A stretch of DNA of 64,000 nucleotides, taken from positions 1-64,000 of the forward strand of contig JARKNV010000002.1 in assembly GCA_029976065.1 (NCBI GenBank), given 5' to 3'. Below are positions 1-64,000 of this stretch, in pieces. Position numbers and translations under genes: made by a program. Positions within the stretch are counted from its first letter, which is position 1. Each line of letters starts with the position of its first letter. The stretch is from Selenomonadales bacterium (lineage in GTDB: Bacteria; Bacillota; Negativicutes; Sporomusales; UBA7701). The notes beneath the pieces are model-generated. The model worked only from the letters and a program-made list of their open reading frames with translations, ran no database searches and had not been told where the DNA came from.

Positions 1-757
<757 letters not shown>

Positions 758-761
<4 letters not shown>

Positions 762-1663
762 GCTACCGCCTCCTTGCGGTGGGATTTGACGAGGTAGACG
801 AAGACGTCTTCCAGCGAGGGGGCGATGACGGCCGGGTTGTAGGCCGCGAGCCGACCGGCCTGCCCGGGGGCGGCGAGGATGTGGAGGCTGGCGCCGAAGG
901 GGTAGACGTCGAGGAAGGGGTCGTCGCCGCCTTCAAGCTCGGCCAGCAGGGCCATCGGCTCGGGGGTGGGGATGGCGAGCAGCGTGCCAGGGAGGCTTTG
1001 CTTGAGGTTGGTGGGGGTGTCGCTGGTAAGCAGGCCGCCCTCGGAGATGAAGCCGATTTCGTCGCAGTGCTCGGCTTCGTCCATGAAGTGAGTGGTGACC
1101 ATGATGGTGGTGCCTTGGCGGGACAGGTCGTAGATGATGTCCCAGAAGAGGCGGCGGGATTTGGGGTCGACGCCGCCGGTGGGTTCGTCGAGGAAGAGAA
1201 TGGGCGGGTTGTGGAGGATGGAGCAGCCGAGGGCCAGCCGCTGCTTCCAGCCGCCGGAGAGGTTGACGGCCAGCTCGTGCCGGCGCTTCTCCAGGCCGGC
1301 CAGGGCCAGCATGGCGGCGATCCGCTCCTTTTCGACGGCCGGCGGCAGGCTGTACATGCCGGCGTAGAAGGCGAGGTTCTCGGCGACGGTCATGTCGTCG
1401 TACAGGCTGAATTTCTGGGACATGTAGCCGATCTTGTGCTTGATGGCCTCGCTGTCGGCGGCGATGTCGAGGCCGAGCACGCGGCCGCCGCCGGCGGAGG
1501 GGGCGAGGAGGCCGCAGAGCATGCGGATGGTGGTGGATTTGCCGGAGCCGTTGGGGCCGAGGAAGCCGTAGATGCTGCCCTGGCGGATGCTGAGGGTGAC
1601 GTTGTCGACGGCGGTGAAGGCGCCGAAGCGACGGGTGAGGCCGTTGAGTTCGACGGCGTACAT
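758..1663 (-). CDS. ABC transporter ATP-binding protein (first YbhF-like half)
   Basis: Cytoplasmic ATPase of 301 residues that powers the neighbouring permease. It has a Walker A (GPNGSGKST, near residue 37), the signature LSGGWKQR, a Walker B followed by the catalytic Glu (ILFLDEP) and the switch His (TTHFMDEAEHC). The C-terminal 70 residues form the regulatory extension common in drug-efflux ATPases. In E. coli YbhF two such ATPase domains are fused; here they are two adjacent genes (this one and 1665-2564). It sits in a tight operon, with one base between it and the upstream ATPase gene and a 4-base overlap with the permease. Confidence 0.93.
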
Positions 1664-1664
1664 G

Positions 1665-2564
1665 TCAGGCCACCTCGCTTGCCAGGGCGACGAAGACGTC
1701 CTCGAGGGTGGGTGGGACTTCGGCGAGGGCGGTTACCGGGACGCCGGCGCCGTCCAGGGCGGCGCGGACGGTTGCCGCGGCTGCGTCGGCGTCGGCGGCG
1801 ACGAGGTGGTATTTGTCGCCGAAGGGGTTGATATCTATGAGCTGGCTGCCGGCCAGCAGCTGTTTGACGTTTTTCGCCGGGGTGGCGAGCTCCAGCACCT
1901 TGTGGGGGTAGGCGGCGCGCAGGCCGCGGGGCGAGTCGCAGGCGACGATGCGGCCGTTGTGCATGAAGGCTACGCGGGTGCAGAGCTCGGCTTCGTCCAT
2001 GTAGGGGGTGGAGACGAAGACGGTGGTGCCTTCTTTGTTGAGGTTGTAGAGCATTCGCCAGAATTCGCGGCGCGAGACGGGGTCGACGCCGGTGGTGGGC
2101 TCGTCGAGGAAGTAGAGCCGCGGTTTGTGCATGAGGCCGGCGGCGAGGGCGAGTTTTTGCTTCATGCCGCCGGAGAGGTTGTCGGCCAGGCGGTCCTTGA
2201 AGGGCAGGAGGTTGGTGAAGGCAAGGATGGCGGTGGCGCGGGCTTCGATTTCGGCGTCGCCCTGGCCGTAGAGGGAGCCGAGGACGCGGATGTTTTCCAT
2301 GACGGTGAGGTCGCCGTAGAGGCTGAATTTCTGCGGGACATAGCCGAGTTTGTCCTTGACGGCCTCGGGGTTGGCCGCCCCCATGACGCTGAGGCTGCCG
2401 GCGGTGGGGGCGAGGATGCCGCAGAGCATGCGGATGACGGTCGTTTTGCCGGCGCCGTCCGGGCCGACGAGGCCGAAGATTTCGCCGGGGGCGACGTTCA
2501 GGGTGACGCCGTCGACGGCGATGGTGGCGCCGTAATGCTTGCGGATGTTTTCGAGGGCGATCAT
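1665..2564 (-). CDS. ABC transporter ATP-binding protein (second YbhF-like half)
   Basis: ATPase of 299 residues with Walker A (GPDGAGKTT), signature LSGGMKQK, Walker B (YFLDEPTTGVD) and an H-loop position in which the usual His is replaced (VFVSTPYMDEAELC, Pro where His is normal). The start MIALENIRKHYG was chosen because its ATG overlaps the stop of the HlyD gene (ATGA, 2561-2564); the open frame upstream of it is out of context. The missing switch His suggests this half may be a degenerate ATP site, as in asymmetric two-ATPase transporters. It is probably paired with the 758-1663 product. Confidence 0.92.
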   Translation of the reverse strand: MIALENIRKHYGATIAVDGVTLNVAPGEIFGLVGPDGAGKTTVIRMLCGILAPTAGSLSVMGAANPEAVKDKLGYVPQKFSLYGDLTVMENIRVLGSLYGQGDAEIEARATAILAFTNLLPFKDRLADNLSGGMKQKLALAAGLMHKPRLYFLDEPTTGVDPVSRREFWRMLYNLNKEGTTVFVSTPYMDEAELCTRVAFMHNGRIVACDSPRGLRAAYPHKVLELATPAKNVKQLLAGSQLIDINPFGDKYHLVAADADAAAATVRAALDGAGVPVTALAEVPPTLEDVFVALASEVA

Positions 2565-3541
2565 TTTATGACCACGTCCGCGGGCATGCCGGGTTTGAGA
2601 ATGCCTTCGGCGTTGTCGACCCTGACCTTGACGGCGAAGACGAGGTTGGCCCGTTCGCGCTGGGTGATGCTCTGGCGGGGGGTGAATTCGGCGTTTTGGC
2701 TGATTTCCTTGATGGTGCCGGCAAAGGTGCGGCCGGGGAAGGAATCGACCTTGACGGACACGGCCTGGCCGACCTTGATGAGGCCGAGCTGGGTGGAGGA
2801 GATGTAGACCTTGACCCAGCAATCGTTCATGTCGCCGACGGTGGCTAGGGCCGAGCCGGGGTTGATGTATTCGCCGTTCTCGAAGTTCTTGGTGAGGACG
2901 GTGCCGTTGATCGGGCTGGCGACGACGGTGTCGGCCACCTGGGTGCGGCTGGCGTCGACGACGGCTTGCGATCTTTGGACCTCAAGGCGCTGGGCTTCGA
3001 TGACGTCGGGGCGGTTGCCTTCCTCGACGAGACTTTGGCGGGAGCGGACGGCGACGAGATTGCTTTGGGCGACGTCGTAGCTGGACTGGGCGGCATCGAG
3101 CTGCTGGGTGGAGATGGCGCCGTTTTTGTGGAGGGAGCGGTAGCGGTCAAGGTCGGTTTTGGCCTTGTCGTAGACCGCCTGGGCGGAGGCGAAGTTGGCG
3201 GCCGCTTCGCTGCGCTCCTGACTGCGGGCACCTTTCTCGAGGTCGTCGAGTTGGATCTTGGCCTTGACGAGGGCCGATTCGTCGCGAAGCAGCTGGGCTT
3301 CGAGGTCGGGACGGGATATGCGGGCGACGACCTGGCCGGCCTTGACGGTGTCGCCTGCTTCGATTTTGAGTTCGCCTAGGTAGCCGTTGACCTTGGGCAT
3401 GATGTCGGCGCGGGTGACTTCGATGGTGCCGGTGGCGGTGATGCCGTCTTCGCGGGCCATGTAGAGCTTGTAGCCGGCGATGGCGGCGAGGGCGAGGAAG
3501 ATGACGGCGCCGACGGCGATAAGACGCTTATTCATGGTCAT
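2561..3541 (-). CDS. HlyD/EmrA-type membrane fusion protein, YbhG-like
   Basis: Periplasmic adaptor of 326 residues. One N-terminal membrane anchor (RLIAVGAVIFLALAAIAGYKLY) is followed by the first half of a biotinyl-lipoyl-like domain (VNGYLGELKIEAGDTVKAGQ). A long alpha-helical hairpin of roughly 110 residues with Gln/Ala/Glu-rich heptads comes next, then the second lipoyl half and a beta-barrel (GTIKEISQNAEFTPRQSITQRER). It would link the inner-membrane ABC transporter to an outer-membrane channel, which implies a diderm envelope. It overlaps the TetR gene by 14 bases and the downstream ATPase gene by 4. Confidence 0.93.
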   Translation of the reverse strand: MTMNKRLIAVGAVIFLALAAIAGYKLYMAREDGITATGTIEVTRADIMPKVNGYLGELKIEAGDTVKAGQVVARISRPDLEAQLLRDESALVKAKIQLDDLEKGARSQERSEAAANFASAQAVYDKAKTDLDRYRSLHKNGAISTQQLDAAQSSYDVAQSNLVAVRSRQSLVEEGNRPDVIEAQRLEVQRSQAVVDASRTQVADTVVASPINGTVLTKNFENGEYINPGSALATVGDMNDCWVKVYISSTQLGLIKVGQAVSVKVDSFPGRTFAGTIKEISQNAEFTPRQSITQRERANLVFAVKVRVDNAEGILKPGMPADVVIK

Positions 3542-4133
3542 TCCTCCTGATGCCGTTTAGATAGATGGCGAATGCCTGGTTCACGTACCGCTCGTCGGAG
3601 AATTCCCCGATGGGCAGGAGTTGGCGGGCCAGAGGCTTGGCGATGAAGTAGAAGTTGAGGATGCCGGCGAGCGAGATGACGGCGAAGCCGATGTCGAGGC
3701 CGGGCCGGAAGTCGCCGGCGGCGACGCCTTCCTCGAGCGACTGGTGGAGGAAATGGAAGATGCGCGGGATGTATTTTTTGACGACCGCTTCGAAGGCGGC
3801 GGTGGGACTGGTCAGTTCGCTGTGCACGAAACGCAGCAAGTAGGGACGCTGGTGGTGGACGCCGGCGACGAGCGAGGTGTAAAGGGTTAGGCGCTCGACC
3901 GGCGGCAGGGAGGGCATGGCCCCGATGTTCTCCAGCGCTGCGGCGATGGGCTCGAACTGGTACTCGAGCACGGCATGGTAGAGCCCCTCCTTGCCGCCGA
4001 AATGGTAGGAGACGGCAGCGACGTTGGCGCCGGCCGCATGGGCCAGTTCGCGCACCGACACGCCGGCGAGGCCTTTGTCGGCGAACAGGGGGGTGGCGGT
4101 CTCGATCAGTTTGGTGCGGGTATCTTTTTCCAT
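3528..4133 (-). CDS. TetR/AcrR-family repressor, CecR (YbiH)-like
   Basis: Regulator of 201 residues. The N-terminal helix-turn-helix is at about residues 10-55 (LFADKGLAGVSVRELAHAAGANVAAVSYHFGGKEGLY), and the C-terminal ligand-binding domain is of the type found in CecR/YbiH, the regulator that precedes ybhGFSR in E. coli. It is the first gene of the efflux operon. A perfect 8-bp-arm palindrome at 4161-4178 lies just downstream of its -10 box, so autorepression is likely. The inducing ligand cannot be read from the sequence. Confidence 0.9.
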   Translation of the reverse strand: MEKDTRTKLIETATPLFADKGLAGVSVRELAHAAGANVAAVSYHFGGKEGLYHAVLEYQFEPIAAALENIGAMPSLPPVERLTLYTSLVAGVHHQRPYLLRFVHSELTSPTAAFEAVVKKYIPRIFHFLHQSLEEGVAAGDFRPGLDIGFAVISLAGILNFYFIAKPLARQLLPIGEFSDERYVNQAFAIYLNGIRRNDHE

Positions 4134-4160
4134 ATCGTCACCTCACAAGCAAACGATTGT

Positions 4161-4207
4161 TTAAAACATTTGTTTTAAAAATAGCATGATGAGGGCGTGT
4201 CTGTCAA
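4161..4207 (-). promoter_or_regulatory. Promoter and palindromic operator of the efflux operon
   Basis: On the minus strand a TTGACA box (4207-4202) is 18 bases from TATTTT (4183-4178). Immediately downstream is the perfect inverted repeat TTAAAACA-TT-TGTTTTAA (4161-4178), followed by the weaker palindrome AAACGATTGTTT (4151-4162). The position over the transcription start fits binding by the TetR-family protein encoded next. Confidence 0.72.
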
Positions 4208-4415
4208 GATATCTATGCTAATTAATGGGAAAATATATTGGCGGAATTTTCGCCGGGGAACAGGCGCCCGCCGGCGGACTGCCGGCAGGTGGGCGGGAGG
4301 CGGCGATGGGTAGGCAGGGGAAGGAGGCGGAGGCAGGTGGCAGGGCGGGCGACGGAGAAGATGGACAGGAGGCGGACAAGGTCTGCGGAGATTTCTCGTT
4401 AATAAGGAGCGCATT

Positions 4416-5165
4416 ATGTGTCTGATCGCCTTTGCATACCAAGCACATCCCCGTTACCGGCTCGTGGTGGCCGCCAACCGGGACGAGTTTTACCGCCGGC
4501 CGACGGCTGCGGCCGGCTTTTGGCCCGAGTGCCCCGGGCTGCTGGCCGGACGTGATCTGGAGCAGGGCGGGGCGTGGCTGGGGGTGACCGGCGACGGCAG
4601 GTTCGCGGCCCTGACCAATTACCGCGATCCGGCGGCCAACAAGCCCGATGCCCGGTCGCGCGGCGCGCTGGTCCGCGATTTTCTCTGCGGCGGCCGGGAG
4701 GCCCGCGCGTACCTGGAGGGCATCCGCGCGGCCCAGGGGGAGTACAACGGTTTCAACCTGCTGGCGGGGGACGCCGGCGGGCTGTGGTATTATTCGAACC
4801 GCACGGATGTTGTCGCGGCGGTGGCGCCGGGCATCCACGGGCTGAGCAACCACCTGCTCGACACGCCGTGGCCGAAGGTGGCGAAGGCCAAGGCGGGGCT
4901 GGCCGCCTGCCTGGCCGGGCCGGAGGATGCGCTCGCCGCCGGGCTGTTCGCGCTGTTGGCCGACGACGCGCCGGCGCCGGATGGCGCGCTGCCCGACACG
5001 GGGGTTGGGCTGGCGTGGGAGCGGCTGCTGTCGCCGGTGTTCATCGCCGGCGAGGATTACGGCACCCGCTCGTCGACGGTGGTGCTGGCGGGCGGCGGCG
5101 GGGCGTGGTTTGCGGAGAGGAACTGGCCGGGAGGGGCGGAGCGCGTATTTAATGTCGGCCGTTGA
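4416..5165 (+). CDS. TANGO2/NRDE-family protein (DUF833)
   Basis: Protein of 249 residues that starts with MCLIAFAYQAHPRYRL and carries the family-defining NRDE motif (AANRDEFY, near residue 23) and GGTWLG-like GGAWLGVTGDGRFAALTNYR. The N-terminal Cys directly after Met is shared with Ntn-hydrolase-like TANGO2 proteins. Members have been tied to haem trafficking or acyl-lipid homeostasis; the bacterial role is not settled. An AAGGAG site at 4403 precedes the ATG. It is transcribed away from the efflux operon and appears to be a single gene. Confidence 0.9.
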   Translation: MCLIAFAYQAHPRYRLVVAANRDEFYRRPTAAAGFWPECPGLLAGRDLEQGGAWLGVTGDGRFAALTNYRDPAANKPDARSRGALVRDFLCGGREARAYLEGIRAAQGEYNGFNLLAGDAGGLWYYSNRTDVVAAVAPGIHGLSNHLLDTPWPKVAKAKAGLAACLAGPEDALAAGLFALLADDAPAPDGALPDTGVGLAWERLLSPVFIAGEDYGTRSSTVVLAGGGGAWFAERNWPGGAERVFNVGR

Positions 5166-5375
5166 TAAACGGACCGAAGTTTTTCCCCGGCGCGGGCGAA
5201 TTGTTTTGCGGCGGCGGCACAAGCTAAAACGGTAACGGCGAATGCCGGCTTACGGGGAAAAATGCCGCCAGCGAAGCGCCGGAAGGCGCTCTGTGGGTCG
5301 AAATATGTCAGAAGGAGCGCCGGACGGCGGCGACGAATAATGTCGTTAGGATATATTTCCAAGGAGGCAAGAAAG

Positions 5376-6563
5376 ATGGCTTTTAAAGTGAAGGATAATA
5401 TCACCTGGGTGGGCAAGATCGACTGGGAGCTCCGCCGCTTCCACGGCGAGGAATTCCATACCCAGCGGGGTTCGAGCTATAACTCCTATCTGGTCAGGGA
5501 CGAGAAGACGGTGCTGATCGATACCGTCTGGGCGCCGTTCGCCAAGGAGTTCGTCGCCAGTCTCAAGCGGGAGATCGACCTGAAGCAGATCGATTATATC
5601 GTCGCCCTGCACGGCGAGGTCGACCACAGCGGCGCGCTGACCGAGCTGATGCGGGAGATTCCCGGCACGCCGATTTACTGCACGGCCAACGCGGTGAAGT
5701 CGATCAAGGGGCAGTATCATCAGGACTGGGATTTCCGCACGGTGAAGACGGGCGACAAGCTCAGCCTGGGCGCGAAGGAGCTGGTGTTCATCGAGGCGCC
5801 GATGCTGCATTGGCCGGACACCATGTTCGGCTACCTGACGGGCGACGCGGTGCTGTTCAGCAATGACGCTTTCGGCCAGCACTACGCGTCGGAGAAGATG
5901 TTCAACGATCTTGTGGACCAGGCTGAGCTTTATCAGGAGGCGCTGAAGTATTACGCCAACATTCTCACGCCGTTCAGCAAGCTGGTGGACAGGAAGATCA
6001 AAGAAGTGGTAGGCCTGAATCTGCCTGTGGCGATGATCGCCCCCAGCCACGGGATTATCTGGCGGGACAACCCGCTGCAGATTGTGGAGACGTACGCGAA
6101 GTGGGCGGCCGACTACCAGGAGGATCAGATAACGATCATTTACGATACGATGTGGAACGGGACCCGCCGCATGGCCGAGGCGATCGCCCAGGGCATCCGC
6201 GAGGCCGACGCCAAGGTGACGGTGAAGCTTTACAATTCGGCCCGCGCCGACAAGACCGGCATCATCGGCGAGGTGTTCAAATCGAAAGCCATCGTGGTCG
6301 GTTCGCCGACGGTCAACAAAGGGGTGCTGTCGTCGGTGGCGGGCATTATGGAGGAGATCAAGGGCCTGGGGTTCAAAAACAAGAAGGCGGCGGCGTTCGG
6401 CGCGTACGGCTGGAGCGGCGAGGCGATCAAGCTTATCGGCGAGGAGCTGCAGAAGGGCGGCTTCACGCTGGTGAACGACGGCCTGCGCGAGTTCTGGTAC
6501 CCGGGCGAGGAAGAGATCGCCAACTGCGTGCGGTTCGGCCGCGAGTTCGTAGGACAAGTGTAG
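5376..6563 (+). CDS. fprA: Flavodiiron protein (FprA-type A flavoprotein)
   Basis: Cytoplasmic oxygen and/or nitric oxide reductase of 395 residues. An N-terminal metallo-beta-lactamase-like domain carries the diiron ligands (LHGEVDHSGAL, HxExDH). A C-terminal flavodoxin domain (ITIIYDTMWNGTRRMAEAIAQGI, near residue 256) binds FMN. There is no C-terminal rubredoxin extension, so this is the short class that needs a separate rubredoxin or other donor. The start MAFKVKDNITWVG was chosen because of the AAGGAGG at 5361. The gene fits an anaerobe that detoxifies oxygen. Confidence 0.95.
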   Translation: MAFKVKDNITWVGKIDWELRRFHGEEFHTQRGSSYNSYLVRDEKTVLIDTVWAPFAKEFVASLKREIDLKQIDYIVALHGEVDHSGALTELMREIPGTPIYCTANAVKSIKGQYHQDWDFRTVKTGDKLSLGAKELVFIEAPMLHWPDTMFGYLTGDAVLFSNDAFGQHYASEKMFNDLVDQAELYQEALKYYANILTPFSKLVDRKIKEVVGLNLPVAMIAPSHGIIWRDNPLQIVETYAKWAADYQEDQITIIYDTMWNGTRRMAEAIAQGIREADAKVTVKLYNSARADKTGIIGEVFKSKAIVVGSPTVNKGVLSSVAGIMEEIKGLGFKNKKAAAFGAYGWSGEAIKLIGEELQKGGFTLVNDGLREFWYPGEEEIANCVRFGREFVGQV

Positions 6564-6621
6564 CGGCCGGGGCCTTCCGGGGCGCGGGTTGGCCGCCGGC
6601 CGGGCAACGGGAAATTTCCGC

Positions 6622-6753
6622 TTGCACTTTCGGAGGATTGTGTTAAAATCATAGCTGTATGTTTCTTGGGTATTTGACAAGGAACCCGACTTGAGCCGGG
6701 CACGATGGGCGGGAGCCGGGTTCTTTGATCTGCGGAAATTGCGTATTTCCGCA
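6622..6753 (+). promoter_or_regulatory. Promoter and double-hairpin leader before the fold-III decarboxylase
   Basis: TTGCAC (6622-6627) is 16 bases from an extended -10 TGTTAAAAT (TAAAAT 6644-6649). The transcribed leader contains a hairpin made by GGAACCCG / CGGGTTCT around 6681-6723 and a second with 9-bp perfect arms (TGCGGAAAT / ATTTCCGCA, 6731-6753). Neither is followed by a T run, so they are not plain terminators. The leader may regulate the gene; I recognise no riboswitch class. Confidence 0.55.
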
Positions 6754-6781
6754 CGGACCAGAAAGGGCGGGGTGATTTGAT

Positions 6782-7930
6782 ATGCAATCCTTTTTTAAGC
6801 TTACCCGGCCGGCGACCGAAGCGCTGGCGGAAAAGCACGGCACGCCGCTGTTGGTTTTGTCGCTCGACCAGGTGCGGGCCAACTACCGTTTTCTTGCCGA
6901 ACATCTGCCCGGGGTGAAGGTCCATTACGCCGTCAAGGCCAACCCGGATAGACGCCTGGTGGCGGCGCTGGCCGACATGGGCTCATGCTTCGATGCCGCC
7001 TCGGACGGGGAGATGCTCGATCTGGCGGCGATGGGCGTAGCCCCCGGCCGCATCATATACGCCAACCCGATCAAGACGGCCGGCGGCCTGGCGGTGGCCA
7101 AGCGCACCGGCGTGAACAGGTTCACGTTCGACAGCGAGCACGAGATCGGCCGGATCGCCAGAGCCGTCCCCGGCGGTACGGTGCTGCTGAGAATCCGGGT
7201 GGAGAACCCGCAGGCGCTGGTCGACCTCAACAAGAAGTTCGGCGCGCCGCCCGAGGACGCCCTTCGCCTGCTCAGGCTGGCCCGCGAGCAAGGGCTGGAC
7301 GTGGCGGGGCTGTGTTTTCACGTAGGCAGCCAGTCGACGAGCGCCAAAGCTTACACCGACGCGATCGGCGTTTGCCGGCGGCTGGGCGAGGCGGCGGCGG
7401 CCGACGGGTTCAAACTGCGGTTTCTCGATATCGGCGGCGGGTTCCCCATCCCCACGCCGCAGGAGGACGTGGATGTGGCGGCTATGCTGGCCGAGATCCG
7501 TGCGGCGCTGGCGGTATCGTTCCCGGATACCGAGATCTGGTGCGAGCCGGGCCGCTTCATTTGCGGTACGGCGGTAAATCTCGTCACCCGGGTTATCGGC
7601 ATTCAGACCCGCAACAGCCAGCAGTGGTATTTTCTCGATGAGGGACTGTACGGGACCTTTTCGGGGGTGATTTTCGACCACTGGGATTTCGCGCTGGAGA
7701 CGTTCCGCGAGGGCAAGCAGATTGCCGCCACTTTCGCCGGACCGAGCTGCGATTCGTTCGACGTGATGTTCCGCGATAAGCTTACGGTGCCGCTGGCGGT
7801 GGACGACCTCATCCTGGTGCCGAACTGCGGGGCGTACACTTCGGCGTCGGCGACGACCTTCAACGGCTTCGCGAAGGCCAATATCGTCATTTGGGAAGAG
7901 GTCCGCGACGAGCTGGCGGCGAAGGTGTGA
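6782..7930 (+). CDS. Lysine/ornithine (or diaminopimelate-type) decarboxylase, PLP fold type III
   Basis: PLP enzyme of 382 residues that decarboxylates a basic amino acid to a diamine. The PLP-binding lysine is in VHYAVKANPD (near residue 48), followed by FDAASDGEM, the HVGSQS loop, the glycine-rich DIGGGFP phosphate loop, CEPGRF and the C-terminal CDSFDVMF motif with the catalytic Cys that comes from the partner subunit. It is shorter than most LysA proteins and resembles eukaryotic-type ODC and the dual lysine/ornithine decarboxylase of Selenomonas. Substrate choice cannot be fixed by eye. It is a single gene between its own promoter and a terminator. Confidence 0.88.
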   Translation: MQSFFKLTRPATEALAEKHGTPLLVLSLDQVRANYRFLAEHLPGVKVHYAVKANPDRRLVAALADMGSCFDAASDGEMLDLAAMGVAPGRIIYANPIKTAGGLAVAKRTGVNRFTFDSEHEIGRIARAVPGGTVLLRIRVENPQALVDLNKKFGAPPEDALRLLRLAREQGLDVAGLCFHVGSQSTSAKAYTDAIGVCRRLGEAAAADGFKLRFLDIGGGFPIPTPQEDVDVAAMLAEIRAALAVSFPDTEIWCEPGRFICGTAVNLVTRVIGIQTRNSQQWYFLDEGLYGTFSGVIFDHWDFALETFREGKQIAATFAGPSCDSFDVMFRDKLTVPLAVDDLILVPNCGAYTSASATTFNGFAKANIVIWEEVRDELAAKV

Positions 7931-7942
7931 CAACAAAGCAGG

Positions 7943-7974
7943 AAAAAGGTTGGACAATCAGCCCAACCTTTTTT
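7943..7974 (+). terminator. Rho-independent terminator
   Basis: AAAAAGGTTGG and CCAACCTTTTTT arms flank a 9-base loop. It follows the decarboxylase stop directly. Confidence 0.9.
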
Positions 7975-8066
7975 GTCGTCGCGGCGGAACTTGTCGGGAG
8001 CTGTCATGCAGTTGTCATAATTTCCCCTTATTATGAAACCAAAGCCATGAAAGGGGAATTACGACA

Positions 8067-8534
8067 ATGAAAAAACTGACGGCACTGGTTATCATGGTTT
8101 CGCTTCTCGTCTTCGGCAGCAGCTATGCGTTCGCCTGGGCGCCCCAGGTCCAGGGCGAGCCGTACGAGTTCCGGCCCGGCGACAGCCGGGGGGTGTTCGT
8201 GTGGCGGGACGGCGACGGTTTCCATGTGCGCACGACGACCCGGGGCCAGGGACACGTTTTCAGCGGCGTGATCCGCACCGACGGGCAGTTCCGCAATGTC
8301 CGCGACGCGGGCGAGGAGGGGCAGGACTTTCACCGCCTCAATTTCCACCACGACACGATTGCTTTCCGCTTTGAGACCAGGGGCGGCGTGGACGGTCTGG
8401 ATTTCAAGGTCAAGGGGGGCGACCGACTGACGCTGGATTTGTTCATGGATGGGCACCGGATCGCGGCCCGGGAGATTTATGTGGGCCGGCGGGGCTGGCA
8501 TCCCGGCAGCAGCGAGTTTACCCTCAGGCGGTAA
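8067..8534 (+). CDS. Small exported protein of unknown function
   Basis: Predicted secreted protein of 155 residues. A signal peptide (MKKLTALVIMVSLLVFGSSYAFA) is followed by a beta-rich domain with alternating charged and aromatic residues (FVWRDGDGFHVRTTTRGQGHVFSGVIRTDG). I recognise no family. A good Shine-Dalgarno (AAAGGGG) precedes the ATG. It is followed closely by the corA leader, so the two may be co-transcribed. Confidence 0.75.
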   Translation: MKKLTALVIMVSLLVFGSSYAFAWAPQVQGEPYEFRPGDSRGVFVWRDGDGFHVRTTTRGQGHVFSGVIRTDGQFRNVRDAGEEGQDFHRLNFHHDTIAFRFETRGGVDGLDFKVKGGDRLTLDLFMDGHRIAAREIYVGRRGWHPGSSEFTLRR

Positions 8535-8597
8535 AAATCCCCTGCCGCGAAAAGGAGTCGGCCCGGCGGAGCAGAATATATCGGTAGCACCGGTATA

Positions 8598-8620
8598 GGG
8601 CGGACGGATTGCGTCCGCCC
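8598..8620 (+). promoter_or_regulatory. Hairpin upstream of corA
   Basis: GGGCGGACG and CGTCCGCCC form a perfect 9-bp stem with a 5-base loop, 24 bases before the corA start and without a T run. It could be an mRNA-processing or attenuation structure. It is much too short to be an M-box magnesium riboswitch. Confidence 0.45.
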
Positions 8621-8643
8621 GCCGCGAGGAGGCTGATGAGTCC

Positions 8644-9699
8644 GTGAAGAAGCACAGTATCGCCGGCAAGGCAGGGATGCCGCCGGAGTCGCTCGTCCAT
8701 GTCGGCCGCGATTACGGCCGGGCCGCCAAGGTGACGGTGCTGAATTACGACGCCGCCGGCACCCGGGAGCGGGCCGCGGACGATATCGCGGCGCTGGCGG
8801 GGTACCGCGCGGGTGATACCGTGACGTGGATCAGCGTGGAAGGGCTGCAGAACGTCGGCCTGATCGAGAAGATCGGCGCGGCGTTCGCGATCCATCCGCT
8901 GGTGCTGGAGGATATTCTCAATACCCATCAGCGGCCCAAGCAGGAGGATTACGGCGATTACCTTTATATAGTGCTGGGCGCGTTCGTGCTCGAACCGGAC
9001 GGGACGCTGGCCGGCGAGCAGGTAAGCCTGATCGTCGGCGAGGGGTATGTGCTCTCTTTCCAGGAGAGCGGCCGGGAGCTTTTCAAGGCGGTCCGGGAGA
9101 GAATCAACGGCGGCAAGGGACGTATCCGGCGCGAAGGGGCCGATTACCTGGCTTATTCGCTGATCGACACGCTTGTCGACAATTATTTCGTGGTTCTTGA
9201 AGACCTGGGGGAACGGCTGGAGGATCTGGAGGATAATCTGGTGACCAGGCCGAGGCAGGAAACGCTGCAGGATATCCATTTTCTCAAGCGGGAGATGCTT
9301 TTTTTCCGCAAGGCGCTATGGCCGCTGCGCGAGGTTGTCGGCGTGCTGAGCCGCGGCGAGTCGCCGCTGATAAAAGAGGGAACGCTGCCGTATATCCGCG
9401 ACGCCTACGACCACACCATCCAGGTTATCGATACGCTGGAAACGTACCGCGATATTCTGTCCGGCATGCTGGATATTTATCTTTCGAGCATCAGCAACCG
9501 GCTGAACGAGATCATGAAAGTGCTGACGATCATCTCGACGATTTTTATCCCGCTGACCTTCCTCGCCGGGGTTTACGGGATGAATTTCCGGTATATGCCC
9601 GAGCTGGAGTGGGAGTACGGGTATCCGGCGCTGTGGGCGGTAATGGTTATCGTGGCGGCGGTGATGCTCCGCTTTTTTCGCAAGCGCAAGTGGTTATAA
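8644..9699 (+). CDS. corA: CorA-family magnesium/cobalt transporter
   Basis: Divalent cation channel of 351 residues. A long N-terminal cytoplasmic funnel is followed by two C-terminal membrane segments; the first ends in the diagnostic YGMNF (GMN selectivity motif, near residue 315). The C terminus ends in a basic tail (FFRKRKWL). The GTG start at 8644 follows GAGGAGG; an upstream ATG at 8637 is closer to that site but out of frame. It probably forms a pentamer in the inner membrane. Confidence 0.94.
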   Translation: MKKHSIAGKAGMPPESLVHVGRDYGRAAKVTVLNYDAAGTRERAADDIAALAGYRAGDTVTWISVEGLQNVGLIEKIGAAFAIHPLVLEDILNTHQRPKQEDYGDYLYIVLGAFVLEPDGTLAGEQVSLIVGEGYVLSFQESGRELFKAVRERINGGKGRIRREGADYLAYSLIDTLVDNYFVVLEDLGERLEDLEDNLVTRPRQETLQDIHFLKREMLFFRKALWPLREVVGVLSRGESPLIKEGTLPYIRDAYDHTIQVIDTLETYRDILSGMLDIYLSSISNRLNEIMKVLTIISTIFIPLTFLAGVYGMNFRYMPELEWEYGYPALWAVMVIVAAVMLRFFRKRKWL

Positions 9700-9727
9700 A
9701 AGTGGTTATAAAAAAGGAAGTTTGTGG

Positions 9728-9751
9728 GACGGCCTGCGGGCCGTCTTTTTT
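9728..9751 (+). terminator. Rho-independent terminator of corA
   Basis: GACGGCC / GGGCCGTC arms around a TGC loop, followed by six T residues. Confidence 0.88.
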
Positions 9752-9766
9752 GATTAGGGGAAAAGG

Positions 9767-9845
9767 CCCAGGCCGTTGAGAGAGCCCCAGATGCAAGGCG
9801 CGCTGAGGAGCAACGCCGCAGATGGGGCTTTATCGGCGGCCTGGG
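9767..9845. repeat. REP-like intergenic palindromic element, copy 1
   Basis: A 79-bp element with outer inverted arms (CCCAGGCCG at 9767-9775, CGGCCTGGG at 9837-9845) and inner arms AGCCCCA / TGGGGCT. These enclose a core CCAGATGCAAGGCGCG ... GAGGAGCAA ... CGCCGCAGATGG. The same core occurs at 32116-32296, where the outer arms have a different sequence but are again complementary to each other. Confidence 0.72.
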
Positions 9846-9979
9846 AGAACGGTGGGTCCGTGGTCCCAGAAAAACGAGACTCCACCCGGAGCCTGTTTAA
9901 GGCCCTGGTCGGATGGAGCGGCGGGGGGTTTGCGCTACAATTAAACCATGATAGCGTGAACGGGTTTGGAGGGAAAGAT

Positions 9980-10843
9980 GTGGCGAGATTATCAACACGG
10001 GGACTGGTTGCCATCGCTATGGCGCTCAGCCTGTTGACAGCCTTTCTGGTATATGGCTATCTGAACAATCTGGCGAACCGGACCGCGAAAGCCGGGCAGC
10101 CGGTGATCGTGGCGAAAAAGGATATTGCCGCCAAGACTCGGATTACGGCCGATATGGTGGAAGAGACGCTTGTTCCCGCGGAGTATATCCAGCCGGGGGC
10201 GATGAAGGAAACGGGCCAGGTGATCGGCGTGATCGCCCGGGAACATATTAGCGCGAACGAGCAGGTAACGCCGCGGCTGCTGGTGCTGGGCAACAAAACG
10301 GCCGGCTTCAGCGGCATGATTCCCGGCGGTAAGCGGGCGGTGACGGTGGCGGTGAGCGAGGTGACCGGCGTGGCCGGTTTCGTGAAGGCCGGCGACCGGG
10401 TGGATGTCGTTATTACTTTCGACCAGAGCGCAGTGGGCGATAATGCCGCCAAGCTGGTGCTGCAGAATGTGCAGGTGCTGGCCGCCAACCAGGATGCGGA
10501 GGGCGCGGGGACGGACACGGCCGCGTCCAAGAAGGACGCCACGAGGGCGAGGGTCGTGACGCTGGCGGTGACACCGCAGGAAGCGGCCCAGGTGACGCTG
10601 GGCGAGGAGAAGGGCAAGTTGCGCCTGGCTCTCCGGCCGTATACGGCCAGTGAGGAGATTGTGGCGGTCAATACGGTGACGCCGAAGGATATGGTGGGCG
10701 AACAGACCGCTCCGGCCCGCAGCGGCGTCGAAAGCGCAAGCGCCCCGGCGGCTCCGCAGGCGGCGCCGGCCCCCGCTGGCAGGAGCGGCGGCAGCAGCTT
10801 CGGCATCCAGGTGATCCGCGGGACGTCGGTGGCGGATAAATGA
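9980..10843 (+). CDS. cpaB: Flp pilus assembly protein CpaB (RcpC)
   Basis: First gene of the Tad operon, 287 residues. A single N-terminal membrane segment (GLVAIAMALSLLTAFLVYGYL) is followed by a SAF domain (VIVAKKDIAAKTRITADMVEETLVP) and the RcpC domain (KRAVTVAVSEVTGVAGFVKAGDRVDVVITF). The C-terminal tail is rich in Ala, Pro and Ser. It is thought to be a periplasmic partner of the secretin. The GTG start at 9980 follows GGAGGGAAAG and places the start just before the membrane segment; the open frame extends further upstream through the repeat at 9767-9845. Confidence 0.9.
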   Translation: MARLSTRGLVAIAMALSLLTAFLVYGYLNNLANRTAKAGQPVIVAKKDIAAKTRITADMVEETLVPAEYIQPGAMKETGQVIGVIAREHISANEQVTPRLLVLGNKTAGFSGMIPGGKRAVTVAVSEVTGVAGFVKAGDRVDVVITFDQSAVGDNAAKLVLQNVQVLAANQDAEGAGTDTAASKKDATRARVVTLAVTPQEAAQVTLGEEKGKLRLALRPYTASEEIVAVNTVTPKDMVGEQTAPARSGVESASAPAAPQAAPAPAGRSGGSSFGIQVIRGTSVADK

Positions 10844-10875
10844 GCGGACCGGCGGGAAGGAAGGTTGGAAGACAG

Positions 10876-12222
10876 ATGGCTAAAGTGCGCGTAATCGCCG
10901 CTTTACTGATAGTGATGCTGGCGCTCTGCCTGCCGGCGGCCGCCGAGCCGCAGCGGCTGGCGGTGGCCGTTAACCAGTCGACGCTTTTAACGCTGCCCGG
11001 CGTGGAGCGGGTGGCGGTGGCCAACCCGGACGTCGCCGACGTGGTGGTGGCGTCGAGCTACGAGGTGCTGGTGGTGGGCAAGGCGCCGGGGATGACGACC
11101 CTGCACGTGTGGGTGGGCGGCGTTGCCGCGAGTTATCAGGTGGAGGTCGGCACGAACGATTCGCAGATCGCCAACGATATCAAGGCGATCCTGGGGTATC
11201 CCGATATCAGAGTGAGCAAGGTCGGCAAGAGCGTCGTCCTCGAGGGGAGCGTCAACGACCAGTATCAGAAGCTGCGGGCCGAGAAGGTGGCCGGCGCTTA
11301 CGGCGAAAAGGTCGTGAACCTGCTGGAGATCGTCCGTCCGGTGCAGGTGAAGATCGAGGCGAGGATAATCGAGATCAACCGGTCCAAGACGGATAACCTT
11401 GGCATCAAATGGGGCAACGACACGAGCAAGCCGGGCGTTTTCCAGTTCGGCCAGTCGCCGATGAAGGACTGGAAGGTGAAATACGGCGGCGATAACGAAG
11501 GCAATGCCTATAACAACGCGCTGGCCGACAGCAAACCGTACGGCAAGAGCTGGGGCGGCCACGGCGGCTACTGGGACATCAACGCCCAGTTGGATGCGCT
11601 GATCCAGCAGGGCCTGGCGAAGATCCTGTCCCAGCCGAACATCATCACCCTGAGCGGCGAGAAGGCCAACATCCTGGTGGGCGGCGAGATCCCCATCCCG
11701 GTGTCGGTGGCGGCCGGGGTGGTGTCGGTGGAATGGAAGCAGTTCGGCATCAAGCTGGAGATATCGCCCGAGGTCAACAGCGAGGGGCTGATCTACAGCA
11801 AGATCAAGGCCGAGGTGAGCACGGTGGACTGGAGCAGCGGCCACAAGATCGGCCTGAGCGAGAATTTCCAGATCCCGCCGATCAACAGCCGCAAGGCGGA
11901 GGCGTCCCTCGCCCTGGCGTCCGGCCAGACGATGGCGCTCGGCGGCCTGATCGCCAGCGAAATGACGCGAGCGGTGACGAAGTTTCCCATACTGGCCGAT
12001 ATCCCCGTCCTGGGCAGGCTGTTCACGAGCACGGCCTTCTCGCGCAACGAGACGGAGCTGGTCATTCTCATCACGCCGACGATCGTCAACCCTCAGGATT
12101 ATGTGCCGAACATGACCAAGGAGATGAGGGGTTTCGTCGACGAGGACCCACTGGCTGACAAAACGGCCGGGAAAAATGGCGACAAATCGGCGGGGGGTAA
12201 GGATAATGGCGGCAAAAATTAG
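10876..12222 (+). CDS. cpaC: Tad secretin, CpaC/RcpA
   Basis: Outer-membrane secretin of 448 residues. A signal peptide (MAKVRVIAALLIVMLALCLPAAA) is followed by the pilus/BON-like N domain (ANPDVADVVVASSYEVLVVGKAPGMTTLHVW) and a C-terminal secretin domain (LSQPNIITLSGEKANILVGGEIPIPV through ALGGLI and PVLGRLFTSTAFSRNETELVILITPTIV). I chose the ATG at 10876 because it begins a normal signal peptide; an in-frame ATG at 10840 overlaps the cpaB stop (ATGA) and would add 12 residues. A secretin implies an outer membrane. Confidence 0.93.
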   Translation: MAKVRVIAALLIVMLALCLPAAAEPQRLAVAVNQSTLLTLPGVERVAVANPDVADVVVASSYEVLVVGKAPGMTTLHVWVGGVAASYQVEVGTNDSQIANDIKAILGYPDIRVSKVGKSVVLEGSVNDQYQKLRAEKVAGAYGEKVVNLLEIVRPVQVKIEARIIEINRSKTDNLGIKWGNDTSKPGVFQFGQSPMKDWKVKYGGDNEGNAYNNALADSKPYGKSWGGHGGYWDINAQLDALIQQGLAKILSQPNIITLSGEKANILVGGEIPIPVSVAAGVVSVEWKQFGIKLEISPEVNSEGLIYSKIKAEVSTVDWSSGHKIGLSENFQIPPINSRKAEASLALASGQTMALGGLIASEMTRAVTKFPILADIPVLGRLFTSTAFSRNETELVILITPTIVNPQDYVPNMTKEMRGFVDEDPLADKTAGKNGDKSAGGKDNGGKN

Positions 12223-13414
12223 CGTGATGGTGGTCGACGATATCAGGGCCACCAGGGACAATATTCGCAAGCTGATCGAGTTTCACCCCGAGATGTCGTT
12301 CGCCGGCGAGGCCGGCAGCGCCGAGGAGGCGATTGCCAAGGCCGGGGAGCTGCAGCCGGACGTCATCTTAATGGATATCAACATGCCGGGGATGGACGGC
12401 ATCGAGGCGACGAACGTTATCGCCGGCGAGAATCCCGGCGCGATCGTCATCATCATGAGTGTGCAGGGTGAGCAGGAATACCTGCGCAAAGCGATGGTGG
12501 CGGGGGCTAAGGATTATCTGACCAAGCCTTTTACCGGCGACGAGCTGGTGAACGCCATCAGGCAGGTGCATGCCAACGAGCAGCGCCGCCGCAAGGTGAT
12601 AAATTTCGGCCCCAAGGCCGCCGAGCCGGGGAAGATAATCACCGTTTTCAGCACCAAGGGCGGAGTGGGCAAGACGACGATCGCCGCCAACCTGGCGGTG
12701 GCCATCCAACAGAAGACCGGGGAACGGGTAGGTATTGTGGATGCCGATTTGCAGTTCGGCGATATCGCCCTGTTCCTGAACATAATGCCACGGGTGACGA
12801 TCGCCGAGCTGGTCCGCGAGAGCGAAGGCCTGGACGACAAGGTGCTGGAGGGGTACCTGACGGCCTACGGCGAGGGGGTGCGCGTGCTGGCGGCCCCGCT
12901 CAGGCCGGAGCAGGCCGAGATGGTGAGCGCCGCCAGCATTGCCGCGATTCTCAAGGTGATGCGCGCCCAGTTCCGCTACGTGATTGTGGATACGACGCCG
13001 TCGTTCAGCGAACAGATGCTGACCGTTTTGGACATGTCCGATCTGGTGCTGCTGGTGGCGGCCCTCGATTTGCCGACGGTGAAGAATGTCAAGCTGTGCA
13101 TGGAGATTCTCGAATCGCTGGAATACCCGCAGGAGAAAGTGCGGCTGGTGCTGAACCGCGCTCATTCCGAGGGGGGCATGGATATCCGCGAGGCGGAGGA
13201 GTGCCTGCGCCGCAAGTTCGCGGCGACTTTACCCAGCGACGGCAAGACGGTCGTGTCGTCGGTGAACCGCGGCATTCCGTTCGTTGTGTCCCATCCGGAC
13301 ACGCCGGTGGCGCAGAAGGTGTTCGCCCTGGCGGACACGATCGCCGACGGCGGCGGCCTGAAGCAGCCCGAGGTTCATGGCGTTGTCGGCCGGCTGCGGC
13401 GGATGTTCGGCTGA
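12206..13414 (+). CDS. tadZ: CpaE/TadZ-like protein: receiver domain fused to MinD-type ATPase
   Basis: Cytoplasmic pilus-localisation ATPase of 402 residues. Residues 1-120 are a complete response-regulator receiver domain with acidic pair VVDD, phosphoacceptor in DVILMDINMPG and the switch Lys in YLTKPF. From about residue 140 a MinD/ParA domain begins with a deviant Walker A (FSTKGGVGKTT) and switch motifs (VDADLQFGDIALFL, VIVDTTPSF). The receiver looks active, unlike the degenerate receiver of many TadZ proteins. It overlaps the secretin end by 17 bases. The DegS-like kinase in the same operon could be its phosphodonor. Confidence 0.9.
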   Translation: MAAKISVMVVDDIRATRDNIRKLIEFHPEMSFAGEAGSAEEAIAKAGELQPDVILMDINMPGMDGIEATNVIAGENPGAIVIIMSVQGEQEYLRKAMVAGAKDYLTKPFTGDELVNAIRQVHANEQRRRKVINFGPKAAEPGKIITVFSTKGGVGKTTIAANLAVAIQQKTGERVGIVDADLQFGDIALFLNIMPRVTIAELVRESEGLDDKVLEGYLTAYGEGVRVLAAPLRPEQAEMVSAASIAAILKVMRAQFRYVIVDTTPSFSEQMLTVLDMSDLVLLVAALDLPTVKNVKLCMEILESLEYPQEKVRLVLNRAHSEGGMDIREAEECLRRKFAATLPSDGKTVVSSVNRGIPFVVSHPDTPVAQKVFALADTIADGGGLKQPEVHGVVGRLRRMFG

Positions 13415-13428
13415 TTGGAGGGATGACG

Positions 13429-14427
13429 ATGCTGACGCTTATTGCCGCGGCTGCTTTCTGCATGGCGTTCGTGCTGCTGACGGCGCTGTTCGGCTATATG
13501 ATTCGCGAACGGCAGGGGGTCCGCGAGCGGCTGGCCAGGTTCGTCGAGCCGAGTCCGGAGCTGGAAGTCCGGGCGGCTGCTGCGACAGCCTTTACCGGGG
13601 AGCTGGCCGGCTGGCGGGCGGTGGTGAGGCGGGCGAGCCGCTATTTCGAGTGGGCCCGCTGGTCGCGGTCGGTGGAGCATAAGCTGGTCAAGGCGGGGCT
13701 GCCGCTCAAGGGAGCGGAGTTCGCCGCCATCTGCTTCGCGACGGCGATGCTGGGGGCTGCGCTGCTGAACGGGCTGGCCGGCGGCAGGGGGGCCGGGCCG
13801 GCTGCCGGGGTTTTGCCGGGGTTCATTGGTTCGATGCTGGGCTATCTCGCGCCGCAGGTTTACCTGGGCGTGCGGATCAGGAAGCGGGCCCGGGCGTTTG
13901 ACGCCCAGTTGGGCGACGCGCTCATCCTGGCGGCCAATTCGCTGCGCACGGGCTATAGTTTTCTGCAGTCGGTGGAGCTGGTGTCGCGGGAGATGCGGCC
14001 GCCGCTTTCGACGGAGTTTGCACGGATGCTGAAAGAGATGAGCCTGGGGGTCACCACCGAGGACGCGATGATCAACATGGCCAAGCGGGTGGAAAGCAGC
14101 GACCTCGACTTGGCGGTGACGGCGGCGCTCATCCAGCGCCAGGTGGGCGGCAACCTTGCGGAGGTGTTGGACAGCATCGCGGCGACGATCCGCGAGCGGA
14201 TAAAGCTCAAGGGCGATATCAAGACCCTCACCGCCCAGGGCCGCGTATCGGGCCTGATTATCAGCGTGTTGCCGATATTGCTGGCGACAGTGATATTCCT
14301 GATAAATCCCGGCTACATCAAGACGTTGTTTGAGCACCCCCTGGGGCAGACGATGCTCGTCTCTTCGGCGGTGGGGATGGTGTCGGGGTTTATCTGGGTA
14401 AGGAAGATCGTGAACATCGATTTATAG
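13429..14427 (+). CDS. tadB: Tad inner-membrane platform protein TadB
   Basis: Integral membrane protein of 332 residues with the T2SSF/GspF-type domain (FDAQLGDALILAANSLRTGYSFLQSVELV, near residue 155). It has an N-terminal membrane segment, two central ones and a C-terminal pair (GLIISVLPILLATVIFLINPGYI and LVSSAVGMVSGFIWV). ATG 13429 has ideal spacing to GGAGGG (13417-13422); ATG 13423 touches it. It partners TadC as the platform on which the CpaF ATPase drives pilin assembly. Confidence 0.92.
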   Translation: MLTLIAAAAFCMAFVLLTALFGYMIRERQGVRERLARFVEPSPELEVRAAAATAFTGELAGWRAVVRRASRYFEWARWSRSVEHKLVKAGLPLKGAEFAAICFATAMLGAALLNGLAGGRGAGPAAGVLPGFIGSMLGYLAPQVYLGVRIRKRARAFDAQLGDALILAANSLRTGYSFLQSVELVSREMRPPLSTEFARMLKEMSLGVTTEDAMINMAKRVESSDLDLAVTAALIQRQVGGNLAEVLDSIAATIRERIKLKGDIKTLTAQGRVSGLIISVLPILLATVIFLINPGYIKTLFEHPLGQTMLVSSAVGMVSGFIWVRKIVNIDL

Positions 14428-14523
14428 GAGGGAGTTGTCTCCCTTCTTTCTTTTGTGGCCGGCAGGTAATTCGACCGGCGGCCGCGAATTGCTGGGAAAA
14501 AGATTGTGCGGAAGGTGGGCCGT

Positions 14524-15663
14524 ATGCAGAAACTCGATGCCAAGATCCTTGATAAGATCGTCAAGCAGACGATCGCGGCCGTGGAGAAAGGCAAGTCGCA
14601 GATTTTCGAGATATATGAGGCGGCCCGCACCGAAATGGAGAACGTCAAGAAGGACCTGGAACGGATCAAGCAGGAAACGAACGAGGTCATCGCCCGCGTG
14701 GACGAGCTGGAGAAGAAGGAGCGGCGCACCCGCCTGCGCCTGGCGGAGGTGCACCGCAATTTCAAGGTTTTCAGCGAGGAGGACATGAAGCAGGCGTACC
14801 AGGAGGCGGAGAACGTGCGCGTCGCCCTGGAGGTGACCCGCGAGCAGGAGCGCAACCTCCGCCGCCAGCGGGACGATCTGGATGTGCGCCTGCGCAACCT
14901 GCGGGAGACGCTGCAGCGGGCCGAGGGCCTGGTGACTCAGGTGGGCGCCGCGCTGGGCTTTTTGGGCGACCATATGGAGACGGTGCTGACGCAGATCGAT
15001 TCCCTCCAGCAGCGGCAGATGTTCGCCGCCAAGATCATCAAGGCCCAGGAGGAAGAACGGCGGCGGGTGGCGCGGGAGATTCACGACGGGCCCGCCCAGG
15101 CGATGGCCAACGTCGTTTTCCGGGCGGAGGTGTGCGAAAGGCTCCTCGAGAGCGACCTGACCAGGGCGCGGGAGGAGCTGAAGGATCTGCAGGAGCAGAT
15201 CCGCTATGTATTGAAGGAAACGCGCAAGATCATCTTCGGGCTGCGGCCGATGACGCTCGACGACCTCGGTCTGGTGCCGACGCTCCGCCGGGTGCTTGAT
15301 ACGATGCGCGAACGGGCCGGGGTTTTCCCGGAGCTGAAGGTGACGGGGGAAGAGAAGCGGCTTACGTCTCACCTCGAGGTCGGCCTGTTCCGCACGGTGC
15401 AGGAGGCGCTTACCAATGTGGAGAAGCACGCCAAGGCCTCGACCGTCTGGGTGCGGCTGGATTATCGCCCTACGATGGTGACGGCGGTCATCGAGGATGA
15501 CGGCGAAGGCTTCGACCCTTCCGCCGACCGGAGCGGCACGGAGAGCTTCGGCCTGATGGGGATGCAGGAGCGCATCGCATTGCTGGGCGGGGAGTTCGCG
15601 GTCAAGTCGCACAAGGGCAGAGGCACGAGGGTGCTGCTTAAGGTGCCGCTGAAGGGAGAATAG
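14524..15663 (+). CDS. DegS-like sensor histidine kinase (HPK7) inside the Tad operon
   Basis: Soluble kinase of 379 residues without a membrane segment. A DegS-type sensor region (MQKLDAKILDKIVKQTIAAV) continues into a long coiled coil up to about residue 170. The HisKA_3 dimerisation site follows (RRRVAREIHDGPAQAMANVV, phospho-His near residue 186), then a HATPase domain (TNVEKHAKAS, EDDGEGFD, GLMGMQERI). In Bacillus degS is paired with degU; no DNA-binding response regulator is adjacent here. The only receiver domain in the operon is on the MinD-type ATPase. ATG 14524 is preferred to GTG 14506, which would add six residues. Confidence 0.88.
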   Translation: MQKLDAKILDKIVKQTIAAVEKGKSQIFEIYEAARTEMENVKKDLERIKQETNEVIARVDELEKKERRTRLRLAEVHRNFKVFSEEDMKQAYQEAENVRVALEVTREQERNLRRQRDDLDVRLRNLRETLQRAEGLVTQVGAALGFLGDHMETVLTQIDSLQQRQMFAAKIIKAQEEERRRVAREIHDGPAQAMANVVFRAEVCERLLESDLTRAREELKDLQEQIRYVLKETRKIIFGLRPMTLDDLGLVPTLRRVLDTMRERAGVFPELKVTGEEKRLTSHLEVGLFRTVQEALTNVEKHAKASTVWVRLDYRPTMVTAVIEDDGEGFDPSADRSGTESFGLMGMQERIALLGGEFAVKSHKGRGTRVLLKVPLKGE

Positions 15664-15680
15664 GACCATCACCCCTGTAT

Positions 15681-15745
15681 TGCTGGGACCGTGCGCCGGA
15701 GGGGCTGAGACCATCAGACCAGCAAAGATAAGACTTGCGGTCGAT
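15681..15745 (+). repeat. Leader motif copy A upstream of flp
   Basis: This stretch contains ATTG-CTGGGACCG and, downstream, TAAGACTTGCGGTCGATGG, both with counterparts at 16063-16104. TTGCTGG (15680 region) can pair with CCAGCAA (15718 region), and GACCG inside that loop can pair with CGGTC at 15738-15742, so a pseudoknot is possible. It could be an RNA leader or a protein-binding region for the pilin gene. Confidence 0.35.
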
Positions 15746-15824
15746 GGCAGGGAACATCCGGAGTGCTAAAATGAAATCACAACACGGCTCCCAATTTAAA
15801 ATTACAATACAGGAGGAAAGAGAA

Positions 15825-15980
15825 ATGATGATGAAGGTTTGGAATCAGCTCCGCAGTCAGAAAGGCCAGGGCATGGTGGAATACGGCCTGATCCTCGCCG
15901 CCATCGCCGTCGTGTGCGTGGTTGCCTACGAAACCATCGGCACCAACATGCTCGCCAAACTCAACTCCATCAGTTTCTAA
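15825..15980 (+). CDS. flp: Flp-type IVb major pilin
   Basis: Pilin precursor of 51 residues. A short basic leader (MMMKVWNQLRSQKGQG) ends at the prepilin-peptidase site, followed by the Flp signature MVEYGLILAAIAVVCVVAYE. Mature Flp forms the bundled adherence pilus. AGGAGG at 15811 sets the start at one of three successive ATG codons from 15825. It is followed at once by a strong hairpin, which would raise pilin expression over the downstream genes. No prepilin peptidase (TadV/CpaA) is in the window. Confidence 0.94.
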   Translation: MMMKVWNQLRSQKGQGMVEYGLILAAIAVVCVVAYETIGTNMLAKLNSISF

Positions 15981-15990
15981 AGCACAGTCC

Positions 15991-16020
15991 GAAACCCCCC
16001 GGCATTTGCCGGGGGGTTTC
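15991..16020 (+). terminator. Terminator after flp
   Basis: GAAACCCCCCGGC / GCCGGGGGGTTTC arms with a short loop; only a weak T tract follows, so some read-through into tadE is likely. Confidence 0.75.
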
Positions 16021-16059
16021 GCTGTTTTCGCCGGGGGCGGGTAGGACTTGGCGCCTAGC

Positions 16060-16105
16060 GCCATATTGGGACCGGCTGCTCACGATATTAAGACCTGGGC
16101 TCGAT
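16060..16105 (+). repeat. Leader motif copy B upstream of tadE
   Basis: Contains ATATTGGGACCG and TAAGACCTGGGCTCGATG, matching copy A at 15681-15745 in sequence but with shorter spacing (gggacc to taagac 21 bases here, 44 there). Function unknown. Confidence 0.35.
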
Positions 16106-16204
16106 GTATGTATAAGCGGCGAGTGGTAGACTTAAGGTAGCTATCCATAAGGCTTGACCGGGTAGCGGCACGACGTCTGCGGGTAGGAAAGGAAGGTGCG
16201 GAAA

Positions 16205-16639
16205 ATGTTGATCCGGATAAGACAAGCGGTTAGGAACAACCGCGGCCAGTCGCTGGTGGAGCTTGCCCTGCTGCTGCCGGTAGTGCTGCTCCTGCTGGGC
16301 GGGATTATCGATTACGGCCGTCTTTACAACGAACAGCTGATCGTGACGGCGGCTGCCCGCGAGGGAGCAAGGGTGGCGGCGGTGGGCGGCGACGGCAAGG
16401 CGGCCGCCGAGAACTACGTCAAGAACGCGAGCAGCTACGACAATGTGGTGGCGTCGCCGGTGCTCAAGAGCGAGACTGTGTCGACGGCGCAGGGCCCGGT
16501 AACCGTGAAACGGGTGGAGATGACGGTTGCCAACCCGATCCCGATCGTTTTCTCGATGATAGCGGATATTTACGGCGACACGCTAGATGCCACCGGTCGG
16601 CTGACAGTCACGGGCAAGGCGATTATGAGGATGGAATAA
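16205..16639 (+). CDS. tadE: TadE-family minor pseudopilin
   Basis: Protein of 144 residues with the TadE signature: an N-terminal basic stretch and RGQSLVELALLLPVVLLLLGGIIDYGRLYNEQLIVTAAAREGARVAA, then a soluble domain. TadE and TadF proteins are pseudopilins processed by the same peptidase as Flp. ATG 16205 suits the GGAAGG at 16191; a GTG at 16196 lies on top of it. It is the first gene after the flp terminator. Confidence 0.9.
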   Translation: MLIRIRQAVRNNRGQSLVELALLLPVVLLLLGGIIDYGRLYNEQLIVTAAAREGARVAAVGGDGKAAAENYVKNASSYDNVVASPVLKSETVSTAQGPVTVKRVEMTVANPIPIVFSMIADIYGDTLDATGRLTVTGKAIMRME

Positions 16640-16672
16640 GCCGTTGCGGCTTGGCCGGGAGGTGAAAGGTCA

Positions 16673-17650
16673 ATGAAGATCATGAAGCTGCTGAAATGCC
16701 AAAAAGGGGCGGCCTTGGTCGTGTTTGCGATGGGGTTGCCGATTATCATCGGTCTTAGCAGTCTGACGATAGACGTCGGCCATATACTTACGAACAAGGC
16801 CCAGGTATCGGCGGCGGCGGATGCGGCCGCGCTGGCCGGAGCCCAGGAGTTGCCGCGTTTTCCCGCCGACTCGGAGGACCGGGCGATTACTTTCCTGGAG
16901 CGGAACGGAGTGCCGTTCGACGAGCGGAACGTGGCCATTTCCTGGGGAGCGGACAACCGCACCATCAAGGTGGCGGCCGCCCGCGACGTGCCCTTGTATT
17001 TCGGGCCGCTGTTCGGGGTGAATTCGTACCGGGTTGCGGCGGCGGCGACGGCCAAGGTGAGCATCGCCAACAGCGTGCCGTGGATCGTGCCGTTCGTGCT
17101 GCCGAAGACCCAGTCGTTCGATCATACCAAGACGTTCACGATGCGGATGTACGGGGCGCAGAACCGTTACTACACGGCGACGGCGGCCGACCCCGCCGAC
17201 CAGCAGATGGATTATATGAACGTGGGCATCGAGAATACCAGCTTCGATAAGTACATCTATTACCTGAAATACGGCTACCAGAAGAAGTTCTCGGTCGGCA
17301 ACGATATGCAGTACCTGGGGCCGTCGAGCGGCGGCCAGGCGTCGGTGGACGCTTTTTACGACCGGACTGTCAGGGATTCGAACCGCGATATAACTAAGGC
17401 GAAGCTGGGCGATCCGCGGGTGATGCTGATTCCGTTGGTGGAGTCGATGCTGCCCCGTACGACCCGCGAGGGAACGAAGATGAAGATTGTGGGCTTCGTC
17501 GGTTTTTTCCTTGACGAGGTGCACCGTGAGTACGGCGAGCGCTTTTGGGCCAAGGGCAGGTTCATCAAGGATCTGAACGTCGGCCCGGGCGAGACGACGG
17601 ATGACGCTTCGGCCGATTTCGGGGTGCGCACGGTCAGTTTGTCGGAGTAA
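16673..17650 (+). CDS. tadG: TadG-like pilus assembly protein
   Basis: Protein of 325 residues with the Tad-associated N-terminal domain (KCQKGAALVVFAMGLPIIIGLSSLTIDVGHILTNKAQVSAAADAAALAGAQEL), a membrane anchor typical of TadG/TadE_N proteins. The 260-residue remainder is extracytoplasmic and shows no clear von Willebrand domain, in contrast to many longer TadG proteins. The close spacing to tadE (33 bases) and to cpaF (42 bases) places it in the operon. Confidence 0.85.
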   Translation: MKIMKLLKCQKGAALVVFAMGLPIIIGLSSLTIDVGHILTNKAQVSAAADAAALAGAQELPRFPADSEDRAITFLERNGVPFDERNVAISWGADNRTIKVAAARDVPLYFGPLFGVNSYRVAAAATAKVSIANSVPWIVPFVLPKTQSFDHTKTFTMRMYGAQNRYYTATAADPADQQMDYMNVGIENTSFDKYIYYLKYGYQKKFSVGNDMQYLGPSSGGQASVDAFYDRTVRDSNRDITKAKLGDPRVMLIPLVESMLPRTTREGTKMKIVGFVGFFLDEVHREYGERFWAKGRFIKDLNVGPGETTDDASADFGVRTVSLSE

Positions 17651-17692
17651 TTTCGCCGGGCCGGAGCGGCCCGCTGACGGCAGGGGAACGAA

Positions 17693-19051
17693 ATGTCACT
17701 TTTGAAACGACTGGAAGCGCAGAAGCATAGCGAACAGCCGCCGGCGGCCAAGGGGTTCGAGAAGTTGAAGGGGGCGGCGGCGCCGAAGGCCGACCCTTAT
17801 CAGGTGCTGAAGGTGCGTATTCACAAGCGCATCGTCGACGAGGTGAGTCTCGACGACAAGCAACTGGCGGATAAGAAGAAGCTGGGCGACCTGGTGGCGC
17901 TGATCGCCACGGCGGCCATGGACGAGGAGCCGGTGCCCGTTCCCCGGGCCGAGCGCGGCCGGATCATCACCGAGCTGGTGGACGAGGCGCTCGGCTACGG
18001 GCCGATCGATGTCCTGCTGAAGGACGAGTCGGTTTCCGAGGTGATGGTCAACAGCCCCAGTCAGATTTATGCCGAACGCAAGGGCAAACTGATGCTGACC
18101 GATATCCAGTTTCGCGACGACGCGCATGTCATGCATGTGATCGAGAAGATCGTCGCCCCGCTGGGACGGCGGATCGACGAGAGTTCGCCGATGGTCGACG
18201 CCAGATTGCCGGACGGCTCGCGGGTGAACGCCATCATCCCGCCGCTGGCGTTGAAGGGGCCGTGCCTTACGATCCGCAAGTTCGCCAAGGACCCGCTCAC
18301 GGTCGACAAGCTTGTCGAGTTCGGCACGCTGACGGCGGAGATGGCCGAGTTTCTGCGGGCCTGCGTGGAGGGCAAGCTGAACATCGTGGTCGCCGGCGGC
18401 ACCGGTTCGGGCAAGACGACGACCCTCAACGTGCTGTCGTCGTTCATTCCCGACGACGAGCGGATCGTTACGGTGGAGGACGCCGCCGAGTTGCAGCTCC
18501 GCCAGGAGCATGTGGTGACGCTGGAGACGCGCCCGCCCAACATCGAGGGCAAAGGGGCGATCACGATGCGCGACCTTGTGCGCAATTCGCTCAGGATGCG
18601 GCCGGACCGCATCGTTGTCGGCGAGGTGCGGAGCGGCGAGGCGCTGGATATGCTGCAGGCGATGAACACCGGCCACGACGGGTCGCTGACCACCGGCCAC
18701 GCCAACTCGCCCCGCGATACGCTGAGCCGCCTGGAGACGATGGTGATGATGGCGGGGATGGAGCTGCCGGTGCGGGCCATCCGCGAGCAGATCGCGTCGG
18801 CGGTGGATCTCATTGTGCAGCAGGCCCGGCTGCGGGACGGCAGCCGCCGCATCACCCACCTGACGGAGGTGCAGGGGATGGAGGGCGATGTCATCACGCT
18901 GCAGGATATATTCGTGTTCGAGCAGTCCGGCAAGGACGAGACCGGCAAGATCATCGGCCGCTTCAAACCTACGGGCATCAGGCCGAAGTTCCTGGAGAAG
19001 CTGGCCGCCAACGGGGTTACGGTGCCGGGGGAAATATTCTGGGTCAAGTAA
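17693..19051 (+). CDS. cpaF: Tad secretion ATPase CpaF/TadA
   Basis: Hexameric ATPase of 452 residues of the VirB11/CpaF class. After a variable N terminus come the N-terminal domain (LGYGPIDVLLKDESVSEVMVNSPSQIYAERKGKL), Walker A (VVAGGTGSGKTTTLN, near residue 237), Asp box, Walker B (MRPDRIVVGEVRSGEALDMLQAMNTGHDGSLTTGHAN) and His box. It powers Flp pilus assembly through TadB and TadC. Full length for the family. Confidence 0.95.
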   Translation: MSLLKRLEAQKHSEQPPAAKGFEKLKGAAAPKADPYQVLKVRIHKRIVDEVSLDDKQLADKKKLGDLVALIATAAMDEEPVPVPRAERGRIITELVDEALGYGPIDVLLKDESVSEVMVNSPSQIYAERKGKLMLTDIQFRDDAHVMHVIEKIVAPLGRRIDESSPMVDARLPDGSRVNAIIPPLALKGPCLTIRKFAKDPLTVDKLVEFGTLTAEMAEFLRACVEGKLNIVVAGGTGSGKTTTLNVLSSFIPDDERIVTVEDAAELQLRQEHVVTLETRPPNIEGKGAITMRDLVRNSLRMRPDRIVVGEVRSGEALDMLQAMNTGHDGSLTTGHANSPRDTLSRLETMVMMAGMELPVRAIREQIASAVDLIVQQARLRDGSRRITHLTEVQGMEGDVITLQDIFVFEQSGKDETGKIIGRFKPTGIRPKFLEKLAANGVTVPGEIFWVK

Positions 19052-19068
19052 GTCAGGGGTGAAGGACC

Positions 19069-20001
19069 ATGGAGCTAATTATCAGCGCGGTTGCCGCTCT
19101 GACGACATTCACTTTGCTGTATCTGCTGGTGGCGGCGTTCGCGCCGGCCGAGACGCCGGTGACGATGCGGCTGCGGTCGCTTGACGAGGTCGCCGTCGAC
19201 CGCGCCGAGGTCGACGAGGATTTGGCCAGGCCGTTCGCCCAGCGGGTGATCTCGCCGCTGACGGGCAGCCTGGCTGCCGGCCTGGGACGCCTTACCCCGG
19301 CGTCGGTGCGGCGCATGGTGAGCGAGAAGCTGGCGGCCGCCGGCGGCTTTCAGGGGCTGGGAACGGACGGCTTTCTGCTGCTGTGGGGGGCGGTTACGCT
19401 GTCTTGTCCGCTGGCGGCTGCGGTGTTGGCCGGGATGGCCGGCCTGCCAGGCAACAAGGCGGCGTGGCTGACGATGACGGTTTTCATGCTGGCGTCCGGC
19501 TGGCCGCTGCTGATGCTTAACCGGAAGATCGTTGCCCGCAAGGCGAGCATCCAGAAGGATATGCCGGATGTCCTCGACCTTTTGACGGTGAGCGTGGAAG
19601 CCGGCCTCGGGTTCGACGGGGCGCTGGCCAAGGTGGCGGAGAAGATGAGGGGGCCGCTGGTGGACGAGTTCGGGCGGCTACTGCAGGAAATCAGGGTGGG
19701 CGTGCCGCGGCGGGATGCTCTCCACGCCCTGGGGCGGCGCTGCGACGTGGCCGATTTGTCGCTGTTTACGTCGGCGCTGGTGCAGGCCGATCAGTTGGGG
19801 GTGAGCATCGGCAACGTGCTGCGGGTCCAGTCGGCGGCCATGCGCGAGAAGCGGCGCCAGCGGGCCCAGGAGCGGGCGATGAAGGCGCCGGTCAAGATGC
19901 TGCTGCCGCTGGTGCTGTGTATTTTTCCGACGCTGTTCGTAATCCTGCTCGGCCCGGCGGTGATTCAGATAGTAGGCAGCCTGGGAGGAAAGCTGCAATG
20001 A
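19069..20001 (+). CDS. tadC: Tad inner-membrane platform protein TadC
   Basis: Membrane protein of 310 residues with a T2SSF domain (KDMPDVLDLLTVSVEAGLGFDGALAKVAEKM, near residue 165), N-terminal and central membrane segments and a C-terminal pair (PVKMLLPLVLCIFPTLFVILLGPAVIQI). It partners TadB. The stop overlaps the next gene's ATG (ATGA, 19998-20001). Confidence 0.92.
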   Translation: MELIISAVAALTTFTLLYLLVAAFAPAETPVTMRLRSLDEVAVDRAEVDEDLARPFAQRVISPLTGSLAAGLGRLTPASVRRMVSEKLAAAGGFQGLGTDGFLLLWGAVTLSCPLAAAVLAGMAGLPGNKAAWLTMTVFMLASGWPLLMLNRKIVARKASIQKDMPDVLDLLTVSVEAGLGFDGALAKVAEKMRGPLVDEFGRLLQEIRVGVPRRDALHALGRRCDVADLSLFTSALVQADQLGVSIGNVLRVQSAAMREKRRQRAQERAMKAPVKMLLPLVLCIFPTLFVILLGPAVIQIVGSLGGKLQ

Positions 20002-20336
20002 TGGTTGTCAATCTTACGACAGGCAAGACGCTTGCTTGCCAGGCGCGGGTGGCGGACGGCTTTTTCTCGCGGCTGAAGGGCCTGCTGGGCACCGAGTGCC
20101 TGCCTTTCGGCGAGGGGCTCGTTATCCGTCCGTGCAACAGCATTCATACCTTCGGCATGAATTACCCCATTGATGTGGTTTTTGCCGCCGACGGCGACTT
20201 GGTGAAGCGGACGCTGAGCGGCGTGGAGCCCGGGCAGATGAAGCTGTGCCGCGGCAGCCGTTATGTGGTCGAACTGCCTTACGGGACGCTTGTGCGTACG
20301 GGGACGAAGCCCGGCGACCACTTGCAGATAAGCTGA
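19998..20336 (+). CDS. DUF192-family protein at the end of the Tad operon
   Basis: Protein of 112 residues with the DUF192 pattern: LKGLLGTECLPFGEGLVIRPCNSIHTFGMNYPIDVVFAADGDLV and ELPYGTLVRTGTKPGD. The function of this family is unknown. The ATGA overlap with tadC shows that it belongs to the operon. DUF192 genes recur at the ends of Tad loci of Firmicutes, so a role in pilus biogenesis is plausible but unproven. Confidence 0.88.
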   Translation: MMVVNLTTGKTLACQARVADGFFSRLKGLLGTECLPFGEGLVIRPCNSIHTFGMNYPIDVVFAADGDLVKRTLSGVEPGQMKLCRGSRYVVELPYGTLVRTGTKPGDHLQIS

Positions 20337-20355
20337 GGAACAAGATAAAAACTCC

Positions 20356-20386
20356 TTAACCCGCCAGAACCCGTCTGGGGGGTTAA
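20356..20386 (+). terminator. Probable terminator of the Tad operon
   Basis: TTAACCC and GGGGTTAA arms enclose a CCAGA / TCTGG inner stem. There is no T run, so this may be a weak or factor-dependent terminator. Confidence 0.5.
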
Positions 20387-20533
20387 TTGCTATACCGGCA
20401 TGCGTGGCATTGCTGTAGGCAAAAATATTCGTTTGCGGCAACAAGACAAAAGATGCCATTTTCCGAAAAGAGTGATAAAATTAAGAAGGGAATTGCGTTT
20501 GCCGAAAGGGCGGACATATTTGGGGGACAGGCC

Positions 20534-21742
20534 ATGGTGTTAGCCAAAACGCTGCTGAAAGAGGCGACGCTGCCGCTTGAATCGGTAATCCTGCTGATTG
20601 CGGGTTTGGCGATGCTGCTTGCCGGCGCTTTGCTTTTTCCGATAGCGGCGGGAGTTCTCCCTTACTATGAGAATGGCTTGCGCGGGTTGCTGCTGGTTAT
20701 GTTTGCCCTGCAGATAATCGCCTTGGGGAAAACGCCGTTTGGCGATTTCAGCAGGTCGAAATTGCTGTTGACCATTGGGCTGGCTGTTGCCGCGGTCGGC
20801 ATTGTACATTGCTTCATCCCGGGGGTGGCCGACCGGATGGCCCGGCTGCTCCTGGTGATTTGCTTCGGCCCGGGAGGGCTGATGCTGCTTCTGCAGCTGT
20901 GCTTGGCGAAAGACAGGCTGCGGGGCTGGGTTAGGCACGGGGGGCTTCCTCGCCGGCTGGCCGCGGCCTGCGTGGCCGTATATGTGTTGTCGATGGCGAT
21001 AGCCGTGCTGATATGGGACGGCAGTGTCCTTTCGACGGCGGCAACGGCGGCGACGCTGCTGCTTTACGGGGCGGCGATCGTATATCTCGCCGCGGTGCTC
21101 AGGGCCGTCTATGCGGCTTATCCCCAGGCGGAATTCCCTCTTAAGAAGGGGGACGATCTTTCCGCCGATCAATCGATGCTGCTTTTAACGGGCCTGTTCA
21201 TGCTGCTGCTGGGCATGCTGCTGATCCCGGTTAGCATCGGCCTGCTGCCGTTCTCGGCGAGCGGCCAGTTGGGCCTGCTGATGGTGATATTCGCCATCCA
21301 GATGCTGGCATCGGGCAGTACGCCGCTGGGGCCTTTCCCCCGCACGGTGCTGATGGTTTTGGGCGGCCTGTTGTTTGCCGCGCTCGGCATTGTAGCGTGC
21401 ATAGTCCCGGGAATTCTCGTCGCGGCGCTGACGGTGCTTGTCGGCATACTGAATATTCTCGGCGGAGCCCTTACGCTCATCAAGCTTTTCCTGGCCCGCC
21501 GCCGGGAAACGGCGCTGACACGCGGCTCCGTTCCGTCCGCCCTGGCGAATCTTTTTGCCGTTCAACTGGTTTTGAATCTGCTGTCGGTCATGTTCGGCGC
21601 ATCCATGCTTGTGCCCGGCCTCATACCCGGAACGGTCACGGGCCTGATACTGGCGGCCAACGGCGGCGTGCTGCTCTATCTGCTGCAGCTGCTAAGGGTA
21701 ATCGAAAAGCTGGCGAGCGACGCGGCCGGTTCCTGTGCTTGA
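20534..21742 (+). CDS. Integral membrane protein with an internal duplication
   Basis: Predicted polytopic membrane protein of 402 residues with about twelve hydrophobic segments. The first and second halves are related: LESVILLIAGLAMLLAGALL ... IIALGKTPFGDF matches QSMLLLTGLFMLLLGMLLIP ... MLASGSTPLGPF, and each half has a second conserved piece (AAVGIVHCFIPGV / AALGIVACIVPGI). This suggests ancestral gene duplication. I do not recognise the family; it resembles DUF308-type (HdeD-like) proteins in pattern only. The start at 20534 is chosen for the GGGGGA upstream; an ATG at 20453 would add 27 residues. Confidence 0.7.
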   Translation: MVLAKTLLKEATLPLESVILLIAGLAMLLAGALLFPIAAGVLPYYENGLRGLLLVMFALQIIALGKTPFGDFSRSKLLLTIGLAVAAVGIVHCFIPGVADRMARLLLVICFGPGGLMLLLQLCLAKDRLRGWVRHGGLPRRLAAACVAVYVLSMAIAVLIWDGSVLSTAATAATLLLYGAAIVYLAAVLRAVYAAYPQAEFPLKKGDDLSADQSMLLLTGLFMLLLGMLLIPVSIGLLPFSASGQLGLLMVIFAIQMLASGSTPLGPFPRTVLMVLGGLLFAALGIVACIVPGILVAALTVLVGILNILGGALTLIKLFLARRRETALTRGSVPSALANLFAVQLVLNLLSVMFGASMLVPGLIPGTVTGLILAANGGVLLYLLQLLRVIEKLASDAAGSCA

Positions 21743-21765
21743 CAAAACGGAGAGGGGTGAAAACG

Positions 21766-22551
21766 GTGTTCAAGTTCGACGGCAATTACTCGTATCGGAT
21801 GCCGGCCCATTTTGGCGGCGTCCCGGGCGGCGGCCTCCAGAAGCTTCAGTATGACGATGTTTCTTCTGTCTTCATCAGTTACCTAACCGACGCAGACAAG
21901 CTCTCCCAATATGTGCCCGAGGCGTTTGAGATCCTCGCGCCGGTGGTGGCGGTCAACTACCAGAAGTGCTGCGGCGTACAATGGATGGGCGGAGGATATT
22001 ACTCGCTGATAGCGGTGATGACTCCCGCCCGGCATATCGCCTCCGGCACTACCGGCCATTTCGTCCTGGTGATCTGGGAGAACAAGACGGCGCCGATTCT
22101 CGGCGGCCGCGAGGAAACGGGGATGCCGAAGATCTTCGCCGACATTCCGGACCACCACAGCTTCGGCCCGCTCGTTACGGCAAATGCCAGCCACGAGGGC
22201 AGGGTTTTTCTGGAGATGGAACTGGATGCGGGCAAAACGTTCACCGCCGAGGAAATAGCCACGCGGAACGCCGACAACCGCATCAACCAGCTAGGCTGGC
22301 GATATATACCCAATGTCGGCCGGCCGGGGGCGGCTCTTTCCCATGCGGTGCTCTATCCGGCCGATTCAACGGTGCTCTCCGGGAGCGTCGGCGCGGGCAA
22401 GATAACCTGGACCAAGGCCAACCCCATGTTCAATCCGCTGCAGGCAGCGATAATAAACGCCCTGGCCGAGCTGCCGGTTCTCGAATACAAGGAGTGCCAT
22501 TTTGCGAAAATGGTGACCCATCTGCGGGGCGACCTTGCCCGCGAATTGTAA
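21766..22551 (+). CDS. Acetoacetate decarboxylase-family protein
   Basis: Protein of 261 residues with the ADC fold pattern (SYRMPAHFGG, SVFISYLTDADKLSQYVPEAFEI, GHFVLVIWENKTAPILGGREETGMPKIFADI). The lysine in GMPKI matches the position of the Schiff-base lysine in clostridial acetoacetate decarboxylase, but the adjacent second lysine of the classical PKK motif is replaced by Ile. Other ADC-like proteins act as aldolases or dehydratases, so the reaction is uncertain. A GTG start at 21766 fits GGAGAGGGG; GTG 21757 is an alternative. It is 19 bases before an SDR gene, so the two probably form an operon. Confidence 0.85.
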   Translation: MFKFDGNYSYRMPAHFGGVPGGGLQKLQYDDVSSVFISYLTDADKLSQYVPEAFEILAPVVAVNYQKCCGVQWMGGGYYSLIAVMTPARHIASGTTGHFVLVIWENKTAPILGGREETGMPKIFADIPDHHSFGPLVTANASHEGRVFLEMELDAGKTFTAEEIATRNADNRINQLGWRYIPNVGRPGAALSHAVLYPADSTVLSGSVGAGKITWTKANPMFNPLQAAIINALAELPVLEYKECHFAKMVTHLRGDLAREL

Positions 22552-22570
22552 GAATAGGAGGTTGGAGGCC

Positions 22571-23368
22571 ATGGCTGATGTATTCGACGGCAAAATCTGC
22601 ATTATCACCGGGGGGACATCGGGAATAGGGTTTGCGGTTGCCGAGGAGCTGCTCAGGCGCGGCGCGGTCGTATACGCGGTAGGCATTCCCGAGGAAGGCG
22701 TCAGGGCCGCGCGGGACAAACTCGCCGGCTACAAGCATGCCGTCTGCCGGCTTGTCGACGTGACGGTGTACGAACAGGTGCAGGCGCTGGTCGACGATGC
22801 CGTGTCCCGGCACGGCCGCCTTGATTATATGTTCAATAACGCCGGCATCGGCGGCACCGTGCCGTTCGAGATGGTGACGCTGGAGTATTGGAAAAAGATT
22901 GTCGATCTTAACCTATGGGGAGTAATTTACGGCGTTCACGCGGCCTTTCCGGTTATGGTCAGGCAGGGCTCGGGGCATATCGTCAATACCTCGTCAATCG
23001 CCGGTCTTTTGGCGCCGCCGTATCAGGCCCTATACTGCGCGACCAAATTCGCGGTCACCGGCATGACGGAAGCGCTGCGGTACGAGCATGCGTATCGCGG
23101 GATCGCCTTTTCCACCATTTGCCCCGGGAATGTGGCTACGCCGATTTTCGGCGGCTTGGAGCCCCCCAAGGATTCGATTCCCCCGGAGGAGGCCGCCCGG
23201 ATAATCCTTGACGGCGTGGCGAAAAAGGAAGGCCTGATCATTTTCCCTGAGCATTACAGGCAAATGTACCTGGAGATGAAAGCGGACCAGGCGAAAATGG
23301 ACGCCTTTATGGCGGCAATGGCCGAGGAGCGCAGGAAGGCCTATGAGACAGGCGGGAAGTACTACTGA
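22571..23368 (+). CDS. Short-chain dehydrogenase/reductase
   Basis: NAD(P)-dependent oxidoreductase of 265 residues. The glycine-rich cofactor site is TGGTSGIGFAV (near residue 12), the structural motif is NNAGIG, catalytic Ser is in IVNTSSIAG and the catalytic pair is YCATK (Tyr-x-x-x-Lys). The substrate cannot be told. Coupled to the acetoacetate-decarboxylase-like gene, it may act on a keto or hydroxy acid in the same pathway. GGAGG at 22560 supports the ATG. Confidence 0.92.
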   Translation: MADVFDGKICIITGGTSGIGFAVAEELLRRGAVVYAVGIPEEGVRAARDKLAGYKHAVCRLVDVTVYEQVQALVDDAVSRHGRLDYMFNNAGIGGTVPFEMVTLEYWKKIVDLNLWGVIYGVHAAFPVMVRQGSGHIVNTSSIAGLLAPPYQALYCATKFAVTGMTEALRYEHAYRGIAFSTICPGNVATPIFGGLEPPKDSIPPEEAARIILDGVAKKEGLIIFPEHYRQMYLEMKADQAKMDAFMAAMAEERRKAYETGGKYY

Positions 23369-23415
23369 CAGATAGCCGGGAGCCGGGCATGACGCGCCAA
23401 TAGAAGCACAGGGCG

Positions 23416-23451
23416 ACAGCCACTTCTTCATCGCGGGAAGTGGCTGTTTTT
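23416..23451 (+). terminator. Rho-independent terminator
   Basis: ACAGCCACTTC and GAAGTGGCTGT arms with a 10-base loop, followed by TTTTT. Confidence 0.92.
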
Positions 23452-23523
23452 GCCGGGGAGGTCTGTCGGCAATTGCCCCGCCGACCGCGGACGCCGGCGG
23501 CCGGAGGGGTAAATTTCTATTTA

Positions 23524-23552
23524 TTGTGCAGTGCACCCCACTATGATACAAT
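23524..23552 (+). promoter_or_regulatory. Promoter of the fold-I decarboxylase/tmk operon
   Basis: TTGTGC (23524-23529) is 17 bases from TACAAT (23547-23552). It is the only good promoter-like site before the long operon that runs to rsmI. Confidence 0.55.
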
Positions 23553-23646
23553 TAATAATGATTTCATTCCATAGTGCTTACACTAAGGGCAGCCGTCCTG
23601 TTATGCACGGGTTTTTCCCGTTTCCTTATTCCAGGAGGTGAAGTTG

Positions 23647-25119
23647 TTGCCGTCTTATTCGCAAGAAGACACGCCTCTGCTTACGGCCATGAAGAACTAC
23701 GTTGACGACGGGGTAATCCCTTTTCATACTCCGGGCCACAAATTCGGCAAGGGGATGCATCATCGGCTTGGGAGCATCGTCGGCCGGGCTTCACTGGAGA
23801 TGGACCTGGCGCTGCTGCCTGAGCTCGACGATTTACACGAGCCGCACGGCTGCATCAAGGCGGCCCAGGATCTGGCGGCCGAGCTTTATGGCGCCGACCA
23901 CAGCTTTTTTGTCGTCAACGGGACGACCGGCGGCATCTACGCGATGATCCTGACGATCGCCGGCCCCGGCGATAAGATTATCGTGCCCCGCAACGCCCAC
24001 CGCTCAATTATCGGCGGGGTGCTGTTGAACGGGGCGATTCCGGTTTTCATGCATCCCGAGGTGGACAAGCACCTCGGCCTCGCCCAGGGGGTGACGCCGG
24101 AGACGGTGGAGGAAGCCATTCACCGGCATCCCGACGCCAAAGGGGTGCTGATCATCAATCCCACTTATTACGGCGTAGCCACCGATTTGCAGCGGATCGT
24201 CGATATCGTGCACGACCACAATATGCCGGTGGTGGTGGACGAGGCCCACGGGCCGCATCTGCATTTTTCCTCCCGCCTGCCGCTGCAGGCTTTGGACGCG
24301 GGGGCGGACATCTGCGCCCAGAGCACCCATAAGATCATCGGCGCGCTGACCCAGTGCTCGATGGTTCATTGCCGCGAGGGCCGCGTGAGCGTGCCCCGCC
24401 TGAAGGCGATGCTGCAGCTCGTGCAGTCGACCAGCCCCAATTATATTCTCATGGCGTCGCTGGACGTGGCCCGCATGCAGATGGCGACCGAGGGCCATAA
24501 GCTGGTGGCGCGGGCGGTGGAGCTGGCCGAGTGGGTGCGGGCGGAGATCAATTGCATTCCTGGACTGTATTCTTTCGGCGCCGACAAGATCGGCGCCCCC
24601 GGCGTGTTCAGCCTCGATCCGACCAAGGTGACGGTGACGGTCAAGGGGCTTGGCCTGACGGGGGCGGAGGCCGAACGCATCCTGCGCCACGAGTATAAGG
24701 TGCAGGTGGAATTATCCGATATGTATAACGTGCTGTTCCTGATAACGCTGGGCGACGGCGAGGCCGAGGCCCGGGCGATGGTGGAGGCCCTCAGGGCTCT
24801 GGCGGCCAATCATGCCGGCAAGCGGGATTTTTCCTCCATGGAGGACGCCTACGGCAGCGATTACCCGCCGATTCCCGAGCAGGTGCTGTCGCCGCGCCAG
24901 GCGCTGTTCGGCCATACCAAGACCATCCCGTTCAAGCAGGCGGCCGGCCGCGTGTGCGCTGAGATCATCACGTTCTATCCGCCCGGCATACCCCTGCTCT
25001 GTCCCGGCGAGCGCATTTCCGCCGAGATCATCGCATACTGCCTGCGATTGCAAAAGGCCGGCCTGCATATTTCCGGGCCGGAGGATTATATGTTAAAAAC
25101 CGTCAAAGTGGTGGAATAA
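23647..25119 (+). CDS. Arginine/lysine/ornithine decarboxylase, PLP fold type I (YaaO/SpeA family)
   Basis: PLP enzyme of about 490 residues. The N terminus has IPFHTPGHKFGKG, the family start; then GTTGGIYAM, VDEAHGPHLHF and the PLP lysine in AQSTHKIIGALTQ (near residue 222). The C-terminal domain includes ISAEIITFYPPGIPLLCPGE. In Bacillus the homologue lies beside tmk in the same order. The GTG at 23638 lies inside the AGGAGG Shine-Dalgarno, so the TTG at 23647 (or 23644) is the more likely start. This is a second, unrelated basic-amino-acid decarboxylase in the window besides 6782-7930. Confidence 0.93.
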   Translation: MPSYSQEDTPLLTAMKNYVDDGVIPFHTPGHKFGKGMHHRLGSIVGRASLEMDLALLPELDDLHEPHGCIKAAQDLAAELYGADHSFFVVNGTTGGIYAMILTIAGPGDKIIVPRNAHRSIIGGVLLNGAIPVFMHPEVDKHLGLAQGVTPETVEEAIHRHPDAKGVLIINPTYYGVATDLQRIVDIVHDHNMPVVVDEAHGPHLHFSSRLPLQALDAGADICAQSTHKIIGALTQCSMVHCREGRVSVPRLKAMLQLVQSTSPNYILMASLDVARMQMATEGHKLVARAVELAEWVRAEINCIPGLYSFGADKIGAPGVFSLDPTKVTVTVKGLGLTGAEAERILRHEYKVQVELSDMYNVLFLITLGDGEAEARAMVEALRALAANHAGKRDFSSMEDAYGSDYPPIPEQVLSPRQALFGHTKTIPFKQAAGRVCAEIITFYPPGIPLLCPGERISAEIIAYCLRLQKAGLHISGPEDYMLKTVKVVE

Positions 25120-25754
25120 TGGTAGGGATACTGATTACCTTCGACGGGCCCGACGGCGGGGGCAAGACGACCCAGCTGGGGCTGCTGGCGGAGCATCTCC
25201 GCCGGAGCGGCCGCACCGTCCGCTGCACGCGGGAACCGGGGGGCACGGCGCTGGGCGATAAGATCCGCGATCTGTTGCTTGACCCTGCCAACGCCGAGAT
25301 GGCGGCCCGCACCGAGGCGTTGCTGTATATGGCCGCCCGGGCTCAGCACGTGGCCGAGGTGATCGCGCCGGCGCTGGCCCGCGGGGAGGTGGTCCTGTCC
25401 GACCGCTACGCGGATTCGACGCTGGTTTACCAGGGGGCGGCCCGCCGCCTGGCGCGCGAGGACCTGGTCGCCATCAACCGGTTCGCGACCGGCGGGGTTG
25501 TTCCCGACCTTACCATTCTGCTGGACGGCGATGCCGCCACCCTTGGCGGACGCCTGGCGGGACGCGGCGACGCCGACCGCATCGAGGGGGAGGCGGCCGC
25601 TTTCCACGCCGAGGTGCGTCGGGGGTTCAGGGAGCTGGCTGCAGCCGAACCGGAGCGGGTAAGGGCAGTGGCCGCCGACCGTGGCGTGGATGAGGTTCAC
25701 CGCGCGGTTGTGGCGGTCGTGGAGGAGTTTTTGCGCAGGAGGGCTTATGGTTAA
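25119..25754 (+). CDS. tmk: Thymidylate kinase
   Basis: Phosphorylates dTMP to dTDP with ATP. Protein of 211 residues with P-loop FDGPDGGGKTTQ (near residue 8), the DR(Y/x) motif LSDRYADSTLVYQG and the LID region GRGDADRIEGE. It overlaps the previous stop by one base (TAATG) and the next gene by eight bases. Confidence 0.96.
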   Translation: MVGILITFDGPDGGGKTTQLGLLAEHLRRSGRTVRCTREPGGTALGDKIRDLLLDPANAEMAARTEALLYMAARAQHVAEVIAPALARGEVVLSDRYADSTLVYQGAARRLAREDLVAINRFATGGVVPDLTILLDGDAATLGGRLAGRGDADRIEGEAAAFHAEVRRGFRELAAAEPERVRAVAADRGVDEVHRAVVAVVEEFLRRRAYG

Positions 25755-26196
25755 GATAAACAATGTGCGTTCCGGGGGAGCGCCGGCGCTGCCCGAGCGC
25801 GAGGCGGCCGGCCATCCGGAGAAGAGCGGCGGCATTTTCACCGCCGATTTGGCGAAGGCTCAGGATTCGCTTTCCAAGGAAAAGATGAACGAGCTGCTCG
25901 ATAAAATCACCGAGCAGGGCCGCCGGTTGGGCGAGGTGCCGACCTACGCCGAGCTGAAGGCTTATCGCGAGCTTGTGCGCTCGTTTCTCGCCGAGGCCGT
26001 CGGCCGGGCTTACACGCTCCAGTCGCAGACCGGCTGGGACCGGCACGGGCGGCAGAAGATGTACGCCGTTGTCAAGGAGATTGACCAGCAATTGGCTGGA
26101 CTGGCGGAGGACGTCCGCCAGGGCCAGGAGCGTCAGCTGCAGATCATGGGGCGGTTGGACGCCATCCGCGGCATGCTGGTCGATTTGTACAGCTGA
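25747..26196 (+). CDS. yaaR: YaaR-family protein (DUF327)
   Basis: Protein of 149 residues with the DUF327 pattern (EKMNELLDKITEQGRRLGEVPTYAELKAYRELVRSFLAEAV, KMYAVVKEIDQQLAGL). Mostly helical and soluble; its function is unknown. Its place between tmk and holB is conserved across Firmicutes, which supports both the call and the start at 25747, inside the tmk end. Confidence 0.92.
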   Translation: MVKINNVRSGGAPALPEREAAGHPEKSGGIFTADLAKAQDSLSKEKMNELLDKITEQGRRLGEVPTYAELKAYRELVRSFLAEAVGRAYTLQSQTGWDRHGRQKMYAVVKEIDQQLAGLAEDVRQGQERQLQIMGRLDAIRGMLVDLYS

Positions 26197-26197
26197 G

Positions 26198-27223
26198 ATG
26201 GCTGCGCGCTGGAAGGATATCGCCGGCCACGACGCGGTTACGGCGATGCTGCGCAATATGCTTTCGTCGGGACGGATGCCCCATGCGCTGTTGTTCGTGG
26301 GGCCGGCCGGCATCGGCAAGATGCTCGCCGCCCGGATTCTGGCGGCGGCAATCCTCTGCGGCGGCGGGCGGGACGAGGCGTGCGGCGAGTGTCAGTCGTG
26401 CCGGCTGGTTGCGCAGGGGTCTCATCCCGATCTTGTCGAGCTGGCAGCCGACGGTTCGAGCCTGAAAATCGACCAGATCCGGGCGCTGCAACACGAGGCG
26501 GCGCTCGCGCCATATTACGGCTCCGGCCGGGTTTTCCTGATTGAGGAGGCGGAGCGGCTGACGGTCCAGGCGGCTAACAGCCTGCTGAAAATTCTCGAGG
26601 AGCCGCCGGAGGGGTCGGTGTTTATTTTGACGGCGGCTTCGCAGCACGCGATGCTGCCGACGGTGGTGTCCCGCTGCCGGGTGTTTGCCTTCCGGCCGCT
26701 GGCGCCGGAGACCCTCGCCCGCCTGCTGGCGGACAGGGGAGCCGACGGGCCGCGGGCGGCGATGGCGGCCCGTCTTGCGGGTGGCCGGGTCGGCGAGGCG
26801 CTGGCTCTGCTCGCCGAGGGCGGCCTGGCGCTCAGAGATGCGGCGCTGGCCCTGGTGGCCGCGCTGCCGGCCGGCGGGGCGGCGCTGGTGTGGACGCAGG
26901 GGACGGCGCTGGACAAACTGGCAACGCCGGAACTGGCTGCGTTCCTTCGCCATTTGCGCCAGGTGCTGCGCGACCTGCTGGTGATTGTCAACAGCTGCGA
27001 GGAACTGGCGCTCAACCGGGATGTCGCCGGTGAGCTCAGGCGCATGGCCGCCGCCTGGGACGCCCGTCGCCTGGACGAGGCTCTCGGGGCGGTGAGGGAT
27101 GCCGGCCGGGCGATCGAGGGCAACGCGAATACCCGCCTCACGCTTGAGGCGATGCTGATACATTTGATGGAAGCGGCAAGGGAGGGAACGGGCAATGCAG
27201 ACCGTCGTCGGTATACGGTTTAA
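26198..27223 (+). CDS. holB: DNA polymerase III delta' subunit
   Basis: Clamp-loader subunit of 341 residues. The AAA+ domain has GHDAVTAMLRNML, a P-loop GPAGIGKM (near residue 37), a zinc-binding cluster of four Cys (AACGGGRDEACGECQSCR type, residues ~60-75) and sensor region VFLIEEAERLTVQAANSLLKILEEPP. The C-terminal lid and collar follow. The start MAARWKDIAGHD follows the yaaR stop by one base. Confidence 0.94.
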   Translation: MAARWKDIAGHDAVTAMLRNMLSSGRMPHALLFVGPAGIGKMLAARILAAAILCGGGRDEACGECQSCRLVAQGSHPDLVELAADGSSLKIDQIRALQHEAALAPYYGSGRVFLIEEAERLTVQAANSLLKILEEPPEGSVFILTAASQHAMLPTVVSRCRVFAFRPLAPETLARLLADRGADGPRAAMAARLAGGRVGEALALLAEGGLALRDAALALVAALPAGGAALVWTQGTALDKLATPELAAFLRHLRQVLRDLLVIVNSCEELALNRDVAGELRRMAAAWDARRLDEALGAVRDAGRAIEGNANTRLTLEAMLIHLMEAAREGTGNADRRRYTV

Positions 27224-28013
27224 GAAAGCGGGCAAGGTTTATTATTTCGATCCCGGGCAGCTCAAGCTGGCGGAAAATGACCACGTGATCGTCGAGACTA
27301 CCAGGGGCCTGGAGTTCGGCCGGGTGGTGATCGGCCCGCGCGAGGTCAAGGACGAGGATATCGTCGCCCCGCTGAAACCGGTGCAACGCAAGGCGACGCC
27401 TCAGGACGAAGCCAAGGTGAAGGACAACGAGGCCAAGGAGGCGGAGGCCCTCAGGGTCTGCCAGCAGAAGATCCAGGCCCATAATCTGCCGATGAACCTG
27501 GTGGATGTAGAGTATACGTTTGATGTGAACAAGATTATCTTTTATTTTACCGCCGAAGGCCGGATCGATTTCCGCGAACTGGTCAAGGATCTGGCGGCGG
27601 TCTTCCGCACCCGCATCGAGCTTAGGCAGATCGGGGTGCGGGACGAGGCCAAGATGGTCGGGGGCATCGGCTGCTGCGGGCGGCCGTTGTGCTGCGCGAC
27701 TTTCCTCGGCGATTTCGAGCCGGTATCGATCCGCATGGCCAAGGACCAGAATCTGTCCCTCAACCCGACGAAGATTTCCGGCATCTGCGGCCGGCTGATG
27801 TGTTGCCTGAAGTACGAGAGCGACTGCTATGGCTCGTGCTGCAAGAAGGTGCCCGCCCCGGCGATGGGCCGCGAGGTTGTGACGGTGGAAGGCGAGGGCA
27901 GGATCACCGCCGTGAACGGCCAGAAGAAGACGGCGTCCGTGAAGCTGAAGGACGGCAAGATACTGGAGATACCGTGGGAAGAGGTTGTGGAAAAAGAGGA
28001 AAATGGCAAATGA
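27195..28013 (+). CDS. ricT: PSP1-domain protein RicT (YaaT)
   Basis: Protein of 272 residues with the PSP1 domain. It carries the two Cys clusters GCCGRPLCCATFLGDF and GICGRLMCCLKYESDCYGSCCKK that bind Fe-S clusters in the Bacillus Ric (YaaT/YlbF/YmcA) complex, which steers RNase Y processing and affects Spo0A phosphorylation. The order holB-ricT-yabB is the standard one. It overlaps the holB end by 29 bases. Confidence 0.95.
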   Translation: MQTVVGIRFKKAGKVYYFDPGQLKLAENDHVIVETTRGLEFGRVVIGPREVKDEDIVAPLKPVQRKATPQDEAKVKDNEAKEAEALRVCQQKIQAHNLPMNLVDVEYTFDVNKIIFYFTAEGRIDFRELVKDLAAVFRTRIELRQIGVRDEAKMVGGIGCCGRPLCCATFLGDFEPVSIRMAKDQNLSLNPTKISGICGRLMCCLKYESDCYGSCCKKVPAPAMGREVVTVEGEGRITAVNGQKKTASVKLKDGKILEIPWEEVVEKEENGK

Positions 28014-28752
28014 GCTTTTGCGTCCGGGCGAACGCCTGGACGATTTGCTAATCGGGGGTCTGAAGATCATCCAACAGGCCGGGCGGTTCCGCTTTTCGCT
28101 GGACGCTGTCCTGTTGGCCCATTTTGCTACCGTGAAGCGCGGCGCGGCCGCGGTCGATCTCGGCGCCGGCACGGGCGTGCTGGGGCTGCTGCTGGCCGCC
28201 CGGGGCGCCGCAAGGGTGACCGGGGTGGAGATCAGCCCGGAGATGGCGGATATGGCCCGCCGCAGCATTGCCGTGAACGGCCTTCAGGAGCGGCTGGCGG
28301 TGGTGTGCGCCGATGTGCGGGGCATCCCCGGCGGCGCTGTCATGGAAGGGCGGCGCTGGGAGCTGGTGGTGGCCAACCCGCCTTACCGGCCGCTGGGCGG
28401 CGGCGGGGTCAACCCCCGGGAGGAGCTGGCGCTGGCCCGCCATGAGCTCGCGGGCGGGGTGGACGATTTTGTCGCTGCGGCCGCTTTTCTCCTTAAGGCT
28501 AAAGGCCGTCTGGCGATGGTGCATCTGCCGGAGCGGCTGGTGGATATCGTCGGCGCGATGCGCCGGGCGGGGGTGGAACCCAAGCGCCTGAGGCTGGTGC
28601 ATCCGTCGCCCGGTAAGGCAGCCAAGCTGCTGCTGGTCGAGGGGGTGCGCGGCGCCAGGCCGGGCCTGACGGCCGAGCCGCCTCTCCATGTATACGGCGA
28701 GGACGGCCGCTACTGCCGGGAGATTCTGGCTTATTACCAGGCGGGTGAATAG
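28003..28752 (+). CDS. yabB: tRNA1(Val) (adenine-N6)-methyltransferase family protein (YabB/TrmN6)
   Basis: SAM-dependent methyltransferase of 249 residues. SAM motif I is VDLGAGTGVLGLLLAARG (near residue 46) and the amino-methyltransferase catalytic motif is VVANPPYRP (NPPY, near residue 121). It probably modifies adenine 37 of a tRNA. The ATG at 28003 lies inside the ricT end (11-base overlap). Confidence 0.9.
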   Translation: MANELLRPGERLDDLLIGGLKIIQQAGRFRFSLDAVLLAHFATVKRGAAAVDLGAGTGVLGLLLAARGAARVTGVEISPEMADMARRSIAVNGLQERLAVVCADVRGIPGGAVMEGRRWELVVANPPYRPLGGGGVNPREELALARHELAGGVDDFVAAAAFLLKAKGRLAMVHLPERLVDIVGAMRRAGVEPKRLRLVHPSPGKAAKLLLVEGVRGARPGLTAEPPLHVYGEDGRYCREILAYYQAGE

Positions 28753-28753
28753 G

Positions 28754-29605
28754 ATGGATAAGAATACCGGTACACTATACCTGTGTGCGACGCCGATCGG
28801 CAACCTGGAGGATATGACGCTCAGAGGCGTGAGGGTGCTGAAGGAGGCGGCGGTGATCGCCGCCGAGGATACCCGCCATACGCGCAAGCTGCTCAGCCAT
28901 TTCGACATCCATACGCCGCTCGTCAGTTATCACGAACACAACAAGGCGTCCCGCGGACCGGAGCTTGTCGGCCGGCTGCTGGCCGGCGAGGATGTGGCGG
29001 TGGTGAGCGACGCGGGGCTGCCGGGAGTCTCCGATCCCGGCGCCGACCTGGTGAAGCTGGCTTTGGCGGCGGGGGCGCCGGTGACGCCCGTACCGGGGGC
29101 GAACGCGGCGCTGTCGGCGCTGGTGGCGTCCGGGCTCGATACCGACATGTTCCTGTTTGTCGGTTTTCTGCCGCGGGCGGCGAAAAAACGGCGCGAGCTG
29201 ATCGCTTCCCTGGCGGGGCTGCCGTATACGCTGATTTTTTATGAATCGCCCCACCGGCTGGCGGCGACGCTGGCCGAACTGACAGCGTCGTTCGGCGACC
29301 GCCATGCGGCCGTCGGGCGGGAACTGACCAAAAAATTCGAGGAGTTCGTCCGCGGCCCGCTGGCCGATTTGACGGGATGCTTCGCCGCCCGGGAAACCCG
29401 CGGCGAGATTACGCTGGTGGTGGCGGGCGGAACGGGGAAGGCCGCCGCGGCGGCTCCGACCGCGCTGCCGGAGGAGCCGGCGGCGGCGGTGGCGGCGTTG
29501 GTGGCCGGCGGCCTGGCAAAGAAGGAGGCCATCAGGCGGGTGGCGACGGAGCGCGGCCTGCACCGCCGCGAGGTCTACCAGGCGGTGGTGGCGGCGGAGA
29601 AATAG
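28754..29605 (+). CDS. rsmI: 16S rRNA 2'-O-ribose C1402 methyltransferase RsmI
   Basis: Methyltransferase of 283 residues with the tetrapyrrole-methylase fold: LYLCATPIGNLEDMTLRGVRVL at the N terminus, AAEDTRHTRKLLSHF, VSDAGLPGVSDPG and FYESPHRL. The C-terminal RsmI helix-turn-helix extension is retained (ALVAGGLAKKEAIRRVATERGLHRREVYQ). It follows yabB by one base and is the last gene before a bidirectional terminator. Confidence 0.95.
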   Translation: MDKNTGTLYLCATPIGNLEDMTLRGVRVLKEAAVIAAEDTRHTRKLLSHFDIHTPLVSYHEHNKASRGPELVGRLLAGEDVAVVSDAGLPGVSDPGADLVKLALAAGAPVTPVPGANAALSALVASGLDTDMFLFVGFLPRAAKKRRELIASLAGLPYTLIFYESPHRLAATLAELTASFGDRHAAVGRELTKKFEEFVRGPLADLTGCFAARETRGEITLVVAGGTGKAAAAAPTALPEEPAAAVAALVAGGLAKKEAIRRVATERGLHRREVYQAVVAAEK

Positions 29606-29633
29606 GCGGCCGACCGCTTTGGACGGAAAAACA

Positions 29634-29660
29634 AAAAAGAGGCTTCTTCAGCCTCTTTTT
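29634..29660. terminator. Bidirectional terminator between rsmI and abrB
   Basis: AAAAAAGAGGCT and AGCCTCTTTTT arms with a 4-base loop (TCTT/TTCA region); A and T runs on both sides let it work for both convergent genes. Confidence 0.92.
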
Positions 29661-29676
29661 CGCGGAAACCGGGAGC

Positions 29677-29925
29677 TTAGACTGCCTTCTGCCCCATGGT
29701 GGTCAGGCACTCTTTGCAGACGTTCTTACCGCGGAAGTTGGTGATTTCGTCCGCATTGCCGCAGAATACGCACGCCGGTTCGTATTTACGGAGGATAATG
29801 CGGTCGTTGTCCACATAAATTTCCAGCGCGTCTTTCTCTTCGATATCGAGAGTGCGGCGGAGCTCGATGGGAATTACTACTCTTCCAAGTTCGTCCACTT
29901 TGCGTACGATGCCAGTTGATTTCAT
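29677..29925 (-). CDS. abrB: AbrB-family transition-state regulator with Cys-rich C terminus
   Basis: DNA-binding regulator of 82 residues. Residues 1-50 are an almost canonical AbrB swapped-hairpin domain (MKSTGIVRKVDELGRVVIPIELRR). The C-terminal part differs from Bacillus AbrB: it has a CVFCG...CKEC pattern, a likely zinc knuckle. An in-frame ATG at 29931 (two residues more) is also possible. A strong promoter precedes it. AbrB homologues repress stationary-phase genes until sporulation starts. Confidence 0.94.
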   Translation of the reverse strand: MKSTGIVRKVDELGRVVIPIELRRTLDIEEKDALEIYVDNDRIILRKYEPACVFCGNADEITNFRGKNVCKECLTTMGQKAV

Positions 29926-29976
29926 GTTCATTTCCCCTTCCCTTTCAACACGATTCGACAAAAACTGTCTACCTAA

Positions 29977-30005
29977 ATACTACCAGAAATTACAAAGCTT
30001 GTCAA
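29977..30005 (-). promoter_or_regulatory. abrB promoter
   Basis: Minus-strand TTGACA (30005-30000), 17-base spacer, TAGTAT (29982-29977). It diverges from the metG promoter within an AT-rich 240-base region. Confidence 0.82.
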
Positions 30006-30070
30006 CCCCTCATTCTGACACTATAAAACATTTTTTCCAACAAATGTTTAACAATGTCGAACACTATTAA

Positions 30071-30099
30071 TTGACATTATTGGTCAATTTATCTATAAT
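30071..30099 (+). promoter_or_regulatory. metG promoter
   Basis: Consensus TTGACA (30071-30076), 17-base spacer and TATAAT (30094-30099), 67 bases before the metG start. No T-box leader fits in that distance. Confidence 0.88.
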
Positions 30100-30165
30100 T
30101 GTTGAGAATACAAGCTTTCTCCGCCCATGAGACGCCGGAAAAAAATGTCGATAAGGAGTGATAAT

Positions 30166-32088
30166 ATGCCTCAAAAAAAATTTTATATCACAACGCCTAT
30201 TTATTATCCCAGCGACAAGCTGCATATCGGCCATGCCTACTGTACGACGGTGGCGGATGCCATCGCCCGTTACAAGCGGCTGGCCGGCTACGACGTTTTT
30301 TTCCTGACCGGGTCTGACGAACACGGGCAGAAGATTCAGCGCAAGGCGCAGGAGAACGGCGTTTCGCCCAAGGAGTATGTCGACAAGATTGTGGCGTCTT
30401 TTCGCCATCTGTGGGAAAAAATGTCGGTTTCCTACGACGATTTTATCCGCACGAGCGAGGCGCGCCATCACGAGGTCGTGCAGACCATTTTCCAGAAGAT
30501 CTACGACCAGGGCGATATTTACAAGGCTTCTTACGAGGGCTGGTATTGCACGCCGTGCGAGACCTTCTGGCTGGAGCGCCAGCTGGGCGAGGGCAACTGC
30601 TGCCCCGACTGCGGCCGGCCGGTGGAGCTGCTCAAAGAGGAGAGCTATTTCTTCCGGATGTCGAAATATCAGGACAGGCTGCTCGCTTACATAGAGGCCA
30701 ATCCGGATTTCATCCAGCCGACGTCGCGCCGTAACGAGATGATCAATTTCATCAAGGGCGGCCTGGAAGACCTGTGCGTTTCGCGGACCACTTTCGACTG
30801 GGGCATCCCGGTGCCGTTCGACACCAAGCACGTGGTTTATGTATGGTTCGACGCCCTTACGAATTATATCACCGCCGCCGGCTATCTGCAAGACCGTGGG
30901 AAATTTGCCAAGTACTGGCCGGCTGATATCCATCTGGTGGGTAAGGAGATCGTGCGCTTCCATTCGATCATCTGGCCGATCATCCTGATGGCGCTGGGAG
31001 TCGAGCTGCCGAAGATGGTGTACGGCCACGGCTGGCTGGTGATGGAAGGCGACAAGATGTCCAAGTCCAAGGGCAACGTTATCGATCCGTTGGTACTGAT
31101 CGACGAGTTCGGCGCCGACGCGATCCGCTATTTCCTGTTGCGGGAGATAATGCTCGGCAGCGACGGCAATTTCTCGCGCTCGGCCCTCATCAACCGCATT
31201 AACGCAGACTTGGCTAACGATCTCGGCAATTTGCTCCACCGCACGGTGAACATGGTAGGCCGCTTCAACGGCGGCGTGGTGCTGGCTCCCGAGGAACGGG
31301 AGGCGGTGGACGAGGAGCTCGCCAAGCTGGCGCAAGAGACGGCGGCCGAGTACGAGCGGGCGATGGAGCGGCTGGAGATCAACGCCGCCATCAAGGGCGT
31401 ATGGGCCCTTATCGGCCGCGCCAACAAGTACATCGACGAGACGGGGCCGTGGGCGCTGGCAAAAGATCCGGCCAAGCGGGGCCGCCTGAATACGGTGCTG
31501 TATAATCTGGCCGAGGTGCTGCGGATCGTGGCCATCCTGATTTCGCCCTTCATGCCGGGCACGACGCCGCGTATCTGGCAACAGCTCGGCCTGGCCGGGG
31601 ACCCCGCGGCGGCGACGCTCCACGATGCCCAGCGCTGGGGGCTGCTGCCGGCCGGCACGAAGATGACCGCGCCGGAGGCGCTTTTCCCGCGCATCGAGGA
31701 GAAGGACGAGGCGGAGAGCGCGCCCCAGCCCGCGGCCGAGCCGCCGAAGCCCGCCCTGCCGCAACTGCCCGAGGTGAGCATCGAGGATTTCGCGAAGATG
31801 GATTTCCGCACCGCCAGGGTGCTGGTGTGCGAGAAGGTGGAGAAGGCCGATAAGCTGCTGAAGCTGACGGTCGACCTTGGCGGCGAGCAGCGGACGATCA
31901 TCTCCGGCATCGCCCAGCATTACGCGCCCGAGGAGCTTGTCGGCAAGGACGTGGTAATGATCGTCAACCTGAAACCGGCCAAGATCCGCGGCATCGAGTC
32001 GCGGGGGATGGTGCTGGCAGCGGTGAACGGCGACAAGCTGGCGGTGGTTACGGCGCCGGGGATGGAGCCGGGCAGCAAGGTTAGGTAA
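30166..32088 (+). CDS. metG: Methionyl-tRNA synthetase
   Basis: Class I synthetase of 640 residues. HIGH-type motif (KLHIGHAY, near residue 19), zinc knuckle with CTPC and CCPDC (near residues 127-146), KMSKS loop (GDKMSKSKGNV, near residue 295), an anticodon-binding helical domain, and a C-terminal EMAP/Trbp111 tRNA-binding domain (MDFRTARVLVCEKVEKADKLLKLTVDLGGEQRTIISGIA). A low-complexity Pro/Ala/Glu linker joins the last two. ATG 30166 follows AAGGAG. Confidence 0.97.
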   Translation: MPQKKFYITTPIYYPSDKLHIGHAYCTTVADAIARYKRLAGYDVFFLTGSDEHGQKIQRKAQENGVSPKEYVDKIVASFRHLWEKMSVSYDDFIRTSEARHHEVVQTIFQKIYDQGDIYKASYEGWYCTPCETFWLERQLGEGNCCPDCGRPVELLKEESYFFRMSKYQDRLLAYIEANPDFIQPTSRRNEMINFIKGGLEDLCVSRTTFDWGIPVPFDTKHVVYVWFDALTNYITAAGYLQDRGKFAKYWPADIHLVGKEIVRFHSIIWPIILMALGVELPKMVYGHGWLVMEGDKMSKSKGNVIDPLVLIDEFGADAIRYFLLREIMLGSDGNFSRSALINRINADLANDLGNLLHRTVNMVGRFNGGVVLAPEEREAVDEELAKLAQETAAEYERAMERLEINAAIKGVWALIGRANKYIDETGPWALAKDPAKRGRLNTVLYNLAEVLRIVAILISPFMPGTTPRIWQQLGLAGDPAAATLHDAQRWGLLPAGTKMTAPEALFPRIEEKDEAESAPQPAAEPPKPALPQLPEVSIEDFAKMDFRTARVLVCEKVEKADKLLKLTVDLGGEQRTIISGIAQHYAPEELVGKDVVMIVNLKPAKIRGIESRGMVLAAVNGDKLAVVTAPGMEPGSKVR

Positions 32089-32115
32089 GAAGAGGGAAAA
32101 TACTACGATTTGTAC

Positions 32116-32296
32116 GAGGCTGTTCAGAACGGTCCAGATGCAAGGCGCACCGGAAGAGCGCGCCGCGACGCGTACTTGGTTGCGTACGCTAGCAAGCGCT
32201 CTGAGGAGCAAGTGCGCCGTTCTTGGTGCTTTAGCACCTTAGAACGGTGGCCTGCCCTTTACGGGTGCGCCGCAGATGGACGTTATGGACAGCCTC
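32116..32296. repeat. REP-like intergenic palindromic element, copy 2
   Basis: A 181-bp element. Outer arms GAGGCTGTTCAGAAC (from 32116) and, at the other end, the complement ending TGGACAGCCTC (32286-32296) pair over about 19 positions. The inner core CCAGATGCAAGGCGCA ... GAGGAGCAA ... CGCCGCAGATGG matches copy 1 (9767-9845). An inserted hairpin CCGTTCT ... GGTGC TTTA GCACC ... AGAACGG (about 32218-32248) makes it longer than copy 1. Confidence 0.75.
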
Positions 32297-32313
32297 CAAT
32301 GTAGGAGGACACT

Positions 32314-33078
32314 ATGCTGTTTGATTCGCATGCGCATATCGACGATAAAAAATTCAACGACGACCGCGACGAAGTGATCGCCCGGGCGGCGACCGGCGGC
32401 CTGGAGGGGATTCTGAACGCCGGTGCGGATATGTTTTCGTCGGCGCGGGCGGTGGAACTGGCGGCGAAGCACGATATCGTGTGGGCGGCGGTGGGCATCC
32501 ATCCCCATGACGCGAAAGAGGCCCGTGAGGAGGATTACGACAAGCTGGCGGCCTGGTGCGCCCTGCCCAAGGTGGTGGCGGTAGGCGAGATCGGCCTCGA
32601 TTACCACTACGATTTTTCGCCCCGCGAGGTGCAGCAGACGGTGTTCGTCCGCCAGCTCGACCTGGCCCGCCAGGTGGGCAAGCCGATCATCATCCACGAC
32701 CGGGAGGCGCACGCCGATGTGCTTGCGACCGTCAGGCGCGAGGGGAAGGGGCTTGCCGGGGTGTTCCATTGTTTTTCGGGCAGTGTGGAGATGGCCCGCG
32801 AAGTGCTGAAGCTGGGGTTCTACGTTTCGGTGGCCGGGCCGGTGACGTTCGCCAACGCCCATAAGCTGCACGAGGTGGTAAAGGCGGTGCCGCTGGACAG
32901 GCTGCTGGTCGAGACGGATTGTCCTTACCTGACGCCGGAGCCTTTCCGGGGGCGGCGCAACGAGCCGGCCCATGTGCGCTACGTGGCCGAGAAGGTGGCC
33001 GGGTTGCTGGGAATGGACCCGGAAGCGTTCGCCGCCCTGGCGACGGAGAATACCAAGAGATTGTTCGGAATAGCGTGA
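32314..33078 (+). CDS. tatD: TatD-family metal-dependent DNase
   Basis: Hydrolase of 254 residues with the TatD metal ligands: DSHAHIDD at residues 4-10, AVGEIGLDYHYD, PIIIHDREAHAD, GVFHCFSGS and VETDCPYLTPEPFRGRRNEP. Acts on DNA or RNA 3' ends. The order metG-tatD-3D protein-rnmV-ksgA-yabG is conserved. TAGGAGG precedes the ATG. Confidence 0.95.
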   Translation: MLFDSHAHIDDKKFNDDRDEVIARAATGGLEGILNAGADMFSSARAVELAAKHDIVWAAVGIHPHDAKEAREEDYDKLAAWCALPKVVAVGEIGLDYHYDFSPREVQQTVFVRQLDLARQVGKPIIIHDREAHADVLATVRREGKGLAGVFHCFSGSVEMAREVLKLGFYVSVAGPVTFANAHKLHEVVKAVPLDRLLVETDCPYLTPEPFRGRRNEPAHVRYVAEKVAGLLGMDPEAFAALATENTKRLFGIA

Positions 33079-33080
33079 CG

Positions 33081-33105
33081 AAAAGCCGCCGCGAGGCGGC
33101 TTTTT
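33081..33105 (+). terminator. Rho-independent terminator of tatD
   Basis: AAAAGCCGCC and GGCGGCTTTTT arms, loop of four bases. Confidence 0.92.
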
Positions 33106-33197
33106 CGTTATGCGGCGGTGGCGGCGGCGGCAGGATAGCGGGCGGGGACGGGGAATATTATCAGCATACAGGGCATGCGTAGGCGGGAGGCTAGACG

Positions 33198-34400
33198 ATG
33201 ATCAAGAAGGAATTGTTGGAGTTTTTGTACGAGAGCGCGCATATTCAGCGCTGGAATGACCATATGCGCCCCAAGGGGGGCTTTACGGAGCTGGACAAGC
33301 AGGCCCACAAGATGATCATCGCGTATGTGCTCGCCAAGTACGAGATCGAGGACCGCAAGGCGCCGGTGAGCTGGCGGCTGCTGATCGAGGGGGGCATTTT
33401 CGAGTTTTTGCACCGGGTGAGGGTGACGGATATCAAGCCGCCGGTTTTCCACGAGCTGATGGCCAGGCATGGCGCGGAGCTGAACCGCTGGGTGCTGGAC
33501 AAGCTGGCGGACAGGGTCGATTCGCTGGCAGGCGATTTTGCCGTCAATTTTACCCGCTATCTGACCGAACCGGGCTACGCGGCGGCGGAGAAGAAGATTC
33601 TCCGGGCGGCGCATTATCTGGCGACCGACTGGGAGTTCCAGATGATCTACCAGCTAAACTCCCATATATACGGGGTGGAGGAGACCAGGACGCGGATCGC
33701 CAACGAGCTGGAGGAGCACTTCGACCTCGTGGGGGTGCAAAAGATCGGCCTCGGCCGCAAAACGCGCCATTTCATCGATCTTGTCGGCCAGCTCCGTTTC
33801 CAGCAGCGCTGGGCGCAGTCGCCGCGGGTGCCGGAGACGTCGGTGATGGGCCACATGCTGATTGTGGCGATGCTGGCGTATTTCGGCTCGCTGGAGGTGG
33901 GGGCGTGCGAGGCGCGGCTGGTCAACAATTATTTCGCCGGCCTGTTCCACGACCTGCCGGAGGTGCTGACCCGCGACATCATTTCGCCGGTGAAGAGCTC
34001 GGTGGCCGGGTTGGACAATCTCATCAAGGAAATAGAGGCGCGGCAGGTGGCCCAGAAGCTTTATCCGCTGCTGCCGGACGGCTGGCACCAGGAGATCAGG
34101 TATTACATGGAGGACGAGTTCGCCAACAAGGTGCTGATGGACGGCAGGGCGGAGAAGGTGGCGGCCGGGGAAATCGGCGCCCGCTATAACGAAGACCGGT
34201 TTTCGCCGATCGACGGAGAGATGATCAAGGCCTGCGACCATCTGGCGGCCTATATCGAGGCGTCGCTGTCGATCGCCCACGGCATCACGTCCCAGCCGCT
34301 CCGTGACGGCGTGAAGGCTTTGTATGCGCAGTACGAGGGCCGCCGGCAGGTGGCGGGGGTGGATTTCGGCAGCCTGTTCGATTACTTCCGCACGAAATAA
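33198..34400 (+). CDS. HD-domain hydrolase (COG1896/YfbR-like)
   Basis: Protein of 400 residues, longer than the ~200-residue YfbR nucleotidases because it has two related halves. In the N-terminal half an H-bearing helix (ELDKQAHKMIIAYVLA) aligns with the HD start. In the C-terminal half the full motif set is present: VMGHMLIVAML (His), LFHDLPEVLTRDIISPVK (HD, near residue 250) and KACDHLAAYIEA (Asp). It probably hydrolyses a nucleotide. It is inserted between tatD and the 3D protein and has its own terminators on both sides. Confidence 0.82.
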   Translation: MIKKELLEFLYESAHIQRWNDHMRPKGGFTELDKQAHKMIIAYVLAKYEIEDRKAPVSWRLLIEGGIFEFLHRVRVTDIKPPVFHELMARHGAELNRWVLDKLADRVDSLAGDFAVNFTRYLTEPGYAAAEKKILRAAHYLATDWEFQMIYQLNSHIYGVEETRTRIANELEEHFDLVGVQKIGLGRKTRHFIDLVGQLRFQQRWAQSPRVPETSVMGHMLIVAMLAYFGSLEVGACEARLVNNYFAGLFHDLPEVLTRDIISPVKSSVAGLDNLIKEIEARQVAQKLYPLLPDGWHQEIRYYMEDEFANKVLMDGRAEKVAAGEIGARYNEDRFSPIDGEMIKACDHLAAYIEASLSIAHGITSQPLRDGVKALYAQYEGRRQVAGVDFGSLFDYFRTK

Positions 34401-34426
34401 GAGAGCTCAAGCTAATATTGTCCTGA

Positions 34427-34458
34427 CGGGGCCGGCCCAAGCCGGCCCCGTTTCTTTT
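34427..34458 (+). terminator. Rho-independent terminator after the HD gene
   Basis: ACGGGGCCGGC / GCCGGCCCCGT arms, loop CCAA, then TTTCTTTTT. Confidence 0.92.
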
Positions 34459-34522
34459 TGGGAGGTATAAAATCCGCTGCTTTTGGGGATAACTTGACCG
34501 GGAGAGGAAGACAATGGCAGGT

Positions 34523-34552
34523 TTGACACCCGCTGTCCAGCTATGGTATAAT
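34523..34552 (+). promoter_or_regulatory. Promoter of the 3D-domain gene
   Basis: TTGACA (34523-34528), 18-base spacer and TATAAT (34547-34552), followed by GAAAGGGGG before the ATG at 34579. Confidence 0.85.
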
Positions 34553-34578
34553 TTACGAACCTAGAAAGGGGGAAGTGA

Positions 34579-35583
34579 ATGAGTGGCTTAAAAACCATAA
34601 GTTTACGTAAAATTTGGGCCAATCTTGATAGGGGCAAGACGATTCTTGTTGTTGCTCTTATCATAACAACGCTGGTGATCACGGGAGCTGTTTGGGCCAG
34701 CAAGAACGTTACGGTTGTCGCCGACGGCAAAAGGACCACCATATATACTGTCCATGAGAATCCGGAAGATATTTTGCGCCAGACAGGGATTTATCTGGCC
34801 GGCAAGGACGAGTTCCGCCTGTCTACCCCGAAGGTGACGGCCGGAACGGTTATCACCGTTTACCGGGCAGTGCCGGTAGAAGTTGTTGTCAAGGGCCAGA
34901 GCCGGGTGGTAATCACCGGCCTGCCTACGGCGGGCGAGGTGGCGGCAAGCCTGGGGTACGGCCCCGGCAAGGGCCGCACGGAACCCGGCGAGGCGACGCT
35001 TGTAAAACCGATGATGAAGCTGCGGATTATCGAGCTGACGGAGAATGTCGTCACCCAGAAGGTGCCTGTTCCGCCGCCGGTGGTCCGCCAGCCGGACGGC
35101 ACGCTGGAAAGGGGCCTGGAAGAGGTTCTCGACGAAGGCGAAGAGGGCCTGAAGGAGGCTACGGTAAGGCTGCATTTCGAAGACGGCGCACAGACGGCCA
35201 CCACCACGGTGGCGGAGAAGGTGCTCGTCGAACCCAAGCCGCAGATTTTGCGGGTGGGGACGCGCGAGACGGTGCAGACGTCGCGGGGCACGATGCGCTT
35301 TAGGCAGGCCTTTGTGATGGAGGCCACGGCTTATCTGCCTACCGACGGCGGCGGCCACGGGATTACGGCGAGCGGTCTTGCCGCCCGCCATGGTATTGTG
35401 GCGGTCGATCCGGCCGTCATTCCGCTCGGCACCCGGGTATATGTGCCCGGTTACGGCCTGGCGCTGGCGGCCGATACCGGCAGCGCTATCATCGGCAACA
35501 AGATCGACCTGTGCATCGAGGATCACGACGCGGCCTGGCATTTCGGGCGGCGGATGGTCAAGGTTTACGTGCTGGCCGATTAA
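34579..35583 (+). CDS. YabE-like protein: DUF348, G5 and 3D domains
   Basis: Envelope protein of 334 residues related to the Bacillus resuscitation-factor-like YabE. One N-terminal membrane segment (ILVVALIITTLVITGAVWA), then a DUF348 domain (VTVVADGKRTTIYTVHENPEDILRQTGIYL) and probably a second partial one, a G5-like domain (near residues 150-235) and the C-terminal 3D domain with its three Asp (AVDPAVIPLGTRVYVPGYGLALAADTGSAIIGNKIDLC). Such proteins are lytic transglycosylase-like muralytic enzymes used in growth or spore outgrowth. The location before rnmV is conserved. Confidence 0.92.
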   Translation: MSGLKTISLRKIWANLDRGKTILVVALIITTLVITGAVWASKNVTVVADGKRTTIYTVHENPEDILRQTGIYLAGKDEFRLSTPKVTAGTVITVYRAVPVEVVVKGQSRVVITGLPTAGEVAASLGYGPGKGRTEPGEATLVKPMMKLRIIELTENVVTQKVPVPPPVVRQPDGTLERGLEEVLDEGEEGLKEATVRLHFEDGAQTATTTVAEKVLVEPKPQILRVGTRETVQTSRGTMRFRQAFVMEATAYLPTDGGGHGITASGLAARHGIVAVDPAVIPLGTRVYVPGYGLALAADTGSAIIGNKIDLCIEDHDAAWHFGRRMVKVYVLAD

Positions 35584-35598
35584 GCAGGGAGTCAAAAA

Positions 35599-35631
35599 GG
35601 GGTAAATCCTAATGGGTTTACCCCAATATTT
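35599..35631 (+). terminator. Terminator after the 3D gene
   Basis: GGGGTAAA / TTTACCCC arms with a 10-base loop, followed by AATATTTT. Confidence 0.75.
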
Positions 35632-35674
35632 TGCCGCTATAAGGAAAGAATAGCGTAACGGACGGTGTGGCAGC

Positions 35675-36220
35675 GTGATCCGGGAAGTGATTGTGGTTGA
35701 GGGCAAAAACGATGTGGCGGCGGTGAAGCGGGCGGTGGAGGCGGAATGCCTGGTTACGGGGGGGTATAGCCTGTCGCGGCTGCTGCTGTCCCAGATCGAG
35801 GCCGCGTACGGCCGCTGCGGTATTATCATTCTCACCGACCCGGACAGCGCCGGCGAGCGGATCCGCCAGAAGCTGACCGAGCGTTTCCCGGCGGCCAGGC
35901 ACGCGTTCGTGCCGCGCGAGGCGGCAACCGCCGCCGGCGATGTGGGCGTCGAGCGGGCGTCTCCCGATGCTATAAGGGCGGCGCTGGCGAAGGCCCGTTG
36001 CCAGGAATGGCAGCCTGAGACGGTTTTCACGATGGAGGATTTGTATTCCGCCGGCCTGGCGGCTTCGCCGACGGCTGCCGCGAGGCGGGCCGCGCTCGGC
36101 GATGTTCTCGGCATCGGGTTTGCGAATGCCAAGACTTTTTTGCGCCGCCTGAACAATTACGGGGTGACGAGGGCGGAATTTTCGGCAGCGGTGGCTGCGA
36201 CGGAGGCGGGCGATGCTTAA
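35675..36220 (+). CDS. rnmV: Ribonuclease M5
   Basis: Matures 5S rRNA. Protein of 181 residues with a TOPRIM domain: the Glu in VVEGKNDVAAVKRA (near residue 9) and the DxD in ILTDPDSAGERIR (near residue 54). The C-terminal RNA-binding region is DVLGIGFANAKTFLRRLNNYGVTRAEF. GTG start. It overlaps ksgA by eight bases. Confidence 0.94.
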   Translation: MIREVIVVEGKNDVAAVKRAVEAECLVTGGYSLSRLLLSQIEAAYGRCGIIILTDPDSAGERIRQKLTERFPAARHAFVPREAATAAGDVGVERASPDAIRAALAKARCQEWQPETVFTMEDLYSAGLAASPTAAARRAALGDVLGIGFANAKTFLRRLNNYGVTRAEFSAAVAATEAGDA

Positions 36221-37070
36221 GCCGCGAATTGCCAAACGGGAGGTAACTCTCCATATCCTGCGGGCTTTCGGTTTGCATACCAGCAAGCGGCTGGGCCAGA
36301 ATTTCCTTGTGGACGAGACGGTGGTGGACAGGATCGTGGCCGCCGCCGGGGTGACGCCCGGGGACGCCGTGCTTGAGATCGGGCCCGGTATCGGCACATT
36401 GACCCAGGGGCTTGCCGAGGCCGGGGCGAAGGTGGTGGCGGTGGAGCTCGACCGGCGCTTGGTGGAGGTGTTGGCCGATACGCTGGCCGGCTACGACAAC
36501 GTGCGGGTGGTGCACGGCGATATCCTAAAAACCGATATTTCCCGGGAAATGGCGACAGCATCTTTCAAGGTCGTCGCCAATCTGCCGTATTATATCACGA
36601 CCCCCATCCTGATGGCGATTCTTGAGCAGCGCCTGCCGGTCTCGGTGCTGGTGACGATGGTCCAGAAGGAGGTGGCCGAGCGGATGGTGGCCGCTCCCGG
36701 AGGCAAGGATTACGGGGCGCTGTCGGTGGCTGTGCAGTATTATACCGCGCCGGAGATCGCTTTTCATGTGCCGCCGCAGGCTTTCATCCCGGCGCCGGCG
36801 GTGGATTCGGCGGTCATCCGCTGTGTCGTGCGGCGGGAACCGCCGGTGGCGGTGATGAACGAGGCGACTTTTTTCCGGGTGGTGAAGGCGGCGTTTGCCC
36901 AACGACGCAAGACGCTGGCCAACGCTTTCAAAGGGGCCGGCCTGGTCGCGGCCGAGGCCGCGGCGATCCTGGCGGCTGCGGGCGTGGACAGCGGCCGGCG
37001 GGGCGAGACTTTGTCGCTGGCGGAGTTTGCCGCGGTGGCTAATGCGTGGGAGGAGAATAAGGCGCAATAA
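36213..37070 (+). CDS. ksgA: 16S rRNA dimethyladenosine transferase
   Basis: Dimethylates A1518 and A1519 of 16S rRNA. Protein of 285 residues with SKRLGQNFLVD, SAM motif LEIGPGIGTLTQGLAEAG, and catalytic NLPYYITTPI. Full length. It is the last gene of the plus-strand run before a convergent glycosyltransferase. Confidence 0.96.
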   Translation: MLKPRIAKREVTLHILRAFGLHTSKRLGQNFLVDETVVDRIVAAAGVTPGDAVLEIGPGIGTLTQGLAEAGAKVVAVELDRRLVEVLADTLAGYDNVRVVHGDILKTDISREMATASFKVVANLPYYITTPILMAILEQRLPVSVLVTMVQKEVAERMVAAPGGKDYGALSVAVQYYTAPEIAFHVPPQAFIPAPAVDSAVIRCVVRREPPVAVMNEATFFRVVKAAFAQRRKTLANAFKGAGLVAAEAAAILAAAGVDSGRRGETLSLAEFAAVANAWEENKAQ

Positions 37071-37098
37071 AACGGCCGCTCGTTAGGAGCGGCCGTTT
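37071..37098. terminator. Bidirectional terminator shared by ksgA and the glycosyltransferase
   Basis: AACGGCCGCTC and GAGCGGCCGTT arms with a 5-base loop, with A and T runs on the outside. The minus-strand gene's TAA (37083-37085) lies in the loop, so its last codons form one arm. Confidence 0.9.
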
Positions 37099-37880
37099 TC
37101 GCTGAGGAAAAGGTCTAACAGGTCAAACCGCCTTTCGCTGTGATAGCCCAGGTAGGTGGTGTTTTGCCACTGGCGGGTGCGGGGTTCGCCACGGAAGGCT
37201 GCGATGGCCTCCAGGCAGTCGCCGACGATGGTGTCGATGATTTTGTTTGTGTGGATCTGGTTTTTGATGGAAGACCCCAAACGGTAATGAGGGATGGTGG
37301 TGGCGACGTCGAGGCGGAGTTTGCTTTGTCTGGCGAGGGCCATGACCACGGGGGGGATGGCGATTTCCCGGACGGGGATGGTTTCCAGAAGCCGCCGGGA
37401 TACCGCATGCGGGCCGTGGGCTGTGGAGGCCAGGCCGATTTTCTTTTCCAGACCGAGTTCCTTGTTGAGGTTGAGCCGCCACTGGAAGGTGGGGTTATAC
37501 CGCTCGATATGGCGGGGCGGCGAGGGATAACAGTTGGTGAGGGCCAGGTCGAGATGTTTGAGGGTGATGCCATCAGCCAGTTCCATCAGGTTTTCGTTGA
37601 AGGTTCCCACCATGTCGCCGTCGACGAAGGCGACAACGTCGCTGCCTAGAGATAACGCGACTTTTGCGCCGATGGCCCGGGGCACGTCGATGCCCAGGCA
37701 ATCGTGAAAGTAGATGATCTGGAGTTTGGGCAGGCGGAGATTGAGGATTTCGCGCATGGTCGCGTCCTTGGAGCCGTTGGCGATTACGATGATGTGGTCC
37801 ACCGGCAAAGTGCCCAGGTTTTGCAGAACGGTAGCGATGCGGCCAGCTTCGTTTCGTGCGGGGACAACCACGCTGATCAA
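37083..37880 (-). CDS. Glycosyltransferase family 2
   Basis: Protein of 265 residues with a GT-A fold: MISVVVPARNEAGRIATVLQNL, IIVIANGSKDAT and the metal-binding DxD-like VAFVDGDMVG (near residue 90). No membrane segment. Between ksgA and yabG in spore-formers such a gene could act in envelope or spore polysaccharide synthesis, but the acceptor cannot be inferred. It is on the opposite strand to the surrounding block. Confidence 0.88.
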   Translation of the reverse strand: MISVVVPARNEAGRIATVLQNLGTLPVDHIIVIANGSKDATMREILNLRLPKLQIIYFHDCLGIDVPRAIGAKVALSLGSDVVAFVDGDMVGTFNENLMELADGITLKHLDLALTNCYPSPPRHIERYNPTFQWRLNLNKELGLEKKIGLASTAHGPHAVSRRLLETIPVREIAIPPVVMALARQSKLRLDVATTIPHYRLGSSIKNQIHTNKIIDTIVGDCLEAIAAFRGEPRTRQWQNTTYLGYHSERRFDLLDLFLSENGRS

Positions 37881-38060
37881 GCGCCATCACCTCGGTGGAC
37901 TAGTGCGGCAGAGCTATCTTTGGCTTTACTACAGTATATTGGCGGACAAGGAGGTTTGCCACTTGTCCCCAAGGGGGAAAATATGGCCCTGTCGCTCCGG
38001 CCCGTCCTGCCGGTGGCAAACGCCCGTTTAGCCACATAGTATGTAATAATCGGGGGAGGG

Positions 38061-38942
38061 ATGAGCGTGTCGGACTTAGCTGTGGGCGATTTGGTGATCC
38101 GCAGGTCGCACGGCGGCGATATCGTGTTCAAGGTTATGGGGCGCGAGAATGACGCGGAGGGCCGTGTGGTGTATACGCTCCGGGGGCTGCATCTCAGGCT
38201 GCTGGCGGACGCGCCGCCTGACGACCTGGAGAGGGTGGACGCCGAACATTTGAAGCAGGAAATTATCCGTACCGAAAGTGTGCATAACGATTCGATGCGC
38301 CGGGTGATGATGCTCCGCAGCCTGGATGTGGAGCAGCGCGAGTTCAACCGGGCGGAACCGAATAAGAAGTATGCTTTTTTCGATGTTCCCGGCCGGGTGC
38401 TGCATATCGACGGCGACGAGGATTATCTCAAGATGTGCCTTAAGACATACGGCCAGCTCAATATCGAGGCCGAGGGGCGCTATATCGAGGAGGATAAGCA
38501 GCCGGACGCCGTGATGGCGCTGCTGAAGGAGTACCGGCCGGACATTCTGGTGGTGACAGGGCATGATGCCCTGATCGGCGGCGGGAAGAAGGGTTTCCGC
38601 GATTTAAACAATTACCGGACGTCGAAGTATTTCGTGCGCTCTGCCCAGATTGCCCGCGAGTTCCAGCCGTCTAAGGACGATTTGGTGGTTTTTGCCGGCG
38701 CCTGCCAGTCGTATTTCGAGGCGATTCTGGCGGCGGGCGCCAATTTCGCCAGTTCGCCGACACGGATTTTCATTCATGCTTATGATCCGGTGTTTATCGC
38801 CGAAAAGGTGGCGTTCACGCCCATCGGCAAGACGGTGGACGTAAGTGATGCCATTACGGCTTCGGTGACGGGGGCCGAAGGGGTGGGGGGCGTGGAGACC
38901 CGCGGCAAGTTCCGGCTGGGGATGCCGAAGTCGCCGTATTAA
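38061..38942 (+). CDS. yabG: Sporulation-specific protease YabG
   Basis: Cysteine-type peptidase of 293 residues that processes spore coat proteins. N-terminal SDLAVGDLVIRRSHGGDIVFKV, then VLHIDGDEDYLKMCLKTYGQL, DILVVTGHDALI (His, near residue 172) and FAGACQSYFEAILAAGANFASSPTRIFIHAYDP (Cys near residue 216). Full length. In Bacillus it is made in the mother cell under SigK; I could not identify a clear SigK promoter here. It is strong evidence for an endospore-former. Confidence 0.95.
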   Translation: MSVSDLAVGDLVIRRSHGGDIVFKVMGRENDAEGRVVYTLRGLHLRLLADAPPDDLERVDAEHLKQEIIRTESVHNDSMRRVMMLRSLDVEQREFNRAEPNKKYAFFDVPGRVLHIDGDEDYLKMCLKTYGQLNIEAEGRYIEEDKQPDAVMALLKEYRPDILVVTGHDALIGGGKKGFRDLNNYRTSKYFVRSAQIAREFQPSKDDLVVFAGACQSYFEAILAAGANFASSPTRIFIHAYDPVFIAEKVAFTPIGKTVDVSDAITASVTGAEGVGGVETRGKFRLGMPKSPY

Positions 38943-38950
38943 GGGCTGAA

Positions 38951-38971
38951 GGGGCGCAACGGCGCCCTTTT
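38951..38971 (+). terminator. Terminator of yabG
   Basis: GGGCGC / GCGCCC arms with a 4-base loop, then TTTT. Confidence 0.8.
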
Positions 38972-39075
38972 CATCCGGCCGACGGGCGGACAGGCAGTCC
39001 GGCTGATAGGAATTCGGGCCGGGAAGAGAGAATGTATCAGGTAGCTTAGTGGCGGGGAAGAGGGGCTGACTTGGC

Positions 39076-39555
39076 GTGAAAATGTTGTACAAGCTGCTGC
39101 TTGTGTGTCTTTTGTCGGCGGCGCTGGCCTGTCCTGCGGCGGTTGCCGCCGCGAACGGAGCTGCGCCGGCCTTGTCCGCCGACGAGGAGCAGGCGGTCGC
39201 GCTGCTGAATGCCGACCGGGCGGCCCAGGGGCTGCCGCCGTTGCGGGTGAACCTGTCTTTGGCCGCTTTGGCGCGCGATTACGCCCAGGATATGATCGAC
39301 CGGGGTTACTTTGCCCATGCCAGTCCGGAGGGGGAGGAGTTCACCGACCGGTTGGCAAGATACGGCATCGCCTTCCGCAGCGCCGGCGAGAATCTGGGGA
39401 TGCACAGCAGCGTGGCTGCAGCCGAACGGATGCTGATGAACAGCCCCGGGCACCGGGCCAATATTCTCGGCAAGGATTTCTCCGAGGTCGGTATCGGCGT
39501 CTGCCGCGGCCCCGACGGATCGTTGTATGTCGTCCAGGTGTTCGTGGGACGGTGA
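39076..39555 (+). CDS. CAP-domain (YkwD/SCP-like) exported protein
   Basis: Secreted protein of 159 residues: signal peptide (KMLYKLLLVCLLSAALACPAAVAA), then a CAP domain with LLNADRAAQGLPPLRVNLSLAALARDYAQDMIDRGYFAHASPEG, AGENLG and MNSPGHRANILGKDFSEVGIGV. Such proteins occur in spore coats and envelopes of Firmicutes. The GTG at 39076 fits GAGGGG. It is paralogous to the next gene (39737-40462). Confidence 0.9.
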   Translation: MKMLYKLLLVCLLSAALACPAAVAAANGAAPALSADEEQAVALLNADRAAQGLPPLRVNLSLAALARDYAQDMIDRGYFAHASPEGEEFTDRLARYGIAFRSAGENLGMHSSVAAAERMLMNSPGHRANILGKDFSEVGIGVCRGPDGSLYVVQVFVGR

Positions 39556-39736
39556 GGACGGATGTTTTCCCGGGAAGTACAGACCTTCGTCGGCGGGGGA
39601 GGCTTTGCAAACATTACCACAGTTATGTAAACAGGATTATGGCTCTGCGAGGAGAATATATATCGCAGACTAGTCGGGGTGTTTGACATGACGTGTGGCC
39701 TGTCCTTATTTCTTAACACAGAAAGGCAGGTTACAC

Positions 39737-40462
39737 ATGGGAAAAAAGCGATGGACCAGGTTGCTGCTGACGGGTTTCGTGGCCTTTTCACTTGTTGGCA
39801 CTTCCCTAGGGGGCGCATTCGCCTCCGCCGCGCAGGCGGCGACGCCGGAAGATAACGCCCAGGAGTCCGGCGGCAATGGCGCTGTCGTCGGCGGCATCAT
39901 GGCTCTCGGCCTGATAACGATGCTGGCCAAGGGCGGCGACAAACACGGCGGCACTTCCGCTGCCGGCAAAGCTCCCGCTCCCGCTCCCGCTTCCACGCCA
40001 GCTCCGAAGCCGGCACCAAAACCGGTACCGAAACCGGTACCAAAACCCGCTCCTGCTCCCAGCCAGCCGCCGACAGGCACGGCGGCGGAAGAGCAGCAGG
40101 CCCTGGCGCTGCTGAATGCCGACCGGGCCGCCAACGGACTTGCTCCGGTGAGGGCAAACAGTAAATTGGCGTCATTGGCCGGAGATTACGCTCAGGATAT
40201 GATCAACCGCAACTTTTTCGCCCACAACAACCCCGAGGGGCAGACGCCCTTCGACCGGATGCGGGAGCGAGGCATCAGTTTCGGCTACGCCGGCGAAAAT
40301 CTCGCCATCAATACCAGCGTGGCCGGCGCCGAGCAGGCGTTCATGAACAGCCCCGGTCACCGCGCCAATATCCTTAATCCCCGTTATACCCAGGTGGGGA
40401 TTGGGGTGCGCCACAGTCGCAGCGGTTCGGTTTACGTCGTGCAAGAGTATACCGACGGGTGA
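39737..40462 (+). CDS. CAP-domain exported protein with Pro/Ala/Lys linker
   Basis: Secreted protein of 241 residues: signal peptide (RWTRLLLTGFVAFSLVGTSLGGAFASAAQA), a short hydrophobic stretch (AVVGGIMALGLITMLA), a repetitive linker built from PAPKP/PKPVP units (residues ~85-115), then a CAP domain (ALLNADRAANGLAPVRANSKLASLAGDYAQDM, AGENLAI, MNSPGHRANILNPRYTQVGIGV). The linker is wall-spanning in style, like SafA/SpoVID-associated CAP proteins. It arose with 39076-39555 by duplication, judging by the shared motifs. Confidence 0.9.
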   Translation: MGKKRWTRLLLTGFVAFSLVGTSLGGAFASAAQAATPEDNAQESGGNGAVVGGIMALGLITMLAKGGDKHGGTSAAGKAPAPAPASTPAPKPAPKPVPKPVPKPAPAPSQPPTGTAAEEQQALALLNADRAANGLAPVRANSKLASLAGDYAQDMINRNFFAHNNPEGQTPFDRMRERGISFGYAGENLAINTSVAGAEQAFMNSPGHRANILNPRYTQVGIGVRHSRSGSVYVVQEYTDG

Positions 40463-40471
40463 TACATGAAA

Positions 40472-40508
40472 CAAAGAGGCAAAGCCCTAGGCTTTGCCTC
40501 TTTGTTTT
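40472..40508. terminator. Long palindromic terminator
   Basis: 15-bp perfect arms (CAAAGAGGCAAAGCC / its complement) around CTA, then TTTT. It separates the CAP gene from the convergent Cys-rich gene and could serve both. Confidence 0.92.
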
Positions 40509-40518
40509 CGCCAATAGA

Positions 40519-40812
40519 CTAGCGGCATCTGGGACATAGGCCGCGGCACCCGTAGAAGTCGAACTCGAGGCCGCAGCGCGAGCAAATTTTGTAGAGACGG
40601 TAAACGGAGATTTTGTACATTTTGTAGCAGGTTTTATAGGTTTTGACACATTCTTTGGTTGTTTTACATTTGATTTTCGGGATGCCGCTTTCGCAGAGCG
40701 AAAAATCGTAGCAGGCGTCGTCGACGCCGTGCCCCGGGCCCGGGCCGCCCGGGAAGCAGGGGGCGGCGCCGCAGCAACCGCGGTAGTTCATTCCATATCC
40801 ATGGCCTTCCAC
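40519..40812 (-). CDS. Small Cys-rich protein of unknown function
   Basis: Protein of 97 residues (GTG start; an ATG at 40791 would remove seven residues) with 14 Cys, a Gly/Pro-rich first part (CCGAAPCFPGGPGPGHG), a Cys/Lys/Tyr-rich middle (KCKTTKECVKTYKTCYKMYKI) and a C-terminal CSRCG...CRGLCPRC zinc-ribbon-like end. I know no family. Its position between CAP proteins and SPOCS proteins suggests a coat or envelope role, as many Cys/Tyr-rich small proteins are spore-coat components. This is inference. Confidence 0.6.
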   Translation of the reverse strand: MEGHGYGMNYRGCCGAAPCFPGGPGPGHGVDDACYDFSLCESGIPKIKCKTTKECVKTYKTCYKMYKISVYRLYKICSRCGLEFDFYGCRGLCPRCR

Positions 40813-41007
40813 TGTGTTCTATACCCCCCGTCATGCTGCTGAAATGCGTTCGCGGAACAAATTTTTTTTGTTAGTACATTGTATGTTGCGGTGGAGGAAA
40901 GTGTTATGTTTCCATCGACAAACAGCCAAGCGGTGTACGATGCCCGGACAGGCAGGGGCGGCGGCGGGGTCAAATTTGCCGCGGCGGCCCCGGGAGGCGC
41001 TTTTTTT

Positions 41008-41040
41008 GTCACATAAGACAAAACGGAGGCATATATATAA
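41008..41040 (+). promoter_or_regulatory. Possible mother-cell-type promoter of the SPOCS gene pair
   Basis: GCATATATATAA (from 41028) resembles the CATA-starting -10 element of SigE/SigK promoters, and an ACA at 41009-41011 lies about 17 bases upstream. The match is loose and could be chance in an AT stretch. Confidence 0.3.
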
Positions 41041-41067
41041 CTAGAAAACACAAAGGGGGGAATATTT

Positions 41068-41748
41068 GTGGACGATAAAAACTTGCGGCAGACAGTCAGT
41101 GCCTCGTCCATAGGTACGACCATGGCTGTGCCGGCCGGCCAATGCACGCTTGGCGTACAGGCGGGGCCGATAATTGTGCGGCAGGTTATCGGCGAGGTTG
41201 AGAAGCAGAAGGTTCTTGATATCAATGTGGAGGTTCCGCCCGAAAAACCGGCCATTGAGCAGATAATCGACGTATTTGTCAAGGATGTGGATGTCAACAG
41301 CGTCGACGTTATTACCGACAAAGTCATCGTTCGCGGCGATCTTGAAATCAAGGCCATCTATGTCGCCGATCAGCCCGATCAGGCGGTACATGCGGTTGAG
41401 ATCAGGCATGTCAAGTGGACCCAGGATATTGAGATTGTCGGCGCCCGCAAGGGGATGGACGCCGAGGCGAGCGTCGTGGTGGAATTCGTCGATTACGACG
41501 TTGATGAGCACACTCACGCGCATCGCGCGAAGTACGGCGATATGAAGAAGTGGCACGACGACGATGAGTGTGACGATGATTACGACCACGATAACGACAA
41601 TTGCGATGACGAGTGCGATCATCACCACCACCATCACCGTCCGCTGCGCGATTTCGACGTGTCGGTGGTGCTGAAGATTACGGCCAAGGTGCTGACCGAC
41701 CGCGAGGTTCAGTTCGGAGCGACGCTGCCCACGACACCCAAGGGGTAA
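41068..41748 (+). CDS. SPOCS-domain (DUF3794) protein with Asp/His-rich segment
   Basis: Protein of 226 residues with one SPOCS domain (KVLDINVEVPPEKPAIEQIIDVFVKDVDVNSVDVITDKVIVRGDLEIKAIYVAD), as in SipL/SpoVID-type coat morphogenesis proteins, but without a LysM domain. After VVVEFVDYDVDEH it has a segment of about 35 residues rich in Asp and His with a run of six His, a likely metal-binding or disordered linker, then a beta strand tail. GTG start after GGGGGG. It is an intact paralogue of the interrupted gene downstream, which is 36 bases away. Confidence 0.85.
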   Translation: MDDKNLRQTVSASSIGTTMAVPAGQCTLGVQAGPIIVRQVIGEVEKQKVLDINVEVPPEKPAIEQIIDVFVKDVDVNSVDVITDKVIVRGDLEIKAIYVADQPDQAVHAVEIRHVKWTQDIEIVGARKGMDAEASVVVEFVDYDVDEHTHAHRAKYGDMKKWHDDDECDDDYDHDNDNCDDECDHHHHHHRPLRDFDVSVVLKITAKVLTDREVQFGATLPTTPKG

Positions 41749-42189
41749 TTTTGTTTCCAGACTCCAGGAGAAGGGGGGAAGACAATGGCTGACAAGAAGA
41801 GACAAAGCTCCAGTTCGACCTCCGCGACGTCGGAATCCGTCATGGTGACGACTGGCACCGGGACGGTGGATAGCGCCGAGCTGGTGTGCGGCTGCCCCGA
41901 GCCTGGTCCGGCTACGATCCAGGTGGAACAGGTTTTGGGCGCCAATATGGAGCAGCGAGTCGTGGAATTCGATATGACGGTTCCTGACCCGAAACCAAGT
42001 ATCGAGCAGGTTATCGATGTTTTCGTGAAAGATGTGTGTATCAAGAGCGTCGACGTTATTCCCAACAAGGTTATCGTCCGCGGCAAACTAGAAGTCAAGG
42101 TGCTGTATGTTGCCGATCTGCCCAGCCAGCCGGTGCATGCTTTCGAGCGGGAACAGCGCTGGACGCGGGATATCGTGGTGGAAGGCGCC

Positions 42190-42240
42190 ATGCCGGATAT
42201 GAAGGCTACGGCCGACGTATTCAAAACAGCTACGCAGTTT
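42190..42240. other. Left attachment region (attL) of the intervening element
   Basis: Host coding sequence up to GCCGA (42211-42215) is followed by element sequence starting CGTATTCAAAACAGC. The five bases GCCGA recur at the right end. The exact crossover dinucleotide cannot be placed within them. Confidence 0.75.
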
Positions 42241-42293
42241 ACTATGGAGGAAAAACGAATGGACTCATGCTCCAACTACAACTTAATAAAACG

Positions 42294-42326
42294 AAAACGC
42301 CGAGGGCTGCAACCCTCGACGTTTTC
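42294..42326 (+). terminator. Terminator near the left element end
   Basis: AAAACG-CGAGGG and CCCTCG-CGTTTT arms around a 5-base loop. It would stop transcription from the host SPOCS promoter inside the element. Confidence 0.82.
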
Positions 42327-42358
42327 TGACCTGCTGGCTGTCGCACCAACCAGCAAGC

Positions 42359-42381
42359 TATATACGGTAATACCGTATATA
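42359..42381. promoter_or_regulatory. 23-bp perfect palindrome, probable operator
   Basis: TATATACGGTA and TACCGTATATA flank a single central A. It sits between two terminators at the left end of the element; a repressor site for a nearby promoter is the simplest reading. Confidence 0.5.
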
Positions 42382-42465
42382 TATTATACCCCACACACTT
42401 GGAAATTTCAAGGGGGTATCGTCTATGACGCACTCGTTTTATAGACAGGCATGGCGACAGTCAAC

Positions 42466-42508
42466 AGGACAAGCGTGGTTAAGGGAACAACACGCCTGTC
42501 CTTTTTTG
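42466..42508 (+). terminator. Terminator with long arms
   Basis: AGGACA-GCGTG and CACGC-TGTCCT arms, followed by TTTTTT. A short ORF (42425-42592) overlaps it and is therefore unlikely to be a gene. Confidence 0.78.
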
Positions 42509-42509
42509 A

Positions 42510-43010
42510 TGGCCGCAGCGCGGCCCAGGAGGACATCAAAAACCGCCCGGCCCATCCCCGGGGGCAACGCCGTTAGACGGGGAGCCGACTGAGCCATCAA
42601 ACTTTTACGGTGTGGTAAACCGTACCGAACCGGGTGTCGGCCCTGTCCTGGCGGCTCCTCTGGAGCCAAGGGCGCGCTGTGAAAGCTGATTACTTAGGGC
42701 TATCACGCCAGACCGGAAGCCCTCCGAGCAGCGTGCCCTGCGTTTCCCTTGTGGGGAAACGCAGGGGGGGGACTGGGGTGCGCCGCAGAACCGCCGACTG
42801 TGGTCGGGTAGGCCGCACCAGCCGACCCGCAGGTGCGAGAGCCGTCAGCCGTCCACCAGGCGGCCGAGAAAGAGACAAAAAAGAAAATGGGGGTATTCCC
42901 AGAGGGGGGATACCCGCGCCGATTATCCACAGCGCCGTTCTCCAGCCTACTTCCCGCGAATCAGGTCAACAACCCCGCCGTTGCGCCTGCGGCGCGTAAT
43001 CAAAGGAATA
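42510..43010. other. GC-rich structured noncoding stretch
   Basis: About 500 bases without a convincing gene. It holds several strong hairpins: CCTGCGTTTCCC / GGGGAAACGCAGG (42737-42765) and GGGTATTCCC / GGGGATACCC (about 42893-42918), plus AC-TTTTACGG-type small stems near 42605. A 15-mer GCCGTTCTCCAGCCT (42932 region) recurs at 47641. It could be a structured RNA, an origin or a transfer region. Confidence 0.4.
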
Positions 43011-43026
43011 GTAGGAGATGATTACT

Positions 43027-43506
43027 ATGACAACTTCACTGAATATACGACCTGCCCACCTACTCAACGCACCTCTGGCCGTCCGTCCACTCCAGGGTTT
43101 GGCCTGGATATGTATTTTTGGCGCTCTCCTCGTCGCCGCCAGCCCGGAAACTGGTCGTTCCTGGCTGACCCTGGCCACCGGCGCCGGGTTCCAACTGCTG
43201 GCTACCTCCATTTTCGCAGGCTTGGCCTCTCTTTGGCGCGGCCCGTTTACTCAGTGGTGGCGCATTGCCGCCGCCGCGTCCGTGGCCCCGGCGGTGGTTC
43301 TAGCGGCCTGTGTCGTGCTCCCGTTCACCCCCGAATGGCTCCAATTGGCCGCCCAGGGCGGCGCGGCGGCCCTGGTGCTGCTTTATACATACCAAGGACA
43401 CAGCTGGAGAGGTGCCCTGGTCGCGGCCGGGGCGCTGCTGGTCATGAGGGGGATAATGATGTCGATTTTTTATAGCTATTGGATGTTTGTCTTACTTCAA
43501 GTTTAA
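43027..43506 (+). CDS. Small membrane protein of the element
   Basis: Protein of 159 residues with five hydrophobic segments (LQGLAWICIFGALLVAA, LTLATGAGFQLLATSIFAGLA, IAAAASVAPAVVLAACVVL, LAAQGGAAALVLLYTY, ALLVMRGIMMSIFYSYWMFVLLQV). No family recognised. ATG 43027 has good spacing to TAGGAG (43012); ATG 43018 would be too close. Confidence 0.7.
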   Translation: MTTSLNIRPAHLLNAPLAVRPLQGLAWICIFGALLVAASPETGRSWLTLATGAGFQLLATSIFAGLASLWRGPFTQWWRIAAAASVAPAVVLAACVVLPFTPEWLQLAAQGGAAALVLLYTYQGHSWRGALVAAGALLVMRGIMMSIFYSYWMFVLLQV

Positions 43507-43736
43507 TATAACCCCGCTGATTTTGGCCCTCGAGGGGGCCTCTTTTATTTATCGAAGCCAGCGTTTAAGTCGGTTCGCCGCTCTCTTTGCTAACAATATC
43601 GCCAGCATTGTTAGTTGCCATTTTCGCAAGTCGGAGGAATATGTTTGAATTTGTAGAAATTAATGTATGTATTAGTGATGATCTCAACTACTGCGCTTTG
43701 CATTGAGTCTATAATTTAAAGAGGAGATGCATAACG

Positions 43737-43985
43737 ATGGTTTGGGTAAAGGTAATAATTTTCTATCCGATGCTCTGGCTTCGTGGGCTTTTTCTTTTGG
43801 CAAGCAATATATTAGGTGGTTTCTTTTTTATAGGGGGTCTTATCTCCTGGATCGCCGGCACCGATAAGTGGATGATCCTCGTTGGATTTGGCTTAAGTTT
43901 TACGTTCTTTATCTTACGACACTTTTACGATCAGATTTTGCTGAAACTTAATCCTACCGGACAAGAATTATACCTATTCCAATAA
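43737..43985 (+). CDS. Small membrane protein of the element
   Basis: Protein of 82 residues with two or three hydrophobic segments (YPMLWLRGLFLLASNILGGFFFIGGLISWIAG, WMILVGFGLSFTFFILRHF) and a C-terminal soluble tail. AAGAGGAG lies eight bases before the ATG. AT-richer than the host genes. No family recognised. Confidence 0.68.
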   Translation: MVWVKVIIFYPMLWLRGLFLLASNILGGFFFIGGLISWIAGTDKWMILVGFGLSFTFFILRHFYDQILLKLNPTGQELYLFQ

Positions 43986-44318
43986 CAGTAGATTTAATAA
44001 AAGATAGGCCGCATAAAAGTGCGGCTCGTTTTGCGTCCCTTTTCCGATAGTTGGAAATAACCGGACATAAAAAAGGGGGGGTACAGGGGCTGGCCCCTGT
44101 GGCTGTCGACATCGCCATGGCCGGGCTTGGGAGCGGTGGTAGAGCCCCGGGTGTAGGTCCGGTCATGGGCGGTAGCAGATCCACTTCTCCCTGTCCAAGC
44201 GCCCGCGGCATGTCGAGGTTGTTGGCCAATGAACGCGGAGACAAGGCCGGAGAACGGCGCGGCAGACGAGAGTTGTGAAACGAGAAAAGCAGCCCTAATT
44301 CGGCTGCTTTTCTCGTGT
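43986..44318. other. Intergenic stretch with hairpins and a convergent terminator
   Basis: No gene seen over 333 bases. It contains a hairpin ACAGGGGC / GCCCCTGT (44083-44100) and a terminator AAAAGCAGCC / GGCTGCTTTT (about 44285-44310) that serves the minus-strand operon ending at 44319. Confidence 0.5.
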
Positions 44319-44486
44319 TCATTCAAACCGGTATTCGATTATACTCCTGATTCTTTCCACAGCGCTCTTTATTATGAAATCTTCGAACAACTCTTTTGCA
44401 GCTATTGCTACCATTAGCGCGACAAGGATCATTGTAATGTACTCGATTATCCCCTGCCCGCGGCGTCCCAACCAGAGGATTTTCAT
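44319..44486 (-). CDS. Flp-type pilin-like peptide encoded by the element
   Basis: Peptide of 55 residues: basic leader MKILWLGRRGQG, then IIEYITMILVALMVAIAAKELFEDF, matching the Flp pilin plan (leader ending in Gly, hydrophobic helix with Glu-Tyr at positions 3-4 of the mature part), and a short charged tail. The host Flp (15825-15980) has GQGMVEYGLIL at the same place. Start chosen by the ATGA overlap with the 38-residue gene before it. It may be a satellite pilin for the host Tad machine. Confidence 0.72.
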   Translation of the reverse strand: MKILWLGRRGQGIIEYITMILVALMVAIAAKELFEDFIIKSAVERIRSIIEYRFE

Positions 44487-44599
44487 GATTTTCGAATAGC
44501 TTGGACGATTTTTCTGGCCTGCTCGTCGCCCGTTACCAGCGCCACCGGCGTGACGCCGGCCGCCTCGATGCCGATGGTGATATAAATGGCCAATTCCAT
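44483..44599 (-). CDS. 38-residue peptide gene upstream of the pilin-like gene
   Basis: ORF MELAIYITIGIEAAGVTPVA... of 38 codons with GGGAGG well placed upstream (44610-44615) and its stop overlapping the next start (TCATGA, ATG at 44486). Translational coupling suggests that it is real. No similarity recognised; no signal peptide. Confidence 0.55.
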   Translation of the reverse strand: MELAIYITIGIEAAGVTPVALVTGDEQARKIVQAIRKS

Positions 44600-44618
44600 A
44601 CACAAATCCTCCCGAAGC

Positions 44619-45278
44619 TTACAGGGAAACCTGGGCTATGGCCCGGATAATCTGTTGAGCAGCTGTTTTGTCCCAGACCCACGGCGTAACCGGACATAGG
44701 CCGGCAGCATCAAGGTCGATTGTCGAAAACAATTCGTCAATTACGCGGTCACGGTGTTCATCGGTTTCAAACAGATCAGTATTGATTACTATCAAGTCGC
44801 CCGAGCCGTCCCAAATAGGGATTGGCTCATATTTTTTTAGGTCCGAGTAGGCGCTCTCATTGTCAGTATCGGCCAGGAACGTGCACCCCCGGGCTTCTAA
44901 ACGTTTTTTAGAGAGTGCCGGGAAAATGGCATAAACCCAGGCGTTATCATCGTCATCCCAGATCCTCAACCTGCGTTCGATACAGTATTGCCGAACTGAT
45001 TGTGCAACCCTGAACCGCCGCTCGTCCCTGCTCTGGTAACGCTGCCGCCGGGGGTCTTCGGACTGATCTGCGCCCGAATCCTGAATGGGGGCAACCTTTT
45101 TTTGCACGGTTTTTTCGATCTGATTAAAAGATGTCTGGCTCCTGGTGGGACGAACCAGAGCCAGCAGAGCCAATTGGCTGGCGTCGGCTGGGGGTAGCAA
45201 CTGGTACGGTATCCCCCGATTAGTCAATTCGCGAATCACCTCCGCAATCCGCTCGGAGTCACGATTTTTGCTCATCAT
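44619..45278 (-). CDS. Hypothetical element protein, 219 residues
   Basis: Soluble protein: MMSKNRDSERIAEVIRELTNRGIPYQLLP, an Arg/Gln-rich charged stretch (DPRRQRYQSRDERRFRVAQSVRQYCIERRLRIWDDDDNAW) and a C-terminal domain with SGDLIVINTDLFETDEHRDRVIDELFSTIDLDAAGLCPVTPWVWDKTAAQQIIRAIAQV. Start set by AAAGGG upstream. It overlaps the upstream gene by 20 bases and precedes the 38-residue and pilin-like genes. Function not recognised. Confidence 0.65.
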   Translation of the reverse strand: MMSKNRDSERIAEVIRELTNRGIPYQLLPPADASQLALLALVRPTRSQTSFNQIEKTVQKKVAPIQDSGADQSEDPRRQRYQSRDERRFRVAQSVRQYCIERRLRIWDDDDNAWVYAIFPALSKKRLEARGCTFLADTDNESAYSDLKKYEPIPIWDGSGDLIVINTDLFETDEHRDRVIDELFSTIDLDAAGLCPVTPWVWDKTAAQQIIRAIAQVSL

Positions 45279-45825
45279 TGTCAACCCTTTCTGTAAGTTT
45301 TTTTTGCTGGTCACGTCGCTTTCGCTCCTCGGTCATCACCTCCCTAAGGTAGACCTGGTTCAATTTTTCAAAACGCCAATCCCTACGGCTCCGAACAACT
45401 GAAGCGAGCTGCCGCCAAGAAAACCCGGCACGGCGCATCTCCTCCAGTTCGTCGTAGTGGTTGATGAGCCAGCTTTTTTTTGGGGCCGTCTTCTGTAGGC
45501 TGGCCTCCTTGACTCGCTCTAACTGGCGCTTGTAGTGGATTTTCCGTTCCTCCGGGGTCATGGCCGCCAGGAATCGGTTAGACCGGAGCGCGGGGTCCAA
45601 TCTCTGCATCTTTTTTGTGGCCAGTAGTAGACAGCCGTAGCTGTATGTGGCCTTGTGATCGGGGTCAAAATGGGCGCCCTTGTGCTGCAAATACAAGTCA
45701 GTTTGGAGTTTCATGAGTTCGATTTTTTCCTGTTCGGACATTTTGGCTCGGTAGTTTTCCAGTTTTTGACGGTCGGCTTTGGTTAGTCCCGTCATCTCCT
45801 CTAGCCAGGTCAGGTCATAGTCCAT
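45259..45825 (-). CDS. Hypothetical element protein with possible helix-turn-helix
   Basis: Charged, helical protein of 188 residues (MDYDLTWLEEMTGLTKADRQKLENYRAKM). A stretch LEEMRRAGFSWRQLASVVRSRRDWRFEKLNQ (near residues 125-155) has the spacing of a DNA-binding helix-turn-helix, and a KLTER basic tail follows. First gene of the four-gene minus-strand operon. No family recognised. Confidence 0.65.
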   Translation of the reverse strand: MDYDLTWLEEMTGLTKADRQKLENYRAKMSEQEKIELMKLQTDLYLQHKGAHFDPDHKATYSYGCLLLATKKMQRLDPALRSNRFLAAMTPEERKIHYKRQLERVKEASLQKTAPKKSWLINHYDELEEMRRAGFSWRQLASVVRSRRDWRFEKLNQVYLREVMTEERKRRDQQKKLTERVDNDEQKS

Positions 45826-46581
45826 GTCACTCCTCCTCTCAGCGTCTCGATTCGCCTTATTGCCACGCCCGTCTCAAGTGGCGCCAATTGCGCCACTGGC
45901 GCCGGGACCGAGGGGGGCGGACAAAAAAGCACTCAGGTTCTCGTTAATAGTATACCGTTACGCCCCCTCGGCCCGGTGCCACCGCGTTTGGTGGGGGGTG
46001 AGGCTGATTTTGGCAACTTGCGGCGCGGCCGGGCCGTTGGGTCGGGGTGGCGCGAGGCTAGGGCTGGAGCCGGCGGGAGGGTGCCGGCGACAGACCGGGA
46101 TGAGGTAGCCCGTCAGCCGCAGGCTGACGGGCTACCTCAAGAAAGCACCCAAGCCCAAATCACCCAGGTCGGGGACAGGGGCTGTTTTGCTTTTGGCACT
46201 CGGACAAGGATACAATTATATTGTCAGCTTATGCTTTTAACATAGATAGCTGCAGGGGAGACGCTGAAGGCCCTACCGGCTCCGCCGAGCCGCTTCACCG
46301 GCGGACGAAAAAAATCCGGCCCTCACGAGGCCAGAGGAGTGATGAGTATTGAGATCCCTGGCGCCCGACCAGGCAAATAATCGGGCATCACGGCCGCTCC
46401 GGCCAAGGTCGAAGAGGAACTAGGCTTGTCACCTAGTTAGGAGATCAAAGGACGCCCCGGTAGTCCCCGGGTTGCCAAAAGACGGAAGAATCCGCGCACG
46501 ACATGCGTGGAGGTGTTAAACACATTGTTTCGCCAGGGTCCGGGCGTTTTAAATTCGGGTCATTAATGTGTGCAACAATAA
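45826..46581. other. Structured noncoding stretch upstream of a recombinase-like gene
   Basis: About 750 bases without a convincing gene. It has GTGGCGC / GCGCCAC (45877-45897), the perfect 17-bp-arm inverted repeat at 46102-46138, CGGCTC / GAGCCG (46278-46293), AACTAGG / CCTAGTT (46418-46438) and CCCCGG / CCCCGGG near 46455. The series of stems from 46250 to 46500 may be one folded RNA. Confidence 0.4.
46102..46138. repeat. Perfect inverted repeat with 17-bp arms and 3-base loop
   Basis: GAGGTAGCCCGTCAGCC and its exact complement around GCA. No T run on either side, so not an ordinary terminator. Possible cruciform, origin or recombination site. Confidence 0.75.
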
Positions 46582-46619
46582 TGTTACACGATATTGTTAC
46601 ACGATATTGTTACACAATA
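46582..46619 (+). repeat. Three tandem 13-bp iteron-like repeats
   Basis: TGTTACACGATAT occurs twice in direct succession and a third copy ends TGTTACACAATA, just 13 bases before the gene at 46632. Phased 13-bp units suggest a protein-binding array. Confidence 0.78.
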
Positions 46620-46631
46620 GGGAGGCTGCCG

Positions 46632-47603
46632 ATGGGCCGCATGCCCAGCGTTGTCAAACAAGTGACCGAACTCATCAACGGTGAAATAGACTGCCGTGGC
46701 GAGTCAAAATACGAAGCGAAACAGGGCGCAATTGCGGAAATCCGGGCTCAGGATGGCACTGCGACCAGCAACGAAATCAATTCTCGAATAGGCATTTTTA
46801 GTAATTCGGCGGCTCGGCATGCCCATGGTACGTGGGTAGACATGGCTAAATATATCAAAGAGGAGTTCGGGATCAAAAATATTTATGATACTCGCCCAGA
46901 ACACGTCGCGGATTATCTAAATTACAGACTCGAGAAGGGTGACTTAACAGTTCGGTCGTTTAATAACATTTGCGGGTACGCCGAAAAATATGGCGTCGCG
47001 CTGCGGATGGAGAGCGGCGACACGACCGGTCGCTACAGTTTCCATGGCGCCGTCGAACCCTGCCGGCAGGATGGGAAGATCAGTCTGCCAGCAAACGAAG
47101 TCGCTAACCGAAAATATGACAACCCCGCTCAGGTGAGCGGGGCCATGGCAAGCCCAATTCATACTGTGGCGGCTGAACTTATGTACCAGGGAGGCGCCCG
47201 GATCAGCGAAGTCTCCGAACTGCGGGCGGATCGGAATATGCTGGGTATAAATGCCGATGGAATGGGAGAAATAAAGCTCACAAACACAAAAAACGGCCAA
47301 GAGCGCACTATGTACACTCCGGCCGCCAATTATAAGGCTGTAGAGGCAATTCAAGCGGAAAACGGAGGCGTTTTTCGCTTCGACCAATCAGAGTTTCGAA
47401 CCGATCTGATCCGGGCCTGTGAGGCCACCGGCGAACAGTACACCGGGGCCCACGCGTTTCGTTATAATTTTGCTCAAAGCGAGTTTCAGAAAAATCTGGA
47501 CAAAGGCATGAGCGTAGCCGAGGCTAAGCAAGCAGTGGCCGAGAAAATGGGGCATACTCGGGCAGATAAGGATACTACTGATCGATATTTGGGGCGGGCG
47601 TAA
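46632..47603 (+). CDS. Tyrosine-recombinase-like (phage integrase family) protein
   Basis: Protein of 323 residues. An N-terminal SAM-like core-binding domain (SAARHAHGTWVDMAKYIKEEFGIKNIYDTRPEHVADYLNYRLEKG) is followed by a catalytic domain with the first Arg in MYQGGARISEVSELR (near residue 197), HAFRYNFAQ (HxxR equivalent, near residue 282) and MGHTRADKDTTDRYLG with the His and nucleophile Tyr near the C terminus. ATG 46632 follows GGAGG at 46621. Iterons lie just upstream. It may act on the element's own sites. Confidence 0.8.
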   Translation: MGRMPSVVKQVTELINGEIDCRGESKYEAKQGAIAEIRAQDGTATSNEINSRIGIFSNSAARHAHGTWVDMAKYIKEEFGIKNIYDTRPEHVADYLNYRLEKGDLTVRSFNNICGYAEKYGVALRMESGDTTGRYSFHGAVEPCRQDGKISLPANEVANRKYDNPAQVSGAMASPIHTVAAELMYQGGARISEVSELRADRNMLGINADGMGEIKLTNTKNGQERTMYTPAANYKAVEAIQAENGGVFRFDQSEFRTDLIRACEATGEQYTGAHAFRYNFAQSEFQKNLDKGMSVAEAKQAVAEKMGHTRADKDTTDRYLGRA

Positions 47604-47808
47604 GTCCGCGCAGCCAACTACGCCGCACTAGGCCGGTCGGGCCGTTCTCCAGCCTGATACTCCGTCAAGGCGCCAGCCTCGCCAGCCTGCGGCGCTTGGT
47701 CAGGGAAGGTTAGAGGGCTGCCTTCGGTGGTAACAGGGTGGCTTGGTGGGGGACGAGTGGACATAGGGGGTTCCCCCTATTACCCCCCCCTCTGCGCACA
47801 GTAATGAA

Positions 47809-47835
47809 AACCACCAGACTGAAAGTCTGGTGGTT
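47809..47835 (-). terminator. Terminator of the TPR gene
   Basis: AACCACCAGACT / AGTCTGGTGGTT arms around GAA; on the minus strand it is followed by TTTTC. Confidence 0.88.
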
Positions 47836-47843
47836 AACGATTT

Positions 47844-48320
47844 TCACTCCAAATATTTTTTGGCATGATCAGTATACTTGTCTTTTACATCACCTTTAAG
47901 TCGCAAATACTTTTTATATGCAGCAACTGCATTTTTCTCGTCATTAATACTTTCATAAATTAGGCCCATATAGTAAGATGAAGCATTTTGTGGATCATAT
48001 TGTACGGATGATTGAAAACACGCCATAGCGTCTTTTACATTACCCTTATGTAAAAATGCACAGCCTCGCAAGAGATAAGTATCAGAACGAACTTGATTAT
48101 TTATAAAATCAAACGATGTCAATGGTAGTTGAATTATGAGACCGGATAGCATAATTACTTCATCATCATTATTTGCATTGGAGGCTATTTCTAGCCTTTT
48201 ATTTAAGTCTTTTATCTGTGATATAGTGGTAATTGTATTATATACCCAAATTAGTCCGAACAATACGCAGACTGTGAGTATAATACCAATGCTAGATATG
48301 CCGCGCTGGTTATGAATCAA
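47844..48320 (-). CDS. TPR protein with prepilin-like N terminus
   Basis: Protein of 158 residues. The first 30 residues (MIHNQRGISSIGIILTVCVLFGLIWVYNTI) look like a prepilin leader: a short basic piece, Gly, then a hydrophobic helix; Glu at position 5 is missing. The C-terminal half has TPR pattern (TYLLRGCAFLHKGNVKDAMACFQSSVQYDPQNASSYYMGLIYESINDEKNAVAAYKKYL). TTG start after TTAGGAG. Clearly AT-richer than its neighbours, which suggests a different origin. Confidence 0.72.
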   Translation of the reverse strand: MIHNQRGISSIGIILTVCVLFGLIWVYNTITTISQIKDLNKRLEIASNANNDDEVIMLSGLIIQLPLTSFDFINNQVRSDTYLLRGCAFLHKGNVKDAMACFQSSVQYDPQNASSYYMGLIYESINDEKNAVAAYKKYLRLKGDVKDKYTDHAKKYLE

Positions 48321-48436
48321 TAGTTATCACTCCTAACCAATTAACATTTCGATATCTAGTTGTTATTATTTTACCATAAATACTAAATAACCCCAATATT
48401 CGGATGAAACACAATATAATTTTGTTACATTCAGGA

Positions 48437-48496
48437 AAACGGCGGCAACCCGTGACACGTCTGGCCCGAAGGCCATTCAAAAAATTGCCGCCGTTT
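48437..48496. repeat. Long inverted repeat (12-bp arms) before a tyrosine recombinase
   Basis: AAACGGCGGCAA (48437-48448) and TTGCCGCCGTTT (48485-48496) enclose a 36-base interior with its own small stem GGCC-CGAA-GGCC. It lies 80 bases before the small recombinase gene. Confidence 0.65.
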
Positions 48497-48575
48497 CGTG
48501 TGCCTTACCAAAAGTATTAAAAAACCATGATATAATATAAATAGATACATTTGACAGAAAGGAGGTGGGCCAACC

Positions 48576-49127
48576 ATGGGCACAGTCGAACCCATCCGCG
48601 ACCCCCAAAAAATCGCGGCCATGAAAAAAATCCTCAAATCGGGCAGCGTCCGCGACTGGGTGCTGTTCGTGCTGGGCATCAATTCGGGGCTGCGGATATC
48701 GGACCTGCTGGCCCTCCGGGTGGCCGACGTTCTGGGTCGGGAGCGAGTCACTCTACGGGAACAGAAGACGGGGAAAGCGAAGGACTTTCCGCTATCGGAG
48801 ACCTGCAGAAAAGCACTACGTGAATACCTGGCCGCGATCGGCCTCTCGGCTGATGCCTGGCTATTCCCCAGCCGAAAAGGAGGAAGGCCAATTTCCCGCG
48901 TCCAGGCCTATCGTATCCTCAACGCGGCCGCCCGCACGGTCGGGATTACTGAGCCGATCGGCACGCACACGCTGCGTAAAACGTTCGGATACTGGGCGCA
49001 CCAACAGGGCGTAGACATCACGCTGATTCAAAAACTATTAAACCACTCAGCCCCCAGCGTCACACTGGCCTACATCGGGATCACCAGGGACGATATGGAC
49101 CAGGTCTATATCAACCTCAACCTTTAG
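48576..49127 (+). CDS. Small tyrosine recombinase (integrase)
   Basis: Catalytic-domain-only recombinase of 183 residues: Arg I in NSGLRISDLLALR (near residue 43), Lys in the TLREQKTGKAKDFPL beta hairpin, HTLRKTFGY (His-x-x-Arg, near residue 140), LLNHSAPSVTLAYIG with His and the nucleophile Tyr. The core-binding N-terminal domain of XerC/D is absent; stand-alone members of this size are known in Firmicutes genomes and plasmids. AGGAGG is well placed. Confidence 0.9.
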   Translation: MGTVEPIRDPQKIAAMKKILKSGSVRDWVLFVLGINSGLRISDLLALRVADVLGRERVTLREQKTGKAKDFPLSETCRKALREYLAAIGLSADAWLFPSRKGGRPISRVQAYRILNAAARTVGITEPIGTHTLRKTFGYWAHQQGVDITLIQKLLNHSAPSVTLAYIGITRDDMDQVYINLNL

Positions 49128-49308
49128 CCGCTGTTTTGCGTCAGCTAACCCAGGTGTGAGACAATTAGGATAGGGCAAATTTGCCCCAAAATTGAATCAA
49201 CCCACCGACCCCGTGAGGGCAACGGTTTCCGTACAGGCGGAGGAGTGATGATGCTCATTCAAGATGAGCAACGCTTCTTCGTCATTTCTATTTTTTGGAG
49301 GTGATGTT

Positions 49309-51516
49309 ATGCGGAAACTCGTCTCAGCCGTGCTGGCCAGTGTCGTCCTGGCCACCTGCACTCCGGCAGCAGCTCTGCCAGCGTTAACCTATGACCCGAC
49401 GCAGACTAACCCGTATTACCCCGCCTGGCCGGGAAACCCGCTCTGGCAACAACAACAGCTTAACAACGTCTCGTCAAATGACCTCAAAAAATTGCTACTA
49501 GCCGGGTTCCTGGTTCGCCTGTTCACCGGCGGCAACCAGCAGCAGCCGACCACCGTCGGCGGAACAGTGCAGACGGTGGACGCAGGCACTGTCGCTGGCC
49601 AGCGCACCGGCGGGATTGTCTCCACGCCAGGGAATCAGTCCCGGGGCGTCCGAATCTACATCCCGCCCGGCGGGGACCAATCAAACGGCCTCTTTCTGCT
49701 CACCCCGGCTGCGGACCCTCCGTACCCGTTGGAGGGCAAACCCCTCCAACTCCGCTTGGGTCTTACCATGGGCGCCGGCGTCCAGGTGGTGCGGATGGTT
49801 GTTGACAATCAGTCGATCACCCCGGGAGCCACTGTAACCCTCGAACAGTCTGCGACAGCCGGGCAGTACCGCAAACCGTTTACGGTGGTTGTCAGGAGGG
49901 CCACGGACGGCGCCGCTGGAGTAGTTCAGGGCTATGTTGACTACAGCGTCGCTAAATTTGGTGCATGGGCGAGCTCACCGAACGGGCCTAACAGCGAAAC
50001 ATACTCCACTCCCGAGAGCCCGGTCGGCCAGATTGAAAGAAACGCCGACATTTACGTGGCAAACGCCGACGCTCGTTCCGCCGATTACTCTGCCTCCGTG
50101 AGCGGAAAGATTACCGGGAAAACCCAGACGACAAGCGGCTGGGAGCTGACAGTTACCGATGACGTCGGTAAGACTATCAAGATTAATACCGGTCGGCTCC
50201 CGGCGGGTTTCGATGTCGGCACGGACATAAAAGCCTCCGGCAAATTGCGTCGAGGCGCTGATGGCCGACTAATGATAGATGCCACGGCCGTCACCGACAA
50301 GGGCGCAGCGGCCAAGGCTAAAAAAACCGGCACGGCCGCCATGGAGGCTTTGAGAGCCAAGGCTGCTCAGAACATGAAAAAGTTAGACCCCGTCGGCAGC
50401 CTGGCCGATACGCCCAAACCTGCCAGCTGGGGCACGGTGGCCAGCGGCAGCGGCGGGGACGGCGGAGGCAACGGCACCACAGACAACAACCAACAGAGTA
50501 CGGCCGTGCCCGGCGGGGATTCCGCTACGTTCAAGCGACTGGTCAACAATTGGCTGCACGCAGCCGGCCTCGATTCTGTCCCAGTCGTTCCGGCTGAGAT
50601 GTTAAACGAGCAATCTCCCGGCATGCGCTCGGCCCGCTCAGTTTTCAGCACGGCGGCCGCCGCTCTTGGTATCGTAATTGGCTCGCTTGCTATGGGCCTG
50701 GGTCTGATTCCGGCCGGCGGGATAGCGTTCGCGGCGTCAGTGATCGGGCTGGGAATTGCCGGGATGGCAGGCGATCTGAGTGACATTGGCTCGTTTATCA
50801 TGGGCGACGGATTCGGGGGATATATGCTCGACAACCATCTCGGCCAGCTCGTCCTGGAGGTCGGGTTGGGCGCTATGACGGGCGCTGTTATGCCCGTCAT
50901 AGGTCGAGCGCTGCTGAGGATGATGCCGAAGTCGATCGCAAGTGTTTTCGACGGCGGCGCCACAAAAACCGCAAAGGCATTTTCCGAACGCCTAGGGATA
51001 GCCGGCGGCGCCGACAACGTTCTCAAAGCGCAGGCCGCCGAGGTTGCCGAGTCGATCGGCGGTCGGGCCGGCATGAAAATCGCCAGCGAGCTTGCCGCAG
51101 CGAATCCCCGGCTTACCCCCCGTCACATGAACCGGCTGCAGAAAGCGGCCAAGAAAACCCTGTCCGCCGGGTCCGACGCCGCGGCCGAGGCGGTTGCCCA
51201 GGCGCAGGCGACCAACGCGCGGATAGCGTCCCTCCGATCCGCCGGGATCGAGTTCCCGGCAAACCTGGCCGAAACGGCCGTACCTCAGCTTCCCCGCAGT
51301 TTTGAGGCGGCCCGGGCTGTCAATCAGGCCGTCCGCCAGACAGCACAAGAGGTCGCGGCTGCACCGGTGGGGTTCGGCGAAAAGGCGTCGGCAGCCGCCG
51401 CCCGAACTGTCGTTTATAACGCCTCTGCAGCCGTTCAGGGAGTGGTGACGGGGGAGGTGCGCCACGCAATAAACGGCGGCGAAAACGCAATAAATCAGCG
51501 CCTGAAAAATAAGTGA
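49309..51516 (+). CDS. Large exported protein of unknown function (735 residues)
   Basis: Signal peptide MRKLVSAVLASVVLATCTPAAA, then a region of short unstructured stretches (NPYYPAWPGNPLWQQQQL, GGNQQQPTTVGG) and beta-rich segments. The middle has SGKITGKTQTTSGWELTVTDDVGKTIKINTGRLPAGFDVGTDIKASGKLRRGADGRLMIDATAV, an OB-like fold by pattern. Residues ~465-560 contain two hydrophobic, Gly-rich segments (TAAAALGIVIGSLAMGLGLIPAGGIAFAASVIGLGIAGM), and the C-terminal third is Ala-rich and helical. I recognise no family. GGAGG precedes ATG 49309. It forms an operon with 51529-53148. Confidence 0.72.
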   Translation: MRKLVSAVLASVVLATCTPAAALPALTYDPTQTNPYYPAWPGNPLWQQQQLNNVSSNDLKKLLLAGFLVRLFTGGNQQQPTTVGGTVQTVDAGTVAGQRTGGIVSTPGNQSRGVRIYIPPGGDQSNGLFLLTPAADPPYPLEGKPLQLRLGLTMGAGVQVVRMVVDNQSITPGATVTLEQSATAGQYRKPFTVVVRRATDGAAGVVQGYVDYSVAKFGAWASSPNGPNSETYSTPESPVGQIERNADIYVANADARSADYSASVSGKITGKTQTTSGWELTVTDDVGKTIKINTGRLPAGFDVGTDIKASGKLRRGADGRLMIDATAVTDKGAAAKAKKTGTAAMEALRAKAAQNMKKLDPVGSLADTPKPASWGTVASGSGGDGGGNGTTDNNQQSTAVPGGDSATFKRLVNNWLHAAGLDSVPVVPAEMLNEQSPGMRSARSVFSTAAAALGIVIGSLAMGLGLIPAGGIAFAASVIGLGIAGMAGDLSDIGSFIMGDGFGGYMLDNHLGQLVLEVGLGAMTGAVMPVIGRALLRMMPKSIASVFDGGATKTAKAFSERLGIAGGADNVLKAQAAEVAESIGGRAGMKIASELAAANPRLTPRHMNRLQKAAKKTLSAGSDAAAEAVAQAQATNARIASLRSAGIEFPANLAETAVPQLPRSFEAARAVNQAVRQTAQEVAAAPVGFGEKASAAAARTVVYNASAAVQGVVTGEVRHAINGGENAINQRLKNK

Positions 51517-51528
51517 GGAGGTACGAAA

Positions 51529-53148
51529 ATGTTTAAAAAAATTTTTGCAAGCTTGCTCATCCTTGCCATGACCACAACATGGATGATCCCGGTTGTTGCG
51601 GCGCCATCGATATCAACCACATCAGGAATTAATAACCCTGTGCTGTGGGGGGGATCGCCCGGAACGTCCACAACCGGCGGAGTGACCCTCGTTAGCCCAA
51701 CGGCGGCGCAGATACAGGCCATCGTCCAGAACCCCACGGGATACGTCGAAACGCTGAAGGCGGCTGCGGCTTACCAGATGGCCCAGGCAGTGCTTCAGGG
51801 GCTGGGGCTGAGCAATATTGGAGTCGGAACCGGTCAACTGCTCTGCTCGGACTGCCCATCAGAAATGTCGACCAACGCCGACCTGGCGACGTTGGTCATG
51901 CAGGCCTTGTTTCAAGGTAAGACCCTCCCCTCTGACACGCTCGCCACAGTCGGTGGCCTGCTAAACGGTGGCACAAATACAACCCCCATCGACATTGCTG
52001 CGTCCACTGTAGACCCGCTTGATTTTCAGCTGCCGAGCACAGAGGGAACTATCGGGAATCTGGTTTCCGGCACCGGAGGCCTCGGCGGCATATCTGGTTC
52101 GGGGCTCGGCACTGGAGACCTGGGTGGATTCGGAGGTATATTCGGAAACGGCTCCGGAGACATTTCCGGCTCCGGCCTTGGGTCGGGCACCGCCGGCGGC
52201 GGTCTGCCTGGCGGACTGCTGAACTCTGCCGACGGCACCTGCCTGACGTATTCATACAGCGCGAACCATTCCTTCGTCAAGGGGAAGGCAACTATTTCCC
52301 CCGCATTTCCCCTCAAAGACAAGTCTTTCACAATAACGGCTTTAGGCGAGGCCAGCCCGCCAGCCGGTTCGGTATCTTTCGGCCTGAATCCGGTGGTGGA
52401 AACAATAACCAAGGACACGGCCGGCAACTACACTAAAACATACGCGATCCAATACACCTACTACCCGCCGAAGGCATCGCCCCAGGGGGGGACGCTCACC
52501 ATCAAGGTCGCCTACAGTGTCGCTGAAGTGAGCGCCTTCGGAGGAGCATCCGGAGGGAACTATGACCCCACGGGTCAGTCTGGCGGCACGACCGTGAGTT
52601 CACTTGACCTCGGCGGTGGCTTCTCGGGCTTCGGCGGCGTAAATGGCGGCAATCAGCTCGCCGGGCAAGCCGGCGCTGGACAATCAAGTGGCATCTTCGG
52701 GACGGGTGCCGACTCGGCGGGGACGCTAAATCTCAAACAGGCCCTCGGGGTGCTCACCGGCGGCGTGGATATGCCGTTCGGCGCGATGACAAACGGGGCA
52801 ACGAACGTCAATATCTCTATTCCCGGCTTCGACTCTTTTGGGAGTAACCTACTGTCTATCAATGATACCATCCATAACCTCCTTTTGGGCATGGATTCGC
52901 CCAAGACCGAACAGCAGCAGCGGAACTCAGTCGTAGCGGTCCAGTCCAACCAAACGCCGGACCAGGTGCGTAGGCAAAATTTTGGCAGCATGACTGGCAT
53001 CCTGAAAACTTCGGCGTCTCTGCTTATGGCCCAAGGCAAGAGCGCCAAAGACATCCCGGGCCTTTACGACAAAGATTCTGCTTACACCTCACCTAAGGAC
53101 GCATGGGACATGAACAGATTAACTAATTACACCGCGGCGTTTGAATAA
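51529..53148 (+). CDS. Gly/Ser-rich exported protein (539 residues)
   Basis: Signal peptide MFKKIFASLLILAMTTTWMIPVVA, an N-terminal helical part with one LCSDCP Cys pair, a Gly-rich repeat zone (residues ~175-240, units such as GLGGISGSGLGTGDLGGFGG), a beta-rich domain (LTYSYSANHSFVKGKATISPAFPLKDKSFTITA), a second Gly-rich zone and a helical C-terminal part. No family recognised. It follows 49309-51516 by 12 bases, so both are probably exported together, perhaps as surface or filament components. Confidence 0.7.
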   Translation: MFKKIFASLLILAMTTTWMIPVVAAPSISTTSGINNPVLWGGSPGTSTTGGVTLVSPTAAQIQAIVQNPTGYVETLKAAAAYQMAQAVLQGLGLSNIGVGTGQLLCSDCPSEMSTNADLATLVMQALFQGKTLPSDTLATVGGLLNGGTNTTPIDIAASTVDPLDFQLPSTEGTIGNLVSGTGGLGGISGSGLGTGDLGGFGGIFGNGSGDISGSGLGSGTAGGGLPGGLLNSADGTCLTYSYSANHSFVKGKATISPAFPLKDKSFTITALGEASPPAGSVSFGLNPVVETITKDTAGNYTKTYAIQYTYYPPKASPQGGTLTIKVAYSVAEVSAFGGASGGNYDPTGQSGGTTVSSLDLGGGFSGFGGVNGGNQLAGQAGAGQSSGIFGTGADSAGTLNLKQALGVLTGGVDMPFGAMTNGATNVNISIPGFDSFGSNLLSINDTIHNLLLGMDSPKTEQQQRNSVVAVQSNQTPDQVRRQNFGSMTGILKTSASLLMAQGKSAKDIPGLYDKDSAYTSPKDAWDMNRLTNYTAAFE

Positions 53149-53189
53149 CAAGGGCGGGGCAAATGCCCCGCCTAAAAACTTTCTGCCCC

Positions 53190-53243
53190 TTGTTTGTAAT
53201 GGGAAAATGTGCTATTATATAAATATAAATATTTATATTTATA
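53190..53243 (+). promoter_or_regulatory. Promoter with AT palindromic operator (copy 1)
   Basis: TTGTTT (53190-53195), 17-base spacer, TATTAT (53213-53218), then a perfect 26-bp palindrome at 53218-53243 built from TATAAATATAAAT and its complement. Bases 53223-53243 are identical to 55167-55187. It precedes the 65-residue gene and the peptidase. Confidence 0.72.
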
Positions 53244-53260
53244 TTTTGGGAGGGATTGAT

Positions 53261-53458
53261 ATGAAGGACATTTTGGTCAACCTATACATCCGGCTGCACC
53301 CGAGACTGGCTCATCAGCTAGGGCGAATTCCAACCGACACAGAAATGTCCAGATACCTGGGCTGTACCGAGGAGGAAATTTGTCAAATTAAGCAGAAATT
53401 GGCAGAAATGAGTCTGGCGGAAGTCGAAGATATATATTTTGCCATGGAGGCGATATAA
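53261..53458 (+). CDS. Small helical protein, probable DNA-binding (65 residues)
   Basis: MKDILVNLYIRLHPRLAHQLGRIPTDTEMSRYLGCTEEEICQIKQKLAEM has the look of a sigma-factor-like or helix-turn-helix module (tdtEMSRYLGCTEEEICQIK). AGGGA upstream of the ATG. It overlaps the peptidase start by one base (TAATG). Function not recognised. Confidence 0.6.
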   Translation: MKDILVNLYIRLHPRLAHQLGRIPTDTEMSRYLGCTEEEICQIKQKLAEMSLAEVEDIYFAMEAI

Positions 53459-54531
53459 TGAACAAAATTCGTACGAAACTGCCTAAAATAGCGGTTTTGC
53501 TGATGATGGTTTTAAGCCTGAGCCTGCTAGCCCCAGCGCCGGCAGCTCAGGCGGCAGATGCTGGACAGATACTTGCCTATGGCGCCCTGGCGTATATTAT
53601 GTTGGACGCGCAGTTGCAAAACATCGACCAACAGCAGATGGCCGTACTGAATGTCCGCAAATCCCAGACCGGTGTGGAGCAAGACCCTGTTGTAATCCAG
53701 CGGTTCGTAGATGTCGTGACCAAACTGGAGGGGGCGAATAAGCTCAAATATAATAGCATGGTCTACCCCACGCCCGACCGCACTTTGAACGGGTTCTGCG
53801 GTCCGGCACATGTCATCGCGATTAACCGCGGCGCGTTCGACCATCTAACTGACGATGAGGTGGCGTACCTAATCGCCCACGAATACGGCCATTCCGAAAA
53901 CAACCATATCAACAAAGGGCTTAGGGCAAAGGTGGCCGTAGGGTTGCTGGTCGACTTATATCTTTCCAAAAACCAAAACTATGTCAGCCAATGGTTCGGC
54001 AACGTCGCTGCCAACCTCTATTCGGCGGAGGTCACGAGCATCGCTATGGAGTGGGAGGCCGACAATGCGGCGTTTGCATACGCCACCACGGCGCGTTTCA
54101 ACCCCGGTGGCGGTGCGGCTCATATGTTCAGGGCCAGGGCTATGTACGGCGATGGCTATACGAACGAGCTGGGCCTGAGGATAAAAGGCTATAATAACCA
54201 CCCCCCGACCAGCGAGAGAATCGCGAATTACCATCGACTGCTGACTGAGTACTCCGGTGGCCATGTGACGGTCCGGGGAGACAAAACCGTTATTGTTGAC
54301 AACCTGGAAGTTATAACTCCCACCGGCACCAAAACCCGGCTGGCCGGCGAGCGTGCATATTTGATCGCCGGGAACCTAGCCCGCGTTTTTCATGACAATG
54401 CCTTGGATACGGCAACTATAGCGGAGGATGGAGATGTCTGCATAGGAAAATACCGAATCATGACGCCGCTGCCGGGTGATCCGCCAGCCGAAGAGATTGT
54501 CTATCGCATAAATGAGATAACCGGCAAGTAG
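53458..54531 (+). CDS. Exported M48-like zinc metallopeptidase
   Basis: Protein of 357 residues: signal peptide (KIAVLLMMVLSLSLLAPAPAAQAAD), then the zinc motif AYLIAHEYGHSENNH (HExxH, near residue 140) and the downstream third ligand in AMEWEADNAAFAYA (ExxxD, near residue 200), followed by PPTSERI, as in M48 peptidases. The C-terminal part is unique. It would act outside the cytoplasm. Regulated with the 65-residue protein by the operator at 53218-53243. Confidence 0.85.
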   Translation: MNKIRTKLPKIAVLLMMVLSLSLLAPAPAAQAADAGQILAYGALAYIMLDAQLQNIDQQQMAVLNVRKSQTGVEQDPVVIQRFVDVVTKLEGANKLKYNSMVYPTPDRTLNGFCGPAHVIAINRGAFDHLTDDEVAYLIAHEYGHSENNHINKGLRAKVAVGLLVDLYLSKNQNYVSQWFGNVAANLYSAEVTSIAMEWEADNAAFAYATTARFNPGGGAAHMFRARAMYGDGYTNELGLRIKGYNNHPPTSERIANYHRLLTEYSGGHVTVRGDKTVIVDNLEVITPTGTKTRLAGERAYLIAGNLARVFHDNALDTATIAEDGDVCIGKYRIMTPLPGDPPAEEIVYRINEITGK

Positions 54532-54592
54532 GTAAAGACAAAGAAGAAGGGTGGTGAGACGCTTAATAAATCAATAAAAGGAGATGATTTCT

Positions 54593-55102
54593 ATGAGCAT
54601 ATTCAAAAAGTTACTCGAAAATTTGGGCTGGTTCAACCCTGAACCCGAAATCGCGGTGTTGGTCGACGCTGAGAATATATCGCCAAAGGTCGCGGAATAC
54701 GCGATTGACCAGGCTCGGCAGATGGGCTCCGTCCGGATTATCCGGGCATATGCAAATTGGATCGACAATAACCCTCAAGGCTACGTTGATTTGGTCTCCA
54801 GGGGGCTTCATCGCGTTCAGGTGGACAAACTCCGCGGCCGGAAAAATTCGACGGATATCGCATTGTCGGCTGAAGCGGCCTATCTCGCCGGGCGAGGGAA
54901 GGTCAATACGTTCGTTTTGGTATCTGGCGATCAGGATTTCGTACCTCTGGTACAGACCCTTAAACTTGCCGGTTGCACGGTGATCGGCGTTGCGGACCGC
55001 CAGGCCGCCCTGGATCTGCGTCCCGCATGTCACCGATTCCTTATCGCCGAGATAGCCCCGGCCAGGCGATCTCTAGCAGCACCAGTTGTAGCAGTCGGGT
55101 GA
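54593..55102 (+). CDS. NYN-domain protein (LabA/DUF88-like, PIN-fold ribonuclease)
   Basis: Protein of 169 residues with the acidic residues of NYN nucleases: IAVLVDAENIS (Asp, near residue 22), RKNSTDIALSAEA and VLVSGDQDFVPLVQ (Asp pair). The short amphipathic N terminus (MSIFKKLLENLGWFNPEPE) precedes the domain. ATG 54593 fits AAAGGAG at 54577; 54584 is too close. No matching antitoxin is adjacent. A role in RNA turnover is inferred from the family. Confidence 0.85.
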   Translation: MSIFKKLLENLGWFNPEPEIAVLVDAENISPKVAEYAIDQARQMGSVRIIRAYANWIDNNPQGYVDLVSRGLHRVQVDKLRGRKNSTDIALSAEAAYLAGRGKVNTFVLVSGDQDFVPLVQTLKLAGCTVIGVADRQAALDLRPACHRFLIAEIAPARRSLAAPVVAVG

Positions 55103-55135
55103 AGTAAGAGGCAGGAAAACCCTGCCTCTCCTAAT

Positions 55136-55187
55136 TTGCGCGACTACCGGGGCCGAGGTATAATGGATATAAATATTTATATTTATA
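55136..55187 (+). promoter_or_regulatory. Promoter with AT palindromic operator (copy 2)
   Basis: TTGCGC (55136-55141), 17-base spacer, TATAAT (55159-55164), then the 21 bases 55167-55187 identical to part of copy 1. The layout is the same at both promoters: operator at the transcription start. It controls the small regulator at 55202. Confidence 0.74.
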
Positions 55188-55201
55188 CCTGGAGGCATTG
55201 T

Positions 55202-55384
55202 ATGGCAGGCAAGCGCGAAAAATTTGTTGATAAACATGTGTTAAAGTCATTCTATATTCGGGCGGATCTGTGGCCACAGTTTGATGACCTTGGTAAGTCG
55301 TTCGGTCATGGTGCAAAAACGGATTTGATTAACGAGGCAATTGAGCTTATATTGAAAAAATATGCGAAGGAGAAAGGATATTAG
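55202..55384 (+). CDS. Small ribbon-helix-helix-like regulator (60 residues)
   Basis: MAGKREKFVDKHVLKSFYIRADLWPQFDDLGKSFGHGAKTDLINEAIELILKKYAKEKGY: a beta-strand (VLKSFYIRADL), helix, loop, helix (KTDLINEAIELILKKY) pattern like CopG/Arc. GGAGG before the ATG. It lies just below the operator that also occurs at 53218, so it may repress itself and the peptidase genes. Confidence 0.68.
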   Translation: MAGKREKFVDKHVLKSFYIRADLWPQFDDLGKSFGHGAKTDLINEAIELILKKYAKEKGY

Positions 55385-55426
55385 TAAAATGACCGCCTAG
55401 GAGGCCCGCAGACGCGTTTTGTAACG

Positions 55427-55460
55427 GGGGTAGGACAAATATACCTACCCCTCTATTTTT
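55427..55460 (+). terminator. Terminator
   Basis: GGGGTAGG / CCTACCCC arms with a 9-base loop, then TCTATTTTTTT. Confidence 0.88.
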
Positions 55461-55645
55461 TTGCCCCTAATCGGCAGTTGTTTACAGAAAAAGTTGTGGC
55501 CACCCATGACGGTATAATACTAGCGAGGACAACAAAATTTTTTTTTTGAAAATCGGATAAGGGCCATTCACCAAAATATCATTAAATCAGGAAAAGCAAA
55601 ATCACGCAGGTGCGAGCATATCTTTTATTGGGGGAGGGGTGGCCA

Positions 55646-55828
55646 GTGTCGAAAAAATGTGTGATTTCATATGGCCGCCCAACCCCTGACGGGAATATCG
55701 ATAGAACTGTACCGGTCGAGGTTGTCGAAAAGATGGTGGCATCGGCGGCAGCTATGCTGGCCAGGCGGTCCACTCGTCGGGAAATTGAGCCCCCCAAAAT
55801 CGAAAACAACCTGAAGGCATCACGATGA
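55646..55828 (+). CDS. 60-residue protein upstream of the serine recombinase
   Basis: GTG start after GGGGAGGGG: a SKKCVISYGRPTPDGNIDRTV N-terminal part (strand-rich), then helix VEVVEKMVASAAAMLARRS and a basic tail. No similarity recognised. Its size and place directly before a large serine recombinase resemble the known excision factor SprB (58 residues) of SPbeta, so a role as directionality factor is possible. That idea rests on position only. Confidence 0.6.
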   Translation: MSKKCVISYGRPTPDGNIDRTVPVEVVEKMVASAAAMLARRSTRREIEPPKIENNLKASR

Positions 55829-55843
55829 TGCCTTATTTTTTTC
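55814..55843 (+). terminator. Terminator overlapping the stop of the 60-residue gene
   Basis: AAGGCATCA / TGATGCCTT arms with loop CGA, then A and eight T. The TGA stop (55826-55828) is part of the stem. It separates the small gene from the recombinase. Confidence 0.9.
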
Positions 55844-55892
55844 GCTATGTTACAATAAACAAAGATAGCAAGAGTAACCAGGAGGCAGCTTT

Positions 55893-57434
55893 ATGAGGGT
55901 AGGTCTTTACGCCCGGGTGAGCACGGCCGAGCAGGCTGAAAAGGGCTATTCTTTGGATACTCAGTTGGAGGCTTGTAGAAATAAGGCCGCTGAGCTTGGT
56001 GCCCGTGAAGACGAAATTGAAGAGTTTGTCGACGACGGATATAGCGGTGAATTCCTTGAGCGGCCGGCCCTCGACAATCTACGTAGTCTAGTAGAAGAGA
56101 AACTTTTAACTCATATTGTTATTTATGATCCCGATCGGCTGGCTCGTAATCTGGTACATCAGCTACTTATCACTGATGAGATCCAACAAGCCAGATGTGA
56201 ACTACACTTTGTATCAGTATCTTTCGAGCCTTCTCCCGAGGGGAAATTGTTCTATGCTATCCGCGGGTCAATCTCGGATTATGAAAAAGAAAAGATCAAG
56301 GAACGGTCGCGGCGCGGCAAACGCGGTAAAGCCCTAAAAGGAAGAATAATCGGCAATGCTAAACCTTTCGGGTACAACTGGGATTCCGAAACCTGCCTTT
56401 ACACAATTAACGAAGAAGAGGCCGAAATTGTTCGCCTCATTTACGATTTGTGCGTTAATGAAAAAATGAGTACCAACGCCATATATCTTGAACTCCGGCG
56501 CCGCTGTCTCACTGGACGAGCGCGGCCACGTAAAGAAAAAAATAAAAAGGGGGAAAAAACTCAGTCCGGATCCCTTGAAAGTGTTGAGCCAAAGTTCATG
56601 CACCCTACGACGATACACAGGATACTAACAAAGTCCATGTATTGCGGTGAGTATCAGCAGTTCCGTGAAACTACCCGTAGGATAGGGCAGAAGAAACGGA
56701 CAATCCAGAAAAATGATAAGGACAAGATCGTCACTATTAACATACCTCCTATTGTTAGCCGTGAGACCTTTGAGGCGGCAAAAAAACAACTTGATAGCAA
56801 CCGGGTTACGCGTAGCCAAACAAAAACCGAGTACCTACTTCGCGGGGTGCTATATTGCCCGGAGTGCCATCGTAGACTTGTCGGCACAAATCTTGTCGGC
56901 CACCGAAAACGTAAAGAAGATAAACTCTACAAATATTACTATTGCATTAGCCGTATCAGCTCAGGATTGCGAAACGAAAAGCCTTGTACAACCGCTTACC
57001 GAATACCGTCTGAGGAACTAGATATTGCCGTTTGGGATTTTCTTGTCGATCTTGTTCGGGAAAACAAAACGCTAGAGGAGATCGTGGAAAAACAGGAACC
57101 TAACGATATTGAGCAGCAGCTGGTCGACCTTGTCAAACAGAAGCAAAGCTTAGAAAAAAGGAGAAAAGAAACATACGAACTGTTCCGGGACGGCCTGGCG
57201 CCTGAGACCGAAGCTAGGCGAGACCTTGAGGCATTAAAGAGAAAAATTGAAATCCTAGACATGCGTATTGCATCCCTCCAAAACCAGAAACCACGGCGAA
57301 AAGCCTTGCCAGTGGAACAGATTTTAAACGCATCCAGCTTTGAGGAGAGAAGGGCGGTTATTCAGGGGCTCGGTATCAAAATTTTCGCTCAAAAAGATCC
57401 AAGCAACGGTTACGTTCACTTTTGGTTCGAATAA
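55893..57434 (+). CDS. Large serine recombinase (SpoIVCA-like)
   Basis: Site-specific recombinase of 513 residues. N-terminal resolvase domain with the catalytic Ser in GLYARVSTAEQAEKGYSLDTQ (residue 10) and DRLARN and RGSISDYEKEKIKERSRRGK; recombinase domain (NAKPFGYNWDSE, EAEIVRLIYDLCVNEKMSTNAIYLEL, TIHRILTKSMYCGEY); a zinc ribbon (YCPECHRRLVGT ... YYYCISR ... KPCTTAY); and a C-terminal coiled coil (residues ~395-470). It resembles the enzymes that excise sigK skin elements. It ends 112 bases from the right end of the element. The TACAAT at about 55851 may be its -10 box. Confidence 0.95.
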   Translation: MRVGLYARVSTAEQAEKGYSLDTQLEACRNKAAELGAREDEIEEFVDDGYSGEFLERPALDNLRSLVEEKLLTHIVIYDPDRLARNLVHQLLITDEIQQARCELHFVSVSFEPSPEGKLFYAIRGSISDYEKEKIKERSRRGKRGKALKGRIIGNAKPFGYNWDSETCLYTINEEEAEIVRLIYDLCVNEKMSTNAIYLELRRRCLTGRARPRKEKNKKGEKTQSGSLESVEPKFMHPTTIHRILTKSMYCGEYQQFRETTRRIGQKKRTIQKNDKDKIVTINIPPIVSRETFEAAKKQLDSNRVTRSQTKTEYLLRGVLYCPECHRRLVGTNLVGHRKRKEDKLYKYYYCISRISSGLRNEKPCTTAYRIPSEELDIAVWDFLVDLVRENKTLEEIVEKQEPNDIEQQLVDLVKQKQSLEKRRKETYELFRDGLAPETEARRDLEALKRKIEILDMRIASLQNQKPRRKALPVEQILNASSFEERRAVIQGLGIKIFAQKDPSNGYVHFWFE

Positions 57435-57519
57435 GTTGTTTGATGAAGGATTTTCCAACATTATGGCGAAATAATCAACTAACTCTATAGTAAGCTAATC
57501 GCAGACTCGGTTACTGCGC

Positions 57520-57575
57520 AATTTCGTATATGTAGGAAAGCGGTTAGCCGATATGTTGGTTGAGTTCGTGGATTA
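57520..57575. other. Right attachment region (attR) of the intervening element
   Basis: Element sequence ending GGAAAGCGGTTA is followed by GCCGA (57547-57551) and then host coding sequence TATGTTGGTTGAGTTC, in frame with the SPOCS gene. The GCCGA matches that at 42211-42215. Confidence 0.75.
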
Positions 57576-58041
57576 CGATTTCCACCGGCGCCATGACGAC
57601 CGGAAGGTGCATGTTACCGTCGTACTTAAAGTATGGACACGGGTCGTAACGACCACCGAGATGGATGTTTATGCTCTGTCGCCGGTCGATGAGGTCGGCG
57701 TGGTGGAGGTGACTTCCGCCAGCGCCGCCGAGGCATTGGCTTCCGGAAGCGTGGTTTCTACGGGCAATGTTTTCGTGACCGGCCCGGGGGTCGAGCCGAC
57801 GGCGGGCGTTAACATGGGCGTCAGCGGAACGGCAACGGTGACGGGCACCAGTGTGAATGTCCGTACCGGCCCCGGCACGAACTTCCCGGTCGTCACCCAG
57901 GTCAATACCAATGATGTGGTGACGCTGAAAGATCAGGCGTTCGGCTGGTACCGGGTGGTGCTGAGCGACGGCTCGACAACGGGCTGGATCGCCGGCTGGC
58001 TCCTGAGTGTGGGCGCGGCCGCGGGCGCGCCGAAAGGCTGA
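57552..58041 (+). pseudogene. 3' part of interrupted SPOCS-SH3 gene
   Basis: Continues the frame of 41785-42215 from GAT ATG TTG. It encodes the end of the SPOCS-associated region (MLVEFVDYDFHRRHDDRKVHVTVVLKVWTRVVTTTEMDVYALS), an Ala/Ser/Val-rich linker of about 50 residues, and a C-terminal bacterial SH3 domain (TATVTGTSVNVRTGPGTNFPVVTQVNTNDVVTLKDQAFGWYRVVLSDGSTTGWIAGWLL). SH3 domains of this type bind cell wall. The ATG at 57553 is an internal codon of the restored gene; no Shine-Dalgarno precedes it. Confidence 0.88.
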
Positions 58042-58048
58042 TAGAAGG

Positions 58049-58080
58049 GGCCACGGTTATTGCCGTGGTCTTTTATTTTT
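58049..58080 (+). terminator. Terminator after the SPOCS-SH3 gene
   Basis: GCCACGG / CCGTGGTC arms around TTATTG, then TTTTATTTTT. Confidence 0.88.
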
Positions 58081-58167
58081 GACCTTTTTGGCGGCTGAGG
58101 GCGCGAAAAGAGGAAATATGCCCGTCGCCGGGGAAGAAGTAATCATAAAGTTTTGGGAGGCAAAAGC

Positions 58168-58998
58168 ATGGATTTCAGCCAGTTTTTCTGGATTGTCTTC
58201 ATTATCTTCACGGTGTGGCCGATGCTGCGGCAGCGGGGGGTGGAACGGGCCCGCGTCAGCTTGATAAGGGCGATCGAGGAGAAGCGCCAGTCGCGCCTGA
58301 TTACGATGATCCACCGCCAGGAGGCCATCAGCTTTCTCGGGCTGCCGCTGAGCCGCTATATCAATATCGAGGATTCGGAGCAGGTGCTGCGGGCGATCCA
58401 TCTGACGCCTTCCGATATGCCCATAGATCTTGTCCTCCATACCCCCGGCGGGCTTGTGCTGGCGTCGGAGCAGATCGCTCACGCCCTGATGCGTCATAAG
58501 GCCAAGGTAACGGTATTTGTTCCCCATTATTCGATGAGCGGCGGGACGATGATCGCCCTGGCCGCCGACGAGATCGTGATGGACTGCAACGCGGTGCTGG
58601 GGCCTGTCGACCCGCAGCTTGGCCAGTACCCGGCGGCGTCTATTTTGAAGGCGGTGGGGCAGAAGAACGTCAACAGGGTTGACGACAATACCCTTATTCT
58701 CGCCGATATGGCGGGCAAGGCGATGCGCCAGGTGGAGGATTTTCTGACCAGGCTGCTATCCGACAAGATGACGCCTGAGGCTGCCCAGGCGCTGGCCCGT
58801 ACGCTGAGCGAGGGCCGCTGGACGCACGATTATCCCATAACGTGCGACCAGCTCCAGGAGATGGGGCTGCCGGTCGTACGCGAATTGCCGGCGGAGGTTT
58901 ACGATCTGATGGAGCTTTACCCCCAGCCGGCGCAACGGCGGCCGTCGGTGCAGTATATCCCGGTGCCGTACGGACGGGATACGTTCAAGAAGCCGTAG
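58168..58998 (+). CDS. SDH-type ClpP-fold serine protease, membrane-anchored
   Basis: Protein of 276 residues. One N-terminal membrane segment (FFWIVFIIFTVWPML), then a ClpP/SppA-like domain: DMPIDLVLHTPGGLVLASEQIAHAL, the nucleophile in HYSMSGGTMIALAADEIVMDCNAVLGPVDPQLG (Ser near residue 124) and a downstream Lys/His/Asp set not clear by eye. This Pfam SDH_protease family is common in anaerobes; the substrate is unknown. GGGAGG precedes ATG 58168. Confidence 0.9.
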   Translation: MDFSQFFWIVFIIFTVWPMLRQRGVERARVSLIRAIEEKRQSRLITMIHRQEAISFLGLPLSRYINIEDSEQVLRAIHLTPSDMPIDLVLHTPGGLVLASEQIAHALMRHKAKVTVFVPHYSMSGGTMIALAADEIVMDCNAVLGPVDPQLGQYPAASILKAVGQKNVNRVDDNTLILADMAGKAMRQVEDFLTRLLSDKMTPEAAQALARTLSEGRWTHDYPITCDQLQEMGLPVVRELPAEVYDLMELYPQPAQRRPSVQYIPVPYGRDTFKKP

Positions 58999-59021
58999 GG
59001 ATAGAAGAAGAGGGAAGTACG

Positions 59022-59048
59022 AATCCCGGACGAGGGTCCGGGATTTTT
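59022..59048 (+). terminator. Rho-independent terminator
   Basis: AATCCCGGAC / GTCCGGGATT arms with loop GAGG, then TTT. Confidence 0.9.
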
Positions 59049-59116
59049 CTTTTATCGGCACTTTGCCGTCACGCTGCTCATATATTGTAACGGTTCGAAC
59101 AGGGGAGGGGATAAGG

Positions 59117-59920
59117 TTGCTGGCAGCGCTTGAACATTTGGGCGCCACGGCGCGGGGCGTTACGTCGCCGCAGCTTTTCCGGGCGGATGACGGCCGGGTG
59201 TATGTGGTGAAGCTGCAGAATAACCGGCTGGGGCCGAAGGTGTTGGCCAACGAGCTGATCGCGGTCCGGTTGGGGGAAGACTTGGGGTTGTGCTTTCCGC
59301 CGGGCGGGATGATTAAGCTGGAGGAGGGGCTGCTGGCGCGGAGTCGGCGACTGGCGGCGGCGGGGGTGGCGCCGGGCAGGCATTTCGCCAGCCGGTACCT
59401 GAGCGGGACGGAGTATCTGTGCCGCCACAACGTGGCCAGGGCCATCAACCGCCGGGAAATGGCGGGGGTGATGCTGCTCGATCATCTGGCCCACAATATG
59501 GACCGGACGCTCAACCGGCGTAATCTCTTGCTGCGGCGCGAAGCGCACGGCTGGCGGATTTACGCGATCGATAACTCGCATTTTTTCCGGCGGGCAATGT
59601 GGACGGAGGAGACGCTCCGCTTGCTGAAGCCGCGGGTGAGGGTCAACAGGCACGGGGTTTACGGGACGCTGCTGCACCATTATCTGCAGCCGGAGGATTT
59701 CGCGCCGTATCTGGCCAGGGTGCAGAGCTGGAGCGACGCGTTTCTGGCGGATATTGTGGCGGGCGTGCCGGCGGAATGGCTGCCCCATGCGGCCGAGCGG
59801 CAGGCGGTTGTGGAGTTTCTGGCGGCGCGGCGGGAGATGGCCGCCGACATTGTGACGTGCCTGACGGCCTTCATTCCCGGTAAACGCAAGCAGGCAATGG
59901 CGGGGGCGGTTAATTCCTGA
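59117..59920 (+). CDS. HipA-like kinase-domain protein
   Basis: Protein of 267 residues: TSPQLFRADDGRVYVVKLQNNRLGPKVLANELIAVRLGEDLGLCFPP (kinase N lobe), the catalytic region LLDHLAHNMDRTLNRRNLLLRR (HNxDR-N) and YAIDNSHFF (metal-binding DN). It matches the HipA_2 type found alone, without a HipB antitoxin. TTG start, following GGGGAGGGG. Its 3' end overlaps the convergent L,D-transpeptidase by 11 bases. A role in growth control is possible but unproven. Confidence 0.82.
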   Translation: MLAALEHLGATARGVTSPQLFRADDGRVYVVKLQNNRLGPKVLANELIAVRLGEDLGLCFPPGGMIKLEEGLLARSRRLAAAGVAPGRHFASRYLSGTEYLCRHNVARAINRREMAGVMLLDHLAHNMDRTLNRRNLLLRREAHGWRIYAIDNSHFFRRAMWTEETLRLLKPRVRVNRHGVYGTLLHHYLQPEDFAPYLARVQSWSDAFLADIVAGVPAEWLPHAAERQAVVEFLAARREMAADIVTCLTAFIPGKRKQAMAGAVNS

Positions 59921-60545
59921 TGGTGACCGGGCAGCCGATGGGGACGAAGTGGAAGAGTTCCTCGGCGTTATGGTTGTGCATGCGGATACAGCCGTTGGAG
60001 ACCATTTGGCCGATTTTCCACGGGGCGTTGGTGCCGTGGATGCCGTAAGCATCGAAGTTGAGCCCCATCCAGCGGCTGCCGAGGACGCCGCCGGGGTTGA
60101 GGATTTTGCTGGCGATGGCGAAGTCGCCTTCCGGGGTGGGGGTGGCCGGCTTGCCGATGGCCACCGGGTAATTTCTTAGGGGGCTGTTGCCGTCGTAGAG
60201 GGTGAGGCGGCGAAGCGATTTGACGAGGTGGATCCGGGCGCGGACTAGGCCGCCGGCGGCACGTTCGCCGGCGCTGACGGGAGTGATGTCGGCGGTGGCG
60301 GCGGGGACGAGCAGCCGGCAGTAGGTGACCGGGTCGAGCTTTCCGGTAGGGCTGAGGCCGCGGAGTTCTTGAAACCGCTCGATTGCCTGGGTGGTGGCGG
60401 CGTCGCAGCAGCCGGTGGTTTCGCCCTCGTACAGGCCGTATCCGGCAAGGAGCTTCTGGACTTCGGCGATGATGGGGCGGCTTGCATCTTCGCTCAGCCA
60501 GGCCTCAAGCGGGCGGCGGGGCGGATAGAGGAAGCGCAGTTGCAT
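59910..60545 (-). CDS. L,D-transpeptidase with peptidoglycan-binding domain
   Basis: Protein of 211 residues. An N-terminal PG_binding_1 domain (IIAEVQKLLAGYGLYEGETTGCCDAATTQAIERFQELRGLSPTGKLD) and a YkuD catalytic domain (RIHLVKSLRRLTLYDGNSPLRNYPVAIGKP ... YGIHGTNAPWKIGQMVSNGCIRMHNHNAEELF) with the Cys nucleophile in SNGCIRM. It cross-links peptidoglycan in the 3-3 manner or attaches proteins to it. No signal peptide is visible; in spore-formers related enzymes act on the cortex side. GGAGG precedes the ATG at 60545. Confidence 0.93.
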   Translation of the reverse strand: MQLRFLYPPRRPLEAWLSEDASRPIIAEVQKLLAGYGLYEGETTGCCDAATTQAIERFQELRGLSPTGKLDPVTYCRLLVPAATADITPVSAGERAAGGLVRARIHLVKSLRRLTLYDGNSPLRNYPVAIGKPATPTPEGDFAIASKILNPGGVLGSRWMGLNFDAYGIHGTNAPWKIGQMVSNGCIRMHNHNAEELFHFVPIGCPVTIRN

Positions 60546-60701
60546 TGTTTCGACCTCCTCGGGTGGGAACTTCTCCCTGACTAAAACATTATATGTCGGT
60601 GCGGGCGATGGTGTTTTCCGGAAATTTTTGTATAGCGTGGAGCCGGGCAGGGAAAAAATATCATTGGAATGTCCGGGTGCCGGGAAAAGTCGGGAGGCGG
60701 G

Positions 60702-61511
60702 ATGATCGGAGAAGAGGCAGGCAATCTGCTTATCATCGGCGGCAACGAGGACAAGCAGGGCGATTGCGTAATATTGCGCAGGTTTGTGGCGATGGCGGGC
60801 GGCCGCGAAGCCCGGATCGCGGTGATTACCACGGCCACCGAGCACCCCGGCAAAACGGGGGAGGAGTACCGGGCCGTCCTGACAGAGCTCGGCGCCGCGG
60901 AGGTGAACGTGGTGTCGGTGGTGAACCGGCAGGCGGCCAACGCCAGGCACAGCGACGGCGAGTTCGAAAAATGCACGGGTATTTTTTTCACCGGCGGCGA
61001 CCAGCTCCGCCTGACGAGCATTCTCGGCGGGTCGGAGGTGGATGCGGCTATCCGCCGCGCATACCGGCAGGGAGTGGTGATCGCCGGCACGAGCGCCGGG
61101 GCGTCGGTGATGAGCGATACGATGATTGTCGACGGCGGCTCGAGCGAAACGCCGAAGAAGGCGGCGCTGAGCATGGCCCACGGGATGGGGTTGCTGGAAG
61201 AGGTGGTGATCGACCAGCATTTTGCCCAACGGGGCCGCATAAACCGCCTGCTGGCGGCGGTGGCGCAGAATCCCCACGTGCTCGGGGTAGGCATTGACGA
61301 GGATACCGCGCTGGTGGTTTCGCCGCAGCGGGTTTTCGAGGTTATCGGGTCGCAGACGGTCACGGTTATCGATGGCCAGCGGGTGGTCCATTCGAATATT
61401 TCCGAGTCGAAACAGTTTGATCCGCTGGCGCTGACGAACGTGATGCTGCACATTCTGCCCAGCGGTTACGGGTACGATCTGAAACGGCGCATACCCCACG
61501 AGCGCGGCTGA
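60702..61511 (+). CDS. cphB: Cyanophycinase
   Basis: Hydrolyses cyanophycin to beta-Asp-Arg dipeptides. Protein of 269 residues of peptidase family S51: LLIIGGNEDKQGDCVILRRFVAMAGG, GIFFTGGDQLRLTSIL and the nucleophile Ser in IAGTSAGASVMS (near residue 134). Full length. The start follows GGGAGG at 60692. It is next to cphA, the usual arrangement. Confidence 0.95.
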   Translation: MIGEEAGNLLIIGGNEDKQGDCVILRRFVAMAGGREARIAVITTATEHPGKTGEEYRAVLTELGAAEVNVVSVVNRQAANARHSDGEFEKCTGIFFTGGDQLRLTSILGGSEVDAAIRRAYRQGVVIAGTSAGASVMSDTMIVDGGSSETPKKAALSMAHGMGLLEEVVIDQHFAQRGRINRLLAAVAQNPHVLGVGIDEDTALVVSPQRVFEVIGSQTVTVIDGQRVVHSNISESKQFDPLALTNVMLHILPSGYGYDLKRRIPHERG

Positions 61512-61536
61512 GGGTAGGCGGCGGCGTTTTTGCGCT

Positions 61537-61564
61537 CTGCCGGAAGAGGCTTTCCGGCAGAAAA
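61537..61564 (+). promoter_or_regulatory. Hairpin between cphB and cphA
   Basis: CTGCCGGAA / TTCCGGCAG arms with a 6-base loop, without a T run. It may modulate read-through or mRNA stability. Confidence 0.5.
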
Positions 61565-61586
61565 GGCTACTAGGAGGAACTAGCAG

Positions 61587-64000
61587 ATGCGGATAGTTTC
61601 GGTACATACGCTGCCGGGGGCCAATATTTACAGCCATCGCCCGGTGCTGCGGGTTAGGCTGGAGGTTGCGCCGGACGAGGATGTCCCTACAAGCGAACTG
61701 GGCGATTTTGTTCCCCGGCTGCTGGCGGCTTTGCCCGGGCTGATGGAGCATTGCTGCAGCCGCGGCTATCCCGGAGGGTTTGCGGAGCGGCTTGCGGAGG
61801 GGACTTATCCGGCTCACGTTTTCGAGCACGTAGTTCTCGAACTGCAATGCCGGGCCGGGTACGAGGTAAGCTTTGGCAAGGCGCGCGCGACGGACCGGCC
61901 GGGGGTTTACGAGGTGGTTATCGGTTACCGGGTGGCACCGGCAGCCACGGCGGCGGTGCGGGTGGCCGAGGAGCTGCTGGCGGCGGCGCGCGCGGGCGCC
62001 GGTTATGACGTGGCGGCGGCGGTTACCCGCATCCGGGAGGCGGGCGAGGGCCACAGCCTGGGGCCGAGTACGGCCGCGATCGCAGAGGCGGCCGGGCGCC
62101 GCGGCATCCCGGTGACGCGGGTGGCCGGCGAGGATTTGCTGATTCTCGGTTACGGCTGCCAGCAGGAACGGGTATGGGCGACGGTCACCGGGAGAACGGG
62201 AGCGCTGGCTGTGGATCTGGCGTGCGACAAGTCGCTTACCAAGCTCGTGCTCGCCGGCGGCGGGGTGCCTGTCCCCGAGGGGATGGTGGCGGAGTCCGCC
62301 GCCGCGGCGGTACGGGCCGCCGAAACTCTGGGCAGGCTGGTGGCGGTGAAGCCGGCCGGCGGCAACCAGGGCAAGGGCGTGACGCTGAATATCGAGGATC
62401 CGGCCGAGGTGGAAAAGGCGTTTGCCATCGCGGCCGCTTTCGACAAGCGGGTGCTTGTGGAGGAGTTCATCCCCGGCCGGCAGTACCGGCTGTGCATCGT
62501 GGGCGGGAAAATGGCGGCCGCGGCCGAGCGCATCCCGGCCTATGTCAGGGGTGACGGCGTCCATAGCGTGAGTGAACTGGTGGCGCTGGTCAACCGCGAT
62601 CCGCTCAGGGGTGAGGGCCATGACCGGCCGCTGACCAGGATCAGGATCGACCCGGTGGCGGTGACGGTGCTCGCCAGGCAGAAGCTGACCCCGCAGGCTG
62701 TGCCTGAGGCGGGCCGGATCGTGTATATCCGCGAGAATGCCAATCTGAGTACCGGCGGTACGGCGGTGGATGTGACGGATGCCGTCCATCCCGATAACGT
62801 GTTGCTGGCGGAGCGGGCTGCAGTGCTGCTGGGGCTTGACGTGGCCGGGGTGGATATGGTCGCCGAGGATATCGGCCGGCCGATCCGCGGCGGATTGGGG
62901 GCGGTGATCGAGGTGAACGCCGCGCCGGGCATCCGTATGCATCATTACCCGTCGGCCGGGAAACCGCGCGATGTCGCCGGCAAAATTGTCGAGCTGCTTT
63001 TTCCCCGCGGCGACGGCCGGATTCCGGTTGTGGCGATTACCGGCACCAACGGCAAGACTACGGTGACCAGGATGATCGGGCATATCTGGCAGCATGCGGG
63101 GTATTGCGCCGGGATGACGACGACCGACGGCATTTTTATCGGCAACCGCCGCATCGTGGACGGCGATACTACCGGCCCGGTCAGCGCGCGCACCGTGCTT
63201 ACCGACCCGGCGGTGGAGGTGGCGGTGCTGGAGACGGCCCGCGGCGGCATGCAGCGCAGCGGGCTTGGTTTCGACGCCTGTGACGTGGCTGTGGTCACGA
63301 ATATCAGCGAGGATCATCTCGGCCAGGACGGCATCGAGGATATCGAGGATCTCGTTTTTATCAAGTCGTTGCTTGTGGAGGTGGTGCGGCCGGGCGGGCA
63401 TACGCTCCTGAACGCCGATGATCCGTACGTGACCGCTCTCCGTGGGCGGGCCAAGGGGGAAATCGTCTATTTCAGCACCGAGCCCGACAATATTCTTGTT
63501 CGCAGGCATTTGAGCGTGGGGGGCAAGGCCGTTTTTGTGCGGGACGGCGTGATTTATGCCGCCTGCGGCGGCGTCGGCCGGGCGATCGTCAGGGTGGAGG
63601 ACGTGCCGGTGACGCTGGGGGGCATAGCGCTCCACAATGTGCAGAACGCCGTTATCGCTGCGGCAGCCTGTTATTGCATGAAGGTGCCGGTGGCTTATAT
63701 CCGGGGGGGCCTGTCGAGTTTCGACCAGAACCCGGGACGGCTGAATATGTTGAAGATCGGCGATTTCCGGGTGTGCGTCGATTACGGCCATAATCCGGCG
63801 GGCTACCAGGCGTTGCTGCATACGGCCAAGCGCCTCGGCGCCAGCAGGCTGGTGGGGGTTATCGCCGCCCCGGGCGACCGGCGGGACGATGTTATCAGGA
63901 ACGTCGGCCGGGTCGCCGGCTGCGGGTTTGATTACCTGTTTATCAAAGAGGATACCGACCGGCGCGGCCGACTGGCCGGCGAGACGGCGGAGCTGCTTCT
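61587..64000 (+). CDS. cphA: Cyanophycin synthetase (3' end beyond the window)
   Basis: Makes multi-L-arginyl-poly-L-aspartate from Asp and Arg with ATP. The visible 804 residues of about 875 contain the N-terminal domain (RIVSVHTLPGANIYSHRPVLRV), an ATP-grasp domain (DKSLTKLVLAGGGVPVPEG, VKPAGGNQGKGVTLNI, EVNAAPGIRMHHYP), and a Mur-ligase-like domain (ITGTNGKTTVTRMI, near residue 488; TDGIFIGNRR; DDPYVTALR; VDYGHNPAGYQAL). AGGAGG precedes the ATG. Confidence 0.95.
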   Translation, partial: MRIVSVHTLPGANIYSHRPVLRVRLEVAPDEDVPTSELGDFVPRLLAALPGLMEHCCSRGYPGGFAERLAEGTYPAHVFEHVVLELQCRAGYEVSFGKARATDRPGVYEVVIGYRVAPAATAAVRVAEELLAAARAGAGYDVAAAVTRIREAGEGHSLGPSTAAIAEAAGRRGIPVTRVAGEDLLILGYGCQQERVWATVTGRTGALAVDLACDKSLTKLVLAGGGVPVPEGMVAESAAAAVRAAETLGRLVAVKPAGGNQGKGVTLNIEDPAEVEKAFAIAAAFDKRVLVEEFIPGRQYRLCIVGGKMAAAAERIPAYVRGDGVHSVSELVALVNRDPLRGEGHDRPLTRIRIDPVAVTVLARQKLTPQAVPEAGRIVYIRENANLSTGGTAVDVTDAVHPDNVLLAERAAVLLGLDVAGVDMVAEDIGRPIRGGLGAVIEVNAAPGIRMHHYPSAGKPRDVAGKIVELLFPRGDGRIPVVAITGTNGKTTVTRMIGHIWQHAGYCAGMTTTDGIFIGNRRIVDGDTTGPVSARTVLTDPAVEVAVLETARGGMQRSGLGFDACDVAVVTNISEDHLGQDGIEDIEDLVFIKSLLVEVVRPGGHTLLNADDPYVTALRGRAKGEIVYFSTEPDNILVRRHLSVGGKAVFVRDGVIYAACGGVGRAIVRVEDVPVTLGGIALHNVQNAVIAAAACYCMKVPVAYIRGGLSSFDQNPGRLNMLKIGDFRVCVDYGHNPAGYQALLHTAKRLGASRLVGVIAAPGDRRDDVIRNVGRVAGCGFDYLFIKEDTDRRGRLAGETAELL

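Follow-up and report, generated by a model that had tools for sequence, protein, structure and literature searches.

The interrupted SPOCS locus

The window (the whole 64,000-nucleotide stretch analysed here) carries a presumed operon whose first gene, SPOCS1, ends 36 bases ahead of SPOCS2, a SPOCS-SH3 gene that is cut in two by 15,336 bp of intervening DNA. The features of the host locus are:

38061-38942, + strand: yabG (sporulation protease), intact (TIGR02855, 346.5 bits, over cut-off)
40519-40812, - strand: divergent cysteine-rich 97-aa gene, with a sigE-type site (13/15) at 40906-40878
41010-41045, + strand: promoter-like block CAC-N17-CATATATATAA-N-TAGA, upstream of SPOCS1
41068-41748, + strand: SPOCS1, the uninterrupted paralogue (Pfam SipL/SPOCS, 45.1 bits)
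41785-42221, + strand: SPOCS2 5' part (ATG at 41785, TT core included)
42222-57557: intervening element, 15,336 bp (gene whole in relatives)
57558-58041, + strand: SPOCS2 3' part carrying SH3_3 (from the alignment of relatives and the domain match)

The left frame of SPOCS2 follows host sequence to ~42221 and then runs into the element, reaching a stop at 42444; this piece alone gives a truncated match to Pfam SPOCS (SipL; profile 2-68 of 78, 51.8 bits). Joining the halves in register drops the 15,336 bp and gives 306 codons in frame, and alignment with relatives shows no indel where the halves meet. In the joined protein the SipL match is complete (profile 2-76 of 78, 56.9 bits) and is followed by SH3_3 (profile 2-54 of 54), which sits in the right piece, so that the restored product has a complete SPOCS domain and an SH3 domain. 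No second whole SPOCS-SH3 copy was found in this draft genome. The preliminary description of this DNA, which proposed a 15.3-kb element interrupting the gene and a precise joining that restores the frame, is correct on both points.

The block upstream of SPOCS1 resembles sigK/sigE sites. It is present, with a variable spacer, in 19/19 loci tested (window included), the pattern having been drawn from the same 19 loci in which it was counted. Counted against the plain consensus, the SPOCS1 site scores at chance level, and conservation is the one thing that supports it. Sites scoring at least 13/15 number two on both strands of 18.2 kb (0.1 expected per strand): that of the divergent 97-aa gene, which matched no Pfam family, and a second sigE-type site inside the element (55225-55197). 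SPOCS-SH3 is probably a mother-cell spore-envelope gene. The yabG gene, 3 kb from the operon, is described as sigK-regulated (PMC10747680).

The uninterrupted gene in relatives

All other family genomes (5/5) have the SPOCS-SH3 gene as one uninterrupted frame. Across the order, 26 of the 27 other genomes each contain one match in a single frame, 264 residues or longer; the 27th (G009) was left unjudged because only a contig-edge piece is present there. The gene is interrupted in 1/28 genomes of the order, the present one. Its two halves abut in 16/16 named loci, and no junction indel occurs among 21 aligned rows from relatives (several of which are one genome under two identifiers). The comparison with element-free relatives thus returned the intact gene that had been predicted for them.

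The carrier genome is a draft, with a completeness of 87.9% and a contamination of 6.0%, and the element is seen in this one genome. The contamination would be in keeping with an assembly chimera, in which unrelated DNA was joined into the gene, but both junctions lie in one contig, the flanks are collinear with relatives and the element ends show recombinase att anatomy, which makes such an artefact very improbable.

Against the three closest genomes, dN/dS of the joined SPOCS2 is 0.041-0.055 (compared with 0.061-0.089 for SPOCS1, 0.059-0.064 for yabG and 0.082-0.100 for SDH), which shows purifying selection on both halves of the restored gene. Low values are also expected after a recent insertion, and since the element is known from one draft genome only, it may be such an insertion without regulated excision. 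These values and the single occurrence among 28 genomes would suit an ordinary recent element that knocked out a dispensable coat-type gene, with excision that is rare or otherwise induced and has no developmental role. We regard this reading as a serious contender but a doubtful one; the host sequence, undamaged on either side of the element, speaks against it.

Content of the element

The G+C content of the element is 53%, against 61-64% for the flanks. Its features are:

44319-44603, - strand: ORF weakly matching a class III signal peptide (score under cut-off)
45259-45825: 188-aa ORF, matching one Trichlorobacter plasmid at 28%
46503-47603, + strand: tyrosine recombinase-like protein (weak match under the Pfam cut-off)
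47844-48320, - strand: TPR protein
48576-49127, + strand: tyrosine recombinase catalytic domain, 183 aa
49264-51516, + strand: 750-aa protein, function unassigned (signal-peptide-like start by eye)
51529-53148, + strand: 539-aa protein, function unassigned
53458-54531, + strand: M48-family peptidase
54584-55102, + strand: NYN-domain protein
55646-55828, + strand: 60-aa basic ORF (pI 10.0), just upstream of the recombinase
55893-57434, + strand: large serine recombinase (LSR), 513 aa (Resolvase, Recombinase, zinc beta ribbon)

A large serine recombinase at the right end had been noted earlier, and the LSR indeed has all three domains above cut-off and no internal stops, and lies ~0.12 kb from attR. 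It is 29.6% identical to the recombinase of SPbeta-like phage records. The LSR is on a long branch, so its placement in the tree (from which row L025 was left out, as occupying the same place as L142) is unsure.

Ten element proteins compared with PHROGs matched integrase, invertase, transposase and unknown-function families, and one HNH-endonuclease family (E 0.009). None of the ten matched a phage structural gene, and the phage genes of a prophage-derived skin are in this respect missing from the element; the earlier term "skin-like" fits the mechanism but not the content. A phage origin was rejected on this ground and because the LSR, the 750-aa protein and the 539-aa protein lacked relatives in viral contigs, in searches with single-protein queries that detect close relatives only. 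A plasmid origin was likewise set aside, the 750-aa protein having no plasmid match and the match of the 188-aa ORF (28%) being too weak to use, as was a defence cargo, none of the ten proteins matching PADLOC. The 750-aa and 539-aa proteins also had no match in Pfam, PHROGs or NCBIfam. The 750-aa protein was found in 0/27 other order genomes, which is what an ordinary recent arrival would predict. No RNA family reached the gathering threshold within 38000-62000, and no tRNA was found in the window.

The 60-aa ORF is a speculative candidate for the directionality factor, by its size and place. Apart from the LSR, 15 element ORFs, this and other small ones included, gave 0 homologues in 144 loci, in which the control queries LSR and yabG matched 62 and 16; a first search with 13 element ORFs also gave no match. 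This failure to find a directionality factor by homology again favours an element with no developmental role. Sites of sigE/sigK type near the LSR and the candidate factor (55610 region) are at chance level.

Crossover point and att sites

Scoring of the att sites places the probable crossover dinucleotide at:

42220-42221, + strand: TT, attL
57556-57557, + strand: TT, attR

The preliminary description placed the joint at GCCGA, which is common to both element ends and is the longest identical stretch there. The exchange point is probably TT, six bases to the right. The attP inverted repeat centred on TT (15/24) is the best of 8 shared dinucleotides, a score reached by 0.015% of shuffles at the TT centre and by 1.2% at any of 80 centres. 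Centred on GC, attP scores 12/24, and the remaining dinucleotides of GCCGA score 7 or less. In attB the order is reversed, with 10/24 at GC and only 8/24 at TT, and the attP and attB sums are nearly equal (22 for GC, 23 for TT). A GC core, being palindromic, would not fix orientation. The attP of the GCCGA joint also contains a 15/24 repeat, but its centre is 9.5 bases left of the joint, outside GCCGA.

The coding sequence points the same way. The TT joint codes ADVLVE, which fits relatives, and the GCCGA joint ADMLVE; in the alignment of relatives, residue 145 is M in 0/16 named loci (V in 10, A in 5, I in 1). After GCCGA, attL reads CGTA, a continuation that it shares with two of the closest relatives. 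An exchange within GCCGA is therefore unlikely, and because the evidence favours TT the element is best written as 42222-57557. With TT as exchange point, the att sites combine a short common core with inverted repeats.

Related recombinases in or beside sporulation genes

Among LSRs of the same clade, one splits yabG (L089) and another abuts the sigK 3' part (L080). Related LSR elements split spoVK in 14/28 genomes of the order, this genome included, at one recurrent site; yabG is split in the relative G024, and sigK of this genome is whole. The location of related LSRs in or beside sporulation genes argues against a mere gene-destroying insertion, and the recurrent spoVK split would be hard to explain if insertions simply destroyed function. 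Several members of the clade, on the other hand, lie where no split gene was seen, as that reading would allow. A third recombinase of this genome (contig C2) was rejected as an interruption, since the preceding FAD-oxidoreductase gene is whole.

The att score used above picks one GT in 8/10 spoVK elements (11 loci were given and 10 scored, L073 having dropped out); since these share descent, they do not amount to 10 independent controls. In the exceptions, GG ranked above GT (14 vs 12; L038) or four dinucleotides tied at 8 (L074).

Comparison with known systems

Excision has been reported for elements in spsM (PMC4191935), kamA (PMC6957869), gerE (PMC5595907) and sigK (PMC5025042). The SPOCS-SH3 element shares with sporulation gene-intervening elements the interrupted and exactly restorable frame, a recombinase of its own and att sites. 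The gin element in gerE of Bacillus cereus ATCC10987 is likewise described as a non-phage element with serine recombinase that splits a mother-cell gene, with in-frame reconstitution in sporulation reported, but its 28.6 kb include three serine recombinases and GirX, a known factor (PMC5595907), whereas the SPOCS-SH3 element has one serine recombinase, two tyrosine recombinase-like ORFs, another host gene and a speculative candidate for the factor. With skin in sigK, as described in C. difficile (PMC5025042), it shares an LSR, a split sporulation gene and a restorable frame; it differs in host gene, in that no phage structural gene was found, and in that its genome's own sigK is whole. SPbeta in spsM and phi3T in kamA likewise encode their integrase and lie within genes that belong to the sporulation programme, but these are prophages (PMC4191935, PMC6957869), while the cargo here has no phage structural match; inverted repeats are reported at the phi3T att site (PMC6957869). 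The yin element in yabG of Clostridium botulinum has likewise been described from a single strain, in a sporulation gene connected with the coat (PMC10747680); the host gene differs, yabG being whole in the window.

Proposed mechanism

We propose that an element without recognised phage structural genes was integrated by its own LSR at a TT-centred site in a Sporomusaceae SPOCS-SH3 gene. As long as the element is present, the first half can code for no more than a product that breaks off inside the SPOCS domain and has no SH3. During sporulation, the LSR and a putative directionality factor most likely recombine attL with attR in the mother cell; the products would be a 15,336-bp circle and the restored 306-codon gene, and the spore chromosome would keep the element. 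The analysis shows the insertion, the empty site in relatives, the intact recombinase frame, the att anatomy, the restorable frame and the purifying selection on both halves, and from there we infer expression in the mother cell, a directionality factor and excision timed to sporulation. A switch cannot be concluded from in-frame joining by itself, because any site-specific gene insertion is reversible in frame. Mother-cell excision appears likely, and a developmental switch plausible on indirect evidence; the proposal as a whole, LSR insertion with mother-cell excision in sporulation, is in our view reasonably probable.

The kind of mechanism is already known, and no description of SPOCS-SH3 as its host gene was found; the greater novelty may lie in a by-product of the analysis, the recurrent spoVK element. 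The sources consulted describe programmed mother-cell excision in Bacilli and Clostridia, for a few genes. With a clean coat-type candidate in Sporomusaceae, and spoVK split in half of the sampled order genomes, it seems to be more frequent than described and to involve additional layers of the spore. More tentatively, Sporomusaceae and the order may have a recombination-gated mother-cell programme, in which related LSR elements split sigK, spoVK, yabG and SPOCS-SH3 in combinations varying by species, the spore envelope then depending on several independent programmed excisions per terminal cell, and with the SPOCS-SH3 element as a recent recruit. The system is open to direct testing, with its recombinase defined and attL, attR, attB and attP predicted, the predicted empty joint being ...GCCGACGTA-TT-GGTTGAG... 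and the predicted circle junction ...GCCGATATG-TT-CAAAAC...

Insertion into a SPOCS-SH3 gene

41068-41748 (+), SPOCS1, uninterrupted paralogue
41785 (+), ATG start of SPOCS2, the split SPOCS-SH3 gene
42222-57557, element (TT joint)
55893-57434 (+), large serine recombinase, 513 aa

The Pfam SPOCS (SipL) match of SPOCS2 is broken off at profile position 68 of 78 by entry into foreign sequence, and the SH3 domain lies in the remaining part of the gene, which restarts at 57.55 kb. Joining the halves restores the frame, as the preliminary description had claimed, giving 306 codons and lengthening the SPOCS match to position 76. The proposed length of 15,336 bp holds for the TT joint, with a G+C content of 53% versus 61-64% in the flanks. 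The recombinase reported at the right end is indeed there, its Resolvase, Recombinase and zinc-ribbon domains all above cut-off and its end ∼0.12 kb from attR. Insertion of the element into the gene is close to certain, and the recombinase that it carries is likely able to reverse the insertion.

Relatives carry the uninterrupted gene that the preliminary description expected of them. With the joined protein as query, the gene is whole in all five other family genomes (identity 78-95%), and 26 of the 27 other genomes of the order match it in one frame over 264 residues or more; the 27th (G009) has a contig-edge piece only, so the state of its gene is not assessable. The halves adjoin in 16/16 named loci, and the DNA alignment has no indel at the junction in any of 21 relative rows, which include several genomes twice under two ids. 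The best named matches are Sporomusaceae or 'Selenomonadales' assemblies. In a phylum sample (398 genomes) the matches listed outside the window's own genome are all partial, covering the SPOCS or SH3 region. The joined protein found no second whole copy in this draft genome (3.42 Mb, 82 contigs, completeness 87.9%, contamination 6.0%). Neighbour order (yabG, two CAP-like genes, SPOCS1, SDH Clp-fold protease, HipA-like kinase and a cyanophycinase-like gene, the CAP-like and cyanophycinase-like genes being identified by eye) is kept in most relatives, which makes the element an insertion into a conserved locus.

Crossover point

The two ends share both GCCGA (42211-42215 and 57547-57551), proposed earlier as the joint, and a TT six bases further on (42220-42221 and 57556-57557). 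Among eight shared dinucleotides near the junction, TT centres the best inverted repeat in the reconstructed circle joint (attP), with 15/24 pairs, against 12 for GC and at most 8 for the rest. Of 20,000 base shuffles, 0.015% score 15 at this centre; when any of 80 centres may count, 1.2% of 2,000 do, and inside the element 8 of 15,200 positions attain that score. After GCCGA the left end reads CGTA, like two of the closest relatives (loci L004 and L005), and the TT joint yields ADVLVE, where the GCCGA joint would place M; the 16 named loci have V there ten times, A five times, I once and M never. Applied to the elements splitting spoVK, the attP score ranks one GT best in 8/10, reaching 19/24 pairs, though these ten are kin and serve as one control. 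The inverted repeat, the fit with relatives and this control favour TT as the predicted exchange point. Crossover within GCCGA is unlikely given its lower attP score and the missing M, its odds being raised slightly by the empty joint (attB), where GC scores 10/24 and TT 8/24, leaving the two-site sums nearly level (22 and 23). With exchange at TT, GCCGA would be a portion of a recognition half-site found in both attB and attP.

Element content and recombinase kinship

The element also codes for a pair of tyrosine-recombinase-like proteins, one M48 peptidase, one NYN-domain protein and one TPR protein. Two further large proteins, of 750 and 539 aa, lie next to each other (window 49264-53148); they have signal-peptide-like starts (by eye) and no family match in the four libraries searched. 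Ten element proteins matched no phage structural genes in PHROGs, ten had no match in PADLOC, and viral contigs scanned with three element proteins gave no relative. The 750-aa protein is absent from the 27 other genomes of the order. Across 144 fetched loci, the recombinase and yabG, as controls, matched 62 and 16, and homologues of 15 other element ORFs were found in none. The label 'skin-like' thus does not extend to phage content; nearer in content than skin is the gin element of gerE, described as non-phage (PMC5595907).

In a tree of 29 recombinases of the order (one duplicate left out), the SPOCS recombinase groups within a supported nine-member set (99/97), on a long branch and with unsure position; by plain identity its closest relative is its own genome's spoVK recombinase (41%). 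The set includes the G024 recombinase that splits yabG, flanked by yabG residues 5-259 and 252-292, and a G008 recombinase (L080) adjoining the sigK 3' part; no split gene was seen at the loci of others in the set. The 14 spoVK recombinases cluster together (69/98).

Host gene and sporulation

We take the SPOCS domain to be DUF3794. CAC and CATA, at the spacing found upstream of SPOCS1, resemble sigK and sigE promoters. The pattern there, CAC-N17-CATATATATAA-N-TAGA with variable spacer, occurs in 19/19 loci (window and 18 relatives) and was derived from the very sequences in which it was counted; its raw consensus score is no better than chance, so the evidence for this promoter-like site is its conservation. 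Only 36 bases separate SPOCS1 and SPOCS2, which therefore probably form one operon. PMC6436350 describes DUF3794 in the C. difficile spore-coat protein SipL.

40519-40812 (-), cysteine-rich gene, 97 aa, divergent from the SPOCS operon, no Pfam family

This gene is probably a sporulation gene; its near-consensus sigE-type site (13/15, TAACACT-14-CATACAAT) lies in a block that is mostly conserved. Two sites of this quality occur over 18.2 kb, against 0.1 expected on each strand, and the second is inside the element. yabG, 3 kb off and whole in the window, is reported to be sigK-regulated (PMC10747680).

Against the three closest genomes, dN/dS of the restored gene is 0.041-0.055, below that of SPOCS1 (0.061-0.089), yabG (0.059-0.064) and SDH (0.082-0.100), and singleton residue changes number 4, versus 8, 9 and 11, respectively. 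For the two genomes further off, the ratio is 0.12-0.14, comparable to relative-relative values. The result does not discriminate between a gene that remains in use after excision and a recent insertion, as it fits both.

By analogy with spsM, gerE, sigK and kamA, and from the lineage context, we lean towards use of the element as a mother-cell switch; the main weaknesses of this reading are that no directionality factor was found and that the element occurs in a single genome. The kind of element is already known. Full-text searches of open-licence PubMed Central papers found no report of a SPOCS-SH3 gene as a target or of spoVK interruption, and the SPOCS-SH3 element and the spoVK pattern together merit a bench test.

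Other split genes in the order

Of the 28 order genomes, 14 have spoVK (TIGR02881) interrupted at the same position; the gene is whole in 11, apparently frameshifted in one and represented by weak matches only in two. The split cases are the window's own genome (L038, contig C49, 12330-17893) and G001-G005, G008, G009, G015, G017, G018, G021, G022 and G024. A related recombinase lies between the halves in 11 fetched loci and next to one half in three; the elements measure 3.0-9.7 kb (ten measured), with GT as their probable core. In G017 (contig C4), the halves (442892-443278, + and 734636-735043, -) are ∼291 kb apart on opposite strands, which suggests misassembly or that a large segment was inverted through the element.

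In the same 28 genomes, sigK appears as two separate pieces (skin-like) in eight (G001, G007, G008, G009, G015, G017, G022 and G023), whole in 13, the window's own among them, seen in part in six and not found in one; the break in G017 differs in position from the other split cases. The yabG gene of G024 (L089, 8642-12483) is split by ∼3 kb with a large serine recombinase, resembling the yin element of Clostridium botulinum. A yabG match in G020 (contig C141, 14-1345) has the same end point and adjoins a recombinase piece at the contig edge, and is probably a second such case.

A FAD-dependent oxidoreductase gene of G001 (contig C1, 1465256-1466305 and 1508820-1509077; L140, L141) is split by 42.5 kb, and the large serine recombinase there is a more distant one. 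In the window's own genome the orthologue of this gene is whole, is directly followed by another serine recombinase (L039, 9693-11225), and adjoins a D-Ala-D-Ala carboxypeptidase gene and spmAB-like genes, the latter identified by eye.
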